A stretch of DNA of 64,000 nt from NCBI GenBank assembly GCA_028554795.2, contig CM068842.1, positions 22,044,590 to 22,108,589 on the forward strand, given 5' to 3'. This document shows positions 1-64,000 of this stretch, one piece after another. The notes beneath the pieces were generated by a model, which was given only the letters and a program-made list of their open reading frames with translations, ran no database searches and was not told the origin of the DNA. Both the position numbers and the translations under genes were made by a program. How positions within the stretch are numbered: position 1 is the stretch's first letter; every line of letters starts with the position of its first letter. Origin of the DNA: Sinohyriopsis cumingii (taxonomy: Eukaryota; Mollusca; Bivalvia; Unionida; Unionidae).

Positions 1-592
1 TTATCTCAGCAAGTCGTCTAATAACATTTAAAATTTAAACCCAATGCCGCCTTGTATCATAAATGTCACCTTTCCGTCGATGTAACAAAAGTTGGGAAGG
101 AAGGAAATGATTTATTAAAAAAGTTCTCTGACAAATACCGTTCTTTGAACTAATCAAGATGTTAAATTTAAACGATGTTTAAATATTCAGTTTAGAATTA
201 AGAGGTTCCACCAATTAATATAATCAAAGAAGTCTCTCGTAATTGTGAGAGTCTAAGCTTTGCTGCAAGAGCAAACGTACGTAGACTCCGAGAGGAATTT
301 GAAATATACTTTTTCTCGTAAAACACTTATCCCAGAAGGCTCTCAGAAAGCAATTGGTAACCAAGGCAGCTCGTAAGAGCGCACACTAACTCTCAAGATA
401 GAGAAACAGAATCGATGGAATTATATACGTTAGTATAATACCATAAACACGAATTCGTACAAAAATACAGAAAAAGAAAACATAAGAGGGAATACTACTC
501 ACTAGCAAGGAAAACGAGCAAGGAAAACGAGAAAACATAGCGCAGGCTTACAACGCAATAAGGAAACCATAAATATTTTTTAAAACAAGAAT
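1..592. other. AT-rich sequence, no feature recognised
   Basis: No long reading frame, RNA gene or obvious repeat is visible. A short local duplication of an ACGAGCAAGGAAA-type motif lies near 513-530. It probably belongs to intergenic or repeat-derived host DNA. Confidence 0.4.
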
Positions 593-2130
593 AATTGAGA
601 CTGAAGAAGGGCCATATCTTGAATGCAACCATCAGGAAGATACCCAAGAATTAGATATGAGACACATACCGAGGGAAAGAGTACCTACTACGTCCACAGT
701 AATAATAGCCCTACAAATTAGGAATCAGGACATTTTAGAACAAATTTATTCCATCAACAGGAAAGTATATGAGGGATACATAATACGACCAAGATGAAAT
801 TGCCGGTATTACAGTCTGGAGAAATAAGTATTTCGGGAAAGACAGTAATAGTTAAAGACCCAGAACCAATTCTAAAAATAAGATCATGAAACAGATAGGA
901 AAACTCCATTTATCGGATATACCCATGGAAATACCATTGGAAGAACTGCCGCCTGTTTCGAAAAACAATTGGGTATAAGGATAGAAAAGTATAGACTGGC
1001 AACGGTTCCATGATTCTCCATATACAACGGAATCAGAATACTGGAAATTGAAAAACAAAACTAAGAGGGGTCAAAATAGCTTTCTTCTTACATAGTTTTC
1101 TGACGAAAGCTTGGTATAAGGGATGAATATCCACCGGAAGTGCAACAGATGTGGGGAGGCAGGTCACACCCCACATAAATGCCCCAAAACTGCGGGAGAA
1201 AACCAGTTAACGAACACAAAACAAGTATGAACAACTACGATGGAAATCCTCTCGACTATAAGGCAACAAGAACAAAAATAACAACAACACCACCAACAGG
1301 ATCAGTATCATCAACACCAAGGACAAAGCGTAATCCAACAACAACAACATGAACAAAAACAACAACAACAACAATGTGATCAGGAACGCCAACACAATGT
1401 AGAAAAAGAAAACGTTCAATATGGGCAACAACAAAGACAACAAAATGGACAAAAAATGGACAAAAGACATTACAACTACAGCAGCAAAAACAAGAGACAC
1501 AGCGTTTAAAACAACAAGGAAAGTAAGAAACTAGGAGCCTAAAACAACAGAAGAAACAACAACACCAGTTAGCACACCAGTTAGTACCACAAAAAACACT
1601 CAGCAACAACAACAGAAGGCACAACAACAAGTAGGAGGAAACCAGCAGAAATACTCCAAGTGAAACAAAAGAAACATACAACGCCAATTATGAAGAAGAT
1701 AAACATAAAATAAGGAAAATTGGAAACAAAACCAGAGCAGAGAGTAGCAAAATGAAAAAAACAACGGAAACAATGCAAAATTAGATAGAAAAATATCTGG
1801 AAGCTAACATGAACGAAAATTTTAAGGAAAGATACAACCAGGAAACAAAATCAGAACAGAGTAGCTAAAAGACAAAAACACCGGTAAAAACACAAAAGAG
1901 ATAAACAATGCAAAATGAGATGAAATTTATCTGGAAGATTATGATGATTGCCTGGAAGAAAATTCGGATAACCAGGAAACCAGAACGGAATAATCAAAAG
2001 ATACAAAGCCAACAACACCGCCAGAAGAAGAATTAAACAGAGACAGACGTATAAGGAGAGCATTAAAGAGACAAAAGAGAGAAGAGACAAACATGAACGA
2101 AACCTACCTCCTGGAAGACGACGAATACTT
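593..2130 (+). pseudogene. Degenerate retroelement gag/ORF1 remnant with one zinc knuckle
   Basis: The clearest part is a short plus-strand frame at 1123-1230, opening MNIHRKCNRC and containing a C-x2-C-x4-H-x4-C zinc knuckle (CNRCGEAGHTPHKC), typical of Gag or LINE ORF1 nucleic-acid-binding proteins. It is followed by about 900 bp very rich in CAA and AAC triplets, reading as broken Gln/Asn-rich protein with many stops. No integrase or reverse transcriptase is seen downstream. The minus-strand Leu/Phe/Val-rich frames here are antisense shadows of the CAA/AAC runs. The class of parent element cannot be fixed. The knuckle is seen directly; the assignment to a mobile element is inference. Confidence 0.5.
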
Positions 2131-3256
2131 TGATTAGAAAAATTATCTTATTCAAGAACAAAAAAAGATACGATATGTACACACACACACAAATAAATAC
2201 TAAATATAAATGTATACAAATAGAATACCATGAAACTCATACAAAAGTAGAAAAATATAAATAAAGAGAAAAATATAGCACATACAAGCACAAGCAGGGC
2301 AGGAGGGCCTCCCTAAATGGAACGAGAAGATCAACCCGGGAGCGCACGCTCCCCAAAAAATAAAAAATAAAAAAAATATTTTTTTTATATATATAATTAC
2401 TATCTTTTTCCGGAATGCTTCAATCTGATACATTCGACAATTCCATTAATAACTACTCGCATAACTACAACATTCGCATCGCGCACAAATTTATTTTAGA
2501 GGGGTTGAAGAGAGGCAGGCATCTTTCTTTTAAGCATATCTTCGAAGAATAAGCATATATAAAAAGTAAGATGAAACATGTTGATCACTTGGGGTTTTTA
2601 AATATACTTTGAAGGGCAAATTTAGGCTGAAGACAATCCGACAAAGACTGTTCCTAGCTTGTTATGTGCACATCAATAACGTCATAAAATCTGGTGTGCT
2701 AGCCTTCGATTGAAATCCACTGACTCACGGATTTGCTAATCAACATTGGATTAATTCGTACACATGTGGAAAATGGCAGGGTATCTCAGTTCGAGGGAGA
2801 CCTTACAGGCTCTTAATGTGACGAAACATCGAAATTAACTGGTTTTAATGAAACCCAACTATGTTAAAGCCCAACATCTTTCATGATTCAGTATTATTCA
2901 AATGACGTTGCATTTATGATTTTGTTTAATCTAACGGCGGCATTTGGGCTTAAAACAACTGTGTTTCACAGTACTCAAGGGAGCATTGTCTCAATTAGAT
3001 AACAAAAACTACCGTGCAACTATGCTCTAATATTGACAATTGTCTTAAGATAATGACACAACATTTGCTTGAATCACATTCAGTGATCACATCAAAATAC
3101 CATGACATATAAAGTGTCATACAGCGCGGCAGACTTTAAAGAGATATATTCATGGTATGTCAATTAGGCATGTATGAATTGGCAATGAAACTACACTATG
3201 CATGATCGGTATATCAAACAAGTATAAAATAAATGAGATAAATTGAATGCTATTAA
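2131..3256. other. Intergenic stretch downstream of host gene
   Basis: It contains an AC microsatellite near 2177-2190 and A/T runs near 2355-2400. No coding exon is recognised on either strand. It lies 3' of the host gene that ends at 3277 on the minus strand. Confidence 0.4.
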
Positions 3257-3259
3257 AAC

Positions 3260-3265
3260 TTTATT
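3260..3265 (-). terminator. Poly(A) signal of host gene
   Basis: AATAAA on the minus strand lies 11 nt beyond the TGA of the terminal exon at 3277-3417, a short but plausible 3' UTR. Confidence 0.6.
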
Positions 3266-3276
3266 CATTAGGAATT

Positions 3277-3417
3277 TCAGTACCTTGTCTTCCTGATTGA
3301 ATCCTCGTTACCAGAAAGAATTTCTACGGCCTCCTGGGGCGTAAGAAACCAGATGTATTTCTGCTTTTCTCTAGGTAGCAGTTCACGAAGCGTATCAGTC
3401 GCTGATGACGGCCGAAT
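3277..3417 (-). CDS. Host gene terminal exon, class-V aminotransferase/cysteine-desulfurase-like
   Basis: The exon starts after a CCTTCAG acceptor, is in phase 0, encodes 46 residues and ends in TGA. It includes KYIWFLTPQEAVEIL, which resembles the conserved C-terminal 'WF-LPSEA' segment of metazoan SufS/isopenicillin-N-epimerase-like PLP enzymes. An AATAAA follows closely. Phase matches the preceding exon at 6588-6641, though small exons could lie in the 3.2-kb intron between them. The family would use pyridoxal phosphate to act on amino-acid substrates. The exon structure is seen directly; the family call relies mainly on the upstream exons. Confidence 0.65.
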   Translation of the reverse strand: MRPSSATDTLRELLPREKQKYIWFLTPQEAVEILSGNEDSIRKTRY

Positions 3418-4547
3418 CTGAAGGAATGAATAGCACGTGTCAAGCTTTTTGTGTGTAAATAGCCTAGACTGTATGGAACTGCTTATAGATTTGGATATAA
3501 CATTTGTATCCCAGATTATTTGGGGACATTAAAATGGTTCAGATGACATGAAGTTTATAAGGCGAAATGTCTTTGCAGATCACTTCGCCTTACAATCATT
3601 CTCGTCCATATTATAAATATATCCTTATACAAGATGAGTGACATAAAGCGATTTCAGTATTAAAAAAATCGTTTATAAAATATGAAACAACAATTAAACC
3701 TCAGTGGGTTTTTGTAGCTCCCTTGTCGCCTTTGTTTTATATAAGCTTTGCGTAAAAACCTATGACAATATGAGACATAAGTTTTGTATTTATCTGGCCA
3801 AACTACAAAAACTATAAAGCCACAAACAAGAAAACTTCAATAACGGATTCCACGATCCCCAACCACCACCCTGACCTCGTTGAAAGCACCATAGTGTAGA
3901 TTTATAGAAGAAGGGACTAGATGATAATGGTGATATGCGAAATGAGTTAAGATATAATTTGTAATGGAAGAATGATGATAACGTAGAACACTAACAATCG
4001 ATCCGAGTCAGGTCTCATTAATGTAAAGCTGCATTGAAAAATGTGTACCTGTCATTCAGGACCTATAACTCCACTAAACGATGACATAATATGATATTAC
4101 TAAACTTACAGTTAAGTTAAATCAATATGGAGCTGGATAACCCAACAAGCAGGGACCATACTTACTCCAAAAGAGTGCTGAGCAAAACCTAAAGCAACAC
4201 TAGCAATAAAATTCAAGACCGTTTTCATTAATATCAAAAATTTGAACTTCAGAAAGGGAATCATTGTGCACAAATGATAGCGGGTGGGTATGCGTATCAG
4301 TGGCCGTATCACGTCGTAATTTTACTCACGGTAGTTTTTGTCAATATTATCATGCAGGTAACTATATTTTTCACATGTCGACAACTGAAAGCGAATGCAT
4401 CTAAATCTTTAGAGGTATAAAATTGCTAAATAATTATGTAGAAGTTTGTGATCAAATTCCGCCAAGGACTTATGACTATAATAAAACAATATTTACCAAA
4501 TAAAAATGGAATGATACGTAATATAGGGGCTATAACTCCACTAAGAG

Positions 4548-4551
<4 letters not shown>

Positions 4552-4630
<79 letters not shown>
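4552..4630. repeat. (TA)n microsatellite
   Basis: About 79 bp of uninterrupted TA dinucleotides. The Tyr/Ile-repeat frame through it is not a gene. Confidence 0.95.
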
Positions 4631-4633
<3 letters not shown>

Positions 4634-5639
4634 GAAATGGAGACACGATTCTGTGAGTTTTTTGCTCAAAAACCGATGTTGATGGATTACAATCTCAGAT
4701 ACTGTTACATCGAACAGAAAATGACTTTAAAAGCAGAAAATCAAGCTCAGGCCTGGCTTCAGATGAATACTGATCAAGAGATGTATTGATCAGAAACGAA
4801 TGTGTAAGGGTCTGAAAAGCAGGAACTCTTCTAAACGATGTAGTAGAAGGTTCAAAAGAGGGCTAAATATACGGATTCTAAAACATTTTGGTTGACATCT
4901 AACAATAATTTAGAGAGTTATGGTGCTGAAACGAAAGTAAATGGGTCTGTCAATTAGGGACAGTAACAAAACTCATCGTTGACCCAGAGAGCTGAAACTT
5001 AAACGCCGCAAATGTATGCCAAGATTGGTTGATGTCTAAGAGAGTTACTTGGTGAAAATGGCACATTCGGGGCTGTAACACGGCTAAATGGCGATATAGA
5101 ATGTTGACAATTGTATTCAGGAAAGGTTCTAGAAGTTCAAGCCACAAAAGATGTTTGGATGAAGTCCAACAATAATCAAGGGAGTTAATGTGTTGAAACG
5201 TAAAACAATGAGCCTGATATTGATCGGCTAGAAGTCAGTTTAACGATGATGCATATAAATGAAAATGGAAACAAGACAAGGTCTCAAAATATTTGGCCGC
5301 TCACCAACTTCTTTTGAAATTTCATAACAATAATCTGAGGTATGGTGCAGCAAGGAGAGAACTTGGGTCACGAAATCAAGGACTTCAAATCTGCAAAACA
5401 ACCTCGTAAAATGTGAACAAAAGTACAGGGGTTATGGGTTTATCTATATCAAGGAGCATACCTATTTGATAAAAATCCAATAACAATGAAGATATTAATT
5501 GTATGGACAGGACAGTGGGACAAACGGAGGGACAAACTCAATTTGCACGAAATGTCACTTACATTTGAAGAAATACTAGTCCTTTGAAATAAAAACACCT
5601 ATGGACGGATTATCCATATAATGGTGAATGCCTATAACA

Positions 5640-6410
5640 TGGGATATTAATGAAACTAGAGATAAATATCGTTTATTAGGTGTTTTGATGATTGCAAGAC
5701 AAACTGTATTGATGACTATGTTGGGAATACGTGATTGCAAGGTAATGACGACTATGTTGGGAATACTTGATCGCAATGTAAAATGTAATGATGCCTATGT
5801 TCGGAATACGTGATCGCATGTTACACGGTAATAAAGACTATGTTGGGAATACGTGATCCCAAAGCAAGCTGTAATGACGACTATGTTGTGAATACGTGAT
5901 GGCAAGGTGAACTGCGATGACTACAATCTTGGGAATACGTGATCGCAAGGTAAACTGTAATTCAAACTATGTTAGGATTACGTGATCGCAAGGTAAACTG
6001 TAATGACGACTATGTTGGGAATACGTGATCCCAAGGTAAACTGTAATGAAGACTATGTTGGGAATACGTGATCGCATGGCAAACTGTGGGAGTCCCGAGT
6101 GTCCGAGTGATCTAAAGCGTTCTCCGTCATGGATTACTGCCACCTCACCTCTACGTGGTTTCTAGTCTCGGGCTCGGCCAATGTGGATATGTGAGAAAGC
6201 TTGCCGGTAGCTTCTCGTGGGTCGGTAGTTGTTTCCGCGGGTTTTCCCGGGTTTTTTCTCCACCATTAATACTGGCCGCCATGTATAACCTATCTTGTGC
6301 TGAACAATGGCGTTAAACCCTATAACAACAACAACAAGGCAAACTGTAATGACCACTATGTTAGGAATACGTTATCGCAAGGTAAACTGTAATATCGACT
6401 CTCTTGGGAC
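5640..6410 (+). repeat. Minisatellite, about 43-bp unit, about 10 units
   Basis: Imperfect tandem units carry the recognisable core CTATGTTGGGAATACGTGAT followed by CGCAAGGTAAACTGTAATG. The array runs 5640-6087, is interrupted by a SINE, and resumes at 6338-6410. Units differ by point changes and small indels, so the array is old. Confidence 0.85.
6088..6337 (+). mobile_element. SINE with AAC-repeat tail, inserted in the minisatellite
   Basis: A 250-bp segment with no similarity to the surrounding units ends in GGCGTTAAACCCTATAACAA and a short (AAC)n tail, a common SINE/LINE-type 3' end. It is flanked by a perfect 10-bp duplication GGCAAACTGT (6078-6087 and 6338-6347). A GGTTTCTAGTCTCGG segment near its middle could be a degraded pol III B box. 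The duplication and tail are seen directly; the SINE class is inferred. Confidence 0.75.
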
Positions 6411-6587
6411 GATATGATTACACTTGTTCACATAGGCAAATCACCTAAAACCTGAACAAACGAAAAGCACCCGAACACTAAAAGACTTTTTTAAATTAAA
6501 TTAGTATCGAATTTAATATTTTCTTTGGCAATTACTAAACATTTAGGACAGAATATAATAAGTGATAAATGAAATTGGAAGTCTTAC

Positions 6588-6641
6588 ATTGTCCGCATGA
6601 TCTGCTGCACTGTACAACTTTTCTGCAATTCTAAGCGTCTC
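6588..6641 (-). CDS. Host gene internal exon (18 codons)
   Basis: The exon is flanked by a TTTATTGCAG acceptor and a GTAAGA donor and is exactly 54 nt, phase 0-0. It encodes ETLRIAEKLYSAADHADN, a helix-like segment that suits the C-terminal domain of the same PLP enzyme. It joins in frame to the exon at 6734-6802. Confidence 0.65.
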
Positions 6642-6648
6642 CTGCAAT

Positions 6649-6651
<3 letters not shown>

Positions 6652-6724
<73 letters not shown>
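6652..6724. repeat. (TA)n microsatellite
   Basis: About 73 bp of TA repeats lie in the short intron between two host exons. Confidence 0.95.
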
Positions 6725-6728
<4 letters not shown>

Positions 6729-6733
6729 CTTAC

Positions 6734-6802
6734 GTTTTGTACTTTCCCAAGTACCATCAGAGAATGGGATGATCCTCCGTCATACATCCTTGACATCGAT
6801 GA
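6734..6802 (-). CDS. Host gene internal exon (23 codons)
   Basis: The exon runs from a TTTAATAG acceptor to a GTAAGA donor, 69 nt, phase 0-0. It encodes MYDGGSSHSLMVLGKVQN near its 3' side. The acceptor polypyrimidine tract is weak, so the 5' edge is less certain than the 3' edge. Reading phase agrees with both neighbouring exons. Confidence 0.6.
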
Positions 6803-7266
6803 CTATTAAACCTTTATCAAACGTTTTATGAATCACTTTGAAGACGTCCCGGACAATAGACCATGTTTATAAGCAGCACATGTGTTTCAACTGTGCACGT
6901 TTCATAATACTGGATTACATGCCAGCAAAACAATATGCAGGATGGGTTGTAAAACGTTTTCGAGGAATAATCAACATGCAAAAGACTCACTGGCTCACTT
7001 TGGATCGAAACTGAGCTAAATCTAAGTTGTTGTTTTTCTTCTCAAAGTGTGTACGATTAGGAGTGATGAGTGATAACAGATGAAATTTCTGTCAATATCT
7101 TCCATAGAAACATCATGCTTTTCTCTCCTAATAAAAGGGCCGTTCATTTCAAGATTTCAAATGGAGGTTTCATGCCTATTCATACATATATATATATCAT
7201 GGTGAAAATAGAAATCAAGATATTAATGCTGTCTATAAGTACAAATACTAACTAATCCGATATTGG

Positions 7267-7268
<2 letters not shown>

Positions 7269-7344
<76 letters not shown>
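7269..7344. repeat. (TA)n microsatellite
   Basis: About 76 bp of TA repeats within a host intron. Confidence 0.95.
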
Positions 7345-7347
<3 letters not shown>

Positions 7348-7506
7348 TACATTTTCAGGTATGCCAACCTAATGATAACTATTCCTATGAGTTAATAATA
7401 ACGATTTGAACTATTAACATAGCTAGATTTTCCGCATACAATTTAAAACAAATTCTTTCATATGCATATTTCGACGTTGCCCTACATTCGATAAATAACA
7501 CCGTAC

Positions 7507-7671
7507 CTCATAGGAAATATGTTTAGTTTGGGGTTGGTTCTTTGACTTTTTGGTTTGTTCTATTCCACTTCTATCGTAGTCAATATTGTTCAAACTTAGC
7601 AGATTTTTCTGAGCATCATCTTCGAAAAATTCTTTATGCCGCCATGAACCGCTGTAGCAGTCAAACGTGTA
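7507..7671 (-). CDS. Host gene internal exon, PLP enzyme 'WRH' segment
   Basis: The exon has a GTTCTTACAG acceptor and a GTACGG donor and is 165 nt (55 codons, phase 0-0). It begins YTFDCYSGSWRHKEFF, matching the conserved Y-x-F-x-x-x-x-G-x-WRH segment that follows 'GW-LLPQ' in metazoan class-V aminotransferase / cysteine-desulfurase-like proteins. It continues directly from the exon at 9659-9770, which ends in LLPQ. The downstream part is Lys/Gln-rich and less conserved. Confidence 0.75.
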
Positions 7672-7918
7672 CTGTAAGAACATCAAATATGGCAGATTTA
7701 TGGCATAAATTGTAATGTAAATGCATACTAACGTTAATTAGTATAAGACTAGCCATACTGGGTTAAAGTCATTTGCATTTTAATGTAGCTGATATTCAAC
7801 AAGATAACATCGTTGGGTCGGATCGTAACAGAACACTGTTGATGGTGACAAGATGCAATGTTTTTTTTATGAATGATTCAATGACAAAAAAGACTGTTTG
7901 ATTCGTGCGCCAACAAAA

Positions 7919-9385
7919 TCAAAATATTGGATATTTAACAAAATATGCACGAACCAGATAATATTGTGATTTAAATGAAATGGGTACTAATATGCAAGAA
8001 AAACTTAAATAGTAAAAATATACAATGATTACTGATTCAAAACAACTCCACAAAAGCAATGGAAAAAAGTGATAATGCATAAACATTGACAATGCCGACA
8101 CGAAAATGATCTAGTTCACTCAAATAATGAAATATGACACGTTTTCACTCAAATAGTGAAAACTGATTGATGAATTTTCACTCAAATTGTGAAATATGAT
8201 TAGTTTCTCATTCAAATCGTGAAATATGGTTAAAGAGTTTTCACTCAAACTGTGAAATAGGATATGAAACATTGGGACATATATCTTGCGGAGTTTAACA
8301 AATCCGAAAGGTCTTGTCAGCCCCAACGCTCAGTCGAATGGTTGAGGAGCCACCGCAAACGGTCTGCCCCTCCTGGTCTGCCTAAAGATACGTATAATCT
8401 CTTGTTCTCTGCAGACCCGTTGGTCCAGAAGCCTTGGTTCATCACCACGTGATGCCTTTTATCTTCTTCCGGGCGAACGTCACTGGGGTATAACACAAAT
8501 CAAATTAGCACCACGGCTAAACAATACCTACAATACGGTGCATATACGAATATACAGCATAGCTATCACTACGTCCCTCGTTCACTCCTTCAGCACTACA
8601 CTCAACATTTAACTGTTACCATTCAGCAGTCACCGGCCATCAATCAATCAATCACCAATCAGTCATCAGTGATCAATCAGTCAGCTCAAAATATAATATC
8701 CGAATCCGTGTACTACAAATGGCACGGTCACGTATAACAACAGCACGTGATGACATTATATAATGTAAATTCGAGTTGATTATTTTATACAAATTATATT
8801 ATCGGGATTACTGTGCAAGGTGATAATCATGTTCAAAAGTGAACCTGTATCTGACAAGAATCTTGTAGTACTTAATGTGACACCTTCTCTTCTTTAATAA
8901 ATACAACATTATTGCTAATATAATCGTTCTTTTAAGTTACATACAGGTGAACTAGAAAATAGACTATACTATTACATTATACGGAATTACCTAAAATAAA
9001 AGATAAATGCGATAGTAAATCAATTACATCATATAATACAAATAAGAAACTAATATGTAACTTACATACCTCTACAGCTGGAGATCGCACATCATTTAAG
9101 TGGACTGCTCACTGACAATGTGATGTTTTACTCTGCGATGAGGTAAGTTATTCACAGACCATATAGCCATACACTGTCTGTGCGCTTTAGGTATATCGGT
9201 TTTCACATCGTAAGCACTTTGCTCGTGCAGCACGCGATGAACCGAATTCACCATTTCGAAATAATATACGATATACATAAACCAACCTCGGGAAACGCTG
9301 TACGCACACAAAAATGCAAAACCCAGGTACATTTATTTAATCTAAATCATAAATAAACGATACATATATACCATTCCGTGACATG
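7919..9385 (-). repeat. Unclassified interspersed repeat, copy 1
   Basis: This stretch is partly homologous to 16967-17877 inside Polinton copy A. Both begin with AATATTGGAT followed by ATTTAACAAAA, contain CACTCAAATAGT-type hairpin motifs and a CTACAGCTGGAG segment, and end in ACCATTCCGTGACATGC. Copy 1 holds at least five TTTCAC...GTGAAA palindromes between 8126 and 8252. No transposase or reverse transcriptase frame is seen. The class (non-autonomous DNA element, solo LTR or other) is unknown and the boundaries are approximate. Confidence 0.6.
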
Positions 9386-9658
9386 CCCCATATTCTAAAT
9401 TACATTCCTCAACTAATATTTACATCTCAAATTTACTATTGAATATTTCCTGAAATAACACAATACTTGGGAATGTTGCTAGGTGGCACAATTGTACTGT
9501 GTGATTTCTAGACTGGTCCTCGGATGTAAAAAAGATATGCTGATTATTGAAGCCTCAAAGTCAGGAAATCTGAATATTCGATGTAGAAATAAGCTTTCTG
9601 AGGGAATGATGTATTGGTGAATCCCATTGGGTCTTCGTATCAAAATTGTAATACCAAC

Positions 9659-9770
9659 CTGGGGAAGCAGTCTCCAGCCATATGTTGCAACCATGTTGAT
9701 AGCATTTATAATAAAGTTGCATGTTTCGTCATCATAGAAATAGGGAAGATTGATTCTTGTGAATCCAGGC
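9659..9770 (-). CDS. Host gene internal exon, PLP enzyme 'NLPYF' segment
   Basis: A TTTTCTTAG acceptor and a CAG|GTTGGT donor bound 112 nt. After one base completing a split codon it reads PGFTRINLPYFYDDETC and later NMVATYGWRLLPQ. The R-x-NLPYF and GW-LLPQ motifs are hallmarks of animal SufS/isopenicillin-N-epimerase-like aminotransferases near their C-terminal domain. Phase fits both the upstream 42-nt exon and the downstream 165-nt exon. This is the strongest family evidence in the left half of the gene. Confidence 0.8.
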
Positions 9771-10380
9771 CTAAGAAAATTAAACACAGTGTTAGAATCT
9801 GCTTAATGAATCGTGCACTTTAGAAGAATTACATATATACAACATGTTTCAAAAATAATCAGCTGGAATCTCATTACGAATGTGGCGTGCACAGTCAAGA
9901 GTATAATATATCGTACCCATCACTAAATTATACATATATCATTTTTAAGACTTTTCGAAAACATTGGTTTACATCGGATGGGTAATACCACATATAAGAG
10001 GCAGTAAAATCTCTTTGTGTGTTAATTATATTCCGTTCACCTCACTCCCCCCTTTATAATGTAATGAAGTGATAATTATAATGGGTCAGACCCACATTAC
10101 AACAAAGCATTTTTTGTGTTACAGTGTAAAAAGTGTATAATATTTTTTTATCTCGAGACTATATGTACATATGTAGCACGAATAAACTACAATACCACAT
10201 TCAGATTGATTGTCATTGTTTTACTTTCAAAATGAGTTACTTCTCCCCACTTAGTATCCTTAAACATTGATTAAAGGACCAATCATTTGCTTCGGAGACA
10301 ATGCTGTATGATAACGCACTATGTATTGATAACACGAACTCAGACTCAGGCGGTCCTCTTTCTGCGTGATATTTTTTGAC

Positions 10381-10668
10381 ACCGTTAAGTGGTAAAGGGC
10401 GTTAGCCTAGAATGGGAGAAGTTGAGGGTTCAAACCCCGGTCGAGTCATACCAAAAACTTATAAACTTGGTACTAACAGCTGCCTCGCTTGGCGCTCAGC
10501 ATCAAGAGGTTAGTGTCAGGACTGGTTGTCCTGGTGTCAGAATAATGTGACTGGGTGGAACTTGATGTTACATGTCTTCGTCATGGTGCCCCAGTGCTAG
10601 ACATCACTATAAACTGCCACAATGTAGACATCGTAGCGATATGACTGAAACATTGTAATAGCTACAAA
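10381..10668 (+). mobile_element. tRNA-derived SINE in a host intron
   Basis: A pol III B box GGTTCAAACC at about 10428-10437 follows an A-box-like TAAGTGGTAAAGGGCG. The body includes GGCGCTCAGCATCAAGAGG and GTCAGAATAATGTGACTGGG, a layout I associate with molluscan and other invertebrate SINEs. The 3' part (10605-10668) recurs at 55358-55415. Exact ends were not fixed by a target duplication. Confidence 0.7.
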
Positions 10669-11004
10669 ACTAATCTTTGAAAACTTATTCAAATCTTTCT
10701 TGAAAACAACTGAGAGACGGACCAATATATTGTGTGTTATGGAAAAAGCAAACAAGAAACAAGCGAACAAAATAAAGGCTAATTAGATCACGGTAATATA
10801 TCTATCGAATCTGCCTTGACGTTGTTAACATGTCATGGGCATTTGAAATTACCTTAAAACGTATGTATGACGTTTACGTATGGTTTTAAAAAGTAAATCG
10901 GTGTATCTTGGGTTTAAGACGAAATTACAATACACACATGGAACGTAATGAAATCATGTTAATTATCACATGAAAATACATGAATATCAAAAGGGTAAAC
11001 TTAC

Positions 11005-11046
11005 TTCATTACTTCTATCGCTTCACTGTGACAGGATACACATGTT
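11005..11046 (-). CDS. Host gene 42-nt internal exon
   Basis: A TTTCTTTCAG acceptor and a GTAAGT donor bound 42 nt encoding TCVSCHSEAIEVM plus split codons. Its end phase joins exactly to the exon at 9770. It starts in the third base of a codon, so an upstream exon must exist. The next exon I can find (56534-56644) ends in phase 0, so at least one exon is missing between them. Polinton copy A begins only 30 bp upstream of this exon. Confidence 0.6.
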
Positions 11047-11076
11047 CTGAAAGAAAATCGAATGACAATGTCGGTC

Positions 11077-11412
11077 AGTAGTAAGGTGGGATACATTAGC
11101 GTCAATGGGAATTAGCATTAAAAACACCCCTGGGTCAGATTAGCGTCAAGGGAAATTTAACATGGAGAAAAATCGTGGGTCAGATTAGCGTCAAGGGAAA
11201 TTAACATGGAGAAAAATCGTGGGACGGTTTAGCGTCAAGGGAATTTAAACAGGGTGGGACTTTATAGCGTCAAGGGAAATTGAACATGGGGATTTTTTTA
11301 AAAATTTTTTTTAAATTTAAATTTAAATTTAAATTTAAAAAAGGGTAGGCAATTGAAAGGCTATCTCTTTTCGAGAAATATGGCTGGCCCTGAAAAGGGC
11401 CTTTGGGTTTAT
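11077..11412 (+). repeat. Left terminal inverted repeat, copy A
   Basis: Matches the reverse complement of 32001-32329. It contains an ATTTAA hexamer array (about 11308-11340) and five TTAGCGTCAA motifs at 11096, 11140, 11185, 11229 and (as ATAGCGTCAA) 11264, spaced 44-45 nt for the first four. The inner end carries a histone-type stem-loop. Confidence 0.9.
11386..11401 (-). terminator. Histone-type 3' stem-loop
   Basis: In mRNA sense it reads AAA then GGCCCTTTTCAGGGCC then AGCCA: a 6-bp stem, TTTC loop and flanks like the metazoan histone consensus. A purine block CGAAAAGAGA follows about 12 nt later, like a U7 target. It ends the terminal gene at 11501-12018. Confidence 0.8.
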
Positions 11413-11500
11413 TCTGCTTCTTCTATTTCCTCCATTTCCTCATCCATCCCCTAATCTTTCCCCAAATTCCTTTGTTCTTCCTTTTTTCTTTTTCAGGTAA

Positions 11501-12018
11501 TCAGTCTGGGTGACCCATAGCCCTGAACTTCTCTTGTATCTTGATCCAATTTTGATTGACTTTGTCAAAGGCCTCTTTCTTCTTTATTGTTTCCTCATCC
11601 TGTTTTTCTTGACTCCATTTTTCTTTTATCTTTTTCACCTCTTCAGTCATCACTTGTTTCATTATTTCTTCTCCTTTTTTAACTTGTTCAGTCCCCTCTT
11701 CATATATGACAACTCCGTCCAATACACTATATGTTCTAGGAAGCACCGGACTTGGATGACATAATCCAGTGCTTCCTTCAAACTCCCCACTCTGACATAC
11801 GGTGGGTCAATAAATCCTCTTGATTTGTTGACTTCATCTTCTATCATTCCTTCTATTATATGTCTGGCAGTCTTTATACGTTCGACTTGACTGGTTACCA
11901 AGTGTTCTTTATCTTCATACTCCTATTCCTTTTGTATCCTTTCTATAGCGTATTCTGCATCTATTATCCAGAAATAGATATGCCTCAATTGATTAAATAA
12001 ATCAGTCACTTGCGTCAT
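11501..12018 (-). pseudogene. Terminal-cassette helical protein, broken
   Basis: The frame starts MTQVTDLFNQLRH at 12018, meets an in-frame TAG after about 31 codons, continues as an open helical segment (start near 11901), and needs a frameshift near 11680-11700 to reach a Lys/Glu-rich coiled-coil tail ending at 11501. I do not recognise a function. Its promoter and 5' leader are almost identical to those of 54581-54970 in copy B, but the coding sequence is largely different. The histone-type stem-loop follows about 100 nt after the stop. Probably a small helical, coiled-coil protein before decay. Confidence 0.55.
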
Positions 12019-12079
12019 CTTGTCTAGATTATTCTTTGTAGAATGGTTTGAACGACGAATACTGTGGGTTCTTATACGA

Positions 12080-12178
12080 AAAGCGCGGACGTGAAGGAAA
12101 ACATCCCCCTAAAAACATAAAATTGATCTTACCTAGATCATGACCAAACAACGCGCGGACGTGAAGGAAAACATCCCC
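12080..12178 (-). promoter_or_regulatory. Two copies of terminal-gene promoter element plus TATA-like box
   Basis: On the minus strand the core GATGTTTTCCTTCACGTCCG occurs at about 12153-12178 and 12080-12108. The second is followed by a GTATAAG box at about 12071-12077, about 55 nt upstream of the ATG at 12018. The same double arrangement occurs at 54424-54530 in copy B. Confidence 0.65.
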
Positions 12179-12494
12179 TACTTTCTCATTTCATATAATA
12201 AAACCAAAACTATACTCTCCACATACGCTAAGAAACATTAAACAAACCCATAATCTACTATTTACACAAACTTACGTGAGCAGTTACAAACACAAACACA
12301 AACACAAACACACAAAATGAACAATAAAGAAACCCATAATCCACTATTCACACAAACATACCTGAGCTCTTACAAACACAAACACACAAACACATACCCT
12401 CACACAATGAAAAAAGAGTTAGTGTTTATATTTACACTACTCTACCTACACACATTGGCAAATTAATAGTTATTTCTTTTCTATAGTATTGGGT
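12179..12494. other. AC-rich spacer between terminal cassettes
   Basis: Contains CACAAACACAAACA-type repeats (12290-12420) and a conserved block CTACACACATTGGCAAAT near 12444-12463 that also lies downstream of the other stem-loops. No gene seen. Confidence 0.5.
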
Positions 12495-12509
12495 AGCCTA
12501 TAAAGGGCT
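12495..12509 (-). terminator. Decayed histone-type 3' stem-loop
   Basis: In mRNA sense AGCCCTTTATAGGCT followed by ACCCAATAC and GAAAAGAAATAAC. One stem base is lost relative to the perfect AGCCCTTTTAAGGGCT at 54188-54203, shortening the stem to 4 bp. Flanks and the purine block are retained. Confidence 0.65.
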
Positions 12510-12535
12510 GTTTTTTGAACTCCAGATGCACCTAT

Positions 12536-12844
12536 CTAATGGTGGCACCTTCCAGGACTGGCGCCACACACACATCTTTGACTCCAGTCTCTTTTTACTT
12601 TTTGTCTTGAGAGTGCAGAGGCGGGATGATTCGCTTCAGCACCCCAATCCTCTGTCTCGGGAATATTGTATGACAGCCTCTCTCCTATTTTCTTTTCCTC
12701 TTCTTCCCTCTCTCTTCTCTCCTCCTCTACCTTCTTTATTCTTGCTTCTTCTACGATAGCCTCCGCTGATAGTTCGTTTGCTATGCGCCTGGCATATTCC
12801 AGGTACATCTGGAGTTCTAGCAGCTTCACAATCCTTGTATTCAT
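12536..12844 (-). CDS. Terminal-cassette coiled-coil protein, 102 aa
   Basis: Starts MNTRIVKLLELQMYLEYARR at 12844. Residues 1-35 are predicted helical, then a highly charged Glu/Arg/Lys segment (about 36-57) looks like a single helix or coiled coil, and the C-terminus has a short CVCG pair. The copy at 53852-54160 is the same length and nearly identical, which argues for a real gene. A TATAAAT box lies about 52 nt upstream and the promoter element just beyond it. The stem-loop after it is damaged in this copy. Function unknown. Confidence 0.7.
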   Translation of the reverse strand: MNTRIVKLLELQMYLEYARRIANELSAEAIVEEARIKKVEEERREREEEEKKIGERLSYNIPETEDWGAEANHPASALSRQKVKRDWSQRCVCGASPGRCHH

Positions 12845-12895
12845 TCTCTTGCTGTTAACAGGTCGACGATGGGCCCAACTGACGATTAGTTTTTA

Positions 12896-12934
12896 ATTTA
12901 TAGTGAAAGCGCGGACGTGAAGGAAAACATCCCC
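12896..12934 (-). promoter_or_regulatory. Terminal-gene promoter element and TATA box
   Basis: The shared core lies at 12906-12934 with TATAAAT at 12896-12902 (minus), for the gene starting at 12844. A second, degraded copy (CGCGCGGACC-type) is at about 12982-12994. Confidence 0.65.
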
Positions 12935-12994
12935 CTAAAAACATAAAATTCATCTTACATAGATCATGACCAAAAAACAACAACGCGCGGACCT

Positions 12995-13312
12995 AAAAGA
13001 AACATTCACTCACTTTTTTATGCTACCCATCACTATTGTAAAATTTTTTATAAATCACTTCAATAGACTATTTACATACGCAAAGCAATCCAATCTAACC
13101 CCAAATCTACACCTCAAACACCAAAAAAGACATGATTTTAATCTACTATCCACACCAACCTACTTGATCACTTACAAACACACAAACACACAATCCTGTA
13201 CACAAACACATACCCTCACATTTTTTTGAAAAAGAGTTAGTGTTTATATTCACTCTACTCTACCTACACACATTGGCAAATCGATCGTTATTTCTTTTCT
13301 AGAGTATTGGGT
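12995..13312. other. Spacer between terminal cassettes
   Basis: Paralogous to 12179-12494: AC-rich repeats, then a block ending CATTGGCAAATCGATCG. The 87-aa plus-strand frame here is His/Thr-rich repeat translation and is not supported in copy B. Confidence 0.5.
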
Positions 13313-13328
13313 AGCCCTGAAAAGGGCT
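13313..13328 (-). terminator. Histone-type 3' stem-loop
   Basis: In mRNA sense AGCCCTTTTCAGGGCT followed by ACCCA and, 12-13 nt on, GAAAAGAAATAACG. Perfect 6-bp stem with TTTC loop, 29 nt after the stop of 13358-13720. Confidence 0.8.
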
Positions 13329-13357
13329 GTTTTTTTTGTTTGCTATGGCATTCTTTT

Positions 13358-13720
13358 TTAGTTTCTAAGAATGCGATGTCCTCTGAGGATAGACTTTCTG
13401 GCGATAGGTCTGCTTCTTCGGAAAGAGAAGAAGAACTCTTTGGTGTCGATACGACAATCGACAAAGCCTCTGTCAGCTTCAGGTTGCTGCTGCTGTTGTT
13501 GTTGTTGTTGCTGCTGTTGCTGCTGTCTCTGAAGTCTGTACTTCTCTGTCAATTCTTCTTTTTCCCTGTTCATTTCTTCTCTGAAGAGCTCTTCTATCAT
13601 GTCTTCAGTGATTTTTAACATTCTCACATTCTCTATTTCTTCTGGCTTCGGTATCAGACTGTGTCTGACCCTATGCAAATTCACGTAGGCTTCGTTGAGC
13701 TTAGCTAGTTTGGAACACAT
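13358..13720 (-). CDS. Terminal-cassette polyglutamine coiled-coil protein, 120 aa
   Basis: The first ATG gives MCSKLAKLNEAYVNLHRVRH. Residues 1-60 form Glu/Lys-rich helices; a run of about 15 glutamines follows (CAA/CAG mixture); the tail is Arg-rich and ends RGHRILRN. The ortholog at 45242-45610 differs mainly in glutamine-run length. The helical core resembles that of the 54581 gene, suggesting duplicated paralogs. The promoter element lies at 13784-13812 and a histone-type stem-loop follows. Function unknown. Confidence 0.7.
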   Translation of the reverse strand: MCSKLAKLNEAYVNLHRVRHSLIPKPEEIENVRMLKITEDMIEELFREEMNREKEELTEKYRLQRQQQQQQQQQQQQQQPEADRGFVDCRIDTKEFFFSFRRSRPIARKSILRGHRILRN

Positions 13721-13783
13721 CTTCTTAGGAGGATGAGTCGACAATGGATGGTTAGACTGGAAACAACCCCGGTTCTTAAAGTC

Positions 13784-13812
13784 AAAGTGCGGACGTGAAG
13801 GAAAACATCCCC
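13784..13812 (-). promoter_or_regulatory. Terminal-gene promoter element
   Basis: The core GATGTTTTCCTTCACGTCCG lies on the minus strand upstream of the gene at 13720, with an ACTTTAAGAACC segment in the TATA position. It matches 45149-45177 in copy B. Confidence 0.65.
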
Positions 13813-13942
13813 CACACGGTTTTCGAGCCGCAACGTTCAGTGAGTGTTATGGGAGGGATAGTAAGAAATGAAAGAGCATCAATCCAACATTCTTATAGCT
13901 AAACAAAAGACAAAGGCATTTTTTTTTCAAAACACAACATTT

Positions 13943-13948
13943 TTTATT
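13943..13948 (-). terminator. Poly(A) signal after the protease gene
   Basis: AATAAA on the minus strand, 91 nt after the protease stop; conserved at 45017-45022 in copy B. Confidence 0.65.
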
Positions 13949-14038
13949 CAAAAATCACTGAACACTAAACAACAACTCTAACATTTTTAACAATAATCCA
14001 ACACTATAACATCAAACAATTTTTTCTCAATTTACAGT

Positions 14039-14599
14039 CTACTTTAAACAGGGCTGACAACGTTGTGAATGAAATTGTGATTTCCACTGTTGGAAATCAT
14101 TAGGCCATTGATGGACACTACGTTTCCTAGCTTGAGACAAAAGATAAGCATAATGGTCACAAAACCATCGATCTACTTTCACATCGTTTCTAGTAGAAGA
14201 ACGAGGATCAAAATGAGTCACTATATGTTCTAAGGAATAGCCCAGGCTGCGATGATGCAGAAAATACACACAGTACTGTCCACACACCAAGGAATCTGTG
14301 CCTTGTAATTTCACATTATTGAATCGGGTGGTTTGAGCATTTCTTCTCATAAAGTCGATGATATCGTCTTCCAAAGGGGGCAATCCGTACGAATCAAAAT
14401 ATTCCACACATCCTTCTTGAGGAAAGTAGACGGCTACCCAATGGGTTCCTGGGAGATGACTGTCGTCCGTGTTGATCACGTAAGCTTGATGGTCTTTAGG
14501 TTTGCGATGAGGGAGTTCATCTTTAGCACAGACGACAGGATTCCAAGAAGCCGTATACGAACTGTGGTTCAAAAGGTAATAAAGTTCCCAGGTATCCAT
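14039..14599 (-). CDS. PRO: Adenain-like cysteine protease (PRO), 186 aa
   Basis: A maturation protease of the adenovirus-protease (C5/Ulp1-related) type that would cleave capsid precursors. The catalytic His lies in GTHWVAVYF, the acidic partner in EYFDSYGLPP, and the Gln/Cys pair in LVCGQYCVYFL, in the expected order. The start MDTWELYYLLNHSSY is the first ATG; upstream in-frame codons lack one. It closes the capsid gene block, 23 nt after the gene that ends at 14623, and is followed by AATAAA. The copy in B has a frameshift. Length is normal for the family. Confidence 0.9.
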   Translation of the reverse strand: MDTWELYYLLNHSSYTASWNPVVCAKDELPHRKPKDHQAYVINTDDSHLPGTHWVAVYFPQEGCVEYFDSYGLPPLEDDIIDFMRRNAQTTRFNNVKLQGTDSLVCGQYCVYFLHHRSLGYSLEHIVTHFDPRSSTRNDVKVDRWFCDHYAYLLSQARKRSVHQWPNDFQQWKSQFHSQRCQPCLK

Positions 14600-14622
14600 T
14601 GTTTTGTGTGGTTTTTTCTTCT

Positions 14623-15108
14623 TCAAAGGTAATAATACGTTGTCAATTCGATCCTGACTTTTTGCTTGAAAATGTCTGACGAATAAACGGTTATTCGTTC
14701 TGTTTCCTCACTCTGATTCAGGAGAGCTTCGATACGATGGATCTCTTGAGTGGTTAATGGTGGACAAGAATGTTCACGCAAGTCTTTATACCACTGGTGC
14801 AACACGTCTTTGTTCGAGATGAGACTCCAAGCTTCGTCCAGATACTCGTCCAATTTGTCTTCTTGACTCAACATCAGGCATTTATCGTGTTGAATTTGAC
14901 TGGGATGATCGTTTTGACATCCATAGCAATTTATCTTGATCAATTCCGTCATTTTTTCCACCAAGTGTTTGGCAAAACAGGAGACTAAATGGGCTTCTTG
15001 TTCTGGCCATCTCGATTTCATCATGATCACTTCTTCTTTTTACACGGTCTCCTCACATTCCATCTTTAAAGTTTCTCCACTAGGTAAAGAGGGATAACAG
15101 TCTTCCAT
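14623..15108 (-). pseudogene. Conserved Polinton protein between capsid and protease, with early stop
   Basis: The copy-B homolog (43801-44304) is a 167-aa protein with a Cys motif NCYGCQNDHPSQIQHDKC and a C-terminal helical part. In A the frame starts MEDCYPSLPSGETLK at 15108 but ends at a TAA after 22 codons and lacks about 27 nt present in B. Translation could restart at an ATG near 15024, giving nearly the whole conserved domain. The CYGC...HPSQ..H..C signature recurs in animal Polintons as I recall them; its role is unknown. Its place beside the capsid gene suggests a virion or assembly role. Confidence 0.65.
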
Positions 15109-15113
15109 GGCTT

Positions 15114-16436
15114 CTAATAATCTAGAATGACTTCTCTCAAACTGTTGATTTCTATCGTATTGTCGAATTCTGCATACAGGATAACGTTCACTGTGTTTTC
15201 TGCGCGTAAAGCTTCTGCAAACTGAATTTCCACACGAATTTGGCCGGATTTTATAGGGTGGAAATGTCCCTCGTCGCTGCCTTGGTCTGGAGTGAAATCG
15301 AAAGCCCACAAAGCGTAGCCTCCTGCATAATCGTCGTACGAAATACCATGACTGGTGTTGGTTCCTAACTGTCCGGTAGTTTCGTACACGGACAAGTACG
15401 ATCTCAAATAATTCTTCGCGGCACCAAAGTTAGGCTCAAAGGGTCGGGTACACAAGGTCTTGCCATCGCGACTGACTTCAATCTTGGACACATTGTAATG
15501 ATGAAAGTTGAAAGGATTTTCGTGGTAGGCTCCGTTGAAGGCTGAATTCTTGACGATACCAACAATCAAACGTTTGGGTAACTGTCCTTGGAACAGATGA
15601 TCTTCGATCATCGATCGCTGTCCCGCAGGAATGGTGAAGGTTTTCACTTCCACGCGTCGGATTGGATACTTGGCGGTCGTTCTGCTCAATGTCTGACTGA
15701 TGTCGTTACCTACTTTAGGTAACACTTCTACGCGACGCACGTAGAGTCTGGCTTCTTCGATTTTGGTTTTGTAAGGGGAATTTTCTGCAGCCATCAAATG
15801 GAAAGCGGCACTGCTGCGATTCAGTCTCAAGCGGATATCCACCCCGTTCAGCAAATACTTTTCTTGTAACCACATGTCCAAATGCAAGCGATCCATCAGT
15901 TCTAAACTACGACTTCGATGAATTTTCTTTCGTCGTTCTACAAATCCCGTTGTATTTTGAGCATCCCCAGCAACTGTAATGCTGTTGAACCTAGTCGCTT
16001 GGTCAGGTTTCCATACCACGCAAGCATCTAGATGAGTGTTCTTGGCTTCTTTTCCGTACGTCAAGAGATTTTCCAGGTAGCCTCGATAAGGGTAAGTATC
16101 CATGCTGCTGCTGACCAGTTTGTTATTCAAGTACAAGTCCACTTCACTAAACAAGGAATGCATGAAATTATTGACGGGAGCTACTACATCATCATCGGCT
16201 AGGTCAGCGTTGGGTGGTTCGAACACTTTCACTTTTAAGTATAGGTAACTGCTATTCAGATCGATGTAATCTTCGGGCTGTCCTTTGATTTCAAACTCGA
16301 TGGGAGCGGAATCGGTCAATGAGGAGACCGGGTGAAATTCCACCCACTGGGATTCTTGCATCGTCATCATGGTGGGGGGCATGGCAAACATATCCAGTTC
16401 CGTCTTGGAACAAGCACAAGACTCTCGGTGCATCAT
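15114..16436 (-). CDS. MCP: Major capsid protein (double jelly-roll, hexon-like), 440 aa
   Basis: Contains WVEFHPVSSLTDSAPIEFEI, SSYLYLKVKVF, NNFMHSLFSEVDLYLNNKLV and PYRGYLENLLTYG, the conserved N-terminal jelly-roll signatures of the Polinton/adintovirus major capsid. The second half carries LPKVGNDISQTLSRT, FQGQLPKRLIVGIV and YDDYAGGYALWAFDFTPD. About 440 aa is slightly short of typical members but complete at both ends, starting at the tandem ATGs at 16436. It would form the icosahedral shell. It follows the pVI/pX-like gene at 16453 and precedes the small Cys protein. Two segments (about residues 75-85 and 135-170) differ strongly from copy B. Confidence 0.9.
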   Translation of the reverse strand: MMHRESCACSKTELDMFAMPPTMMTMQESQWVEFHPVSSLTDSAPIEFEIKGQPEDYIDLNSSYLYLKVKVFEPPNADLADDDVVAPVNNFMHSLFSEVDLYLNNKLVSSSMDTYPYRGYLENLLTYGKEAKNTHLDACVVWKPDQATRFNSITVAGDAQNTTGFVERRKKIHRSRSLELMDRLHLDMWLQEKYLLNGVDIRLRLNRSSAAFHLMAAENSPYKTKIEEARLYVRRVEVLPKVGNDISQTLSRTTAKYPIRRVEVKTFTIPAGQRSMIEDHLFQGQLPKRLIVGIVKNSAFNGAYHENPFNFHHYNVSKIEVSRDGKTLCTRPFEPNFGAAKNYLRSYLSVYETTGQLGTNTSHGISYDDYAGGYALWAFDFTPDQGSDEGHFHPIKSGQIRVEIQFAEALRAENTVNVILYAEFDNTIEINSLREVILDY

Positions 16437-16452
16437 TTTTTTTTGTTTTTTC

Positions 16453-16899
16453 TCAATAATCGAAAACGTCTAAGTCTCGAACGGTTCTTCTTTTCTTGGC
16501 CTTTCTAGCTTGAAGTCTGGTGAAAGGGTGTTTTCTGCGTCGTCTCTTTCTGCCTTGTCCTTGCTGAATGCCTGATTCGGTAGCGTGCAGGGCATTTATA
16601 GGTGTGTCTCGTCGGCCTAAAATGTCTTTACCCGTTTGCAGCAAGACATTTTTGCCTGCCCTCATGAAGGCTTCTTTAGGGTTTTGTTTGTCGATGATGA
16701 CATTTTGGAGAAATTCTTTGCCTTGCGTCAGTGCCGCATCTTTCAAGGCGTGCAATCCGCGTGTCACCATCGGTTTCAACACTGGGGCCACCGAACGAAA
16801 GGCCGATTTTACCATATCTCCTAAACCGTGTCCTCGCTGTGTAACAAGATAACCGGGTGGGATATTTCGGATTAACAACAGAACACGTTTTGACGACAC
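16453..16899 (-). CDS. Minor virion protein, pVI/pX-like
   Basis: The frame reads GYLVTQRGHGLGDMVKSAFR, a Gly-rich segment plus amphipathic helix seen in the adenovirus pVI/pX-like minor capsid proteins of Polintons, then a very basic tail RKRRRRKHPFTRLQARKAKK. No ATG precedes the conserved GYLVTQRGHG; the 148-codon frame opens at GTG and the first ATG (16815) is downstream of it. The normal start was probably lost when the repeat at 16967-17877 inserted upstream. The gene is missing from copy B by deletion. Confidence 0.6.
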   Translation of the reverse strand: MSSKRVLLLIRNIPPGYLVTQRGHGLGDMVKSAFRSVAPVLKPMVTRGLHALKDAALTQGKEFLQNVIIDKQNPKEAFMRAGKNVLLQTGKDILGRRDTPINALHATESGIQQGQGRKRRRRKHPFTRLQARKAKKRRTVRDLDVFDY

Positions 16900-16966
16900 A
16901 TATATGGTTTAATGTGGCGATTTATATGAGTAGTGGATTATGAAGATGTGTGCGTATTTATAATCC

Positions 16967-17877
16967 AAATATTGGATCTATTTAACAAAAAACGCACAGT
17001 TTCAAAGATGGAAAAAATATACAAATAAATTTAGTTCAGTAACCCTAAAATACAGGATAAATGATTTCACAAATGATTCAATAATTAAAAGATGAATATA
17101 GTTCACTCAAATAGTAAACGATGCAAGTCTTTACACATGGTAAAAAAATGTATTCGCTCAGGTAGCGAAATTATGTCACTAAACAAGAACGGATATACAA
17201 TCTGTCCTTCCAGTCCTGAATAATACACTGGGTCTTACTAACCCAAAATTAGCATACAGCTAAAAATACATGTGTGGAGATGCACTCCGTCACCCGTGCA
17301 CCATATCCGCTCCACAGCTCCTCCGAATCAATTTCACAACCAATATAGACTCCGGACCCTCGGAATACTATGATCACTTGAAACATTAGACCCTCCGGAC
17401 ACTTGAAATATTAGACGCTCCGAACCCCCTGATCCTTTGACGGCTCTACAGCTGGGTCACCTTAGTCACTCTTGACACTCCGGACGCTAGACATTAGACG
17501 CTCCGGCACCTTAAACGCTCCGGACACACGGACGTTTCTACACTCTGACAACACCGGACACCCCGGATATTCCTACCATCAAAACTCTCAGGCCTACAGC
17601 TGGAGTTGTGCGAATCCTTTAAGCAGGCCGCTTGCTGACAAAACCATTAGTATTGTAAAGGTCCTTTACATGTAGTAACATATTTATACCTTTAGAATTT
17701 TCGTTATTCTTTATCAAAGGCACCTTGCACGTGTGGCACAGGACGAATCGTACTCACGATTTCGAAATACATAGACCATATTATAATCACCCTCGGGTAT
17801 CGTTGTACAGAGAAAAAGAAACGAAACCCGAGTACATGTATTTAATTAACAACATTTACACCATTCCGTGACATGCT
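16967..17877 (-). repeat. Unclassified interspersed repeat, copy 2, inside Polinton A
   Basis: Begins AATATTGGATCTATTTAAC and ends ACCATTCCGTGACATGC, like the host copy at 7919-9385, and shares its CACTCAAATAGT and CTACAGCTGGAG segments. Internally it has a locally repeated CTCCGGAC motif (17330-17570). It separates the penton-like gene from the pVI/pX-like gene and no Polinton gene is seen in it. Confidence 0.6.
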
Positions 17878-17911
17878 GTCGTGCAACCCCTCGGTACACT
17901 GGATACATGAC

Positions 17912-18829
17912 TTACGAATCGTGAGAAAACCGCTTTCGAAAATGGAGTTTCACCGTGACTTTTCCTTTGGTGAATGGAATATTTTGTCCCAGATCTCCTT
18001 TTATAGCAATGTTGACCGTGTCCAAATACGACTTGCTGACAGGCAAATAATGAGGATGTACAAATTCCCGGTGGACGTGATAGGTGTTTCCACCTTCCTG
18101 GTCACTGGTTGTGGTACTATCCACTTTGAAAGGAATGACACGCAGTAACGGTACGGAGGTGTGTCCCACCACGTTGTACTCCACCACATCGGAGTACACA
18201 AACATCAAATTCAGTCCTTGATTTAGTTCTACCGGTTTTCCAAACGCTCTGTAAAAATCCATATTACTGTTGATCTTGGGGCTCCAATTGTTTGCGACCA
18301 TTGTTGGATGTCCACCAATAATTTCAAACAAACTACCATTGAACCTGAAGGACAACATTTGGGTATCCGGAAATTTCATCAGTAAGCGACGAACCACTTT
18401 ATGGTAGTCCAGTGTGACACGTTTACTTTGTTTGTTCAGGGCTTTGCCAAAGGCTAACTCTAACCTGTCCGCAATAGTGTCCACCAAATGTTGGCCACTA
18501 AAATAAAACCCTGCCGGAATTTTCAAGGTGTGGATACTGAAGGCTGGATTGCTGGCTGGTCTTGTGTCCCCTGAAAACCCGATTTTGTTGATTTCTTCCT
18601 CCAATTGGGCATTCAGGATTTCCACCTCAAAAAAGTTTTGCTTTTCAGTGATGTTTTTGATTTGTGTAGGGTAAATTATTTCTACTAAAGCCACTTCCCA
18701 ATGGGCTTCGTGATCTAACGGGATGGCTTGAGGTAATTTGGCCGTGTAACAGCACAACGTGTTGTTGGGAAACACCTCCATGGAACTGTCACTGGGTAAG
18801 GTTAAGTAAAATTCGTTTTGGTGACTCAT
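17912..18829 (-). CDS. Penton-like minor capsid protein, 305 aa
   Basis: Starts MSHQNEFYLTLPSDSSMEVF, followed by NTLCCYTAKLPQAIPL and HWEVALVEIIYP, the conserved N-terminus of the Polinton minor capsid (penton/PY) protein, a single jelly-roll. The C-terminus has HREFVHPHYLPVSK and DTVNIAIKGDLGQNIPFTKG. The start overlaps the stop of the membrane-protein gene by 4 nt (ATGA). The middle (about residues 65-210) is highly divergent from copy B although the first 60 residues are almost the same. Likely located at capsid vertices. Confidence 0.8.
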   Translation of the reverse strand: MSHQNEFYLTLPSDSSMEVFPNNTLCCYTAKLPQAIPLDHEAHWEVALVEIIYPTQIKNITEKQNFFEVEILNAQLEEEINKIGFSGDTRPASNPAFSIHTLKIPAGFYFSGQHLVDTIADRLELAFGKALNKQSKRVTLDYHKVVRRLLMKFPDTQMLSFRFNGSLFEIIGGHPTMVANNWSPKINSNMDFYRAFGKPVELNQGLNLMFVYSDVVEYNVVGHTSVPLLRVIPFKVDSTTTSDQEGGNTYHVHREFVHPHYLPVSKSYLDTVNIAIKGDLGQNIPFTKGKVTVKLHFRKRFSHDS

Positions 18830-19242
18830 AATTCCAGAGTTCTGTGGCTCTCCGAGGGGTTAGTGGACGTCAGAGGCGTGTCTCCGTCTAAAATGGGGTT
18901 CTGATTGTGGTTGGAGTGGTGACTGACACTGGCACTGGACACAAGGTTCCCGTGGTTCCCGTTCGAGGAGAATTTCAGGGAGGGATTGGGAAGCAGGTAA
19001 CCGATGCAACTGCTCAATAAAATGGTCCACAATTGTTTGTCTCCTTGTTGCAAACTCAAATTGGCGATGGGTGCCCCGATGACACAATACACCACGAAGA
19101 TTTGGCAGAAAAAGACGATTTGCGTTTTAGGCACACGTTCTCCACACCACACCCACAAGGGTTGTTTTTGTAAATCTTGCACAGAAGAACTGGGTGAAGG
19201 TGGAGTGGTCGACGTAGCTGCGTCTGCTGTGTGAAAGGGCAT
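18826..19242 (-). CDS. Small two-helix membrane protein, 138 aa
   Basis: The first ATG gives MPFHTADAATSTTPPSPSSS. Two hydrophobic stretches follow, around IVFFCQIFVVYCVIGAPIAN and LWTILLSSCIGYLLPNPSL, then a Ser/Asn-rich tail. The GDK-LWT-LLSS-GYLLPNP pattern is, as I recall, a recurrent membrane protein beside the penton gene in animal Polintons. It lies 5 nt after the integrase stop and overlaps the penton start. Likely a virion or envelope-interacting membrane protein; function not known. Confidence 0.7.
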   Translation of the reverse strand: MPFHTADAATSTTPPSPSSSVQDLQKQPLWVWCGERVPKTQIVFFCQIFVVYCVIGAPIANLSLQQGDKQLWTILLSSCIGYLLPNPSLKFSSNGNHGNLVSSASVSHHSNHNQNPILDGDTPLTSTNPSESHRTLEL

Positions 19243-19247
19243 GATGG

Positions 19248-20357
19248 TCACTTCTTTTTATAGTCGATGACTTGCGAAGCGTCGATCCAAGAATCAAAAC
19301 TGGGTGGATATCCTTTCCAACGTACTTTGACTTCTTTGACACGTCGTTTGCCCACTTTACGGGTTCTGCGTTCGAGAATGCTTTCGATGTCGTACACGTC
19401 GTCTTCTTTTTTGGTGACACGTTGTAACTCGGGCAAATAAAACGTTCCTTTGAGTACTTCTCCGTTCATGTCTTCCAATTTATAGACGGCAGGATGACGG
19501 CCATGCACTCGTCCAGTGACACGAAACAATTCGGTCGTCCAGTTAGGTAAGTAACCTTTGTCGAAAGTGCGTTTGGTTTTGCCAATGCGCACCCAATCTC
19601 CTACGGTCAACTCTCCACTTTTCTTGGGGACAGCCCTTGTCGGGGACGTACCAAACAGGCGCTCAAACACCAGTACTTCGTTGTCGGGAGTCACTTCTTG
19701 CGGAGCACGTCCGATGCTTCGATGGTAAGATTGGTTGTACGCTTGCACCAGGTGCGGTAAGATGTCGATGTACTTCAGAGTGTGGTGATGCGTAAAATAT
19801 TTCCACATGCGTTCTTTCAAAGTGCGTTGAAAACGTTCCACGATGCTGGCTTTGGTTTCGGGATTCTCGGTGGTAAAAAAATGAATGTCACGTTTCTTTA
19901 ATTCTTTTTGAAAAGCTTGGTTCAGAAATTTGGTGCCTTTGTCCGTTTGCCATCGAAGAGGGTGACGACCGCTTTGTTTCAACACCCGTTGCAGGGCTCG
20001 CACTAACTCGCTGCTCGATTTGGAAGTCAAGGGCACGACCCAGGCAAATTTGGAAAAGACGTCGATGACACAAAACAAATATTTGTAGCCACGACTGTAG
20101 CTGGCCAAATGAGAGACATCGGCTAAATCGGCTTGCCATTGATGATCGATGCCTTCCACTCGGGTGCGACTTCTGGCAAACTTGCGTCGAATGGGTTTGT
20201 GCAAAGTGTAGGTAGCTTGTTCTTGTAACCATCGTTGCACTTGAGGTAAACGGAGACTTTTCAGTGGCGTTTTGGCAGCACGATACAATTTTTGAACTCC
20301 TGCGTAACCTGCAGGATGGGAGGGATCGTAGTAAATGCTGGCTAAGACTTTTTCCAT
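19248..20357 (-). CDS. INT: Retroviral-type integrase with C-terminal chromodomain, 369 aa
   Basis: Catalyses element insertion. The DDE core is visible: first Asp in QWQADLADVS, second in WQTDKGTKFL, Glu in KASIVERFQRTLKERM. The region before it is a short helical segment rather than a clear HHCC zinc domain. The C-terminus has GDWVRIGKTKR (SH3-like) and a chromodomain, YDIESILERR...VRWKGYPPSFDSWID. The frame is intact and starts at the first ATG, 12 nt after the preceding gene. The copy-B integrase is a pseudogene, so this is the only usable integrase in the window. Confidence 0.95.
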   Translation of the reverse strand: MEKVLASIYYDPSHPAGYAGVQKLYRAAKTPLKSLRLPQVQRWLQEQATYTLHKPIRRKFARSRTRVEGIDHQWQADLADVSHLASYSRGYKYLFCVIDVFSKFAWVVPLTSKSSSELVRALQRVLKQSGRHPLRWQTDKGTKFLNQAFQKELKKRDIHFFTTENPETKASIVERFQRTLKERMWKYFTHHHTLKYIDILPHLVQAYNQSYHRSIGRAPQEVTPDNEVLVFERLFGTSPTRAVPKKSGELTVGDWVRIGKTKRTFDKGYLPNWTTELFRVTGRVHGRHPAVYKLEDMNGEVLKGTFYLPELQRVTKKEDDVYDIESILERRTRKVGKRRVKEVKVRWKGYPPSFDSWIDASQVIDYKKK

Positions 20358-20369
20358 TTTGTTGGTGTG

Positions 20370-21074
20370 TTAATAAGTCACCCACTCTTCGGTGATGCTA
20401 CTTTGGGTGGGACGGAAGGGTGGTTTGGAAACGGATTTACGTGTCCGATGGGCTACGGGAGTAGAAGTCGAAGGTAGTGGTGGTGGTGGAGGTAGCAATG
20501 GAATGGCTTTGGTTTTCTTTTCTTTTTTCACTTCTGGTTTCCCTTCTTTCTTTTTCACTTCTGTCGAAGGAGGCGTGGACATCATCTTTTTAACCCAAGC
20601 TTTCATTTCTTCTCGTTGGGGTGTGGGGGGACGGGGTCAACAAGGATGCTGCAATCTTACTCGAAATGGGAGCTGCTGACGGTGTTTGAAACACTTCTCG
20701 CATCTCTTTTTCCTCAGGCCTTGTGGGGTAGCATCTCTGGTGACCCTTGGGGATGGTAGTGGTGGTGGTGGTGGTAATGATGACTGTGCTGGACATTTCA
20801 TCAAGGTCTTACAATCTTTCAGAGTGGGTAGAGCTGTTTCGTCTAAAGTTTTCTGGTGAAAAAGTTGCAGTCGTTGCAAGAGTTGACCGTACTTTTGCGA
20901 TTTTTCTGTTTCGGACAAATCTTGGCGATCCATCAAGGACTGCAATTCGTGTTGTAACTGGGACATCTCGCTCAAATTGGGATTGGGAGGTAAATGCGGG
21001 GTGCGTTCTTCTTGCCACCGATGGTATTCCATCCATCGTTTGTAAGGCACTAAAGCTAGTTTTCGTCCTTCCAT
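20370..21074 (-). pseudogene. Pro/Ser-rich Polinton protein, frame disrupted
   Basis: Homolog of the intact 207-aa gene at 39740-40363. It starts MEGRKLALVPYKRWMEYHRW and stays in frame through about residue 120. Two compensating frame changes then place the middle (about 20800-20640) in another frame, with a stop at 20637-20639 in the original frame, before the ending HRTRKSVSKPPFRPTQSS returns to it. Function unknown; it lies between the integrase and the small core-like gene. Confidence 0.65.
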
Positions 21075-21123
21075 GGGGTTGTCAGGGGTCGATTCTGAGA
21101 TCTTGGGACTTCCGAAGGCCTTT

Positions 21124-21510
21124 TTATCTTGCTCCCACCAGTCCTCCCAACATGGTTCCCAAGACTCCTTTCAGTATGGGGCCTAACAAGAGAGGCAAAA
21201 TGCCTCCACGTTGGACCAACATCTTCTTTTTTTGACGAATGGGAATTTTCTTTCGAACCATTTGGCGAAGAACGTGACGATGCCTGCTTAAGCATTGTTT
21301 CTGGTGTTAGGACAAAGGGATCGTGCCTTTCAAAACGTTCAAACAACATTCGCACACGGTATCAATGACCTCTTTGGAGGGCGTTTGAATGAGTTTTTTT
21401 CGTAGGGGTGGAGAAGCTTTGGACAGGACAGATAACATGTCCCCATGTTTGGCTAAACGTGGTGGCAGTCCTTTCCTTTTCTTTCCTTGGGGTTTTCTGG
21501 AGGGTGACAT
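21124..21510 (-). pseudogene. Small basic-hydrophobic virion protein with one nonsense codon
   Basis: Same length as the intact 128-codon gene at 39304-39690. It starts MSPSRKPQGKKRKGLPPRLA. One AAA to TAA change after KGTIPLS (21307-21309) truncates it at about half; the rest stays open and encodes the Lys-rich segment and the Gly-rich hydrophobic tail. The arrangement of Cys pair (CECC), basic middle and hydrophobic C-terminus resembles the mu/pX-like small proteins common in Polintons. Confidence 0.7.
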
Positions 21511-21569
21511 CTTTGAGTCTTCAGGAGCACCAAAAAAACACTGATACCCTACTTGGTCACAGGTCTTTT

Positions 21570-22523
21570 TTATACTGGAACGCGTCGCCACTGATTGTCT
21601 TTACGTCGTATTAGTTTGAGGACAGGCATGACACGTCGTGCAGGGGTACGTAACGGGCTAAATCGAGCCAGTTCTTGCTTGGACAAATCCAGTAAACTTT
21701 GTAACATGCCCGATCTTTCATGGACTTTGATTTTGGGAGAAGGTACTTTGTGAGCAGCAGCCACTGCCACTAAATTGGAGGGTCCTGCCACTGGGGAAGT
21801 TCTTTTGGGGGTAATCAACGGAGAAGTTCTTGGTGTGATCAACGTCTCCATGTACTCTTCAGTTCCTGGTGTCATCAACGGAGAAGTGGACAAACGTGAG
21901 GATGCCGGAGACGCAGTCACTGCCGTGGTGGCAGATCGTGGTTTGCGAGTGTAAGGTTGCGTCCTGGCCGAAGTACCTCTCTTGCGACTAGTTTTCTTCT
22001 GTGGACGTTTCTTTTTCTGGGGACTTTTTCTCTGTTTATTTTTCTGGGGGCTTTTTTTCTTTTTCCGGGGTGGTGTCTGGTAAGAGGAGGGTCCCGCCAC
22101 TGGAGAAGTTCTTCGTGGGGACCTGGTCTTTTTCTTTTTCTTCTTGGGGCTTCGTTGGACTTTTGTCTTGGGGATAACTTTGGGGGCATTAGGATCCCAT
22201 CTTAAGAGTGAGCGAATGATGACGCCTCCTAGAGTACCGCTCCCTCCAGGTTTCAAAATGATTTGTTTTTTGGTTTGAGTGTCGATGCGGGGATCGGTCA
22301 GTTGGACCAAAGCGACTTTGTTTCGATCGAAAAAGCGTTTGGTTTGATGAGGAATCTGAATGATTCCTTGGAGTAATTGACGTGCCGTCACCGTGAACCA
22401 TCGTAAGACTTCTTTGAGACTAGCTTCTAAGACACGAGCTCGTGTTTGTGGATTTTTTTCTCGACTGATGCCATACAAGGCACGAATCAATTTGACGGGA
22501 AGATGCGACTGAAGGGACGTCAT
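21570..22523 (-). CDS. Basic core-like protein, 317 aa
   Basis: Starts MTSLQSHLPVKLIRALYGIS. Residues 1-110 form a conserved helical domain with LRWFTVTARQLLQGI and GGSGTLGGVIIRSLLRW. Residues 115-260 are Lys/Arg/Ser/Pro-rich with repeats of SPKKKKK and TSPVAGPS, suiting DNA condensation or nuclear targeting. The last part (ERSGMLQSLLDLSKQELARF) is again conserved. It ends five codons later than copy B because the B stop TGA is TGG here. Likely packaged with DNA, in the manner of adenovirus core proteins; this role is inferred. Confidence 0.7.
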   Translation of the reverse strand: MTSLQSHLPVKLIRALYGISREKNPQTRARVLEASLKEVLRWFTVTARQLLQGIIQIPHQTKRFFDRNKVALVQLTDPRIDTQTKKQIILKPGGSGTLGGVIIRSLLRWDPNAPKVIPKTKVQRSPKKKKKKTRSPRRTSPVAGPSSYQTPPRKKKKSPQKNKQRKSPQKKKRPQKKTSRKRGTSARTQPYTRKPRSATTAVTASPASSRLSTSPLMTPGTEEYMETLITPRTSPLITPKRTSPVAGPSNLVAVAAAHKVPSPKIKVHERSGMLQSLLDLSKQELARFSPLRTPARRVMPVLKLIRRKDNQWRRVPV

Positions 22524-22576
22524 GTTCACACTGTGTGAGACAGACGAAAAAGGGTCTGAGGTTTTTATAGATTTTT

Positions 22577-23320
22577 TTATGGGGAGTGAAATGAAGTCGA
22601 GGATGGAGACGTGTACAGGACAGGCCCTCCGTCTTGGCACCAGTGGTGAAACAAGTGGGTACGAAATCGCAAATCCTCGGGAGTCGTAGGTTTCAAATCG
22701 ACGAGTAAATAGGCGTGTGGTGTTTGAGTGGCATCGTCGTACGCCTGAGTCAGCCAAGGCGTTCCTAACTGTTTGGCTAAGACTTGCACTTGCGATTTAT
22801 CTCGAGGGCTTTTAAACAAGACCACGTAATGCGCATTGAGACTGATGGTGCGATGGGCTATACTTTGTTGAAACAAATTTTGGGTGATGTAAACGACACT
22901 GGCATTACGGTGATGCCCTTTGCGTGTGAACCACAATTTAATTTCTTCTTCGTCTTCTCCTAACATGTCGTCGAAAATGACCAAATGGGTTTGACGGGAG
23001 TCAGAGACGATGCTGTCGTCTTCTTTAGGAATGCCTTCCACAAACACGATGGAATCGCCTTGACATTCTCGCAAGAGGCTGTACGCCGATTGCCACTCTT
23101 TGTAACACCACACGATCCGTTGAGGTGGCCGATCGATCAAATGATGTTTATGTTCGATCAAACGTTTGACGAATTCGGTTTTGCCTGAACCGCTAGGTCC
23201 AGCAATGAGCATGTTAAAGGGATGGCGAAGATACAAAGCCTCCCAACTGGCACGATCTAAGTGTTCGTCGATGACTTTGACGGTAGAGGAAGAGGGAGCA
23301 GAGACAGTAGAGGCAGCCAT
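22577..23320 (-). CDS. ATP: Genome-packaging ATPase (A32/FtsK-HerA type), 247 aa
   Basis: Pumps DNA into the capsid in this virus lineage. Walker A is GPSGSGKT (about residues 46-53) and Walker B is THLVIFDDM. A later VVYITQN matches sensor motif III of A32-like ATPases. The ATG at 23320 is the first after a TATATAAAC box at about 23367. The gene is full length compared with the B copy, which differs by Ala for the first Gly of Walker A. Confidence 0.92.
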   Translation of the reverse strand: MAASTVSAPSSSTVKVIDEHLDRASWEALYLRHPFNMLIAGPSGSGKTEFVKRLIEHKHHLIDRPPQRIVWCYKEWQSAYSLLRECQGDSIVFVEGIPKEDDSIVSDSRQTHLVIFDDMLGEDEEEIKLWFTRKGHHRNASVVYITQNLFQQSIAHRTISLNAHYVVLFKSPRDKSQVQVLAKQLGTPWLTQAYDDATQTPHAYLLVDLKPTTPEDLRFRTHLFHHWCQDGGPVLYTSPSSTSFHSP

Positions 23321-23406
23321 TGTGTGAGAAATGTCACTTGTGACACGAAAACAAACAAGACAAGAGTTTATATACTTTTTCAGAACACGTTTATTGAACG
23401 TTTTTT

Positions 23407-23751
23407 TCAAGCATGAATACGAAAGACAAAAATACATAAAAGCCAAAGGCTTAAGTACAAGAATAAGAGGCACATGATAACTATGAACGTGGAATAAAAA
23501 CAAGTGTCTGTACAACATGTTTTGGGTAATGTTCTAACCAGTTCTATAGCAGGGGGTAAGGTCACACAAGTGTCCTCCCGAAAGGGTCTTTCAGGCCTGT
23601 CCACGACAGTCCCGTCCTGGGTGATGGGTTCTTCTGGCACCGTCACTAACACGGGTTGAAAAGTAACTTTTTTCCTTGAACAACTCTCGTGCATACTGGG
23701 CCACTTCTTGGGTCCAAGCCTCAAAACCCCATTCTTTCCAGGCACGGACAT
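23407..23751 (-). CDS. Overlapping single-pass membrane protein, about 114 aa
   Basis: The C-terminus has one strong membrane segment, STFIVIMCLLFLYLSLWLLC. The N-terminal third overlaps the gene at 23591-23914 in another frame. The start is uncertain: ATG at 23751 (MSVPGKNG) or a later ATG (MHESCSRKK). The frame is kept in copy B (37085-37435) with several differences, which supports it. Function unknown. Confidence 0.55.
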   Translation of the reverse strand: MSVPGKNGVLRLGPKKWPSMHESCSRKKVTFQPVLVTVPEEPITQDGTVVDRPERPFREDTCVTLPPAIELVRTLPKTCCTDTCFYSTFIVIMCLLFLYLSLWLLCIFVFRIHA

Positions 23752-23914
23752 CTGTCCAATGGGGATGTAAGTCACAAGCTACACACACATCGTCATACAC
23801 GTCTTGGCTAGCTAAAAGTTGACGAATCTTTTTTTCCTGTTGAGGTCGAGAAGTATCCAGATGAAAACGCAAGGCTTTGAGTAAAAGGAGTTTTTCGTGA
23901 CCATTTAAGGCCAT
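23591..23914 (-). CDS. Small helical protein, 107 aa
   Basis: Starts MALNGHEKLLLLKALRFHLD; helical, with a DVYDDVCVACDLHPHWTDV segment holding Cys and His. Its ATG overlaps the last codons of the gene at 23905-24129. Copy B has the same frame at 36922-37245. Function unknown. Confidence 0.6.
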   Translation of the reverse strand: MALNGHEKLLLLKALRFHLDTSRPQQEKKIRQLLASQDVYDDVCVACDLHPHWTDVRAWKEWGFEAWTQEVAQYARELFKEKSYFSTRVSDGARRTHHPGRDCRGQA

Positions 23915-24129
23915 TGAGGTGGTAAGTACTGATCGTAAAGAGTCCACAAAGAATCGGCTGGTAAACGAAATCCCAGAAAACAAGTCACTAAGACACACAC
24001 CACTTGTCGTCCCAAATTAAATGGATAAAATTCTTGTAATAATTGATGGTAATGATCGACGGTTTGAATATGGTCATTGAGTACCTTCCACGGAATCTGT
24101 TGAATGATATGTGACATAATCCGTGGCAT
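23905..24129 (-). CDS. Small protein, 74 aa
   Basis: Starts MPRIMSHIIQQIPWKVLNDH and has a hydrophobic middle around GRQVVCVLVTCFLGFRLPAD. It overlaps the F-box-like gene upstream and the 107-aa gene downstream. It is conserved in copy B at 36707-36931. Function unknown. Confidence 0.55.
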   Translation of the reverse strand: MPRIMSHIIQQIPWKVLNDHIQTVDHYHQLLQEFYPFNLGRQVVCVLVTCFLGFRLPADSLWTLYDQYLPPQWP

Positions 24130-24604
24130 GGCAACTTGATTTTACAGTGTCTTTGTTTCGGAAGCAATAAAGGTAATTTCTAACCAAACATGTTCGTTCT
24201 CCAGTAGGGAATTTAAATGTTACATACTGTAACTGAAACGTCAGAGTTTGTCTAGATGTTTCGTCTTTTACTAAGCAGATTCCATGTAACAAATGTTGGT
24301 AATCCTTTAACTCGTCTTCCTCAATACGTTGCAGTAAGTGAATCTCGAAGTAACCAAAATTACGAACGTCTAGTCCATCATCATCATCATTCATACACTG
24401 AAAGTGTTCAACAAAGTCTAACCAATGAAAAAGTTTCTGACGAATCAGTCCTCTTATACCATTCAGGTACCAGTGGTTAAAGATCTGGTGACGTAACGGA
24501 TGCAATTGTTCTTTACGTTTCACTTGTATTTTCACCAGCTCTCGGTAAATCCTTTCTCTCAACTCCTCAGGTAAGCCCAAAATGTTCTCTTGTTAAGTAT
24601 CCAT
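24074..24604 (-). pseudogene. F-box-like small protein, copy 3, early stop
   Basis: The frame opens MDT at 24604 and meets TAA at codon 4, where the sister genes have Leu (TTA/CTA). After that it is open to 24074 and reads LPEELRERIYRELVKIQVKR, then a body like 36244-36735 of copy B. The first helix looks like an F-box (LP-EL---I---L). It overlaps both neighbours. Confidence 0.6.
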
Positions 24605-24839
24605 AAGTATATACACTGTTTTTGGAATCGTTGGGTGGTGGCCAATAGCCTCGTTTAACTTTGTGCCTAATGTAATATCCACTCATAATCAGTCTTCTTG
24701 TACTTTGGAACATAGCATAATTTAAAAACGGACGAATCACTTTGAGTTTGCGTTTCACTTGTATTTTGATCAGTTCTCGGTAAATGCGTTCTCTCAACTC
24801 CACAGGCAAAGCACGAATGTTCTCTAGCAAAGTATCCAT
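24567..24839 (-). CDS. F-box-like small protein, copy 2, short (90 aa)
   Basis: Starts MDTLLENIRALPVELRERIY with the same first 30 residues as its sisters, then a different, shorter and Tyr/Arg-rich body. It may be a truncated or recombined paralog. It lies 12 nt after copy 1 and overlaps copy 3. Function unknown; the F-box likeness rests on the leading LPVELRERIYREL helix only. Confidence 0.5.
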   Translation of the reverse strand: MDTLLENIRALPVELRERIYRELIKIQVKRKLKVIRPFLNYAMFQSTRRLIMSGYYIRHKVKRGYWPPPNDSKNSVYTYGYLTREHFGLT

Positions 24840-24851
24840 GAATAGGTCATA

Positions 24852-25307
24852 CTAAATCCTCTTTGGTCTGACACAAGAAATGTACTGTTTGCACAAACAT
24901 GGTTTTACTTCAGTGTCGAATTTAAATCGTTCAGTCACTAATTTGCACATTACAATTCGTTCAGAAGTTTCCTCTTTCACCAAGTTGACATTGTGTTCAA
25001 GATGTTGGTAATTCGTTAACTCTTCCTCTGGAAGTCGATGCAGTACGTTTACAATGATGTAGGTAGAATCGCCCATACCAAACCAATCCTTTTTAAAACT
25101 AGAGGATCGTTGATCAATGTCTGTCCGATGGAACATTTTCAATTGAATCAGTCCTTGTATAGCCTTCAGGTACCAGTGGTTCAAACACTGGTGACGTAAC
25201 GGATGCAATTGTTCTTTACGTTTCACTTGTATTTTGACCAGCTCTCGATAAATGCGTTCTCTCAACTCCACAGGCAAAGCACGAATGTTCTCTTGTAAAG
25301 TATCCAT
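24852..25307 (-). CDS. F-box-like small protein, copy 1, 151 aa
   Basis: Starts MDTLQENIRALPVELRERIY. After the F-box-like helix comes VKIQVKRKEQLHPLRHQ, shared by all copies, then a variable acidic middle and a conserved RFKFDTE-type C-terminal stretch. If a true F-box, it would link host SCF ubiquitin ligase to a target; this is inference. It lies directly downstream of the BIR gene, in an arrangement that suggests one transcription unit. Confidence 0.5.
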   Translation of the reverse strand: MDTLQENIRALPVELRERIYRELVKIQVKRKEQLHPLRHQCLNHWYLKAIQGLIQLKMFHRTDIDQRSSSFKKDWFGMGDSTYIIVNVLHRLPEEELTNYQHLEHNVNLVKEETSERIVMCKLVTERFKFDTEVKPCLCKQYISCVRPKRI

Positions 25308-25332
25308 GAACAGATTATGGTAAGAAGTTACT

Positions 25333-25972
25333 TCACTGTCTCGGTCCCACTAAGGGTAAGTAATGACAATTCGGTGACCATCGAGCATGTTCAACGTAGG
25401 CCGAATCTTGCGGTTCCCAGTGGTGAAGTGACACACCGCAACTGAAGCACTTGACTTTATCTCCTTCGCCCAAGTAGAAAAATCCGGCTCTGGCTAATTC
25501 TTCGTGGGTCGGTCCTCCCAGATACTTAGGCCATTTTCCTTTGAACGATTGAAGACGATTTTCAAAGTCGCAGTATTCCGACAAACGCACAGGAAACGAA
25601 TATTCGTCTTTCACAGGTTCGTTTCGATGAGGGTTGGGTGACATGAACAGGAGTTTGCTCAGGGCTGGATGACATCCGTAGGGAGGTAAACGTGAATGGT
25701 CGACATTCCCCTTTAAAACGAAACTCAGTAAAATGTCCAAGAGGACGAGCGGCATCACTTTCGCATCCCACAGGTTTGACATGCACAGCATCACTTTCCA
25801 TGATAGGGGTAGGGACACTAAAGTTCCCATGATGCTTTACGGCATCGCTCAGGTCACAAGGTACAGCATCGTACCCATCGCAAGGCTCACAATCGCATTC
25901 CACTTCAGAAACCTCACACTTGAATTGTTCCTTTCTAAACAACTTGTTCTGTGTTTCTCTGAAAGTATTCAT
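25333..25972 (-). pseudogene. BIR-domain (IAP-like) protein, frameshifted
   Basis: Homolog of the intact gene at 35196-35834. It opens MNTFRETQNKLFRKEQFKCE at 25972; one extra base near 25690 shifts the frame. The second half keeps a BIR zinc fold: FENRLQSFKGKWP, GFFYLGEGDKVKCFSCG, then HW and ...EHARWSPNCHYL, giving C-x2-C-x16-H-x6-C. BIR proteins bind and block caspases or other apoptosis factors. As written only a separate C-terminal frame is open. Confidence 0.75.
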
Positions 25973-26013
25973 CTTGTTCACTCGGTCTTGGTAGTCACAA
26001 TGAACTATCGATC

Positions 26014-29000
26014 TTACCTAGGGTTCCTTTTTATATAAAGACCAATACCGACGTGACCGTACGGCAACGTAAAGTGATTGGGAAGTCGCACTCGCTTCTG
26101 GTATACAATTTGATAGAGTTTTTCCAAGGGAGGACTGACGATGTGGTGAGTGGGTAAACGTACAATTTTGTTCGGTTGATAGGTGGTCACTTTAAAGTTT
26201 CCATCCTCTCCCAATTGCAAGGCTTCTTTCAATATCCCAAAGTTGACCACTCGACTGGTACGATGATTCAGAGTCAGTCCTTTCACTTTGCACGTCGTGT
26301 GCACTTCTCCTTGTTTGTCCCGGTATTCGTAGCCGTAATTTTTGGGACCGCCACTGACGAAACTTAGAATCTTGTCGTCGGGATGCTCGTCTGTCCAGGC
26401 TCCTAGACGGTCTCCTTCGATGTCAGGGTGATGTTGAATCGGGTGATGGATGTAAATGCAACTGTCCGTGTCAAAGTACAGGACGCGTTCCCCTAACAGT
26501 TCTAAAGCTTCGTACAATTTTAAGCGAGCATGAGCTGTCACGTAAGCCGCAATGATGACATTTCCAAAAGGGTCGTCTTGTACAAAGTCCAGATCTTCTT
26601 CGTAATTGACCAAGATCAAATCCTCTCGAACGACGTCCACGTGTTTCATGTATTTGGTTTTGTCGTGAATCATCTGGAAGTAGCGGGAAGGTTCTGTCAA
26701 ATATTCCGTCTTGGGTAAACACGGTCGTGTGCCATTTTACCCCACAAGCAATTTAACATCACTTTGGCAAACGATCGCCTGCCTTCGTTTTTCCCGATGT
26801 GGTCTAAAGAGATGCCTTCTTGTTCGTAGTATTTCTCTTTGAATTGTATTTGGTCTTCGGGAGTGTGACACCAGGAAGGATAGCCGCTGGCTTCTTGCTT
26901 CAGTTTCAAAAAGGCATCCACGTAGTCAGCGAAAATGCCTTTCTGAGTAGGGTCACCCTTGTGGTACTGTTGTGTCTTGGGAAAGTGGCAAATTTCGTAC
27001 ACTTCTAACAATTGGTATCCCATGTCCAGAGCTTTGAACAATTCTACGCTGACCCAGGTTCCCGTCAAGGCACGTTCTTCCTCGTTATGCTGACAAGGTT
27101 GGTCTTGGTTGCACGTTTCGGCACAAGTACGGCACAAGGGAAACATCAGTTTGCCTTGACAATGGTGAGGTAAGACGGGATGGTATAGGTTCGTGGGAGG
27201 CAAAACTTTACACTTGATCAAGCCTTCGTATTGTCGAATGTTTTTCAGGTCGATGTGTTCCGTTAACAATTGCGGGTGCCCTACGGGAAAGCGACAATAT
27301 TTGCACACGTAGGGATACAGCGAACACACGTCCAAGTATTTGATTTCTTCTCCTTTCTCTTCATCGGCTTGGTACAGCAAACAGGTGGCATTGGTCCTTC
27401 CTCCGTACAAACTATCCCTCGGGTTCAGCGGGTCCATGAACTGGTAACTTTCCACGAGGCGTTTAAACTCGGGATCGGTTTTCATACGGTGATCGTACTC
27501 GTGTTCCCACATTTCCACCACTTGGTATCCTTGCTGTTCCAACTTTAGGCGCCGCTGACAAGTGTCCTGGTACAAGTCTTCCATGGTCCGTTGTAAAAAC
27601 TGATTTTTAGTGTCACGGTCAGGGTAGCAGACGGGACATCCGTGAAATAAGCAACCGTTAAACTCGTACACGATCTTGGGGTTTTCTAAGTCCCAGCCAT
27701 CGACCGAATACGTTCCGATGGTCTTTTCGCCCCCTCCGTTGCGGGCATGCTGAATCCACTTGTCTTCCTTGTCGCACAAGTAATGTAACCAACGTAGGGC
27801 TTTGACCGAGTATTGACGTTTGACAAAGTGGGTCGTTTGAGGACTGATGACAGCCACGGTCTTTTCAGGCATGAATCGTTGTCTATACACTAAGGAACAC
27901 GCTTTGGCAATGGTGCAAGCTTCTTTCAAAGGATCGACCCCTCCGTGTTCCATGAACAGTTCTCGAAAATTTCCACAGCAACGTCGTAAAATGTCCACGT
28001 CGGAACGACAATACTTTAGCATTTCTTCCTGAAAGTCGAAAGGGTCCGAGGCGTGAGCCTGGTACCAAGCGTAGAAAGCTTCTCGTTGTTCGGTACGCAT
28101 GTTGTCGGGGTCGTAATAGTGAGCCTCAGGTAAATGGGGTAGAACGGCGTGTTGATTGGCTTCCGTATTGAAAAAGTGTGGAAAGTACCCTTTAGCCATT
28201 TCTGTCATTCCAAACGTTTTAGGCATTCGACTCAAAGGCATGTCCAGGTAACTCATCGAATCTTTAAACTGCACTTGTCCCACTTTCATGAAAATGATTT
28301 TGGCTCCGTTCAAAGTCACTTTAGGACGCTCGGTGCCTTGTTCCGTATAGTATCTGAGAAGAAACTGTCCATCGTATCCGGAGAAATTGTGAGCCATCAC
28401 CGTGGCATGACGATGACAATCTCCGTAACGTTCGATGTCCTCTTGGCTCCACGTCTTGTCGACGGGGTCTAAGACCCATCGAGCGAAATCGGCTAGCGTA
28501 TTCGGTCCCCGAAAGATTTTTTCACGCCCTCAAGGAATCTTGCTGCAGTGAGGGCAATGACAGAAGATAGGTTCTTGAACGCACTTCTCGCACGCTCGAT
28601 GAGCCACGCAGAAATTAGGAATGTGAATGCCAGTCTCTTGCATGCATTCGAAATCGAAAAAGATGAAATTGCCTTTCTTCTTCTGACCGTCTTCTTTCTC
28701 TGGTGGGGGTTGGTATTTTTGCACGTAGCATTGGTGTTCCAAGTCCACGATGTGGTGACAAATGTGACATTTTTTCTTTCCTCGACATACGTGTGCCTTG
28801 GCATTATTGGTAACTATGACTTGTCTACACGTAGGTCACAATCTCAGGAGTTGACATTTCTGCTGTGAACCTTGTGTTTTCAAATGTTGTTGGTAATAGG
28901 TAGGGCTGACAAACGCGCGCAGACAAGTTGAACAAGGCACTGGTTCTTCGCTCAGACAGGGTGGAGAGGCCAAACATCCTGGACATTTCATTCCACAATG

Positions 29001-30059
29001 CTTGTGTTGCTCTCGATTGTTATAACCATAATCACATTTCTCACAATAATAACCGTATCCCAGGAATCCGGTGATACTGGTAATGGTATCGAAATGTTCA
29101 TCGTGAGGATAAAGGTGAATGTATTTTCCGTCCTTAAAATCTTGGCCTCGAAACAACAGAGGCCCGCGCATTTCTTGAGGGTACACTTTCAAGGTGTAGC
29201 GTGGAGCTAGGGCATCTTGCAATGTTTGCATCTCAGGAATGCCACAGGGTGTGTCTTTGGACAGGCCGGCTTGTTGTAACAGGAGTTCTGCTTCATTTCG
29301 TTGTTTGGCTCGGTCGGATTGTTGAATAGTTTTCCAGGTTCTTTTCCATTATACCGTGTCGTTCTTGTTGGCATAGGTTCGTCCCACCACGATGGCACGG
29401 GCTAAACACATCTGGTCTTGAGGGTTGTGAATTCGGACGAGACTCTTTTTGGTGTTGCGAAGGTCGTCCACCAATAACATCTTTTTGCATCCAGTCCCTT
29501 GAGGAGGAGAGACGTGGGCCATTTTCAGTGTGGCTTTACCATCGGTGATGTCAAACTGGTCATTAGATTGTTGCACGTGTTGAATCTTGTCCATGACTTT
29601 GGAAGGGGTTAGTTCTGCGGGTCTGCTAAACTCGATCCAACCAGGGGATTTCAAACCGTCGTGATCTATGGATAGTGTCAAGCGATCGTCTTCTTTGGCT
29701 TGACATTGTCGCTTGAGTGCGGTAAGCAAAGAATCCCACATCTCGGTGATGAACCCTTCTGCTTTCTCCAACGGTACGTCGGACTTGAAATCTTTAAACT
29801 TCACCGTGTAGGTGTAAGCCGTGGTTCTAAATTTTCTAGAGGAGCGCTTTTCCGTCTCTCGAATGGAATAGTATTTTTCAGGGTTGACTAAGGGTGGTGA
29901 ACTTGGTTTAGAGGTTTCAAATTCTGGTTCACTCATGTCCTCTTCAAAATCACTGGCATGAATTTGTGCCAAGATTTCAGCTCTGGTACGAGGCGATAGA
30001 TCACGTTTCTGCCTCTTACTTTCTTCTTCTTTCTTCTCAAATGAATAGGATCGTTTCAT
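26014..30059 (-). pseudogene. POLB: DNA polymerase B (protein-primed type), three nonsense codons and one frameshift
   Basis: The frame runs MKRSYSFEKKEEESKRQKRD to GIGLYIKRNPR, about 1,350 codons, the usual Polinton size. N-terminal domain includes NPQDQMCLARAIVVG; a Cys/His-rich region (CEKCDYGYNNREQHKHCGMK) precedes the exonuclease. Exo I is FDFECM, Exo II HNFSGYDGQF, Exo III YCRSDVDILRR; palm motif A is LDVCSLYPYV, B KVMLNCLWGK, C YFDTDSCIY. Stops interrupt the frame at 29349-29351 (TAA), 28836-28838 (TGA) and 28530-28532 (TGA), and one base is missing near 26727 relative to copy B. The longest open piece is 567 codons (26697-28400). It would have replicated the element. Confidence 0.92.
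26028..26037 (-). promoter_or_regulatory. TATA box inside the polymerase 3' end
   Basis: TATATAAAAA on the minus strand lies within the last polymerase codons, 56 nt upstream of the BIR-gene ATG at 25972. Confidence 0.6.
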
Positions 30060-30193
30060 CTTGAGTGAAAAACGTCAAATGACTCAAGTTTAAACACCAT
30101 AGACTAATTTATAGTCATGGCAGACTAGCGTATATAAAAGGGTGTGTGTCTTGTTCTTTCACTATTCATTTCACTCTCAAGCCGAGCACAACG
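30060..30193. promoter_or_regulatory. Divergent promoter, polymerase / zinc-knuckle gene
   Basis: A 134-bp gap holds TATAAAT on minus (30107-30113) for the polymerase at 30059 and TATATAAAA on plus (30131-30139) for the gene at 30194. The two boxes are 17 bp apart. Confidence 0.7.
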
Positions 30194-30664
30194 ATGGAAG
30201 AGACTACCCAGATGGAACGTTTCGTCAGAGCTTTGCGAGGGGTCATTAGAAAATTCTCTTCAGACCAGCCCACGGACTACTCTCCTTCCTTTCGAGATAA
30301 AAGTCAAGATACTTGCTATATCTGTCAGAAGAAAGGGCATTGGTCTTCAGAGTGTCCAGACCGTCAAAAGAGAACAAAAACAGGGGCTAAAAAAGACAAA
30401 AGTCAAGATACCTGTTATTATTGTAAAGAAAAAGGACATTGGTCTCCAGATTGCCCAAAAAAGAAACAAGAGGAGTCAGAAGAAAAAAGGAATTCTTCAG
30501 AAGAAGAGAGGAATTCTTCGGAAGAAGAGAGGGATTTTTCAGAGGAAGAAAGCAGACAGGTGAAGAAAAAGAAACAGGAGAAGAAAAGAAGAAGGGAAGA
30601 AAGTGAGGAGGAAGAAGAGGAAAAGAGTGTGACGGTGAAGAAATTCAAAAAACAGAGAGACTAA
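30194..30664 (+). CDS. Double zinc-knuckle acidic/basic protein, 156 aa
   Basis: Starts MEETTQMERFVRALRGVIRK after a TATA box. Two CCHC knuckles follow, CYICQKKGHWSSEC (about residues 43-56) and CYYCKEKGHWSPDC (about 76-89), the C-x2-C-x4-H-x4-C spacing of nucleic-acid-binding Gag-type knuckles. The C-terminal third is a Glu/Ser/Lys-rich low-complexity coil. It diverges from the polymerase gene and could be an RNA or single-stranded DNA binding protein or regulator. AATAAA at 30748-30753 ends it. Not present in truncated copy B. Confidence 0.75.
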   Translation: MEETTQMERFVRALRGVIRKFSSDQPTDYSPSFRDKSQDTCYICQKKGHWSSECPDRQKRTKTGAKKDKSQDTCYYCKEKGHWSPDCPKKKQEESEEKRNSSEEERNSSEEERDFSEEESRQVKKKKQEKKRRREESEEEEEEKSVTVKKFKKQRD

Positions 30665-30747
30665 AAAGGAAAAAAGAAGAAGTCAATGAACTTTTTAAAA
30701 AGTGTTCTGTTGTGAATTGTGAATTGAATTGTAACAATGGATAAAAG

Positions 30748-30753
30748 AATAAA
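30748..30753 (+). terminator. Poly(A) signal of zinc-knuckle gene
   Basis: AATAAA, 84 nt after the stop at 30664. Confidence 0.6.
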
Positions 30754-30912
30754 TGAATGATATAAGGTAAGTGTCTTTGAGTTTTGATTTTAAAATAAGA
30801 AGCTACACTCACGCACTCATACAAAAACACGTACTATAAGGGTAAAATGGGTTGGCTTTTTTTTTGAGTTATTGGCAAACGAAAATTGTATTTCTTTTCG
30901 AGAAATGTGGGT

Positions 30913-30928
30913 GGCCCTGAAAAGGGCC
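30913..30928 (-). terminator. Histone-type 3' stem-loop (best match)
   Basis: In mRNA sense it reads GGCCCTTTTCAGGGCCACCC, then ACATTTCT and the purine block CGAAAAGAAAT. Stem, TTTC loop, ACCCA flank and downstream element all agree with metazoan histone mRNA 3' ends. It lies 28 nt after the stop at 30956. Confidence 0.85.
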
Positions 30929-30955
30929 TTTTTTCTTTATGGTGTAGGGGTGAGT

Positions 30956-31535
30956 TTAAGCAATCAAGTTTAACTGTCTTAAGCCTTTGCCACGGCCAAG
31001 GCCTACTTCTGGACTGCGTAATGTTGATAATGATGATTGGGTTGAAATCACTAAGGGTGGTACGGTAGGCTTAGTCACAGGGTTGACGTGTTTAGCTCGG
31101 GAAGGTCGTATTCTCTTCGGTCGTAATAAAGAAGTCTGATACATTTGTTTCAGACTTCTTAACTCCGCTAAAATGTCCAACAGTACCGTGACCGTTTGAT
31201 TTTCACCCTCTTGTTTCTTTGCTGCTACTTCTTCTTCTTGCTGTTGTTGCTGTTGTTTTTTTTCTTACCTCTTCTTCTTGCTGCTGCTGTAGGAGAAAAG
31301 CTTGTTCCGCTTCCTTTTGTCGTTGTATAAATTTCTCCAATTCTTCTTTCTGTCTCTGTCTAAAATTCTCCACTTGCGGTAATGAAGAAGGTAACGAAGG
31401 TTCCGGAACAAATTCTTGCGAGGACAGAAAATCCACAAAATCCCAATTCACCTCTTCTGAAAGTAAGTCCGGGTTCCCTTGGGCAGTCTCCCCTGCTGGT
31501 GCACCCCAATGGATCGTTTTCTGAGTTTCCGTCAT
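30956..31535 (-). pseudogene. Gln/Glu-rich coiled-coil protein with a homopolymer frameshift
   Basis: Starts MTETQKTIHWGAPAGETAQG at 31535. A coiled coil follows (ENFRQRQKEELEKFIQRQKE). An eight-A run at about 31256-31263 (plus: TTTTTTTT) shifts the frame and ends this reading at 31203. The other frame continues as DILAELRSLKQMYQTSLL and a basic tail ending GLRQLNLIA at 30956. Either this copy is broken or the run length is miscounted. It shares a divergent promoter with 31755-31988 and ends with a histone-type stem-loop. Confidence 0.6.
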
Positions 31536-31754
31536 GTTGAATCACTGTCGCATAGATTGACTGCACACAAGCGCTAACGAATCTATATAGACCACGTGAC
31601 GTCACAGACTGCTCTCTTCGGATTGGATGCGAGCTGACTGAATTTTGTAACGCGTGTTCGGATTGGTGAATGAACTCAATCCGTTTCAATCCTTCCTGTA
31701 CCTATAAATAAGCGCAGTTAACTGCATTGATTCACCTGTTCTCGTCGCTTCAAG
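31536..31754. promoter_or_regulatory. Divergent promoter with CCAAT, CRE-like, E-box and two TATA boxes
   Basis: TATATAG (31584-31590, read on minus) serves the gene at 31535; TATAAATA (31703-31710) serves the gene at 31755. Between them are CACGTG (31593-31598) overlapping TGACGTCA (31597-31604), and two CGGATTGG blocks (inverted CCAAT at 31622-31626 and 31662-31666). Confidence 0.7.
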
Positions 31755-31988
31755 ATGTGGACTACAGTTGAGTCATCCACCCTTGTGTCTTCCATGATGT
31801 TCAGGAGGGACATGCTCATGTATGTCCGATCCAAGTGGACCGTTGTCCACAGGACAAACACCAGCCTGTGGATACGTAGGATGTACGTCGAAAGACAAGG
31901 ATGCCTGAAAAGCGTGCTAATGTACGGACCAACAGTAAGACGCAGCCTAAGGACAAGAAGAAGACCAATGCGGTGCCCTTTATGTTAA
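31755..31988 (+). CDS. Small Arg-rich terminal protein, 77 aa
   Basis: Starts MWTTVESSTLVSSMMFRRDM and ends in an Arg-rich stretch (RRSLRTRRRPMRCPLC). Net charge is strongly positive, which would suit nucleic-acid binding. The ATG lies 45 nt after TATAAATA, and a histone-type stem-loop follows 24 nt after the stop. No family is recognised and there is no second copy in the window, so coding status rests on its promoter and 3' signal. Confidence 0.5.
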   Translation: MWTTVESSTLVSSMMFRRDMLMYVRSKWTVVHRTNTSLWIRRMYVERQGCLKSVLMYGPTVRRSLRTRRRPMRCPLC

Positions 31989-32000
31989 GGGCATATTAAC

Positions 32001-32329
32001 ATAAACCCAAAGGCCCTTTTCAGGGCCAGCCATATTTCTCGAAAAGAGATTGCCTTTCCATTGCCTACCCCTTTTTAAAAAAAATTTAAATTTAAAAAAA
32101 AATTTTAAAAAAATCCCATGTTCAATTTCCCTTGACGCTGTAAAGTCCCACCCTGTTTAAATTCCTTTGACGCTAAACCGTCCCACGATTTTTCTCCATG
32201 TTAAATTTCCCTTGACGCTAATCTGTCCCACGATTTTTCTCCATGTTAAATTTCCCTTGACGCTAATCTGTCCCAGGGGTCTCTGTAATGCTAATTCCCA
32301 TTGACGCTAATGCATCCCCCCTTACTACT
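32001..32329 (-). repeat. Right terminal inverted repeat, copy A
   Basis: Inverted match to 11077-11412, ending CCTTACTACT. It repeats the TTGACGCTAA motifs and carries the histone-type stem-loop at its inner edge. The hexamer ATTTAA array is shorter than at the left. Confidence 0.9.
32012..32027 (+). terminator. Histone-type 3' stem-loop
   Basis: CCAAA then GGCCCTTTTCAGGGCC then AGCCA, with CGAAAAGAGAT about 12 nt later. It serves the gene ending at 31988. Confidence 0.8.
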
Positions 32330-32362
<33 letters not shown>

Positions 32363-32922
32363 GTGTGTGTGTGTATGCATGCATGTATGTATGTATGTGC
32401 TTGTGTGTGTGTGTTTTGCATTATAAGCAATCTGTTATATGTCAAAGGTCAGAATATTCAGAGACTAAATTGTATATTATATCTGCTCAAAAAGGTCAAG
32501 CTTCTTGCACAAATTTCCCTTCTAATTTTGCCCAACAATGGGCGTAATAAATTGGAACAATAAAAGAAGTTCTACACCTGTTGAGTGACATCTTGGCTTT
32601 TCACATGTATTACTTCTTAATATATAATATGGATGACCTTAGGGTTCGGATAGTGTATCTTCGGTCAAAAGAATGAAGGGAAAAAGAAAAAAAAAACGGA
32701 AATGAACAACTCCTATTGGTAACAATGAACTGTACAGACCTTTATCATACTCTTGTTTGCTCAATATTTCTCAGAGTCAGAAAGGTCTGGTTCAACAAAA
32801 CTATTCGTTGGTGCGAAGCCTAATTAACAGTTTAGCATATAGGCTGGTAACTATTAAATCTGTCTTCCGGTTGGTTAGTCAGTAACGTCATTTTGCTCAA
32901 AAGTTGCGTCATTCCCATACAA
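32330..32922. other. Spacer between the two Polintons
   Basis: Starts with a (TATG)n/(TG)n microsatellite (32331-32416). The remainder is AT-rich with no gene or homology to either element end that I can see. It lies at the centre of the large palindrome. Confidence 0.6.
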
Positions 32923-34654
32923 ATGGATTCAGCATGCCCGCAACGGAGGGGGTGAAAAGACCATCGGAACGTATTCGGTCGATGGCTGGGACTTAGAAAA
33001 CCCCAAGATCGTGTACGAGTTTAACGGTTGCTTATTTCACGGATGTCCCGTCTGTTACCCTGACCGTGACACTAAAAATCAGTTTTTACAACGGACCATG
33101 GAAGACTTGTACCAGGACACTTGTCAGCGGCGCCTAAAGTTGGAACAGCAAGGATACCAAGTGGTGGAAATGTGGGAACACGAGTACGATCACCGTATGA
33201 AAACCGATCCCGAGTTTAAACGCCTCGTGGAAAGTTACCAGTTCATGGACCCGCTGAACCCGAGGGATAGTTTGTACGGAGGAAGGACCAATGCAACCTG
33301 TTTGCTGTACCAAGCCGATGAAGAGAAAGGAGAAGAAATCAAATACTTGGACGTGTGTTCGCTGTATCCCTACGTGTGCAAATATTGTCGCTTTCCCGTA
33401 GGGCACCCGCAATTGCTGACGGAACACATCGACCTGGTCAACATTCGACAATACGAAGGCTTGATCAAGTGTAAAGTTTTGCCTCCCACGAACCTATACC
33501 ATCCCGTCTTACCTCACCATTGTCAAGGCAAACTGATGTTTCCCTTGTGCCGTACTTGTGCCGAAACGTGCAACCAAGACCAACCTTGTCAGCACAGCCA
33601 GGAAGAACGTGCCTTGACGGGAACCTGGGTCAGCGTAGAATTGTTCAAAGCTCTGGACATGGGATACCAACTGTTAGAAGTGTACGAAATTTGCCACTTT
33701 CCTAAGACACAACAATACCACAAGGGTGACCCTACTCAGAAAGGCATTTTCGCTGACTACGTGGATGCCTTTTTGAAACTGAAGCAAGAAGCCAGCGGCT
33801 ATCCTTCCTGGTGTCACACTCCCGAAGACCAAAGACAATTCAAAGAGAAATACTACGAACAAGAAGGCATCACTTTAGACCACATCGAGAAAAACGAAGG
33901 CAGGCGATCGTTTGCCAAAGTGATGTTAAATTGCTTGTGGGGTAAAATGGCACAACGACCGTGTTTACCCAAGACGGAATATTTGACAGAACCTTCCCGC
34001 TACTTCCAGATGATTCACGACAAAACCAAATACATGAAACACGTGGACGTCGTTCGCGAGGATTTGATCTTGGTCAATTACGAAGAAGATCTGGACTTTG
34101 TACAAGACGACCCTTTTGGAAATGTCATCATTGCGGCTTACGTGACAGCTCATGCTCGCTTAAAATTGTACGAAGCTTTAGAACTGTTAGAAGAACGCGT
34201 CCTGTACTTTGACACGGACAGTTGCATTTACATCCATCACCCGATTCAACATCACCCTGACATCGAAGGAGACCGTTTAGGAGCCTGGACAGACGAGCAT
34301 CCCGACGACAAGATTCTAAGTTTCGTCAGTGGCGGTCCCAAAAATTACGGCTACGAATACCGGGACAAACAAGGAGAAGTGCACACGACTTGCAAAGTGA
34401 AAGGACTGACTCTGAATCATCGTACCAGTCGAGTGGTCAACTTTGGGGTATTGAAAGAAGCCTTGCAATCGGGAGAGGATGCAAACTTTAAAGTGACCAC
34501 TTACCAACCGAACAAGATTGTACGTTTACCCACTCACCACATCGTCAGTCGACCCTTGGAAAAAGTTTATCAAATCGTGTACCAGAAGCGAGTGCGACTT
34601 CCCAATCATTTTACCTTACCGTATGGACACGTTGGTATAAAACATTGGTTGTAA
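32923..34654 (+). pseudogene. POLB: DNA polymerase B, C-terminal part only
   Basis: Open for about 577 codons with palm motifs A (LDVCSLYPYV), B (KVMLNCLWGK) and C (YFDTDSCIY) but without the exonuclease and N-terminal domains. No ATG lies at the truncated start. It is nearly identical to copy A and lacks A's frameshift, but ends GIKHWL instead of GIGLYIKRNPR because the downstream sequence differs. Confidence 0.9.
34636..34642 (+). promoter_or_regulatory. TATA box inside polymerase 3' end
   Basis: TATAAAA overlaps the last polymerase codons and sits 42 nt before the BIR-gene ATG at 34678. Confidence 0.65.
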
Positions 34655-34677
34655 GAGGATAGCCTCCCACCAGAAGG

Positions 34678-35097
34678 ATGACTTCGCCACAGCAAGAATC
34701 GAGTGAGAAACCCAATGAGAACTCCAAGTTCAAACCCTACCATTTTCCAGTCTTCTTACCTGACTATTGTGATTGTGCCCATCGATTGGACACGTTTCAG
34801 AAATGGCCTACGGATAGGGAAGGATTACCTTCTTCGCTTGTTTTGGATAGAACAGGATTTGTCTACTTGGGACCTGAGTCAGGATTGGGATACGAGGTAC
34901 AGTGTTTCGCTTGCGGACTGAAGTTACGAATGGATCTATGTATCTATAAAGATTCAGCTATTCTGGAACATACTCGATGGTCTCCGCACTGTCCTTACCT
35001 TTCTATGGCCTTTCCACCCATCACACTACGGTACAATGTTGACGGTACCTTAGAGACGGTACCTTCCGAAACAAGACATAAAAAACGTAAAAAATGA
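34678..35097 (+). CDS. BIR-domain (IAP-like) protein 1, 139 aa
   Basis: Starts MTSPQQESSEKPNENSKFKP. The BIR fold is seen in FPVFLPDYCDCAHRLDTFQK, DRTGFVYLGPESGLGYEVQC, then FACG, and EHTRWSPHCPYL, giving the C-x2-C ... H-x6-C zinc ligands. The tail is basic (KKRKK), perhaps nuclear. No RING follows. Such single-BIR proteins in viruses can block apoptosis. Copy A has lost this gene by a deletion between the two TATA boxes. Its stop overlaps an ATG of a longer frame leading into BIR gene 2, but the TATA at 35132 favours a separate start. Confidence 0.85.
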   Translation: MTSPQQESSEKPNENSKFKPYHFPVFLPDYCDCAHRLDTFQKWPTDREGLPSSLVLDRTGFVYLGPESGLGYEVQCFACGLKLRMDLCIYKDSAILEHTRWSPHCPYLSMAFPPITLRYNVDGTLETVPSETRHKKRKK

Positions 35098-35131
35098 AAG
35101 ATGTACAAGCTGGAGACTGCATTGCGACTAG

Positions 35132-35139
35132 TATAAAAA
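35132..35139 (+). promoter_or_regulatory. TATA box of BIR gene 2 unit
   Basis: TATAAAAA, 57 nt before the ATG at 35196. It is the only clear TATA box before the string of overlapping genes ending near 37435. Confidence 0.7.
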
Positions 35140-35195
35140 GGGGGCTATGGTCAAGATCGATAGTTCATTGTGACTACGAAGACCGAGCGAACAAG

Positions 35196-35834
35196 ATGAA
35201 TACTTTCAGAGAAACACAGAACAAGTTGTTTAGAAAGGAACAATTCAAGTGTGAGGCTTCGGAAGTGGAATGCGATTGTGAGCCTTGCGATGGGTACGAT
35301 GCTGTACCTTGTGACCTGAGCGATGCCGTAAAGCATCATGGGAACTTTAGTGTCCCTACCCCTATCATGGAAAGTGATGCTGTGCGTGTCAAACCTGAGG
35401 GATGCGAAAGCGATGCCGCTCGTCCTCTTGGACATTTTACTGGGTTTCGTTTTAAAGGGGAATGTTCACCTTCACGTCTACCCCCCTACGGATGTCATCC
35501 AGCCCTGAGCAAACTCCTGTTCTTGTCACCCAACCCTCATCGAAACGAACCTGTGAAAGACGAATATTCGTTCCCTGTGCGTTTGTCGGAATACTGCGAC
35601 TTTGAAAATCGTCTTCAATCGTTCAAAGGAAAATGGCCTAAGTATCTGGGAGGACCGACCCCCGAAGAATTAGCCAGAGCCGGATTTTTCTACTTGGGCG
35701 AAGGAGATAAAGTCAAGTGCTTCAGTTGCGGTGTGTCACTTCACCACTGGGAACCGCAAGATTCGGCCTACGTAGAACATGCTCGATGGTCACCGAATTG
35801 TCATTACTTACCCTTAGTGGGACCGAGACATTAA
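35196..35834 (+). CDS. BIR-domain (IAP-like) protein 2, 212 aa
   Basis: The start MNTFRETQNKLFRKEQFKCE is chosen because it follows the TATA box; a longer frame from 35094 would begin upstream of it. Residues 1-90 are Cys/Asp-rich (CDCEPCDGYDAVPCD) with a repeated D-A-V pattern. Residues about 125-208 are a BIR domain with CFSCG, HHWEPQD and EHARWSPNCHYL. Predicted apoptosis inhibitor; the N-terminal part is unlike any family I recognise. Copy A has this gene frameshifted. Confidence 0.85.
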   Translation: MNTFRETQNKLFRKEQFKCEASEVECDCEPCDGYDAVPCDLSDAVKHHGNFSVPTPIMESDAVRVKPEGCESDAARPLGHFTGFRFKGECSPSRLPPYGCHPALSKLLFLSPNPHRNEPVKDEYSFPVRLSEYCDFENRLQSFKGKWPKYLGGPTPEELARAGFFYLGEGDKVKCFSCGVSLHHWEPQDSAYVEHARWSPNCHYLPLVGPRH

Positions 35835-35845
35835 AGTAACTTACC

Positions 35846-36247
35846 ATGTCGTTGACGAAGAAGAAACCAGATTGGCTAGGAGTCAAATGTTGGACATCAC
35901 CGAGACCAGTATTTAAACTTCATTTCAAAAACGATATTGAATCATTACCTAAAGAACTGCAAGAGAAGATTTACAAGGAAGTTTGGCAGGGGTTTGCCAG
36001 AGTGAAATCTCAATGGGTCACTGTAGAACTTTTGTGTCGAGAAATTCATAAGAGGAAAGTAAAAAAAGTCAACCAGTGTGTTAGATTTCTTTGGGTCAAG
36101 GGTGCATTCATCCTATTATATCGCTTTAGACCGTTTACATCAAAAGAGTTCAGTGACATTCTTGGACGTTACCCTGAATGGCAGTGGTCAGAAATTACTC
36201 ACTATGTGGATTACTTTTGTGAATTGTACGGACTGACCTATTCATGA
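35846..36247 (+). CDS. Divergent F-box-like protein, 133 aa
   Basis: Starts MSLTKKKPDWLGVKCWTSPR, 11 nt after BIR gene 2. The middle has NDIESLPKELQEKIYKEVWQ, the same LP-EL---IY--V pattern as the neighbouring F-box-like family, then a basic helical part. The stop overlaps the next ATG as ATGA. No counterpart is kept at the same place in copy A, which instead has three closer paralogs. Function unknown. Confidence 0.5.
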   Translation: MSLTKKKPDWLGVKCWTSPRPVFKLHFKNDIESLPKELQEKIYKEVWQGFARVKSQWVTVELLCREIHKRKVKKVNQCVRFLWVKGAFILLYRFRPFTSKEFSDILGRYPEWQWSEITHYVDYFCELYGLTYS

Positions 36248-36735
36248 GTACTTTACAAGAGAACATTCGTGCTTTGCCTGTGGAATTGAGAGAAAGGATT
36301 TACCGAGAGCTGGTCAAAATACAAGTGAAACGTAAAGAACAATTGCATCCGTTACGTCACCAGATCTTTAACCACTGGTACCTGAATGGTATAAGAGAAC
36401 TGATTCGTCAGAAATTGTTTCAATGGTCAGACATTGTTCAAAACTTTGAGGTAGCTAATGATCGACATGTTCATAATTATGGTTACTTCGAGATTCACCT
36501 AGTGCAACGCATTGAGGAAGACAAGTTAAAGGATTGCCAACATTTGTTACGTGGAATCTACTTAGCGGAAGAGGAAACTTCTAAACGAACTCTGACGTTT
36601 CGGTTACAGTATACAAGATTTAGATTCCCTACTGGAGAACGAAGATCTCTGGCTAGAAAGTACGTGTATTGCATCCGAAATAAAGAGAATATAAAAACAG
36701 GCTGCCATGCCACGGCTTATGTCACATGTCATTGA
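36244..36735 (+). CDS. F-box-like small protein, 163 aa
   Basis: Starts MSTLQENIRALPVELRERIY. The F-box-like helix is followed by VKIQVKRKEQLHPLRHQIFN and a body with FEIHLVQRIEEDKLKDCQHL. It is intact, unlike its closest homolog in copy A (24074-24604). Start overlaps the previous stop by 4 nt; its end overlaps the next gene by 29 nt. It may recruit a host ubiquitin ligase; this is inference. Confidence 0.55.
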   Translation: MSTLQENIRALPVELRERIYRELVKIQVKRKEQLHPLRHQIFNHWYLNGIRELIRQKLFQWSDIVQNFEVANDRHVHNYGYFEIHLVQRIEEDKLKDCQHLLRGIYLAEEETSKRTLTFRLQYTRFRFPTGERRSLARKYVYCIRNKENIKTGCHATAYVTCH

Positions 36736-36931
36736 ACAGATTCCGTGGAAGGAACTCAATGACCATATTCAAACCGTGGATCATTACCATCGATTATTAC
36801 AAGAACTGTATCCATTCAATTTGGGACGACAAGTGGTGTGTGTCTTTGTGACTTGTTTTCTGGGATTTCGTTTACCAGCCGATTCTTTGTGGACTCTTTA
36901 CGATCAGTACTTACCACCTCAATGGCCTTAA
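36707..36931 (+). CDS. Small protein, 74 aa
   Basis: Starts MPRLMSHVIEQIPWKELNDH with a hydrophobic middle (GRQVVCVFVTCFLGFRLPAD). Same as 23905-24129 of copy A. Its last codons contain the ATG of the next gene. Confidence 0.55.
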   Translation: MPRLMSHVIEQIPWKELNDHIQTVDHYHRLLQELYPFNLGRQVVCVFVTCFLGFRLPADSLWTLYDQYLPPQWP

Positions 36932-37245
36932 ATGGTCACGAAAAACTCCTTTTGCTCAAAGCCTTGCGGTTTCATCTTGATACTTCTCGACCTCAACAGG
37001 AAAAAAAGATTCGTCAACTTTTAGCTACTGAAGACGTGTATGACGATGTGTGTGTAGCTTGTGACTTACATCCCCATTGGTCAGATGTCCGTGCCTGGAA
37101 AGAATGGGGTTTTGAGGCTTGGACCCAAGAAGTGGCCAAGTATGCACGAGAGTTGTTCAAGGAAAAAAGTTACTTTTCAACCCGTGTTAGTGACGGTGCC
37201 AGAAGAACCCGTCACCCAGGACAGGACTGTCGTGGACAGACCTGA
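36922..37245 (+). CDS. Small helical protein, 107 aa
   Basis: Starts MALNGHEKLLLLKALRFHLD, with a Cys/His segment DVCVACDLHPHW. Same as 23591-23914. Overlaps genes on both sides in other frames. Confidence 0.6.
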   Translation: MALNGHEKLLLLKALRFHLDTSRPQQEKKIRQLLATEDVYDDVCVACDLHPHWSDVRAWKEWGFEAWTQEVAKYARELFKEKSYFSTRVSDGARRTRHPGQDCRGQT

Positions 37246-37435
37246 AAGACCCTTTCGGGAGGACACTTGTGTGACCTTACCCCCTACTATAGAACTGGTT
37301 AGAACATTACCCAAAACATGTGGTTGTTGTAAAGACACTTGTGTTTATTCCACGTTCATAGTTATCATGTGCCTTTTATTGTTGTACTTAAGCCTTTGGC
37401 TTTTATGTATTTTTGTCTTTCGTATTCATGTTTGA
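37085..37435 (+). CDS. Overlapping single-pass membrane protein, about 116 aa
   Basis: A C-terminal membrane segment (STFIVIMCLLLLYLSLWLLC) follows a Pro/Thr-rich region. The start may be 37085 or 37142. It overlaps the 107-aa gene out of frame by over 100 nt. The frame is kept in both copies. Confidence 0.55.
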   Translation: MSVPGKNGVLRLGPKKWPSMHESCSRKKVTFQPVLVTVPEEPVTQDRTVVDRPERPFREDTCVTLPPTIELVRTLPKTCGCCKDTCVYSTFIVIMCLLLLYLSLWLLCIFVFRIHV

Positions 37436-37445
37436 AAAAAACATT

Positions 37446-37451
37446 CAATAA
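37446..37451 (+). terminator. Poly(A) signal of BIR/F-box-like gene string
   Basis: AATAAA, 11 nt after the stop at 37435 and only 17 nt before the next TATA box. Confidence 0.65.
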
Positions 37452-37468
37452 ACGTGTTCTGAAAAAAG

Positions 37469-37476
37469 TATATAAA
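37469..37476 (+). promoter_or_regulatory. TATA box of ATPase gene
   Basis: TATATAAA, 48 nt upstream of the ATG at 37524; conserved in copy A. Confidence 0.7.
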
Positions 37477-37523
37477 CTCTTGTCTTGTTTGTTTTTCATG
37501 TCACAAGTGACACTTCTCACACC

Positions 37524-38267
37524 ATGGCTACCTCTGCTGTCTCTGCTCCCTCTTCCTTTACTGTCAAAGTCATCGACGAACACTTAGATCGTGCCAGTTG
37601 GGAGGCTTTGTATCTTCGCCATCCCTTTAACATGCTCATTGCTGCACCTAGCGGTTCAGGCAAAACCGAATTCGTCAAACGTTTGATCGAACATAAACAT
37701 CATTTGATCGATCGGCCACCTCAACGGATCGTGTGGTGTTACAAAGAGTGGCAATCGGCGTACAACCTCTTGCGAGAAAGTCAAGGCGATTCCATCGTGT
37801 TTGTGGAAGGCATTCCTAAAGAAGACGACGGCATCGTCTCTGACTCCCGTCAAACCCATTTGGTCATTTTCGACGACATGTTAGGAGAAGACGAAGAAGA
37901 AATTAAATTGTGGTTCACGCGCAAAGGGCATCACCGTAATGCCAGTGTCGTTTACATCACCCAAAATTTGTTTCAACAAAGTAAAGCCCATCGCACCATC
38001 AGTCTCAATGCGCATTACGTGGTCTTGTTTAAAAGCCCTCGAGATAAATCGCAAGTGCAAGTCTTAGCCAAACAGTTAGGAACGCCGTGGCTGACTCAGG
38101 CGTACGACGATGCCACTCAAACTCCACACGCCTATTTACTCGTCGATTTGAAACCTACCACCCCCGAGGATTTGCGATTTCGTACCCACTTGTTTCACCA
38201 CTGGTGCCAAGACGGAGGGCCTGTCCTGTACACGTCTCCGTCCTCGACTTCATTTCACTCCCCATGA
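37524..38267 (+). CDS. ATP: Genome-packaging ATPase (A32/FtsK-HerA type), 247 aa
   Basis: Same length as copy A. Walker A is APSGSGKT, with Ala where A has Gly, a position that tolerates variation; Walker B THLVIFDDM and VVYITQN are unchanged. The ATG at 37524 is preferred over the upstream non-ATG codon. Confidence 0.9.
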   Translation: MATSAVSAPSSFTVKVIDEHLDRASWEALYLRHPFNMLIAAPSGSGKTEFVKRLIEHKHHLIDRPPQRIVWCYKEWQSAYNLLRESQGDSIVFVEGIPKEDDGIVSDSRQTHLVIFDDMLGEDEEEIKLWFTRKGHHRNASVVYITQNLFQQSKAHRTISLNAHYVVLFKSPRDKSQVQVLAKQLGTPWLTQAYDDATQTPHAYLLVDLKPTTPEDLRFRTHLFHHWCQDGGPVLYTSPSSTSFHSP

Positions 38268-38275
38268 AAAAAATC

Positions 38276-38283
38276 TATAAAAA
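38276..38283 (+). promoter_or_regulatory. TATA box of core-like gene
   Basis: TATAAAAA, 9 nt after the ATPase stop and 38 nt before the ATG at 38322. Confidence 0.7.
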
Positions 38284-38321
38284 CCTCAGACCCTTTTTCG
38301 TCTGTCTCACACAGTGTGAAC

Positions 38322-39230
38322 ATGACGTCCCTTCAGTCGCATCTTCCCGTCAAATTGATTCGTGCCTTGTATGGCATCAGTCGAGAAAAAAATCCACAAA
38401 CACGAGCTCGTGTCTTAGAAGCTAGTCTCAAAGAAGTCTTACGATGGTTCACGGTGACGGCACGTCAATTACTCCAAGGAATCATTCAGATTCCTCATCA
38501 AACCAAACGCTTTTTCGATCGAAACAAAGTCGCTTTCGTCCAACTGGCCGATCCCCGCATCGACACTCAAACCAAAAAACAAATCATTTTGAAACCTGGA
38601 GGGAGCGGTACTCTAGGAGGGGTCATCATTCGCTCACTCTTAAGATGGGATCCTAATGCCCCCAAAGTTATACCCAAGACAAAAGTCCAACGAAGCCCCA
38701 AGAAGAAAAAGAAAAAGACCAGGTCCCCAAAGAGAAGAACTTCTCCAGTGGCGGGACCCTCCTCTTACCAGACACCACCCCGGAAAAAGAAAAGAAGCCC
38801 CCAGAAAAAGAAAAGTCCACAGAAGAAAACTAGTCGCAAGAGAGGCACTTCGGCCAGGACGCAACCTTACACTCGCAAACCACGACCTGCCACTGCGGTG
38901 ACTGTGTCTCCGGCAGCCTCACGTTTATCCACTTCTCCGTTGATGTCACCAGGAACTGAAGAGTACTTGGAGACGTTGATCACACCAAGAACTTCTCCGT
39001 TGATGACCCCCAAAAGAACTTCCCCAGTGGCAGGACCCTCCAATTTAGTGGCAGTGGCTGCTGCTCACAAAGTACCTTCTCCCAAAATCAAAGTCCATGA
39101 AAGATCGGGCATGTTACAAAGTTTACTGGATTTGTCCAAGCAAGAACTGGCTCGATTTAGTCCGTTACGTACCCCTGCACGACGTGTCATGCCTGTCCTC
39201 AAACTAATACGACGTAAAGACAATCAGTGA
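38322..39230 (+). CDS. Basic core-like protein, 302 aa
   Basis: Starts MTSLQSHLPVKLIRALYGIS. Same layout as 21570-22523: helical N-terminal domain, Lys/Pro/Ser-rich repeats, conserved C-terminal helix. Several repeat units are missing relative to A, and it ends at TGA after RRKDNQ where A reads through to WRRVPV. Confidence 0.7.
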   Translation: MTSLQSHLPVKLIRALYGISREKNPQTRARVLEASLKEVLRWFTVTARQLLQGIIQIPHQTKRFFDRNKVAFVQLADPRIDTQTKKQIILKPGGSGTLGGVIIRSLLRWDPNAPKVIPKTKVQRSPKKKKKKTRSPKRRTSPVAGPSSYQTPPRKKKRSPQKKKSPQKKTSRKRGTSARTQPYTRKPRPATAVTVSPAASRLSTSPLMSPGTEEYLETLITPRTSPLMTPKRTSPVAGPSNLVAVAAAHKVPSPKIKVHERSGMLQSLLDLSKQELARFSPLRTPARRVMPVLKLIRRKDNQ

Positions 39231-39243
39231 CGACGCGTTCCAG

Positions 39244-39251
39244 TATAAAAA
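39244..39251 (+). promoter_or_regulatory. TATA box of small virion protein gene
   Basis: TATAAAAA, 52 nt before the ATG at 39304. Confidence 0.65.
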
Positions 39252-39303
39252 AGGCCTGTTACTAAGTAGGGGTATCAGTGTTTTTGGTGCCGAAGACTCA
39301 AAG

Positions 39304-39690
39304 ATGTCACCCTCCAGAAAACCCCAAGGAAAGAAAAGGAAAGGACTGCCACCACGTTTAGCCAAACATGGGGATCTGTTATCTGTCCTGTCCAAAGCTT
39401 CTCCACCCCTACGAAAAAAACTCATTCAAACGGCCTCCAAAGAGGTCATCGATACCGTGTGCGAATGTTGTTTGAACGTTTTGAAAGGCACGATCCCTTT
39501 GTCCAAACACCAGAAACAATGCTTAGGCAAACAACGTCACGTTCTTCGCCAAATGGTTCGAAAGAAAATTCCCATTTGTCAAAAAAAGAAGATGTTAGTG
39601 CAGCGTGGAGGTATGTTGCCTTTCTTGTTAGGTCCCATACTGAAAGGAGTCTTGGGAACCATGTTGGGAGGACTGGTGGGAGCAAGATAA
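39304..39690 (+). CDS. Small basic-hydrophobic virion protein (mu/pX-like), 128 aa
   Basis: Starts MSPSRKPQGKKRKGLPPRLA. A Cys pair (CECC) precedes IPLSKHQKQCLGKQRHVLRQ and KKKMLVQRGGMLPFLLGPIL, ending with a Gly-rich hydrophobic tail. The 'K-LLVQ-GG-LP-LL-P' tail is typical of a small protein in animal Polintons. It is intact here and interrupted by one stop in copy A. Likely a virion component; role inferred. Confidence 0.75.
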   Translation: MSPSRKPQGKKRKGLPPRLAKHGDLLSVLSKASPPLRKKLIQTASKEVIDTVCECCLNVLKGTIPLSKHQKQCLGKQRHVLRQMVRKKIPICQKKKMLVQRGGMLPFLLGPILKGVLGTMLGGLVGAR

Positions 39691-39739
39691 AAAGGCCTGC
39701 GGAAGTTCCAAGATCTCAGAATCGACCCCTGACAACCCC

Positions 39740-40363
39740 ATGGAAGGACGAAAACTAGCTTTAGTGCCTTACAAACGATGGATGGAATACCATCGGTGGC
39801 AAGAACAACGCACCCCGCATTTACCTCCCAATCCCAATTTGAGCGAGATGTCCCAGTTACAACACGAATTGCAGTCCTTGATGGATCGCCAAGGTTTGTC
39901 CGAAACAGAAAAATCGCAAAAGTACGGTCAACTCTTGCATCTACTGCAACTCTTTCACCAGAAAGCTTTAGACGAAACAGCTCTGAAAGATTTTAAGACC
40001 TTGATGAAAAGTCCAGCACCATCACCAGTACCAGTACCAGTACCACCAATACCCGTCACCAAGACAGAAAAAGGAAAAGAAGAAGAAGGGTTTCAAACTC
40101 CACCAGAAAAAGTACGCAAGTTAACAACACCAACTACCTCCAGAATTGGATGGATTAAAAAGAAGATGGCCACCCCTTCTTCATCACAAGAGAAAAAGAA
40201 AGTGAAGACAGAAGTGAAACAAGAACCGATATCCCCCGCTCAGACATCCTCCTCCTCCTCCTCTTCAACACCTATTGCCGGTCGCACACGCAAAGCATTG
40301 CAATCCAAGAAAATACCCCAAGAGAAAAAGAGTAGCCTCTTCCAAGAGTGGGTGCCTTATTAA
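39740..40363 (+). CDS. Pro/Ser/Lys-rich Polinton protein, 207 aa
   Basis: Starts MEGRKLALVPYKRWMEYHRW. Residues 1-100 are a conserved helical region (MSQLQHELQSLMDRQGLSET); the rest is low complexity with PVPVPVPP, a KKEVKTE-type stretch and a run of eight serines, ending LFQEWVPY. It lies 49 nt after the small virion gene and 21 nt before the integrase. Function unknown. Confidence 0.7.
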   Translation: MEGRKLALVPYKRWMEYHRWQEQRTPHLPPNPNLSEMSQLQHELQSLMDRQGLSETEKSQKYGQLLHLLQLFHQKALDETALKDFKTLMKSPAPSPVPVPVPPIPVTKTEKGKEEEGFQTPPEKVRKLTTPTTSRIGWIKKKMATPSSSQEKKKVKTEVKQEPISPAQTSSSSSSSTPIAGRTRKALQSKKIPQEKKSSLFQEWVPY

Positions 40364-40384
40364 GACACCAATCAACACAAAAAA

Positions 40385-41494
40385 ATGGAAAAAGTCTTAG
40401 CCAGCATTTACTACGATCCCTCGCATCCTGCAGGTTACGCAGGAGTTCAAAAATTGTATCGTGCTGCCAAAACGCGACTGAAAAGTCTCCGTTTACCTCA
40501 AGTGCAATGATGGTTACAAGAACAAGCTACCTACACTTTGCACAAACCCATTCGACGCAAGTTTGCTAGAAGTCGCACCCGAGTGGAAGGCATCGATCAT
40601 CAATGGCAAGCCGATTTAGCCGATGTCTCTCATTTAGCCAGCTACAATAGTGGCTACAAATATTTGTTTTGTGTCATCGACGTCTTTTCCAAATTTGCCT
40701 GGGTCGTGCCTTGACTTCCAAATCGAGTAGCGAGTTAGTGCGAGCCCTGCAACGGGTGTTGAAACAAAGCGGTCGTCACCCTCTTCGATGGCAAACGGAC
40801 AAAGGCACCGAATTTCTGAACCAAGCTTTCCAAAAAGAATTAAAGAAACGTGACATTCATTTTTTTACCACCGAGAATCCCGAAACCAAAGCCAGCATCG
40901 TGGAATATTTTCAACGCACTTTGAAAGAACGCATGTGGAAATATTTTACGCATCACCACACTCTGAAGTACATCGACATCTTACCGCACCTGGTGCAAGC
41001 GTACAACAAATCTTACCATCGAAGCATCGGACGTGCCCCGCAAGACGTGACTCCCGACAACGAAGTGTTGGTGTTTGAGCGTCTGTTCGGTTCGTCCCCG
41101 ACGAGGGCTGTCTCCAAGAAAAGTGGAGAGTTGACCGTAGGAGATTTGTTTGCGCATTGGCAAAACGAAATGCACTTTTGACAAAGGTTACTTACCTAAC
41201 TGGACGACCGAATTGTTTCGCGTCACTGGACGAGTGCATGGCCGTCATCCTGCCGTCTATAAATTGGAAGACATGAACGGAGAAGTGCTCAAAGGAACGT
41301 TTTATTTACCCGAGTTACAACGTGTCACCAAAAAAGAAGACGACGTGTACGACATCGAAAGCATTCTCGAACGCAGAACCCGTAAAGTGGGCAAACGACG
41401 TGTCAAAGAAGTCAAAGTACGTTGGAAAGGATATCCACCCAGTTTTGATTCTTGGATCGACGCTTCGCAAGTCATCGACTATAAAAAGAAGTGA
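40385..41494 (+). pseudogene. INT: Integrase with chromodomain, broken
   Basis: Homolog of 19248-20357. A CGA to TGA change occurs at about 40508-40510 (after PQVQ), one base is missing near 40712 and one is gained near 41145. All catalytic regions are still recognisable (TDKGTEFL, KASIVEYFQ, chromodomain YDIESILERR). The Lys/Arg to Glu-type differences from A are few, so the decay is recent. Confidence 0.9.
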
Positions 41495-41499
41495 CCATC

Positions 41500-41919
41500 A
41501 TGCCCTTTCACACAGCAGACGCAGCTACGTCGACCACTCCTTCTTCACCTAGTTCTTCTGTGCAAGATTTACAAAAACAACCCTTGTGGGTGTGGTGTGG
41601 AGAACGTGTGCCTAAAACGCAAATCGTCTTTTTCTGCCAAATCTTCGTGGTGTATTGTGTCATCGGGGCAGCCATTGCCAATTTGAGTTTGCAACAAAGA
41701 GACAAACAATTGTGGACCATTTTATTGAGCAGTTGCATCGGTTGCCTGCTTCCCAATCCCTCCCTGAAATTCTCCTCGAACGGGAACCACGGGAACTTTG
41801 TGTCCAGTGCCAGTGCCAGTCACCAGTCCAACCACAACCAGAACCCCATTTTGGGCGGAGACACGCCTCTGACGTCCAGTAATAACCCCTTGGACAGCCA
41901 CAGAACGCTGGAATTATGA
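41500..41919 (+). CDS. Small two-helix membrane protein, 139 aa
   Basis: Starts MPFHTADAATSTTPSSPSSS; membrane stretches as in copy A with AAIANLSL and GCLLPNPSL variants. The stop overlaps the penton start as ATGA. Confidence 0.7.
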   Translation: MPFHTADAATSTTPSSPSSSVQDLQKQPLWVWCGERVPKTQIVFFCQIFVVYCVIGAAIANLSLQQRDKQLWTILLSSCIGCLLPNPSLKFSSNGNHGNFVSSASASHQSNHNQNPILGGDTPLTSSNNPLDSHRTLEL

Positions 41920-42586
41920 GTCACCAAAACCAATTTTACTTAACCTTACCCAGTGACAGTTCCATGGAGGTGTTTCCCCACAACACGTTGTGCTGTTACA
42001 CGGCCAAATTACCTCAGGCCATCCCCTTAGATCACGAATCCCATTGGGAAGTGGCTTTAGTGGAAATGATTCACCCAACACAAATCAAAAACATCACTGA
42101 AACTCAAAACACTTTTGACGTCGAAATTCTGGACCCAACAGTGCAGCAAACCATGACGACCACTCCTCAACATAAATCACTTCCCAAGGCCCCAATACTC
42201 ACCAGTGACACTTCTCCTCCTCTTTACGTGTATCACTTTAAAATTAACTCAGGCCATTATTTTAGTGGTCAACATCTGGTGGAGACCATCGCGGACAAAT
42301 TCTATGCAGCCTTTGACAAAGTTCTGACCAAACTAAATAAACGTGTGATCATGGAGTACCACAAACAGTCTCACCGTCTACTCATAAGATTTGAAAGTGA
42401 GGATAGAAGTATACGTATTAAATTTTGCCCTGAATTGTATGACATTTTAGGTGGAGACCTCAATTTGGTCACGGATAAGCAGACCAAAAAGATTCACATC
42501 GCAGAGATTGACAACAACGGGCATTTTGCAAGGTATTTTCGTTACCCGGTAGAACTGAACCAGGGACTGAATTTGATCTTTGTGTT
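41916..42586 (+). pseudogene. Penton-like protein, C-terminus deleted
   Basis: Starts MSHQNQFYLTLPSDSSMEVF and follows the family to YPVELNQGLNLIFV, then runs out of frame into the capsid gene, adding about 30 foreign residues before a stop at 42674. About 80 C-terminal residues are missing. The middle is very different from copy A. Confidence 0.75.
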
Positions 42587-43795
42587 GTGGAATTTCATCC
42601 CGTCTCCTCACTGGCCGATTCTGCTCCCATCGAGTTTGAAATCAAAGGACAGCCCGAAGATTACATCGATCTGAATAGCAGTTACTTGTACTTGAAAGTC
42701 CAAGTTCTAGATAAGGATAATGCTGCAGTAGAAGACACTGAGAATATAGCTCCCGTCAACAATTTCATGCATTCCTTGTTCAGCTCAGTGGACTTGTACT
42801 TGAATAACAAACTGGTCAGCAGCAGCATGGATACTTACCCTTACCGTGCCTACCTGGAAAATCTCTTGACGTACGGAATAGATGCCAAGGATACTCATCT
42901 CAATGCCTGTGTGCTGTGGGAACCTGACGATGCGGGCAAGTTCGACAAAGTGGATGGAGGCAATTCCGGCTTTGAGCAAAGAGAACTCAAAATCTTAGAT
43001 AAGAAGAGTTTAGAACTGATGGATCGTTTGCATTTGGACATGTGGTTGCAAGAGAAATATTTGCTGAACGGGGTCAATGTCCGCTTGAGACTGAATCGTT
43101 GCAGTGCCGCTTTCCATTTGTTGGCTGATAATACTGCTGGCAATCCTAAAAGCAAAATCGAGGACGCCAAACTCTACGTACGACGCGTGGAAGTGTTACC
43201 TAAAGTGGGTAACGACATCAATCAAACGTTGAGCAGAACGACCGCCACGTATCCCATACGAAGGGTGGAAGTGAAAACGTTCACCATTCCCGCTAGCCAT
43301 CATTCCATGATCGAAGATCATCTGTTTCAGGGACAGTTACCCAAACGTTTAATCCTTGGTATGGTCGAGAATTCAGCCTTCAACGGAGCTTACAAAGAAA
43401 ATCCTTTCCGCTTTCAACACTTCAAGGTGAAGAAAGTCGAAGTCAGTCGCGATGGCAAGACCTTGTGTACCCGACCTTTCGAACCTGACTTTACCAAGAA
43501 CAATTACTTGAGATCGTACTTGTCCCTGTACGAAGCCACCGGCCAGTTAGGAACCAACACCAGTCACGGCATTACGTACGAAGATTATGCAGGAGGCTAT
43601 GCTTTGTGGGCTTTTGATTTCACTCCAGACCAAGGCAGCGACGAGGGACATTTCCACCCTATAAAATCGGGCCAGATTCGTGTGGAACTTCAGTTTGCAA
43701 ATCCACTGGACAAGACAGTGAACGTCATCCTGTATGCAGAATTCGATAATACCATAGAAATCAACAGCTTGAGAGAAGTCATTCTAGATTACTAG
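42587..43795 (+). pseudogene. MCP: Major capsid protein lacking its first about 33 residues
   Basis: Open from EFHPVSSLADSAPIEFEI to INSLREVILDY, but the normal start and the pVI/pX-like gene before it are deleted. No ATG lies at the junction; the first usable codon is GTG. Segments around VQVLDKDNAAVEDTE and DAGKFDKVDGGNSGFEQREL differ greatly from copy A, while the flanks are nearly the same. Confidence 0.85.
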
Positions 43796-43800
43796 AAGTC

Positions 43801-44304
43801 ATGGAAGACTGTTATCCCTCTTTACCTAGTGGAGAAACTTTGGACATGAAATGTGAGGAGACCATGGAAGGAGAATCTCAAGACAAAGACGAAGAAGTGA
43901 TCATAATGAAATCGAGATGGCCAGAACAAGAAGCCCATTTAGTCTCCTGTTTTGCCAAACACTTGGTGGAAAAAATGACGGAATTAATCAAGAAAAATTG
44001 CTATGGATGTCAAAACGATCATCCCAGTCAAATTCAACACGATAAATGCCTGATGTTGAGTCAAGAAGAAAAATTGGACGAGTATCTGGACGAAGCTTGG
44101 AGTCTCATCTCGAACAAAGACGTGTTGCACCAGTGGTATAAAGACTTGCATGAACATTCTTGTCCACCATTAACCACTCAAGAGATCCATCGTATCGAAG
44201 CTCTCCTGAATCAGAGTGAGGAAACAGAACGAATAACCGTTTATTCGTCAGACATTTTCAAGCAAAAAGTCAGGATCGAATTGACAACGTATTATTACCT
44301 GTGA
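43801..44304 (+). CDS. Conserved Polinton protein between capsid and protease, 167 aa
   Basis: Starts MEDCYPSLPSGETLDMKCEE. Contains NCYGCQNDHPSQIQHDKC (about residues 60-77), a possible metal site, and LHQWYKDLHEHSCPPLTTQE. It is intact, and shows what the interrupted copy at 14623-15108 has lost. Function unknown. Confidence 0.75.
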   Translation: MEDCYPSLPSGETLDMKCEETMEGESQDKDEEVIIMKSRWPEQEAHLVSCFAKHLVEKMTELIKKNCYGCQNDHPSQIQHDKCLMLSQEEKLDEYLDEAWSLISNKDVLHQWYKDLHEHSCPPLTTQEIHRIEALLNQSEETERITVYSSDIFKQKVRIELTTYYYL

Positions 44305-44339
44305 AGAAGAAGAAGAAGAAAAAAAATACACACAAATCA

Positions 44340-44899
44340 ATGGATACCTGGGAACTTTATTACTTTTGAACCACAGTTCGTATACGGCTTCTTGGAATCC
44401 TGTCGTCTGTGCTAAAGATGAACTCCCTCATCGCAAACCTCAAGACCATCAAGCTTACGTGATCAACACGGACGACAGTCATCTCCCAGGAACCCACTGG
44501 GTAGCCGTCTACTTTCCTCAAGAAGGATGTGTGGAATATTTCGATTCGTACGGATTGCCCCCTTTGGAAGACGATATCATTGACTTTATGAGAAGAAATG
44601 CTCAAACCACCCGATTCAATAATGTGAAATTACAAGGCACAGATTCCTTGGTGTGTGGACAGTACTGTGTGTATTTTCTGCATCATCGCAGCCTGGGCTA
44701 TTCCTTAGAACATTTAGTGACTCATTTTGATCCTCGTTCTTCTTCTAGAAATGATGTGAAAGTAGATCGATGGTTTTGTGACCATTATGCTTATCTTTTG
44801 TCTCAAGCTAGGAAACGTAGTGTCCATCAATGGCCTAATGATTTCCAAAATTGGAAATCACAATTTCATTCACAACGTTGTCAGCCCTGTTCAAGGTAG
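44340..44899 (+). pseudogene. PRO: Adenain-like protease, N-terminal frameshift
   Basis: The ATG at 44340 gives MDTWELYYF then a stop, because one C present in copy A is missing near 44365. Everything downstream is open and keeps GTHWVAVYF, EYFDSYG and LVCGQYCVYFL. Translation from a later site is possible but would lose the first strand. Confidence 0.85.
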
Positions 44900-45016
44900 A
44901 TTGTATTTGAAGAAAAAAATGTTTGATGTTTTGAAAAAAATGTTTATTGTTATAATGTTGGATTATTGTTAAAAAATATGTTAGAAATGTTGTTGTTTAG
45001 TGTTAAGTAATTTTTG

Positions 45017-45022
45017 AATAAA
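45017..45022 (+). terminator. Poly(A) signal after protease
   Basis: AATAAA, conserved with 13943-13948 of copy A. Confidence 0.65.
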
Positions 45023-45148
45023 AAATGTTGTGTTTTGAAAAAAATGACTTTGTCTTTTGTTTAGGTATAAGAATGTTGGATTAATGCTCTTTCATTTCTT
45101 ACTATCCCTCTCATGACACTCACTGAACGTTGCGGCTCGAAAACCGTA

Positions 45149-45177
45149 GGGGATGTTTTCCTTCACGTCCGCGCTTT
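45149..45177 (+). promoter_or_regulatory. Terminal-gene promoter element
   Basis: GGGGATGTTTTCCTTCACGT followed by CCGCGCTTT; a CTTTAAGAACC segment stands in the TATA position, about 60 nt before the ATG at 45242. Confidence 0.65.
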
Positions 45178-45241
45178 GACTTTAAGAACCGGGGGTTGTT
45201 TCAAGTCTAACCATCCATTGTCGACTCATCCTCCTACGAAG

Positions 45242-45610
45242 ATGTGCTCCAAACTAGCTAAGCTCAACGAAGCCTACGTGAATTTGCATAGGGTCAGACA
45301 CAGTCTGATACCGAAGCCAGAAGAAATAGAGAATGTGAGAATGTTAAAAGTCACTGAAGACCTGATAGAAGAGCTCTTCAGAGAAGAAATGAACAGGGAA
45401 AAAGAAGAATGGACAGAGAAGTACAGACTTCAGAGACAGCAGCAACAGCAGCAACAACAACAACAACAACAGCAGCAGCAGCAACCTGAAGCTGACAGAG
45501 GCTTTGTCGATTGTCGTTTCGACACCAAAGAGTTCTTCTTCTCTTTCCGAAGAAGCAGACCTATTGCCAGAAAGTCTATCCTCAGAGGACATCGCATTCT
45601 TAGAAACTAA
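45242..45610 (+). CDS. Terminal-cassette polyglutamine coiled-coil protein, 122 aa
   Basis: Starts MCSKLAKLNEAYVNLHRVRH. Helical Glu/Lys-rich first half, a glutamine run two residues longer than in copy A, and an Arg-rich tail RRSRPIARKSILRGHRILRN. A histone-type stem-loop follows 30 nt after the stop. Function unknown. Confidence 0.7.
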   Translation: MCSKLAKLNEAYVNLHRVRHSLIPKPEEIENVRMLKVTEDLIEELFREEMNREKEEWTEKYRLQRQQQQQQQQQQQQQQQQPEADRGFVDCRFDTKEFFFSFRRSRPIARKSILRGHRILRN

Positions 45611-45640
45611 AAAAGAATGCCATAGCAAGCAAAAAAAACC

Positions 45641-45656
45641 AGCTCTTTTCAGGGCT
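45641..45656 (+). terminator. Histone-type 3' stem-loop
   Basis: AGCTCTTTTCAGGGCT then ACCCAATAC and, 12-13 nt on, GAAAAGAAATAACG. One G-T (G-U) wobble pair is in the stem. Confidence 0.78.
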
Positions 45657-45995
45657 ACCCAATACTCTAGAAAAGAAATAACGATCGATTTGCCAATGTG
45701 TGTAGGTAGAGTAGTGTGAAAATAAACACTAACTCTTTATTGATAGTGAGAGTGTATGTGTTTGTGTGTTAGTGTTAGTAACAGTTCACGTAAGTTTAGG
45801 TCAATAGTAGATTAAAATAATGTATTTTTTGGTGTTTGAGGTGTATATTTGGGGTTAGATTGGATTGCTTTGCGTATGTAAATAGTCTATTGAAGTGATT
45901 TATAAAAAATTTTAAAATAGTGATGGGTAACATAAAAAAGTGAGTGAGTGTTTCTTTTAGGTCCGCGCGTTGTTTTTTTTTTTTGGTCATGATCT

Positions 45996-46006
45996 AGGTA
46001 AGATGA
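45996..46006 (+). repeat. LINE target-site duplication (left)
   Basis: AGGTAAGATGA, repeated at 53737-53747. Copy A has a single related site (GTAAGATGA, read on its minus strand near 12951-12959), proving the segment between is an insertion. Confidence 0.85.
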
Positions 46007-46808
46007 CTTGTTTACTGTTTAAAACCGGCTTGGTGTATAATTTTAAAATTTCTACTGAGTGCGGCCACCACCAACACCAATTAATATAGAAAAAAGGAAC
46101 AGGACAACTTGTGCAAAGAAATAATGCTAAGAAGAGGAAACGATTAGCAACCCGGCAAGCCGTGAACAAAGGAATTGCACAGATCTAAGGAACTCTCACA
46201 AAGGAACGATAGGAACACGCAGTAAGATAGTAATATATCAGACAAAGGAAATCCAGCCAAGCAGCCCGCCACGCAGCCATTTTGGATCATACCACCTCGT
46301 ATAAAAGCTAAGTACTTTAGTACAAGGTAGGAAAATTACTAAGCCTGCGGGCAATTAAAACTCTATGCTGTTTACATCTCACTATAATATATTTTACCTT
46401 ACTTGTACTAAATTCCGTATCTACTCAATTTGCCGCCTATTCTCTTAAACAGTCTCTAAGAAACATACTAGAACCGACTGGATTGAACCCACACATGATA
46501 CAAGCACCAAATATCATTGTGTGATTTTCAATCATAGAGAATAAATTCGACAAATTACACAACTAACCACTACCTTTTTCTTATAATAACAACTCTAGCT
46601 GTTAGCACTGTTCCCGAAAACAGGCACTAGGAAACACACTGATACCACGCCTGGTCAGAATCTCACAAATTACAAGCACAAGCTAACCGCTGTGAGATTT
46701 TCCGATTCACGGAACGTAACAGAATCTCATCTCTCATTGTTTCTTCATAACCACAACCACTATTAACAACAATAAGTAACCTAAACCTTATTCAAAACCA
46801 AAGTAGGA

Positions 46809-48773
46809 ATGTCTCAATCAATCACAAACAAACTTAACTTTAACACTAGAAAACAAATTCTGAGAAACAATAGGCTTGAAAAGGAAATGAAATCACATAA
46901 ACCTCCCACCCCTATGACACCAAACCCGCAAATAATCACGGGGAAATTGGATCTCAGTGAAAACTCCAAGCACCTTGAACTTTGCGAGAAGAATCTCAAC
47001 TTCTCAGCCACTCCTGAAAGGAAAGATTTAACAACACCGCATCTAACCACCCCTGAGAGAAATGAACTAATTCAAATATCAGCAGCCGACTTAAGTATCA
47101 ACTCAACTGTAAGTTTCAAAAACTTACTAGATCCATCGGCAAACAAGGACCTGGATGATACAATACCTATAGAAACACCAATATCGCCACTCCAAAAACA
47201 AGACCAGCCACCCACCCCCAAATACATGGTCATTGCACAATCCCCGGAAAAAAAACATATAGCCATGATAATAAGAAACCCACCGAAAATAGGGCCCAAC
47301 TCATGTAACAAAGGAAAAACTACACCCAAAATGGGGCCCATGGTAACGATAACTCCACCCATTCATATCAGTAACAACAAACCGAAATATCATAACAGTC
47401 AGACCCCTGGACCATCAAAACCCTTAACTGAAGAACAATTACTCAGCAGCCGAAACAAAACACAAGCTAACCCAACCACTAAATCAAAACCTAACGTGTG
47501 GGATGGCAAGGGTAAAGGGAAGGGACCCATGTTTACCAAGAACAAACCTGCCCCCCAAAATAATTCAAACTCACACCCCCACAAAGAACCAAAGAAACAG
47601 ACCAAATTTTCATACCACCCCATAGAACACACACTTTATATCAGTAGCAACTCCAATAAACTGATAAACTTAACTGTTAACAGTCTCACACAGGCCCTCC
47701 TTAGGGTTCATCAAGGACAATTCAAAATATTTAGGCCAAACACAAGATACATAATAGTACACTGCAGCACTCGCAGTCAAATGGCCAAATTCCTAGAAAT
47801 TGAAATTATTAACAACATTAGGGTTAACGTCGAAAGACACAAACAAATAGGGACAAAGAACATAATAACCAAAACACACAATAGCAACCAGACCCTCATG
47901 GCAATAAACAATAACACACGAACAAATGACTTAGCCACATACTCCCGCACGAACACCCCCACATTTAAAGCAGTTCTAAAACTCACAGGACAAAATAAAG
48001 GGATAAACAATGAAACCCTCACTGCCAAACTCAAAGACAGTGGTAACCCCATAAATAGGGCGTATAAACTCAAAAATCATTTAGGACAGGAAACCAATAC
48101 AGCGATACTAGAATCAAATTCTCCACTCTCAACCATGATAAGACTAGATCACTCTGGGGCACGCCACCGCCTTGAGACATACATAAACAAACCCAGGTTC
48201 TGCAGCAACTGCCAACACTGGGGACATTTCTCTAACAGATGTAGATATACCCAACTATGCTACAAATGTGGGGGAAACCACAAAGATGTATGTTGTAGAA
48301 CCACACCCAAATGTACCAACTGCAGGGGCCCGCACCTACCTAAATCCCACGAATGCCCCAACACTATCAAGGAATATCAAACCATAGATATCATGAACAA
48401 CAAGCAAATCACGTATCATGCGGCGAAAAAACTAACCCCCAGTAATAAAAATTACCACATCATGACCCCAAACAAACCAGCAACTGAAGCAACCACAGCC
48501 CAAACACCCAACCTACCAAGGTCAAACAAGGTCAAACAAGATCAAACAAGATTAAATAAACAAGGTACATTCTTAATCAAATCCCACAAAGACTCACAAC
48601 TCCACCCCGAAGAATCAGATAACACTAACACCAAAAACAAATCACTGTCAAACCCGACAATAGAAAAGTTACTCACAGAGATCAAAGCCGAACTTATCAA
48701 CAACCACCACTACATCGTGGATAAAATAACACAGATAATAAGCAAAATCGAATCAAATTTGAAGTTAACATAA
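46809..48773 (+). CDS. LINE ORF1, Gag-like zinc-knuckle protein, 654 aa
   Basis: Starts MSQSITNKLNFNTRKQILRN. The first 270 residues are Pro/Asn/Thr-rich and probably disordered; residues about 275-460 form a Gag-like domain. Three Cys/His clusters follow at about 465-515: CSNCQHWGHFSNRC, CYKCGGNHKDVCC and CTNCRGPHLPKSHEC. It would bind the element RNA. The stop lies 27 nt before ORF2. Confidence 0.85.
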   Translation: MSQSITNKLNFNTRKQILRNNRLEKEMKSHKPPTPMTPNPQIITGKLDLSENSKHLELCEKNLNFSATPERKDLTTPHLTTPERNELIQISAADLSINSTVSFKNLLDPSANKDLDDTIPIETPISPLQKQDQPPTPKYMVIAQSPEKKHIAMIIRNPPKIGPNSCNKGKTTPKMGPMVTITPPIHISNNKPKYHNSQTPGPSKPLTEEQLLSSRNKTQANPTTKSKPNVWDGKGKGKGPMFTKNKPAPQNNSNSHPHKEPKKQTKFSYHPIEHTLYISSNSNKLINLTVNSLTQALLRVHQGQFKIFRPNTRYIIVHCSTRSQMAKFLEIEIINNIRVNVERHKQIGTKNIITKTHNSNQTLMAINNNTRTNDLATYSRTNTPTFKAVLKLTGQNKGINNETLTAKLKDSGNPINRAYKLKNHLGQETNTAILESNSPLSTMIRLDHSGARHRLETYINKPRFCSNCQHWGHFSNRCRYTQLCYKCGGNHKDVCCRTTPKCTNCRGPHLPKSHECPNTIKEYQTIDIMNNKQITYHAAKKLTPSNKNYHIMTPNKPATEATTAQTPNLPRSNKVKQDQTRLNKQGTFLIKSHKDSQLHPEESDNTNTKNKSLSNPTIEKLLTEIKAELINNHHYIVDKITQIISKIESNLKLT

Positions 48774-48800
48774 TAACCCTCAACACAAAAGAATCAATAA

Positions 48801-51800
48801 ATGACCACCCCAATAATGGATTATACAACAAACCGGAACATTATAATATGGCAATGGAATGCTAGAGGCTTAATAAGTAATATCAGTGAACTCAAAGCCA
48901 AATTACAAAGCTTAGAACACAAACCAGATATTATATGCATTCAAGAAACAAAAATAACAAGTAGAACCAAACAAATACCCAAACTCCCAGGATATGCCCC
49001 AGGTCACTTCAAAAATCGAACCACGGGACAAGGAGGTGGGGGTTTAGCCATCTATATAGCAGATAACATCCCGAATGTAACAACAATAACCATAACACCA
49101 ACCCCAGGTAGCAACGAAGCATTCGAAATTCAGTCCCTCATAATTCATACAGGCAAGGGTCAAATACAAATATTCAATATTTATGACCCAGGGGGAACAT
49201 CAGGCACAGCTAACTTAATTACTTACAAACAAATAAATGATCACAAACGAGTAAATCAGATCGTCATCTGTGGAGATTTCAATGCCCATAACGAGCTATG
49301 GGGGGGCGGTGTGACGGACAAAAGAGGCAAATTGATTGAAGAATGGACCGCAGAATCTAACTTAGCCATTTTAAATGACGGTACAAAAACACGCCTTAAC
49401 CCAGAAAACGGTCTCATGTCCGCCATCGACCTCACCATTTGCTCGCCATCAATAACCCAGGTGGCGGACTGGAGAGTGGATCAAACTGACCCCTTGGGCA
49501 GTGACCACTTTCCAGTAATAGTCACCCTGCAGATGACGGTCCAATACAACTCGCTAAAAAGAACCCCTAGATGGATATATTCAAAAGCAGATTGGACCTC
49601 ATTTAATGAAACACTAAGCAAAATAGACACCAAAAACATAGAAAATGATAATATTAATAAATATTACGAAGACCTGATTGATACCATACTAAAGGCAGCC
49701 ACCACTAACATACCCAAAACCAGTGGTAACCCACATAAACAAGGAGTCCCATGGTGGAATGATGAATGCAAACAAGCCATCACTGATAAGAAAAAAGCCC
49801 TCAATAAATTCAAACGCACTAAAAACTCTATTGATTTCACTATATATAAACAAAAGGAGAAAAACCTTAAAAACATAATTAAACAGGCAAAGGAATCAAC
49901 TTGGCATAATTACTGCACGAATATCAATATCACAACTAGTACCAAACAAGTCTGGGATAAGATTAGATCAATTAGAGGAAAGACAACTAACACCACTCCA
50001 AAAATAGCTGGAGCCATTACTAATAAAGAAAAGGCTGACCGACTAGCTCAGCATTTCTCAGATATGAGTAGCAACACCAACCACACCCCAGCATTTCAAT
50101 TACATAGGGACAAAGTAGAAAGAACCCATAGTAATCTCTTTAAAGACCTCGGTCCCAAAGTCTCGAACCTAAATAAAGACATTACAACTTACGAATGGGA
50201 CCTAGCATTGAAAACCAAAAACGAAACTAGCCCAGGGGAAGATCAAATAGGATACACAATATACAAAAATATCCCAAATAACATTAAACAAACAATTATT
50301 AAATTACTAAACCAAATATGGACCTCAGGCAAACTACCCGATAAATGGAAACACGCAATAGTAATTCCAATACCCAAGCAAGGAAAAGACCCTAACGATA
50401 TTAGCTCCTACAGACCCATTTCCCTAACAAACAACATTTGTAAGATCATGGAAACCATAGTCACCAACCGACTCAAACACCACCTAGAGAGCAATAATTT
50501 AATCTCCGATAATCAATGCGGATTTAGAAACAAAAGATCCACCACGGATCAACTAATACGATTAGAAACCGCAATTAAATTGGCGTTCAACTCCAAACGC
50601 AAAGCTGATAGGAATTTAATTGCAGTATTTATTGACCTCGAAAAGGCATTCGACCTTGTATGGACCAAAGGCTTATTAGCCAAACTCAACCACTACGCCA
50701 TCACAGGTCGAATGTTTAAATTCATTGAAAACTTCCTCGCTGACCGTAAAATATCAACCAGAGTCGGCGACACCTACTCTGAACCACACACACTTGAAAA
50801 CGGTACACCACAAGGGAGCGTACTCAGCCCAACCCTTTTCAACATCATGATTAATGACTTGGACACCAACTTAACATCAAAACTAATTGAACTCTCACAA
50901 TTTGCTGATGATAGTGGATTATGGAGAGCAGGAAACCCTTCCAACCACAAAGTAATCAGCGATATTCAAACAAGTTTAAACAAAATAGGGAAATGGGCTG
51001 ATAAATGGGGTTTCAAAATATCCCATGAAAAAACCATAGCAGTATTATTCACCACCAAACGTAAATTACAAAATCAGTTTCCCAAACTCACCATCCAAAA
51101 TCAAGAAATTAAATTCGTAAATGTAGCACGATTTTTAGGAATGCATTATGACTCCAAGCTAAACTGGGGACACCAAATAAACGAACTAGTCAAAAGGTGT
51201 AATAAAGACCTTAACCTCCTTACAACCCTTAAAGGAACCACCTGGGGATCCAATCAAGAAACCTTACTAGCTTTATATAAATCGTTAATTAGATCTAAAC
51301 TAGATTACGGATGCCAAATTTACAACTCGGCACCGCAAAATAACCTCAAAAAACTAGATAGCATACAAAGAAAGGCCCTAATTATTTGCACTGGTGCACT
51401 ACCATCCACATCACTAGTGGAACTTCAAATCTTAACTGGAGAACTGCCGCTCCACCTTAGAAGACAAGAACTCACCCTCAGATATGCAGCCAGGCTAACA
51501 ACACACCCCGACACACACTCCACCCGGCTAGCTATAAATAAATGCAACATACCTTTTAGAACTAAATTATCACAAAACATACCAGCAGGGAAATTAGTCC
51601 ATCAATTAGTTGAACAACTTCCTATAGACAAACTCCAAGCAGAAATTGCAAATCACTATGACAAAGAACCATGGATAAATATCAACCCCACAGTTAACAC
51701 CCTCATTACGAAATATGGCAATAAAAACGAACAGGAACTCAAACTAAACACAATCTGTACAGAAGAAATCAACTCAAAATATTGCAACTACATTAAGATT

Positions 51801-52664
51801 TACACTGATGGATCCAAAATTACAGAACCACCCAGAACAGCAGCAGCTTACGTAATCCCCGAACTTAACATTAAAGTAGGAAGAAGACTACCTAACCTCT
51901 GCTCTATATACACAGCTGAATTCTGGGCCATACTTGAAGCACTCAAATGGATCAAAGAGAACAAAATACCCCAAGCGGTAATAATAAGTGACTCGCTAAG
52001 CGTCATAAACTCAATACTTAATAACAACACCAAATCAAGAGAAAACTATCTTAGGCAAACCAATTTATTGTTAAAAATACTGAACAATAATAACTTACAA
52101 GTAGAATTTATGTGGATACCATCCCATATTAACATACCAGGTAACGATATGGCAGATATAACAGCTAAACAAAAACTAAACGAAACCACTCACATCAACC
52201 TAGATTATAGCATATGCGAACTCAATAGCATATCTAAAACCCTCATTGATAATAAATGGCAGGAATTATGGAACACAAGCACTCAAGGCAGGAAACTAAA
52301 AACCATCATTAAAGAAGTATGTAGAAATAGGAAACCACCCAAAACAAAAGGCAGTGAACAAAAATTCATAAATAGAATACTCACGGGCAAAACCAGGCTG
52401 GCTAACAGCTTCGGACAGTACATAGGACCACAACCACATAACCCTAACTGCTACCACTGCAGGGTCCCAGAAGACATAGAGCATATTTTTAACAACTGCC
52501 ATACACTTGAAAAAGAAAGGGCTAAGTTTAAAGTTAAACAGCATAAAATTGGATCCCCTACAACATACCCAGAATTCTTGATGAACACAAACCCCAATAT
52601 TAATCTAACATTCAAAAATATCATAAGTTTTATACACGAATCCAATCTACTCAAAAAAATCTAA
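48801..52664 (+). CDS. LINE ORF2: endonuclease, reverse transcriptase, RNase H, 1,287 aa
   Basis: N-terminal APE-type endonuclease (WQWNARGL, IICIQETK, ICGDFNAHNELWGG, SDHFPVIV) spans about residues 15-245. Reverse transcriptase (about 500-780) has YRPISLTN, FIDLEKAFDLVW near 610, GTPQGSVLSP and QFADDSGLW near 700. RNase H has YTDGSK near 999, then IYTAEFWAI, IISDSLSVI and WIPSHINIPGNDMAD. A C-terminal C-x2-C-x7-H-x4-C (CYHCRVPEDIEHIFNNC) is typical of I and Jockey groups. No stop interrupts it. Confidence 0.92.
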   Translation: MTTPIMDYTTNRNIIIWQWNARGLISNISELKAKLQSLEHKPDIICIQETKITSRTKQIPKLPGYAPGHFKNRTTGQGGGGLAIYIADNIPNVTTITITPTPGSNEAFEIQSLIIHTGKGQIQIFNIYDPGGTSGTANLITYKQINDHKRVNQIVICGDFNAHNELWGGGVTDKRGKLIEEWTAESNLAILNDGTKTRLNPENGLMSAIDLTICSPSITQVADWRVDQTDPLGSDHFPVIVTLQMTVQYNSLKRTPRWIYSKADWTSFNETLSKIDTKNIENDNINKYYEDLIDTILKAATTNIPKTSGNPHKQGVPWWNDECKQAITDKKKALNKFKRTKNSIDFTIYKQKEKNLKNIIKQAKESTWHNYCTNINITTSTKQVWDKIRSIRGKTTNTTPKIAGAITNKEKADRLAQHFSDMSSNTNHTPAFQLHRDKVERTHSNLFKDLGPKVSNLNKDITTYEWDLALKTKNETSPGEDQIGYTIYKNIPNNIKQTIIKLLNQIWTSGKLPDKWKHAIVIPIPKQGKDPNDISSYRPISLTNNICKIMETIVTNRLKHHLESNNLISDNQCGFRNKRSTTDQLIRLETAIKLAFNSKRKADRNLIAVFIDLEKAFDLVWTKGLLAKLNHYAITGRMFKFIENFLADRKISTRVGDTYSEPHTLENGTPQGSVLSPTLFNIMINDLDTNLTSKLIELSQFADDSGLWRAGNPSNHKVISDIQTSLNKIGKWADKWGFKISHEKTIAVLFTTKRKLQNQFPKLTIQNQEIKFVNVARFLGMHYDSKLNWGHQINELVKRCNKDLNLLTTLKGTTWGSNQETLLALYKSLIRSKLDYGCQIYNSAPQNNLKKLDSIQRKALIICTGALPSTSLVELQILTGELPLHLRRQELTLRYAARLTTHPDTHSTRLAINKCNIPFRTKLSQNIPAGKLVHQLVEQLPIDKLQAEIANHYDKEPWININPTVNTLITKYGNKNEQELKLNTICTEEINSKYCNYIKIYTDGSKITEPPRTAAAYVIPELNIKVGRRLPNLCSIYTAEFWAILEALKWIKENKIPQAVIISDSLSVINSILNNNTKSRENYLRQTNLLLKILNNNNLQVEFMWIPSHINIPGNDMADITAKQKLNETTHINLDYSICELNSISKTLIDNKWQELWNTSTQGRKLKTIIKEVCRNRKPPKTKGSEQKFINRILTGKTRLANSFGQYIGPQPHNPNCYHCRVPEDIEHIFNNCHTLEKERAKFKVKQHKIGSPTTYPEFLMNTNPNINLTFKNIISFIHESNLLKKI

Positions 52665-52697
52665 GAAAGTAAATCAAAGACCAGTTAAAAATATAAC

Positions 52698-52912
52698 AAA
52701 TCACTGTTTGGGAATTATGACGGCCGGCTCGGTCTCGTGGGTTCACAGACTGACACAGCCGTTCATAGCCCGAATAATAAAAACCAGTTAAGGACGAATA
52801 TTACAAAATCACTGTTTGGGAATTATGACGGCCTGCTAGGTCTCGTAGGTTCACAAACTGACACAGCCGTTCATACCCCGAATAATAAAAACCAATTAAG
52901 GCCACAAAAAAT
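52698..52912 (+). repeat. Tandem duplication in the LINE 3' region, about 107-bp unit
   Basis: Two units share CACTGTTTGGGAATTATGAC and a later CTGACACAGCCGTTCATA segment, differing at a few bases. Confidence 0.85.
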
Positions 52913-53034
52913 TAAAATAGGAAAATAGGAATTAATTAAAACAGGACTCCATAATAACATACAAACAACCATAAAAACAAGTTTTCATTCCAAACCAATA
53001 AGATAGGGAATCAAAATAAATAAGGAATTGATGA

Positions 53035-53037
<3 letters not shown>

Positions 53038-53069
<32 letters not shown>

Positions 53070-53087
53070 AAAAAAAAAAAAAAAAAT
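53038..53087 (+). repeat. Internal poly(A)-like tract in the LINE
   Basis: About 50 bases of almost pure A, preceded by GATGAATAAAA, look like a poly(A) tail, yet 650 bp of other sequence follows before the target duplication. Confidence 0.85.
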
Positions 53088-53100
53088 ACTCCTAACCGTC

Positions 53101-53406
53101 TCCTTGTCTCTTAAACAACATCTGGCTGAACTTTTAAATCAAGTTTCCACAGCTATTTCTACTAACATACTCAGCCAAATCCAGGCAATGTTGGCAGACG
53201 ACACTGAAGAATTTGAAACTTCCACGCTGGCAGCGGCCCTGGAAGTATCATCATCCAGCGGCGATGAAGCTGATGAACCTGCACCACCTAAACAGAGTGG
53301 AAAAAAGGAAGGCTCTGTCTACCGGAATATCGGACTGGGAAAGGCAATTGATGATATCAAAAAAGTGGGCCACTTCGTCAATGCCACAAGACCGGGTGTC
53401 CTAATG
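53101..53406 (+). other. Open frame after the A tract, uncertain
   Basis: About 100 codons without an ATG start, reading TEEFETSTLAAALEVSSSSG and YRNIGLGKAIDDIKKVGHF. It is followed by several short hairpins (for example CCTGGGGGATGAGG / CCTTCCCCCAGG and ATCACGCAGTGCGTGA) down to the TAAC tail. It may be part of a different transcript or element joined to the LINE. No family recognised. Confidence 0.3.
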
Positions 53407-53736
53407 TGACCTCATCGCTGCCGACCAATCGTGGCGGGAGTCACATACTGCTTGGTTTGACACCTGGGGCATTTCAATCCAACTAAGAAACACGAGTGTG
53501 TGGTGTGACTATTCCCACTCATGTCTATTAGCCTTTCAGTCAGGTTGTTAAGGACTAGTTAGTCCTACACCTGAGTGGCTAAATTAAAAAGTACTCTTTG
53601 AGTACATAAAAGCCTGGGGGATGAGGCTCCTTTTCCTTCCCCCAGGAGTAATTAAAAATCACGCAGTGCGTGAATAAAAAAGTGGTACATGTTCAAAAGA
53701 ACGAAAACCACTATAATCCAAATAACTAACTAACTA

Positions 53737-53747
53737 AGGTAAGATGA
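53737..53747 (+). repeat. LINE target-site duplication (right)
   Basis: AGGTAAGATGA, pair of 45996-46006. Polinton sequence resumes after it. Confidence 0.85.
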
Positions 53748-53761
53748 ATTTTATGTTTTTA

Positions 53762-53800
53762 GGGGATGTTTTCCTTCACGTCCGCGCTTTCACTATAAAT
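53762..53800 (+). promoter_or_regulatory. Terminal-gene promoter element and TATA box
   Basis: Element at 53762-53790 and TATAAAT at 53794-53800, 52 nt before the ATG at 53852. The LINE landed only 15 bp upstream of it. Confidence 0.7.
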
Positions 53801-53851
53801 TAAAAACTAATCGTCAGTTGGGCCCATCGTCGACCTGTTAACAGCAAGAGA

Positions 53852-54160
53852 ATGAATACAAGGATTGTGAAGCTGCTAGAACTCCAGATGCACCTGGAAT
53901 ATGCCAGGCGCATAGTAAACGAACTATCAGCGGAGGCTATCGTAGAAGAAGCAAGAATAAAGAAGGAAGAGGAGGAGAGAAGAGAGAGGGAAGAAGAGGA
54001 AAAGAAAATAGGAGAGAGGATGTCATACAATATTCCCGAGACAGAGGATTGGGGTGCTGAAGCGAATCATCCCGCCTCTGCACTCTCAAGACAAAAAGTA
54101 AAAAGAGACTGGAGTCAAAGATGTGTGTGTGGCGCCAGGCCTGGAAGGTGCAACCATTAG
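53852..54160 (+). CDS. Terminal-cassette coiled-coil protein, 102 aa
   Basis: Starts MNTRIVKLLELQMHLEYARR; nearly identical to 12536-12844. Glu/Arg-rich helix (EEARIKKEEEERREREEEEK) in the middle and a CVCG pair near the end. It is followed after 28 nt by a perfect histone-type stem-loop. Function unknown. Confidence 0.72.
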   Translation: MNTRIVKLLELQMHLEYARRIVNELSAEAIVEEARIKKEEEERREREEEEKKIGERMSYNIPETEDWGAEANHPASALSRQKVKRDWSQRCVCGARPGRCNH

Positions 54161-54187
54161 ATAGGTGCATCTGGAGTTGAAAAAAAC

Positions 54188-54203
54188 AGCCCTTTTAAGG
54201 GCT
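54188..54203 (+). terminator. Histone-type 3' stem-loop
   Basis: AGCCCTTTTAAGGGCT (loop TTTA) then ACCCAATAC and GAAAAGAAATAAC. Confidence 0.8.
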
Positions 54204-54423
54204 ACCCAATACTCTAGAAAAGAAATAACTATTAATTTGCCAGTGTGTGTAGGTAGAGTAGTGTGAATATAAACACTAACTCTTTTTAAAAAATGTGAGG
54301 GTATGTGTTTGTGTGTTTGTGTTTGTAAGAGCTCAGGTATGTTTGTGTGAATAGTGGATTATGGGTTTCTTAGCGTATGTGAAGAGTATAGTTAGGGTTG
54401 TATTATATGAAATGAGAAAGTAG
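54204..54423. other. Spacer between terminal cassettes
   Basis: Contains the block ATTTGCCAGTGTGTGTAGG and GTGTTTGTG-type repeats also seen, inverted, at 12179-12494. No gene seen. Confidence 0.5.
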
Positions 54424-54530
54424 GGGGATGTTTTCCTTCACGTCCGCACGTTGTTCGGTCATGATCTAGGTAAGATCAATTTTTATGTCTTGGGGGATGT
54501 TTTCCTTCACGTCCGCGCTTTTTGTATAAG
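54424..54530 (+). promoter_or_regulatory. Two promoter elements plus TATA-like box
   Basis: Cores at 54424-54450 and 54493-54521, then TATAAG at 54525-54530, 50 nt before the ATG at 54581. Same arrangement as 12071-12178. Confidence 0.68.
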
Positions 54531-54580
54531 AACCCACAGTATTCGTCGTTCAAACCATTCTGCAAAGAATAAAAAAGAAG

Positions 54581-54970
54581 ATGGCTTCGAACCACCTTAA
54601 CAAAATGGAAAAATTGCAAAACGTCATGGACAATTTAGGAATGTTTGATCAAATGTTGGTTAACCTAAACGAGGATCACTACTCATATAGTCCCCATCGA
54701 GTGAAGATGGAGATAAACAATTTACGAAAAATGAAGTTAATCATCAGTGATCTGTTGAAAGAAATAAAGGAGGAGAAGGAGGATGAAGAGGAAAGGATAA
54801 GGATGAGAGCATGGAATGAAAAAATTGAAAAAGAAGAAGAAAATGAAAAGAGGAAGAAAGAAGAGGAGGAAGAGAAGAAGAAAGAAGAGGAGGAGGAGAA
54901 GAAAAAAAAGAAAGAGAAGAAGAGTGTAGGAGATAAAATAAGAACTTGGTGGAGGAAAAGAAGAAATTAG
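54581..54970 (+). CDS. Terminal-cassette coiled-coil protein, 129 aa
   Basis: Starts MASNHLNKMEKLQNVMDNLG. Residues 1-60 are mixed helices (PHRVKMEINNLRKMKLIISD); residues 65-115 are almost pure Glu/Lys; the tail is TWWRKRRN. The strongly charged helix suggests a coiled coil or single alpha-helix. It lies next to the terminal repeat, in the place held by an unlike gene in copy A. Function unknown. Confidence 0.68.
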   Translation: MASNHLNKMEKLQNVMDNLGMFDQMLVNLNEDHYSYSPHRVKMEINNLRKMKLIISDLLKEIKEEKEDEEERIRMRAWNEKIEKEEENEKRKKEEEEEKKKEEEEEKKKKKEKKSVGDKIRTWWRKRRN

Positions 54971-54978
54971 AAGAAGAA

Positions 54979-55323
54979 AACCCAAAGGCCCTTTTCAGGG
55001 CCAGCCATATTTCTCGAAAAGAGATAGCCTTTCCATTGCCCACCCTTTTTTTAAAAAATTTAAATTTAAATTTAAATTTAAATTTAAAAAAAAAATCAAA
55101 AAAAAATCCCATGTTCAATTTCCCTTGACGCTATAAAGTCCCACCCTGTTTAAATTCCTTTGACGCTAAACCGTCCCACGATTTTTCTCCATGTTAAATT
55201 TCCCTTGACGCTAATCTGTCCCACGATTTTTCTCCATGTTAAATTTCCCTTGACGCTAATCTGTCCCAGGGGTCTCTGTAATGCTAATTCCCATTGACGC
55301 TAATGCATCCCCCCTTACTACTT
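54979..55323 (-). repeat. Terminal inverted repeat, copy B
   Basis: Almost the same as 32001-32329 with a longer ATTTAA array (about 55058-55086). It ends CCTTACTACT next to a TACA repeat. No partner exists at the truncated other end of copy B. Confidence 0.9.
54987..55002 (+). terminator. Histone-type 3' stem-loop
   Basis: CCAAA then GGCCCTTTTCAGGGCC then AGCCA; CGAAAAGAGA about 12 nt later; 17 nt after the stop at 54970. Confidence 0.8.
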
Positions 55324-55357
55324 ACATACATACATACATACATACATTCATACACCA

Positions 55358-55415
55358 ATATAAACTGCCACACTGCAGACATCGTAGCGATATGACTGAA
55401 AAATTGTTAAAGCTA
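55358..55415 (+). mobile_element. SINE 3' fragment
   Basis: Matches the 3' part of the SINE at 10381-10668 (AGACATCGTAGCGATATGAC). It starts shortly after the end of copy B and a TACA microsatellite (55324-55352). Confidence 0.6.
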
Positions 55416-55519
55416 CGTTAAAAATCCTAATCACACAAACAAGATTTCAAATTCAATATCAGACGTATTTGACTGTTTGATGTCTCTGTCTATGTGGTCT
55501 TCAACTTTTTTAAGTACGA

Positions 55520-55521
<2 letters not shown>

Positions 55522-55591
<70 letters not shown>
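55522..55591. repeat. (TA)n microsatellite
   Basis: About 70 bp of TA repeats. Confidence 0.95.
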
Positions 55592-55592
<1 letters not shown>

Positions 55593-56533
55593 TTCACTCT
55601 CAATTTTATTTACTCGCATATTCTATGCACATCTTTCTCAATTCATTATTTTATTATTTTCTTAACACATGGACCAAGAGTCTACATGAGGCTCATGCCT
55701 AACCATTTCGACTTGTGGATTCTTTAATAATTTTTCTATTCTGTTTAAATTTGTTGAAACATTACTTTAATTATCGTTTGAAGTAATGTTTCATTACTGT
55801 TAATTTTAGCTTTATGAAATTAAATGTCTCAATGAATAACCAAACCTGCAGAGATCATCTTCTCTTCTTTGTATTAAGTGTGGTCCGACAGTCTACAAGG
55901 AGAAAAAGAATGATACTTATCTCTTCAACTTTGAAAAGAGAAATATTTCTTGTGGTGTGTGTGTGGATGGGTCGATGGGTCGGTGGCTGTAGTAACAAAG
56001 ATGTGTTTATCTTAATTTATGGTTCCTTTTCTTTTCTTTTTTCTCTCTATATAAATCATTAAATAAAATGCAAGCTCTATATTCTTGCATGATTTGCTTT
56101 TTTGTTTTCTTTTCCAGAGACTATCATCAAGAACTAACTATACAGGAGAGAAATCGTTGTTTGAAATGCTTAAGAACAGAAGTTGCTCAAAGACTCTATC
56201 TTTATCAACTTTTGAGACTTTTTTTTATCTTAGATTAAGATTTTTTATATACTCTACTGTGAATCCTTTTTGTTTTAAATCGGTGTTATTATCATCATGT
56301 GCATGTGTCCACTTCCACCCCAACTTGTTGTATACTGACGTATGCAGCTTCTTTCTGACCCACTCATTAAACGTACAAGACAGTCACGAAGTGAAATGCA
56401 ATTCCATGAAAGAGCATCTTTGCGCGACCATTCTATGAGGCAATCGACAATATATTTAGCATGTGCACAGCGTCTAAGATAGGCAAAATAGATATACAGG
56501 CTGCTAGATACTTGGGTATGTATATATTCCTAC
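55592..56533 (-). other. Host intron part, no feature recognised
   Basis: AT-rich. I looked here for the missing host exons on the minus strand and found none with splice sites and family motifs. A short inverted repeat around AACATTACTT/AAGTAATGTT is at about 55758-55794. Confidence 0.45.
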
Positions 56534-56644
56534 CTCCTTCAGCTGTAAAACCAGTCCTGCCCTAATTGATTCGATGATGGCTGGCGTACCTCCTTCTTCT
56601 CTTTCCTCAATATTTGCCAGATAGACTTGTCGATCACTTGTGAC
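56534..56644 (-). CDS. Host gene exon, cysteine-desulfurase-like 'NIEEREEGGTP' segment
   Basis: An ATGACAG acceptor and a GTAGGA donor bound 111 nt (37 codons, phase 0-0). It reads DRQVYLANIEEREEGGTPAI and IRAGLVLQLKE, a signature of animal PLP-dependent class-V aminotransferase / SufS-like proteins. It would lie upstream of the exons at 11046 and below in the transcript. The PLP-lysine region should lie further upstream and the catalytic-loop exons between here and 11046; neither is seen. Confidence 0.82.
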
Positions 56645-57227
56645 CTGTCATGGTAAATCTACGTATGATTGCATATTAACAAATACACAAGATTGGGAGT
56701 GATAATCGCTTGAGAAATGTTGGCAATGTCGTGCAAAGAATAAATACTAATACACTGTTAAGGGTACAAGCAGTCCAAAAGCAAACATGTATAGGTTGAT
56801 GTCATTTTCTAGCAACAAAATATGTTTGTTTGCTTCTTTGTGTAACGGCAATTACTTATAGCTGTTTTAGAAACAGGTGCGCAGTCACCAACTCTGAATA
56901 CAATAACAGATGATGGAGCATTTTAGGTTAAGATTAATGCATTTCAACAGTTATTAATATTACCTGTTCCCAGCAGACTACCTTAAATAGTTAGAGATAA
57001 ATCAGACCGGAAGTGGGACACCATAAGCTTACCATTGTTACCATTACTGACTCCAAGCAGAATCATTCATTTTGATTTGGAACTGACCAATCGTTATTCA
57101 GCTATAAAGTTGTTTAACAAATGGCATATAATATGCTAGCCCCCAGGACCGTAACTATCTTCAGTTTTAAATTTGCTTTTCGGCTGGCGGGAAGCAAGCA
57201 GCCGTATTTGGAAATTACATTCAGTCC
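56645..57227. other. Host intron part, no feature recognised
   Basis: No coding frame or known repeat is visible. It grades into the satellite at 57228. Confidence 0.4.
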
Positions 57228-57905
57228 CACCCAGAATATTTCCTTTATTTAACCGCTGACCGGTGTAGATAATAAATTTTACACGGACTTTACAATCCCA
57301 CCCAAAACATTTCCTTTATCAACCGCTTACCGGTTCGACAGCACATTTTACACAGACTTTACAACCCCACCCAAACCATTTCCCTTATTAACCACTTACC
57401 GGTGTAGACAGTAAATTTTACACAGACTTTACAATCCCACCCAAAACATTTCCCTTGTCAACCGCTTACCGGAGAAGGCAGTAAATTTTACACAAACTTT
57501 ACAATCCCACCCAAAACATTTCCCTTGTCAACCGCTTACCGGAGAAGGCAGTACATTTTACACAGACTTTACAATCCCACCCAAAACATTTCCCTTATCA
57601 ACCGCTTACCGGTGAAGGCAGTACATTTTACACAGACTTTACAATCCTACCCAAAACATTTCCTTTATTAACCGCTTACCGGTGTAGGCAGTAAATTTTA
57701 CACAGACTTTACAATCCCACCCAAAACAGTTCCCTTATCAACCGCTTACCGTTGAAGGCAGTAAATTTCACACAGACTTTACAATCCCACCCAAAAGATT
57801 TCCTTTATTAACCGCTTACAGGTGTAGGCATTAAATTTTACAGACTTTGTAATCACGCCCAGAACATTTCATTTATTAACCGCTTACCGGTGTACACAGT
57901 ACATT
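57228..57905. repeat. Satellite array, about 66-bp unit, about 10 units
   Basis: Units carry CCCACCCAAAACATTTCC, then AACCGCTTACCGG, then TTTTACACAGACTTTACAAT. Units differ by single bases and small indels. Confidence 0.9.
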
Positions 57906-57944
57906 TTACGCAGACTTTACACACAGAGACCCACATTTTGTTTG

Positions 57945-57954
57945 CTTTTTTCAT
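57945..57954. repeat. Likely target duplication of RTE-like LINE
   Basis: CTTTTTTCAT here and again at 62155-62164. It is low complexity, so support is moderate. Confidence 0.5.
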
Positions 57955-57965
57955 CATCATCATCA

Positions 57966-60900
57966 TCATTGGCGACTCGGTCTCGAAAGACCATGCGAAT
58001 AGCGCCCTTGGGGTGTTGCCTGTCTCTGTTGGCAACGTCTGCTGTGGCTGTGCAGGCCTATACCTGAGTGACAGTCCCTACTGCAGTTGGTGCAGACATA
58101 CTGGGAAGTCTGCATTACTGTGGTTGCTGTTGCGTTCTTCTTTCTCTTACGTTTCTCTGCCACCAACTGGCCTCTCCTCGCATCAGCGACTGATATGCCA
58201 TTGTTTACCATCAGTCTCCAGGTGCCTCGGTCCTCAGCCAGCTCTTCCCAGCCATCGGGTGAAATGTTGCATGCCTTCATGTCCCTCTTGCACACATCTT
58301 TGAAACGGAGTGAGGGGCGTCCGACTCTTCTCATGCCAGTGGCCAGCTGTCCATATAAGATGTCCTTTGGCAGCCTTCCATCCTCCATGCGTCGGACGTG
58401 ACCCAGCCATCGAAGGCGGCGTTTAATTAGCAGGGAGTACATGCTGGGGGTACTTGCACGCTGCAGGATCTCGCTGTGTGGAACACGGTCTTGCCAGCTG
58501 ATTTTCAGGATGCGTTTTAGGCACCGTATATGGAAGGAGTTGAGCCGGCGTTCTTGCCTCATGTAGGTACTCCACGTCTCACTTCCATATAGAAGGGTGC
58601 TGAGAACGCAGGCCTGGTAGACTCGGACCTTGGTGTGCTCTGTCAGCGCGTTGTTTTCCCAAACCCTCTTTGTTAATCGAGCCATGATGGTGTTTGCCTT
58701 TCCATGCCTTCTATCCAGCTCCATATCAATCGAGAGAGTGTTGCTGATGGTTGACCCTAGGTAGGTAAAGTTGTTGACTGCTTCCAGGGTGACACCGTTG
58801 ATTTTGATTGAAGGGGCAATGGTGGTATCTCGCACGCTGACATTTGTTTTTTCCAAGCTGATTGTGAGACCAAAGTGCGTGCGGGCAACAGCAAAACGGT
58901 CTCCCAGTCTCTGGAGGGCTTCCTCGGTGTGGGCCACAAGAGCTGCGTCATCTGCAAAAAGCATCTCCCTGATGAGCACAGCTCTCACTTTGGTCTTTGA
59001 GCGCAGTCGTGCCAGGTTGAACAGGCTCCCATCAGACCTGGTGTGTAGATATATGCCATCCGTGGACGTGTCGAAGGCGTAGGACAGGAGCAGGGAGAAG
59101 AAGATCCCAAAAAGTGTTGGCGCCAGCACGCAGCCCTGCTTCACACCACTGTTAATTGGGAAGGAAGTTGAGGATGATCCATCATACAGGACTGTTCCCT
59201 TCATATCTGCATGGAAAGAGATTATCATGCTGAGGAGTTTTGGGGGGCAACCGATCTTACTCAGAAGTTCGAAAAGGCCCTTCCTGCTGACCAAGTCAAA
59301 GGCCTTGGTGAGGTCGATGAACATCATGTAGAGTGGTTGACCTTGCTCTCTGCTCTTCTCTTGGAGTTGTCGTAGGGAGAAGATTATGTCTGTCGTCGAC
59401 CTGCCTGCTCTGAAGCCGCACTGTATTTCCGGGTACACACGGTCTGCCAGCAACTGCAGCCTGTTGAGTATGATGCGGGCGTACACTTTACCAACAATAC
59501 TCAAGAGCGAGATCCCTCTGCAATTATTACAGTCACTGCGGTCGCCCTTGTTTTTGTAAAGGGTCACAATTGTGGCATCACGCATGTCTTGGGGGACTAC
59601 TCCTTCCTCCCAGCAGCGGCAAAGTAGCTCGTGCAGTGGTTTAATCAATGCTGGTTTTCCACGTTTGATAGCTTCGGGCGGGATGCTGTCACTACCTGGT
59701 GCCTTGTCGTTTGGAAGGCAGTCGATTGCTTTGCTGAGCTCCTCTAAGGTTGGCACTTTGTCGAGCTCTTCCATGGTGGGCAGATTCTTTGTGCTGCTGA
59801 GGGCTGCATCAGTGACTGACGTTTCTCTGGAGTATAGTTCTGAGTAGTGCTCCACCCATCTGGCCATATGTTGCCCACGGTCTGTGATCTTCTCTCCCGT
59901 CAGGGATTTCAGGGGAGCGACCCCTTTCACTGTAGGGCCTAGAGCCTTCTTGATGCCACTGTACATGCCTTGGATGTGTCCGGACTCGGCACTGCGCTGG
60001 ATCCCTTCACACAGTTGTTGCCAGTACTCGTTCGCACACTGTCTAGCAATGCGTTGGGTGTTACTTCGGGCACTTCTGAGAGCAGCAAGCGTCCGTTCAT
60101 TAGGGCATTTTTTGTAAGCTATGAAGGCTTTTCGTTTCTCCTCGATTTGTGGTTCCATCCTTGATAGGTGTGCATTGAACCAGTCCTGGCTGGGTCGTTC
60201 CTTCTTGCCAAACGTTGACATAGCTGTACTGTAGATGGCACCCTTCATGGTGTTCCACTTGGCTGTAGCGTCATACTCAGGCAGGTCCTGGAGAGCCTTG
60301 TTCAGGGCAGACACATACTCCTCCACCTTGGCAGGGACTGACATCTGTGCAGTGTTTATGCGAGGACATCCTTTTGGTTTTGTGCGGTGTAGCACGTGTG
60401 GCTGTAGTCGCACTCTGCTGCTCACAAGGGCATGGTCAGAGTCACAGTCTGCACTGTGGTAGGTTCTGGTGGAGAGGACGCTGTTAAGGGCAGAGCGCCT
60501 GGTGATGACCAAGTCGAGTTGGTGCCAGTGATGAGATCTGGGGTGTTTCCATGACACTTTGTGTTGTGGCTTACACTTGAAGAAGGTGTTTGTGATGCAC
60601 AGGCCATGGTAGGTGCATAGCTCCAGCAGTCTCTGGCCGTTTTCGTTGGTCTTTCCAGTGCCATGATATCCGAGGCAGGTAGGCCAGGACTCGTGGTCCG
60701 CACCTACTCTGGCATTAAAGTCGCCAAGGAGGAATAGTGGTTCATTTTTGGGGCATCCTTTGATCTGTTCATCCAGCTGCCCATAGAACTGATCCTTCAC
60801 GTCTTCTGATGACGTGAGGGTTGGGGCGTAGACACTGATGATGTTGACAGGACCTGAAGTAGTGGTGAGGCGGATGGACAAGAGACGCTCAGTGCCCCCT

Positions 60901-61160
60901 GTTGGAGGTTCAACCGAGGCGAGGAGATTGTTTTTGATGGCAAAGCCCACTCCGTGCTGACGGGGCTCCTCAGGTTCTCCACCCTTCCAGAAGAAGGTGT
61001 AGTTTTCCTCTCTGAGGGAGCCACTAGAGGCGAGCCTGGTTTCCTGGAGGGCAGCTATGCTGATATTTAGTCTGGTGAGTTCTCTATCGATGATGGCCGT
61101 CTTTCTGGTATCGTCCACTTCTCTGAGGTCGTCGGAGATGCCTGTACACATGGTGCGCAC
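57966..61160 (-). CDS. LINE endonuclease-reverse transcriptase, at least 1,064 aa
   Basis: APE-type endonuclease: IAALQETRL, HGVGFAIKNN, FLLGDFNARVGADHESW, HWHQLDLVITRR, DSDHALVSS. Reverse transcriptase: GSDSIPPEAIK, CRGISLLSIVGKVYARIILN, MFIDLTKAFDLVSR, GVKQGCVLAPTLF, MLFADDAALVAHTEE. Near the C-terminus come RLRWLGHVRRMEDGRLPK and a Cys/His finger (C-x2-C-x3-C then H-x1-H pair). The endonuclease start SWNVRT lies just upstream of the first ATG, in a frame open back to a TGA near 61243, so initiation may not use this ATG. Relatives are often misnamed 'craniofacial development protein 2-like'. Confidence 0.9.
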   Translation of the reverse strand: MRTMCTGISDDLREVDDTRKTAIIDRELTRLNISIAALQETRLASSGSLREENYTFFWKGGEPEEPRQHGVGFAIKNNLLASVEPPTGGTERLLSIRLTTTSGPVNIISVYAPTLTSSEDVKDQFYGQLDEQIKGCPKNEPLFLLGDFNARVGADHESWPTCLGYHGTGKTNENGQRLLELCTYHGLCITNTFFKCKPQHKVSWKHPRSHHWHQLDLVITRRSALNSVLSTRTYHSADCDSDHALVSSRVRLQPHVLHRTKPKGCPRINTAQMSVPAKVEEYVSALNKALQDLPEYDATAKWNTMKGAIYSTAMSTFGKKERPSQDWFNAHLSRMEPQIEEKRKAFIAYKKCPNERTLAALRSARSNTQRIARQCANEYWQQLCEGIQRSAESGHIQGMYSGIKKALGPTVKGVAPLKSLTGEKITDRGQHMARWVEHYSELYSRETSVTDAALSSTKNLPTMEELDKVPTLEELSKAIDCLPNDKAPGSDSIPPEAIKRGKPALIKPLHELLCRCWEEGVVPQDMRDATIVTLYKNKGDRSDCNNCRGISLLSIVGKVYARIILNRLQLLADRVYPEIQCGFRAGRSTTDIIFSLRQLQEKSREQGQPLYMMFIDLTKAFDLVSRKGLFELLSKIGCPPKLLSMIISFHADMKGTVLYDGSSSTSFPINSGVKQGCVLAPTLFGIFFSLLLSYAFDTSTDGIYLHTRSDGSLFNLARLRSKTKVRAVLIREMLFADDAALVAHTEEALQRLGDRFAVARTHFGLTISLEKTNVSVRDTTIAPSIKINGVTLEAVNNFTYLGSTISNTLSIDMELDRRHGKANTIMARLTKRVWENNALTEHTKVRVYQACVLSTLLYGSETWSTYMRQERRLNSFHIRCLKRILKISWQDRVPHSEILQRASTPSMYSLLIKRRLRWLGHVRRMEDGRLPKDILYGQLATGMRRVGRPSLRFKDVCKRDMKACNISPDGWEELAEDRGTWRLMVNNGISVADARRGQLVAEKRKRKKNATATTVMQTSQYVCTNCSRDCHSGIGLHSHSRRCQQRQATPQGRYSHGLSRPSRQ

Positions 61161-62154
61161 ATTCCAGCTTGCAAATGGAAGAGCTGGAGTCTTCTTTATT
61201 GGTTTCTTGTTTCTTTTGTCTGGTGTGGAATTACCATCTGCTTGTCATGCTGAACAACACACTGAGCTCCAGACACCCACTGGAGCAGGCAGACGATGGC
61301 GGGTCAACACCTTATTGACGGGGGGCTGCCCGGCTTGAGGCGGGCGATAGTTGGCCAGTGGGACACGATGATCCCTCCCACCGTCAAAGCTGACCCGTGG
61401 CGCCCCTTCCCTACGCCAATTGGGTGGGACTTATAACCCGTAAACTGTCAGCTTCCGTGTTGTTTCCTCACTCAGTAGCGAGACTGGAGTGTCCTCTCCA
61501 GGGCGCAAGCCTGGGCGTGGAATATGGAGATCCTGGGCTGCCCAGACGTCAGGATCCCCCTCTCGTCCTTGCTGGTGGGGTCCAAAGGAATGCTGAGCAT
61601 GACATTTGGCACCAGTTTGGATGCAGGAGCTGCCGGAAGGAGGTCGTAGTCGACCCCCAGCCGCCTTAGGGGCTCCACTCCTGATTTTCTGTCTGGGTTT
61701 ACTCCCGTAGCCTTTCCTTCTCCCGAAGATATCCACAAGGCAGTGGAGCCATAATCCAATGGATGGGACTTGGTTAGTTTTGAATCAGAGTTTCCTTCTC
61801 CTAGATGAACTGCCTGACAAGGCTAACGAGCTTCATCTGCCCGGGTTTGGGGTCAGAGTTTCCCTTCTCTTAGACTGGTTGCCTGCCAAGGCTAATGAGC
61901 CCAGTCTGCCCACCCAGTTATACCGCCGGGTACTCGGTCGCGCCACACAGCAGGCTCTGTTAAAACAGGGGGCACCGCGTGAAGGTGCTGCTGTGGACAC
62001 AATAGTGTAGGAGAGGCCATATGCAAGTAACCTCCTGCTCCGCAGAGCGAGACAGTGGTCCTGCGGCGATCACTACACCTGGGAAGGAGAGGCTATGAGA
62101 GACGCTTCACTTTCCTTTGGCAAGCGGGACGTCAGGCCCAGGCCACGCACCCCC
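61161..62154 (-). other. 5' region of the RTE-like LINE
   Basis: Contains a duplicated GCCTGACAAGGCTAACGAGC / GCCTGCCAAGGCTAATGAGC pair (about 61810-61905) and short frames with no recognised domain. Probably promoter/5' UTR or a decayed ORF1. Confidence 0.45.
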
Positions 62155-62164
62155 CTTTTTTCAT

Positions 62165-64000
62165 GCATGCAAATATAAATTTGCGACAATAAATCGTTAT
62201 CTTAGCCATTTGCAGTCATGGAGTGCCCTTTGTGAATGTGTTAATTGTTTCGTATAGTGCTTTCATTATGTTGTTTCAACTCTTTCTGGTCAAACAATTA
62301 TATATACAATCTTGCATATACATGATACGCCAGGGCTATACAGTTTATCAATGCGGCACGATCCACCTATTAAGAATTTTGCATGCTATTCAGGATTCTC
62401 TCGTCAAGATATATGGATCCTAGTCAAGTCTAACTGACTATATTTTACATATAAAAGCTAAAACATTTTGGACATTTCGAATGGTGTGTTTGATGGCATT
62501 CGACTATACAAGTGTATACGGTTCCTTTTATTCAGAACCTCTGTGAGATCTAAATAATGATGTAACTAAAATCTAGCTTTATCTTCTTCATGGCTTTCAG
62601 CGTTATTTTATTGGTTTGTGCAATACATTCATATTTTGTATTTATCCATTGAAAGCGCAACAACATAATAATCCATAGTTTTTCCATGTACAGTTTTTCT
62701 GATTGTTATTACTCCCCATTTGAGCCGCATTAAGGCAGCACAACTTATTTATTAATAAGTTCATTGAATCTGCATGGGAAAAAAATCACATATTCTTACT
62801 ATCAGATATATTCGAGAAAAATGAATGACGGTGAATAAATACGTTCTCACTATGACGCAATTATCGAACTCACACACGAACTTCAAAACTATACACCTTT
62901 GAGATTGAATTATGGCCGTAAATCGCATATGATTTCGCAAGGTGCCAGGCACTTTCCGTTGACTTTATCATTTTGACGGCACTGTTCATGCGATTATTTA
63001 ATTTGTACTTAAGATGCATTTTCTCCATTTTTTAATTTGTAGAGATGAGAAAGAAGATGCAATATCGACATTCGTCCAATCTCTGTTAGACTTCACAACG
63101 CTATGACACACTGAGGTAACAGGTGGTGCCACATTAATAATGTAAGAAAAGCAATGAACGCTTCATTTTAATATGTGCAGTGAAGTCTTAATTTTACAAA
63201 GGCTGATATGATTACACTTCCAGCATGATGATATTATAAGATGGCCATCAGTGGTGGATCTGGGCATGGGGCAGAGCAGACAACCACTGCTCAACTTGCA
63301 CTCCCAGTTCCTAATAAATTGAGAGCGAACAGCCGAAAAACTTCCTAGAGTAAGTTTTCTTTTAAGTTAGATGGTTAAACGTGTGCCCTGGAACGACTGA
63401 TTCGTGCGAACGAGCCACTATCATAAGTATAAGTGTGGCCCTAAACTACAAAGAACAATGGAAATGTTAATCTACCCTTTAATGAAAACTTACTATCCTA
63501 TTACAATAGGAGAAACATATAGAAACATTATAATTTAAGCTATAATATAAATTCCTACGGTGTAGAATGCTTGATTTTCGTGACTAAATAACGCCGTTTT
63601 AAAGGGTCTCCCAAATGCTCACAGATGATCTTAATTTTTGAGGACGTCGAATACTGAAGACTATGGAAAAATTAAATCTAACAAATCTCTCAAGCTAAAA
63701 TCAAATGTAAGTATCCCCTTTTATTGTCAAGCTACTGCGTCAACAAGATGAAAACATATGCGTCATAGACAAATTGATTCATTAATCATTATTACAATTG
63801 CGAAGACTGGACATCAAGATGACACAATATTTACATAATAATGTATTATGGGTGTAGAACATAGAGCCAATATGATAATGTACAATCTGCATATCGCCCT
63901 TGCCACAGTACTGAAACTACTCTTCCAAAAGAAGTTAATGACATTCTCTCTGCTTAGGATAGCGGAAATATTACCGTCCTCACCCTCCTTGAATTGTCTG
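62165..64000. other. AT-rich host DNA, no feature recognised
   Basis: Short frames only; no exon of the host gene or known mobile-element domain could be recognised on either strand. Confidence 0.4.

Follow-up and report, generated by a model that had tools for sequence, protein, structure and literature searches.

Histone-type stem-loops downstream of accessory genes in a Polinton of the bivalve Sinohyriopsis cumingii

The Polinton and its two copies

The DNA studied, referred to below as the window, is a stretch of 64,000 nt from Sinohyriopsis cumingii (GCA_028554795.2, CM068842.1, positions 22,044,590-22,108,589, forward strand) that contains one Polinton as two inverted copies (Table 1). 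The left copy measures 21.3 kb, with terminal inverted repeats of 337 nt matching at 93.5%; Polinton/Maverick elements range in size from 15 to 25 kb. The right copy starts within the gene for the family B DNA polymerase (PolB), lacks the left end, and is interrupted by a LINE inserted from ~46020 to 53739. Polintons have a target-site duplication of about 6 bp. The sequences flanking the left copy on either side, compared by eye, do not match, and a duplication could have been lost by rearrangement.

The assignment to Polintons made in the initial annotation was borne out by the terminal inverted repeats and by Pfam matches to PolB (PF03175, E = 3.9e-39; the gene is two ORFs in the left copy), a retroviral-type integrase (rve, 2.1e-13; Chromo, 1.2e-7), and an A32-type packaging ATPase (PF04665, 6.7e-8). 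The candidate adenovirus-type protease scores below the PF00770 cut-off of 21.3 (16.4 bits, E = 0.0076). A 440-aa ORF, the candidate major capsid protein, had no Pfam match; among the 120 listed of its 818 homologues, several of the named ones are F54H12.2-like, and these homologues we take to be capsid proteins. A 21-nt promoter-like motif is present in eight exact copies in the window, one of them 5′ of gene C. The element is very common in the S. cumingii genome, with at least 150 scored matches to gene C out of 28145 first-look candidates.

Table 1. Coordinates of the Polinton copies, stem-loops, accessory genes, and promoter-like motifs in the window
Feature	Position	Strand	Remarks
Left Polinton copy	11077..32329	-	both terminal inverted repeats; most genes on - strand; some genes broken
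Left-copy terminal inverted repeats	11077-11412 and 32001-32329		inverted match 11077-11412/32329-32001
Right Polinton copy, inverted	32919..55328	+	from blastn self-comparison and repeats
Stem-loop A, left terminal repeat	11386..11401	-	RF00032 35.6 bits (11361-11406); GAAAAGA at 11366-11372
Decayed stem-loop B, left copy	12495..12509	-	no RF00032 match; purine block retained
Stem-loop C, left copy	13313..13328	-	RF00032 31.0 bits (13288-13333)
Stem-loop D	30913..30928	-	RF00032 41.2 bits (30889-30933), E = 9.6e-9; best match in window
Stem-loop A, right terminal repeat of left copy	32012..32027	+	RF00032 34.9 bits (32007-32052)
Stem-loop C, right copy	45641..45656	+	RF00032 23.8 bits (45636-45681)
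Stem-loop B, right copy	54188..54203	+	RF00032 31.1 bits (54183-54228); loop TTTA
Stem-loop A, terminal repeat of right copy	54987..55002	+	RF00032 35.6 bits (54982-55027)
Gene B, left copy	12536..12844	-	102 aa
Gene C	13358..13720	-	120 aa; conserved in relatives
Gene D region	30956..31535	-	frame shifted within glutamine-rich stretch
Right-terminal ORF	31755..31988	+	77 aa
Gene B, right copy	53852..54160	+	102 aa
Gene A, right copy	54581..54970	+	129 aa
Promoter-like motif, 5′ of gene C	13789..13809	-	exact copy
Promoter-like motif, other exact copies	12911-12931, 12155-12175, 12085-12105	-
Promoter-like motif, other exact copies	45152-45172, 53765-53785, 54427-54447, 54496-54516	+

Histone-type stem-loops

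Seven intact and one decayed histone-type stem-loops had been annotated in this Polinton from the sequence, and all eight were found at the positions given. The Rfam covariance model RF00032 (Histone3; gathering score 34) matched seven of them, four over the gathering score and three below it. The eighth, the left copy of B, had no match, and its 6-bp stem, which forms in the predicted folds of all seven intact hairpins, does not form. Matches of the window to mir-297, sno_ZL1, and bxd_5 fell under their cut-offs and were dismissed as simple repeats or chance. The finer features were also as described, with a TTTC loop in six intact sites and TTTA in the other (54188), and a 3′ flank that reads ACCCA for B, C, and D and AGCCA for all three A copies. 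GAAAAGA begins 13 nt past the stem in every intact site, and this purine block is found in all eight aligned rows.

The initial annotation counted the eight sites as if they were independent, and here it requires correction. The sites at 11386, 32012, and 54987 are three copies of one terminal repeat, and the pairs 13313/45641 and 12495/54188 are copies between the two elements, so that copying reduces the eight sites to four genetic contexts (the A terminal repeats, B, C, and D). Self-comparison also revealed homologous DNA 3′ of the hairpin common to B and C. A single copy of the element holds four intact hairpins and one decayed hairpin.

A pattern scan of the window recovered seven hairpins, all with the purine block, compared with 0.046 hairpins and 0.0012 hairpins with the block per window in 6548 dinucleotide shuffles. 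The weakest fold was that of the right C hairpin, equalled by 30 of 200 shuffles; its stem carries one C to T change and retains a G-U pair. The four contexts are alike only from -8 to about +44, beyond which the flanks are near random, save that B and C share more. Across the window sites the stem is kept by one compensatory and one G-U change, although the compensatory change is a single pair and the number of such pairs was not above shuffles (453/500).

The genes that precede the hairpins

All eight stem-loops are in the sense orientation relative to the preceding coding sequence. Their placement just after stop codons was upheld for most sites, at distances of 29 and 30 nt for the two C copies, 27 nt for right B, 16 nt for right A, 23 nt for the right-terminal ORF, and 27 nt for D, and failed for left A, where the gene is broken and the final ORF listed ends 260 nt short of the hairpin. 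The distance for D is measured from the stop shared with an intact homologue of 193 aa (P0129). An intron in gene D, considered because of a GT donor-like site seen by eye, was rejected because this homologue reads through as one frame. Another copy of the element (L013) has a 76-aa version of the right-terminal ORF, again with its stop 23 nt before the stem-loop. The A coding regions of the window copies are unmatched by blastn, and the promoter and the hairpin with its 3′ end are common to both.

That these small genes are not histones was likewise supported. There was no match to a histone Pfam family for right A, either copy of B, left C, D (as ORF or as P0129), or the 77-aa ORF. Gene C has eight relatives at 67-80% identity, and its AlphaFold prediction consists of two helices (residues 4-22 and 26-77). 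The idea that the accessory genes are diverged histones was rejected on the Pfam results together with the predicted two-helix form of C.

Host histone genes and conservation among copies

In the tandem H3 and H4 genes of the host, the stem GGCCCT/AGGGCC found in A and D is followed 13 nt later by GAAAAGA. This combination occurred 30 times in 30 fetched H3 loci and 29 times for H4, and the H3 and H4 ends scored 35.9 and 37.7 bits with Histone3 (four loci scanned). In the 2.9-Gb assembly, all 75 Histone3 matches scored, a sample chosen by hairpin out of 589472 first-look candidates, were copies matching the Polinton of the window, and all were over the gathering score.

Conservation was assessed in the best 30 of 150 scored protein C matches, which include the window's own copy and were chosen without regard to the hairpin. 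Since these copies are ranked by protein score and near-identical (95.6-100% in the CDS), their conservation reflects recent divergence. The stem-loop is exact in 29 of the 30, the purine block in all, and the 21-nt promoter-like motif in 28. Better conservation than in the flanks had been set beforehand as a test, and this was the outcome: the minor-allele fraction is 0.002 in the hairpin, 0.000 in the block, and 0.008 in the link between them, against 0.046 before and 0.074 after. Values elsewhere are 0.016 from +60 to +100, 0.05-0.06 beyond, and 0.039 at third codon positions. Of the columns of the histone-type signal, 4/40 are variable, against 208/386 in the comparison set (p = 3e-8).

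Poly(A) signals

The initial annotation assigned AATAAA signals to the capsid, ATPase, and BIR genes, and this found no support: neither AATAAA nor ATTAAA lies within 400 nt of their stops. On their strand of the left element, AATAAA is found only at 11413, 11588, 12740, 13948, 22040, and 23395. The putative protease gene, last of the core gene block, has AATAAA at 91 nt. A search up to 400 nt from the stop found no AATAAA for either copy of B, left C, D, the right-terminal ORF, or right A; AATAAA lies 110 nt past the stop of right C, ATTAAA lies at 215 nt for left C, and the broken left A has two AATAAA 5′ of its hairpin.

Interpretation

The Polinton carries histone-type elements that are placed after stop codons, match those of host H3 and H4, and are selectively conserved across C copies. 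The hairpin and its downstream signal suggest that the element borrows the S-phase machinery of its host in place of ordinary poly(A)-tailed messages, and we infer SLBP/U7 use, lack of poly(A), and S-phase coupling for the accessory genes. Genes A, B, C, and D and the right-terminal ORF, at both ends of the Polinton, would form separate transcription units. SLBP would bind the hairpin of their pre-mRNAs, the U7 snRNP would act at the GAAAAGA found 13 nt further on, and cleavage would follow ACCCA, leaving no poly(A) tail. The core block between them, with the capsid, replication, and packaging genes, has an ordinary AATAAA at its end, and accessory-gene expression would be tied to S phase, when the replicating element needs it. 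Judged from sequence, S-phase-tied cutting by the host histone 3′-end machinery (SLBP, U7) is very probably what these genes undergo. The broader proposition that a virus-like family rebuilt its accessory regulation on the histone model, with a promoter motif, SLBP/U7 ends, no poly(A), and replication-linked expression, is tentative, with a chance that we put slightly short of even.

The hairpins could instead descend from a captured histone 3′ end of the host and, having multiplied together with the element by duplication, no longer have a function. The long downstream homology of B and C, the copying of A along with the terminal repeats, the identity of the A and D stem and of GAAAAGA with host H3 and H4, and the decay of one window hairpin would all fit such an origin. 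Functionless relics are nonetheless improbable, as hairpin and block vary at 0.002 and 0.000 in the 30 protein-picked C copies against 0.016-0.074 in nearby non-coding DNA, promoter and hairpin are both retained where the coding sequence differs between window copies, and one pair change is compensatory. A DNA-level or generic terminator signal for replication, packaging, or recombination, with an incidental likeness to histone ends, has very little probability: three of the eight sites do lie within terminal repeats, but C and D lie in the interior of the element, each of the eight is oriented with the preceding coding sequence, and such a signal would not need a 13-nt spacing and a GAAAAGA block identical to those of host H3 and H4.

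Overlapping with the favoured explanation is a role of the hairpin as a switch, giving histone-type ends in some cells, such as germline or embryo, and poly(A) ends otherwise. The more distant AATAAA of right C and ATTAAA of left C would suit it, as would human H2A genes, in which potential AATAAA signals occur 102 to more than 400 nt past the hairpin (PMC1924863), whereas the search up to 400 nt from the stop found no AATAAA for B, D, the right-terminal ORF, or right A; such a switch is possible but somewhat unlikely.

With processing by SLBP and U7, a virus-like element would be able to time its genes to DNA replication, and its non-histone viral genes would be switched on as a whole set with that of the host. 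The transcripts would be invisible to poly(A)-selected RNA sequencing, and Polinton activity may then be underestimated. A many-copy mobile element with histone-type ends on several unrelated proteins is also a natural experiment on the positions required by SLBP and U7.

Comparison with known systems

In animals, to our knowledge, histone-type 3′ ends are almost confined to replication-dependent histone genes, and we know of no earlier description of a virus or transposon whose genes form an S-phase regulon run through 3′-end processing. The literature searched gave no interpretation of histone-type 3′ ends on Polinton genes. Protein scans of IMG/VR with the capsid (single sequence and alignment), integrase, ATPase, C, and PolB found no relatives. 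Two hairpin patterns matched nine IMG/VR contigs (ORFs were listed for one, L011); judged by eye from the 40-100 nt adjoining each hairpin, none had both an A-rich leader and a correctly placed purine block, and the matches were rejected as chance. Two distant partial Polintons from GTDB contigs (L009 and L010; 43-45% capsid identity) had no Histone3 match.

Like the host H3 and H4 ends, those of the Polinton combine a 6-bp stem, a four-base loop, an A-rich 5′ flank, and sense orientation, with GAAAAGA 13 nt past the stem and the hairpin 16-30 nt past the stop (27-28 nt in the host). They differ in the loop (TTTC, host TTTT) and the 3′ flank (ACCCA or AGCCA, host ACACA or ACAAA), and the Polinton genes tested match no histone family and belong to a dispersed mobile element, not a tandem cluster. 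In a set of 8300 genomes of Polinton-like viruses and virophages, six matches are given, in a section that names no position, gene, or interpretation (PMC12220804); compared with what that section presents, the window hairpins are placed after genes, occur several per element, and are conserved among copies. Bivalve Polintons/Mavericks, which include the capsid relatives from Mercenaria and oysters, share PolB, the chromo-integrase, the A32-type ATPase, terminal inverted repeats, and homology of the candidate capsid protein with the element described here. The literature found on them has no description of histone-type ends or of the 21-nt motif, and it is in the histone-type ends of its accessory genes, and in their common 21-nt promoter-like motif, that the Polinton of the window stands apart.

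Two Inverted Copies of One Polinton

One Polinton is present twice in the window, in opposite orientations (see table), and the right copy is broken by an insertion. Pfam matches cover PolB, an integrase with a chromodomain, an A32-type ATPase, and BIR, with a weak match for the protease. Broken genes occur in both copies: PolB and accessory genes A and D in the left one, and in the right one the capsid ORF is shortened, with 342 aa versus 440 aa in the left. Capsid homology indicates a bivalve: of the 120 homologues listed, the best from named animals are those of Mercenaria mercenaria (53%) and oysters (Ostrea edulis, 44-46%), with closer ones at 81-84%; a homologue at 51% carrying a bacterial bin name is probably host DNA.

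Features of the Polinton copies and their surroundings (window coordinates)
Feature	Position	Remarks
Left Polinton copy	11077-32329 (-)	Terminal inverted repeats ~337 nt, 93.5% (self-comparison)
Right Polinton copy	32919-55328 (+)	Starts inside PolB; end corresponding to the left copy's is missing
Insertion in right copy	~46020-53739	With LINE-type reverse transcriptase ORF
LINE-type retrotransposons with reverse transcriptase	46809-52664; 57966-61151	First inside right Polinton copy
Repeated accessory ORFs	24406-25323	90 and 151 aa, duplicated starts; adjoin BIR gene
Gene A, promoter regions compared	12029-12309 / 54301-54572	Match between copies, as does the 3′ end
Gene A, coding regions compared	11434-12029 / 54572-54950	No match between copies
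21-nt motif, eight exact copies	12085-12175 (pair), 12911-12931, 13789-13809, 45152-45172, 53765-53785, 54427-54516 (pair)	Upstream of A, B, and C
TTTGCCA-type word	e.g. 30871-30879, 13272-13280, 12454-12462	Common to hairpin sites, ~12-13 nt past GAAAAGA
Second hairpin-like sequence (by eye)	31974-31993	Overlaps stop of right-terminal ORF, just 5′ of its hairpin
Divergent promoter region	31535-31755	Between D and right-terminal ORF

Histone-Type Stem-Loops at Accessory Gene Ends

The initial annotation placed eight histone-type stem-loops after small accessory genes; here these genes are called A-D and a right-terminal 77-aa ORF. With an E limit of 1, the Rfam model Histone3 matched seven sites, of which four lie above the gathering score and the best reaches 41.2 bits (E 9.6e-9); the eighth, near 12495, is decayed. 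A separate scan of the window, requiring a 6-bp stem and the expected loop and flank, returned seven hairpins, all with a correctly spaced purine block (GAAAAGA), while dinucleotide shuffles (n=6548) yielded 0.046 hairpins per window, or 0.0012 with the block.

By context, the sites form four groups: three copies of A in the terminal repeats, two each of B and C, and a single D. Across contexts, sequences are alike from -8 to roughly +44 relative to the stem and near random beyond, except that B and C are alike over a longer stretch and have related downstream DNA. At one stem pair, A and D have G-C where B and C have A-U; a second pair is either C-G or U-G. All counted stem cells pair (100%). 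Support from the seven distinct rows is modest: the paired percentage and covariation score were reached by 19/500 shuffles, and the count of pairs with changes in both members by 453/500.

Conservation across the Genome

Searching the 2.90-Gb assembly (1138 contigs) with Histone3 gave scores for 75 of 589472 first-look candidates, every one above the cut-off. About 1 kb was fetched around each of the 67 matches without a locus and all 75 were compared with the window; all match the Polinton, with 28 at the right-terminal site, 23 at D, 23 at A, and 1 elsewhere. These matches were ranked by hairpin and are therefore no proof of hairpin conservation, so a sample was taken by C protein instead, comprising the best 30 of 150 scored matches (28145 first-look candidates) and including the window's left C.

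Of these 30 C copies, 29 have an exact hairpin and all 30 an exact GAAAAGAAATA block. Minor-allele fractions, counted without the 6 nt immediately 5′ of the stem, were 0.002 in the hairpin, 0.008 in the 13-nt link, and 0.000 in the block, against 0.046 plus length changes in the spacer before the hairpin, 0.074 in the 20 nt beyond the block, 0.016 from +60 to +100, and 0.05-0.06 from +100 to +400. Codon positions gave 0.003, 0.000, and 0.039. Variable columns numbered 4/40 from hairpin to block versus 208/386 elsewhere in the 3′ region (p = 3e-8), and 1/27 in hairpin plus block versus 23/86 in nearer columns (p = 0.006), with p serving only as a guide because related copies do not supply independent columns. 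Ranking by protein score has also probably favoured young C copies. The 26 nt around the 21-nt promoter motif, at 0.005, nearly match the hairpin in conservation.

Accessory Genes and Their Promoters

Gene C encodes a real protein, as shown by eight relatives at 67-80% identity; its predicted structure consists of two well-scored helices (pTM 0.36). Gene D is frame-shifted in the window; its intact homologue of 193 aa ends at the window stop 27 nt 5′ of the D hairpin. Right A encodes 129 aa. In the left copy the same promoter and hairpin enclose another coding sequence, which is broken, and in a further copy (L015) the A-type ORF has 182 aa and stops 21 nt 5′ of the hairpin. The terminal gene A position is a cassette-like slot. 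None of the accessory genes tested has a Pfam match to histone families.

The 21-nt motif is followed within ~10 nt by TATAA at four of its eight copies and by TTTAA at two; the other two form the outer half of a pair. D and the right-terminal ORF point away from each other, and between them the motif is absent even allowing five changes; this region holds TATA-like, inverted CCAAT-like, and CRE-like motifs.

Polyadenylation Signals and the Histone Pathway

AATAAA use had been proposed for the capsid, ATPase, and BIR genes, yet neither AATAAA nor ATTAAA occurs within 400 nt past their stops. The core-gene strand of the left element has six AATAAA, of which that at 13948 lies 91 nt past the protease stop, where the core gene block ends, so read-through to it is possible. 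No AATAAA or ATTAAA was found within 400 nt past the stops of B (both copies), D, the right-terminal ORF, or right A. Left C has ATTAAA at 215 nt and right C AATAAA at 110 nt past the stop, and broken left A has two AATAAA 5′ of its hairpin.

Published accounts describe the histone pathway as SLBP binding the hairpin and U7 the downstream element, with a cut past the hairpin and no poly(A) (PMC1924863; PMC2781718). Sequence and conservation suggest that the Polinton genes use this pathway, which may in turn couple them to S phase. Titles and abstract openings in the open-licence literature gave no description of histone-type 3′ ends in a Polinton, and no open-licence paper combining histone mRNA with Polintons was found. 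In the accessible parts, a PLV/virophage genome scan records six histone 3′UTR stem-loops without comment (PMC12220804), and work on adomaviruses and tailtomaviruses mentions histone-like proteins, not 3′ ends (PMC11071296).

Comparison with Host Histone Genes

Host histone genes, sought with PF00125 (150 scored of 662), form tandem units of ~8.3 kb, spread over many small contigs (e.g. C531, C561, and C310; loci L117-L146). The 30 loci returned were centred on H3, and H3 and H4 frames were read directly in one (L142), where the hairpin starts 28 nt past the H3 stop and 27 nt past the H4 stop. The H3 end is GGCCCT-TTTT-AGGGCC, ACACA, and GAAAAGA 13 nt past the stem (30 occurrences in 30 loci); H4 has the same stem, loop, and spacing plus GAAAAGA (29 occurrences in 30 loci). 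Histone3 scores in four scanned loci were 35.9 bits for H3 and 37.7 bits for H4. For the lucinid Lucina pectinata, a hairpin close to the stop has been reported, along with purine-rich elements in four of the genes (PMC6210712).

Host H3 and H4 share their stem with Polinton A and D, and their spacing and heptamer with the Polinton elements, but the Polinton loop and 3′ flank are unlike theirs, and the Polinton elements are therefore not recent copies of either host end. The divergent arrangement of D and the right-terminal ORF is reminiscent of divergent histone gene pairs.
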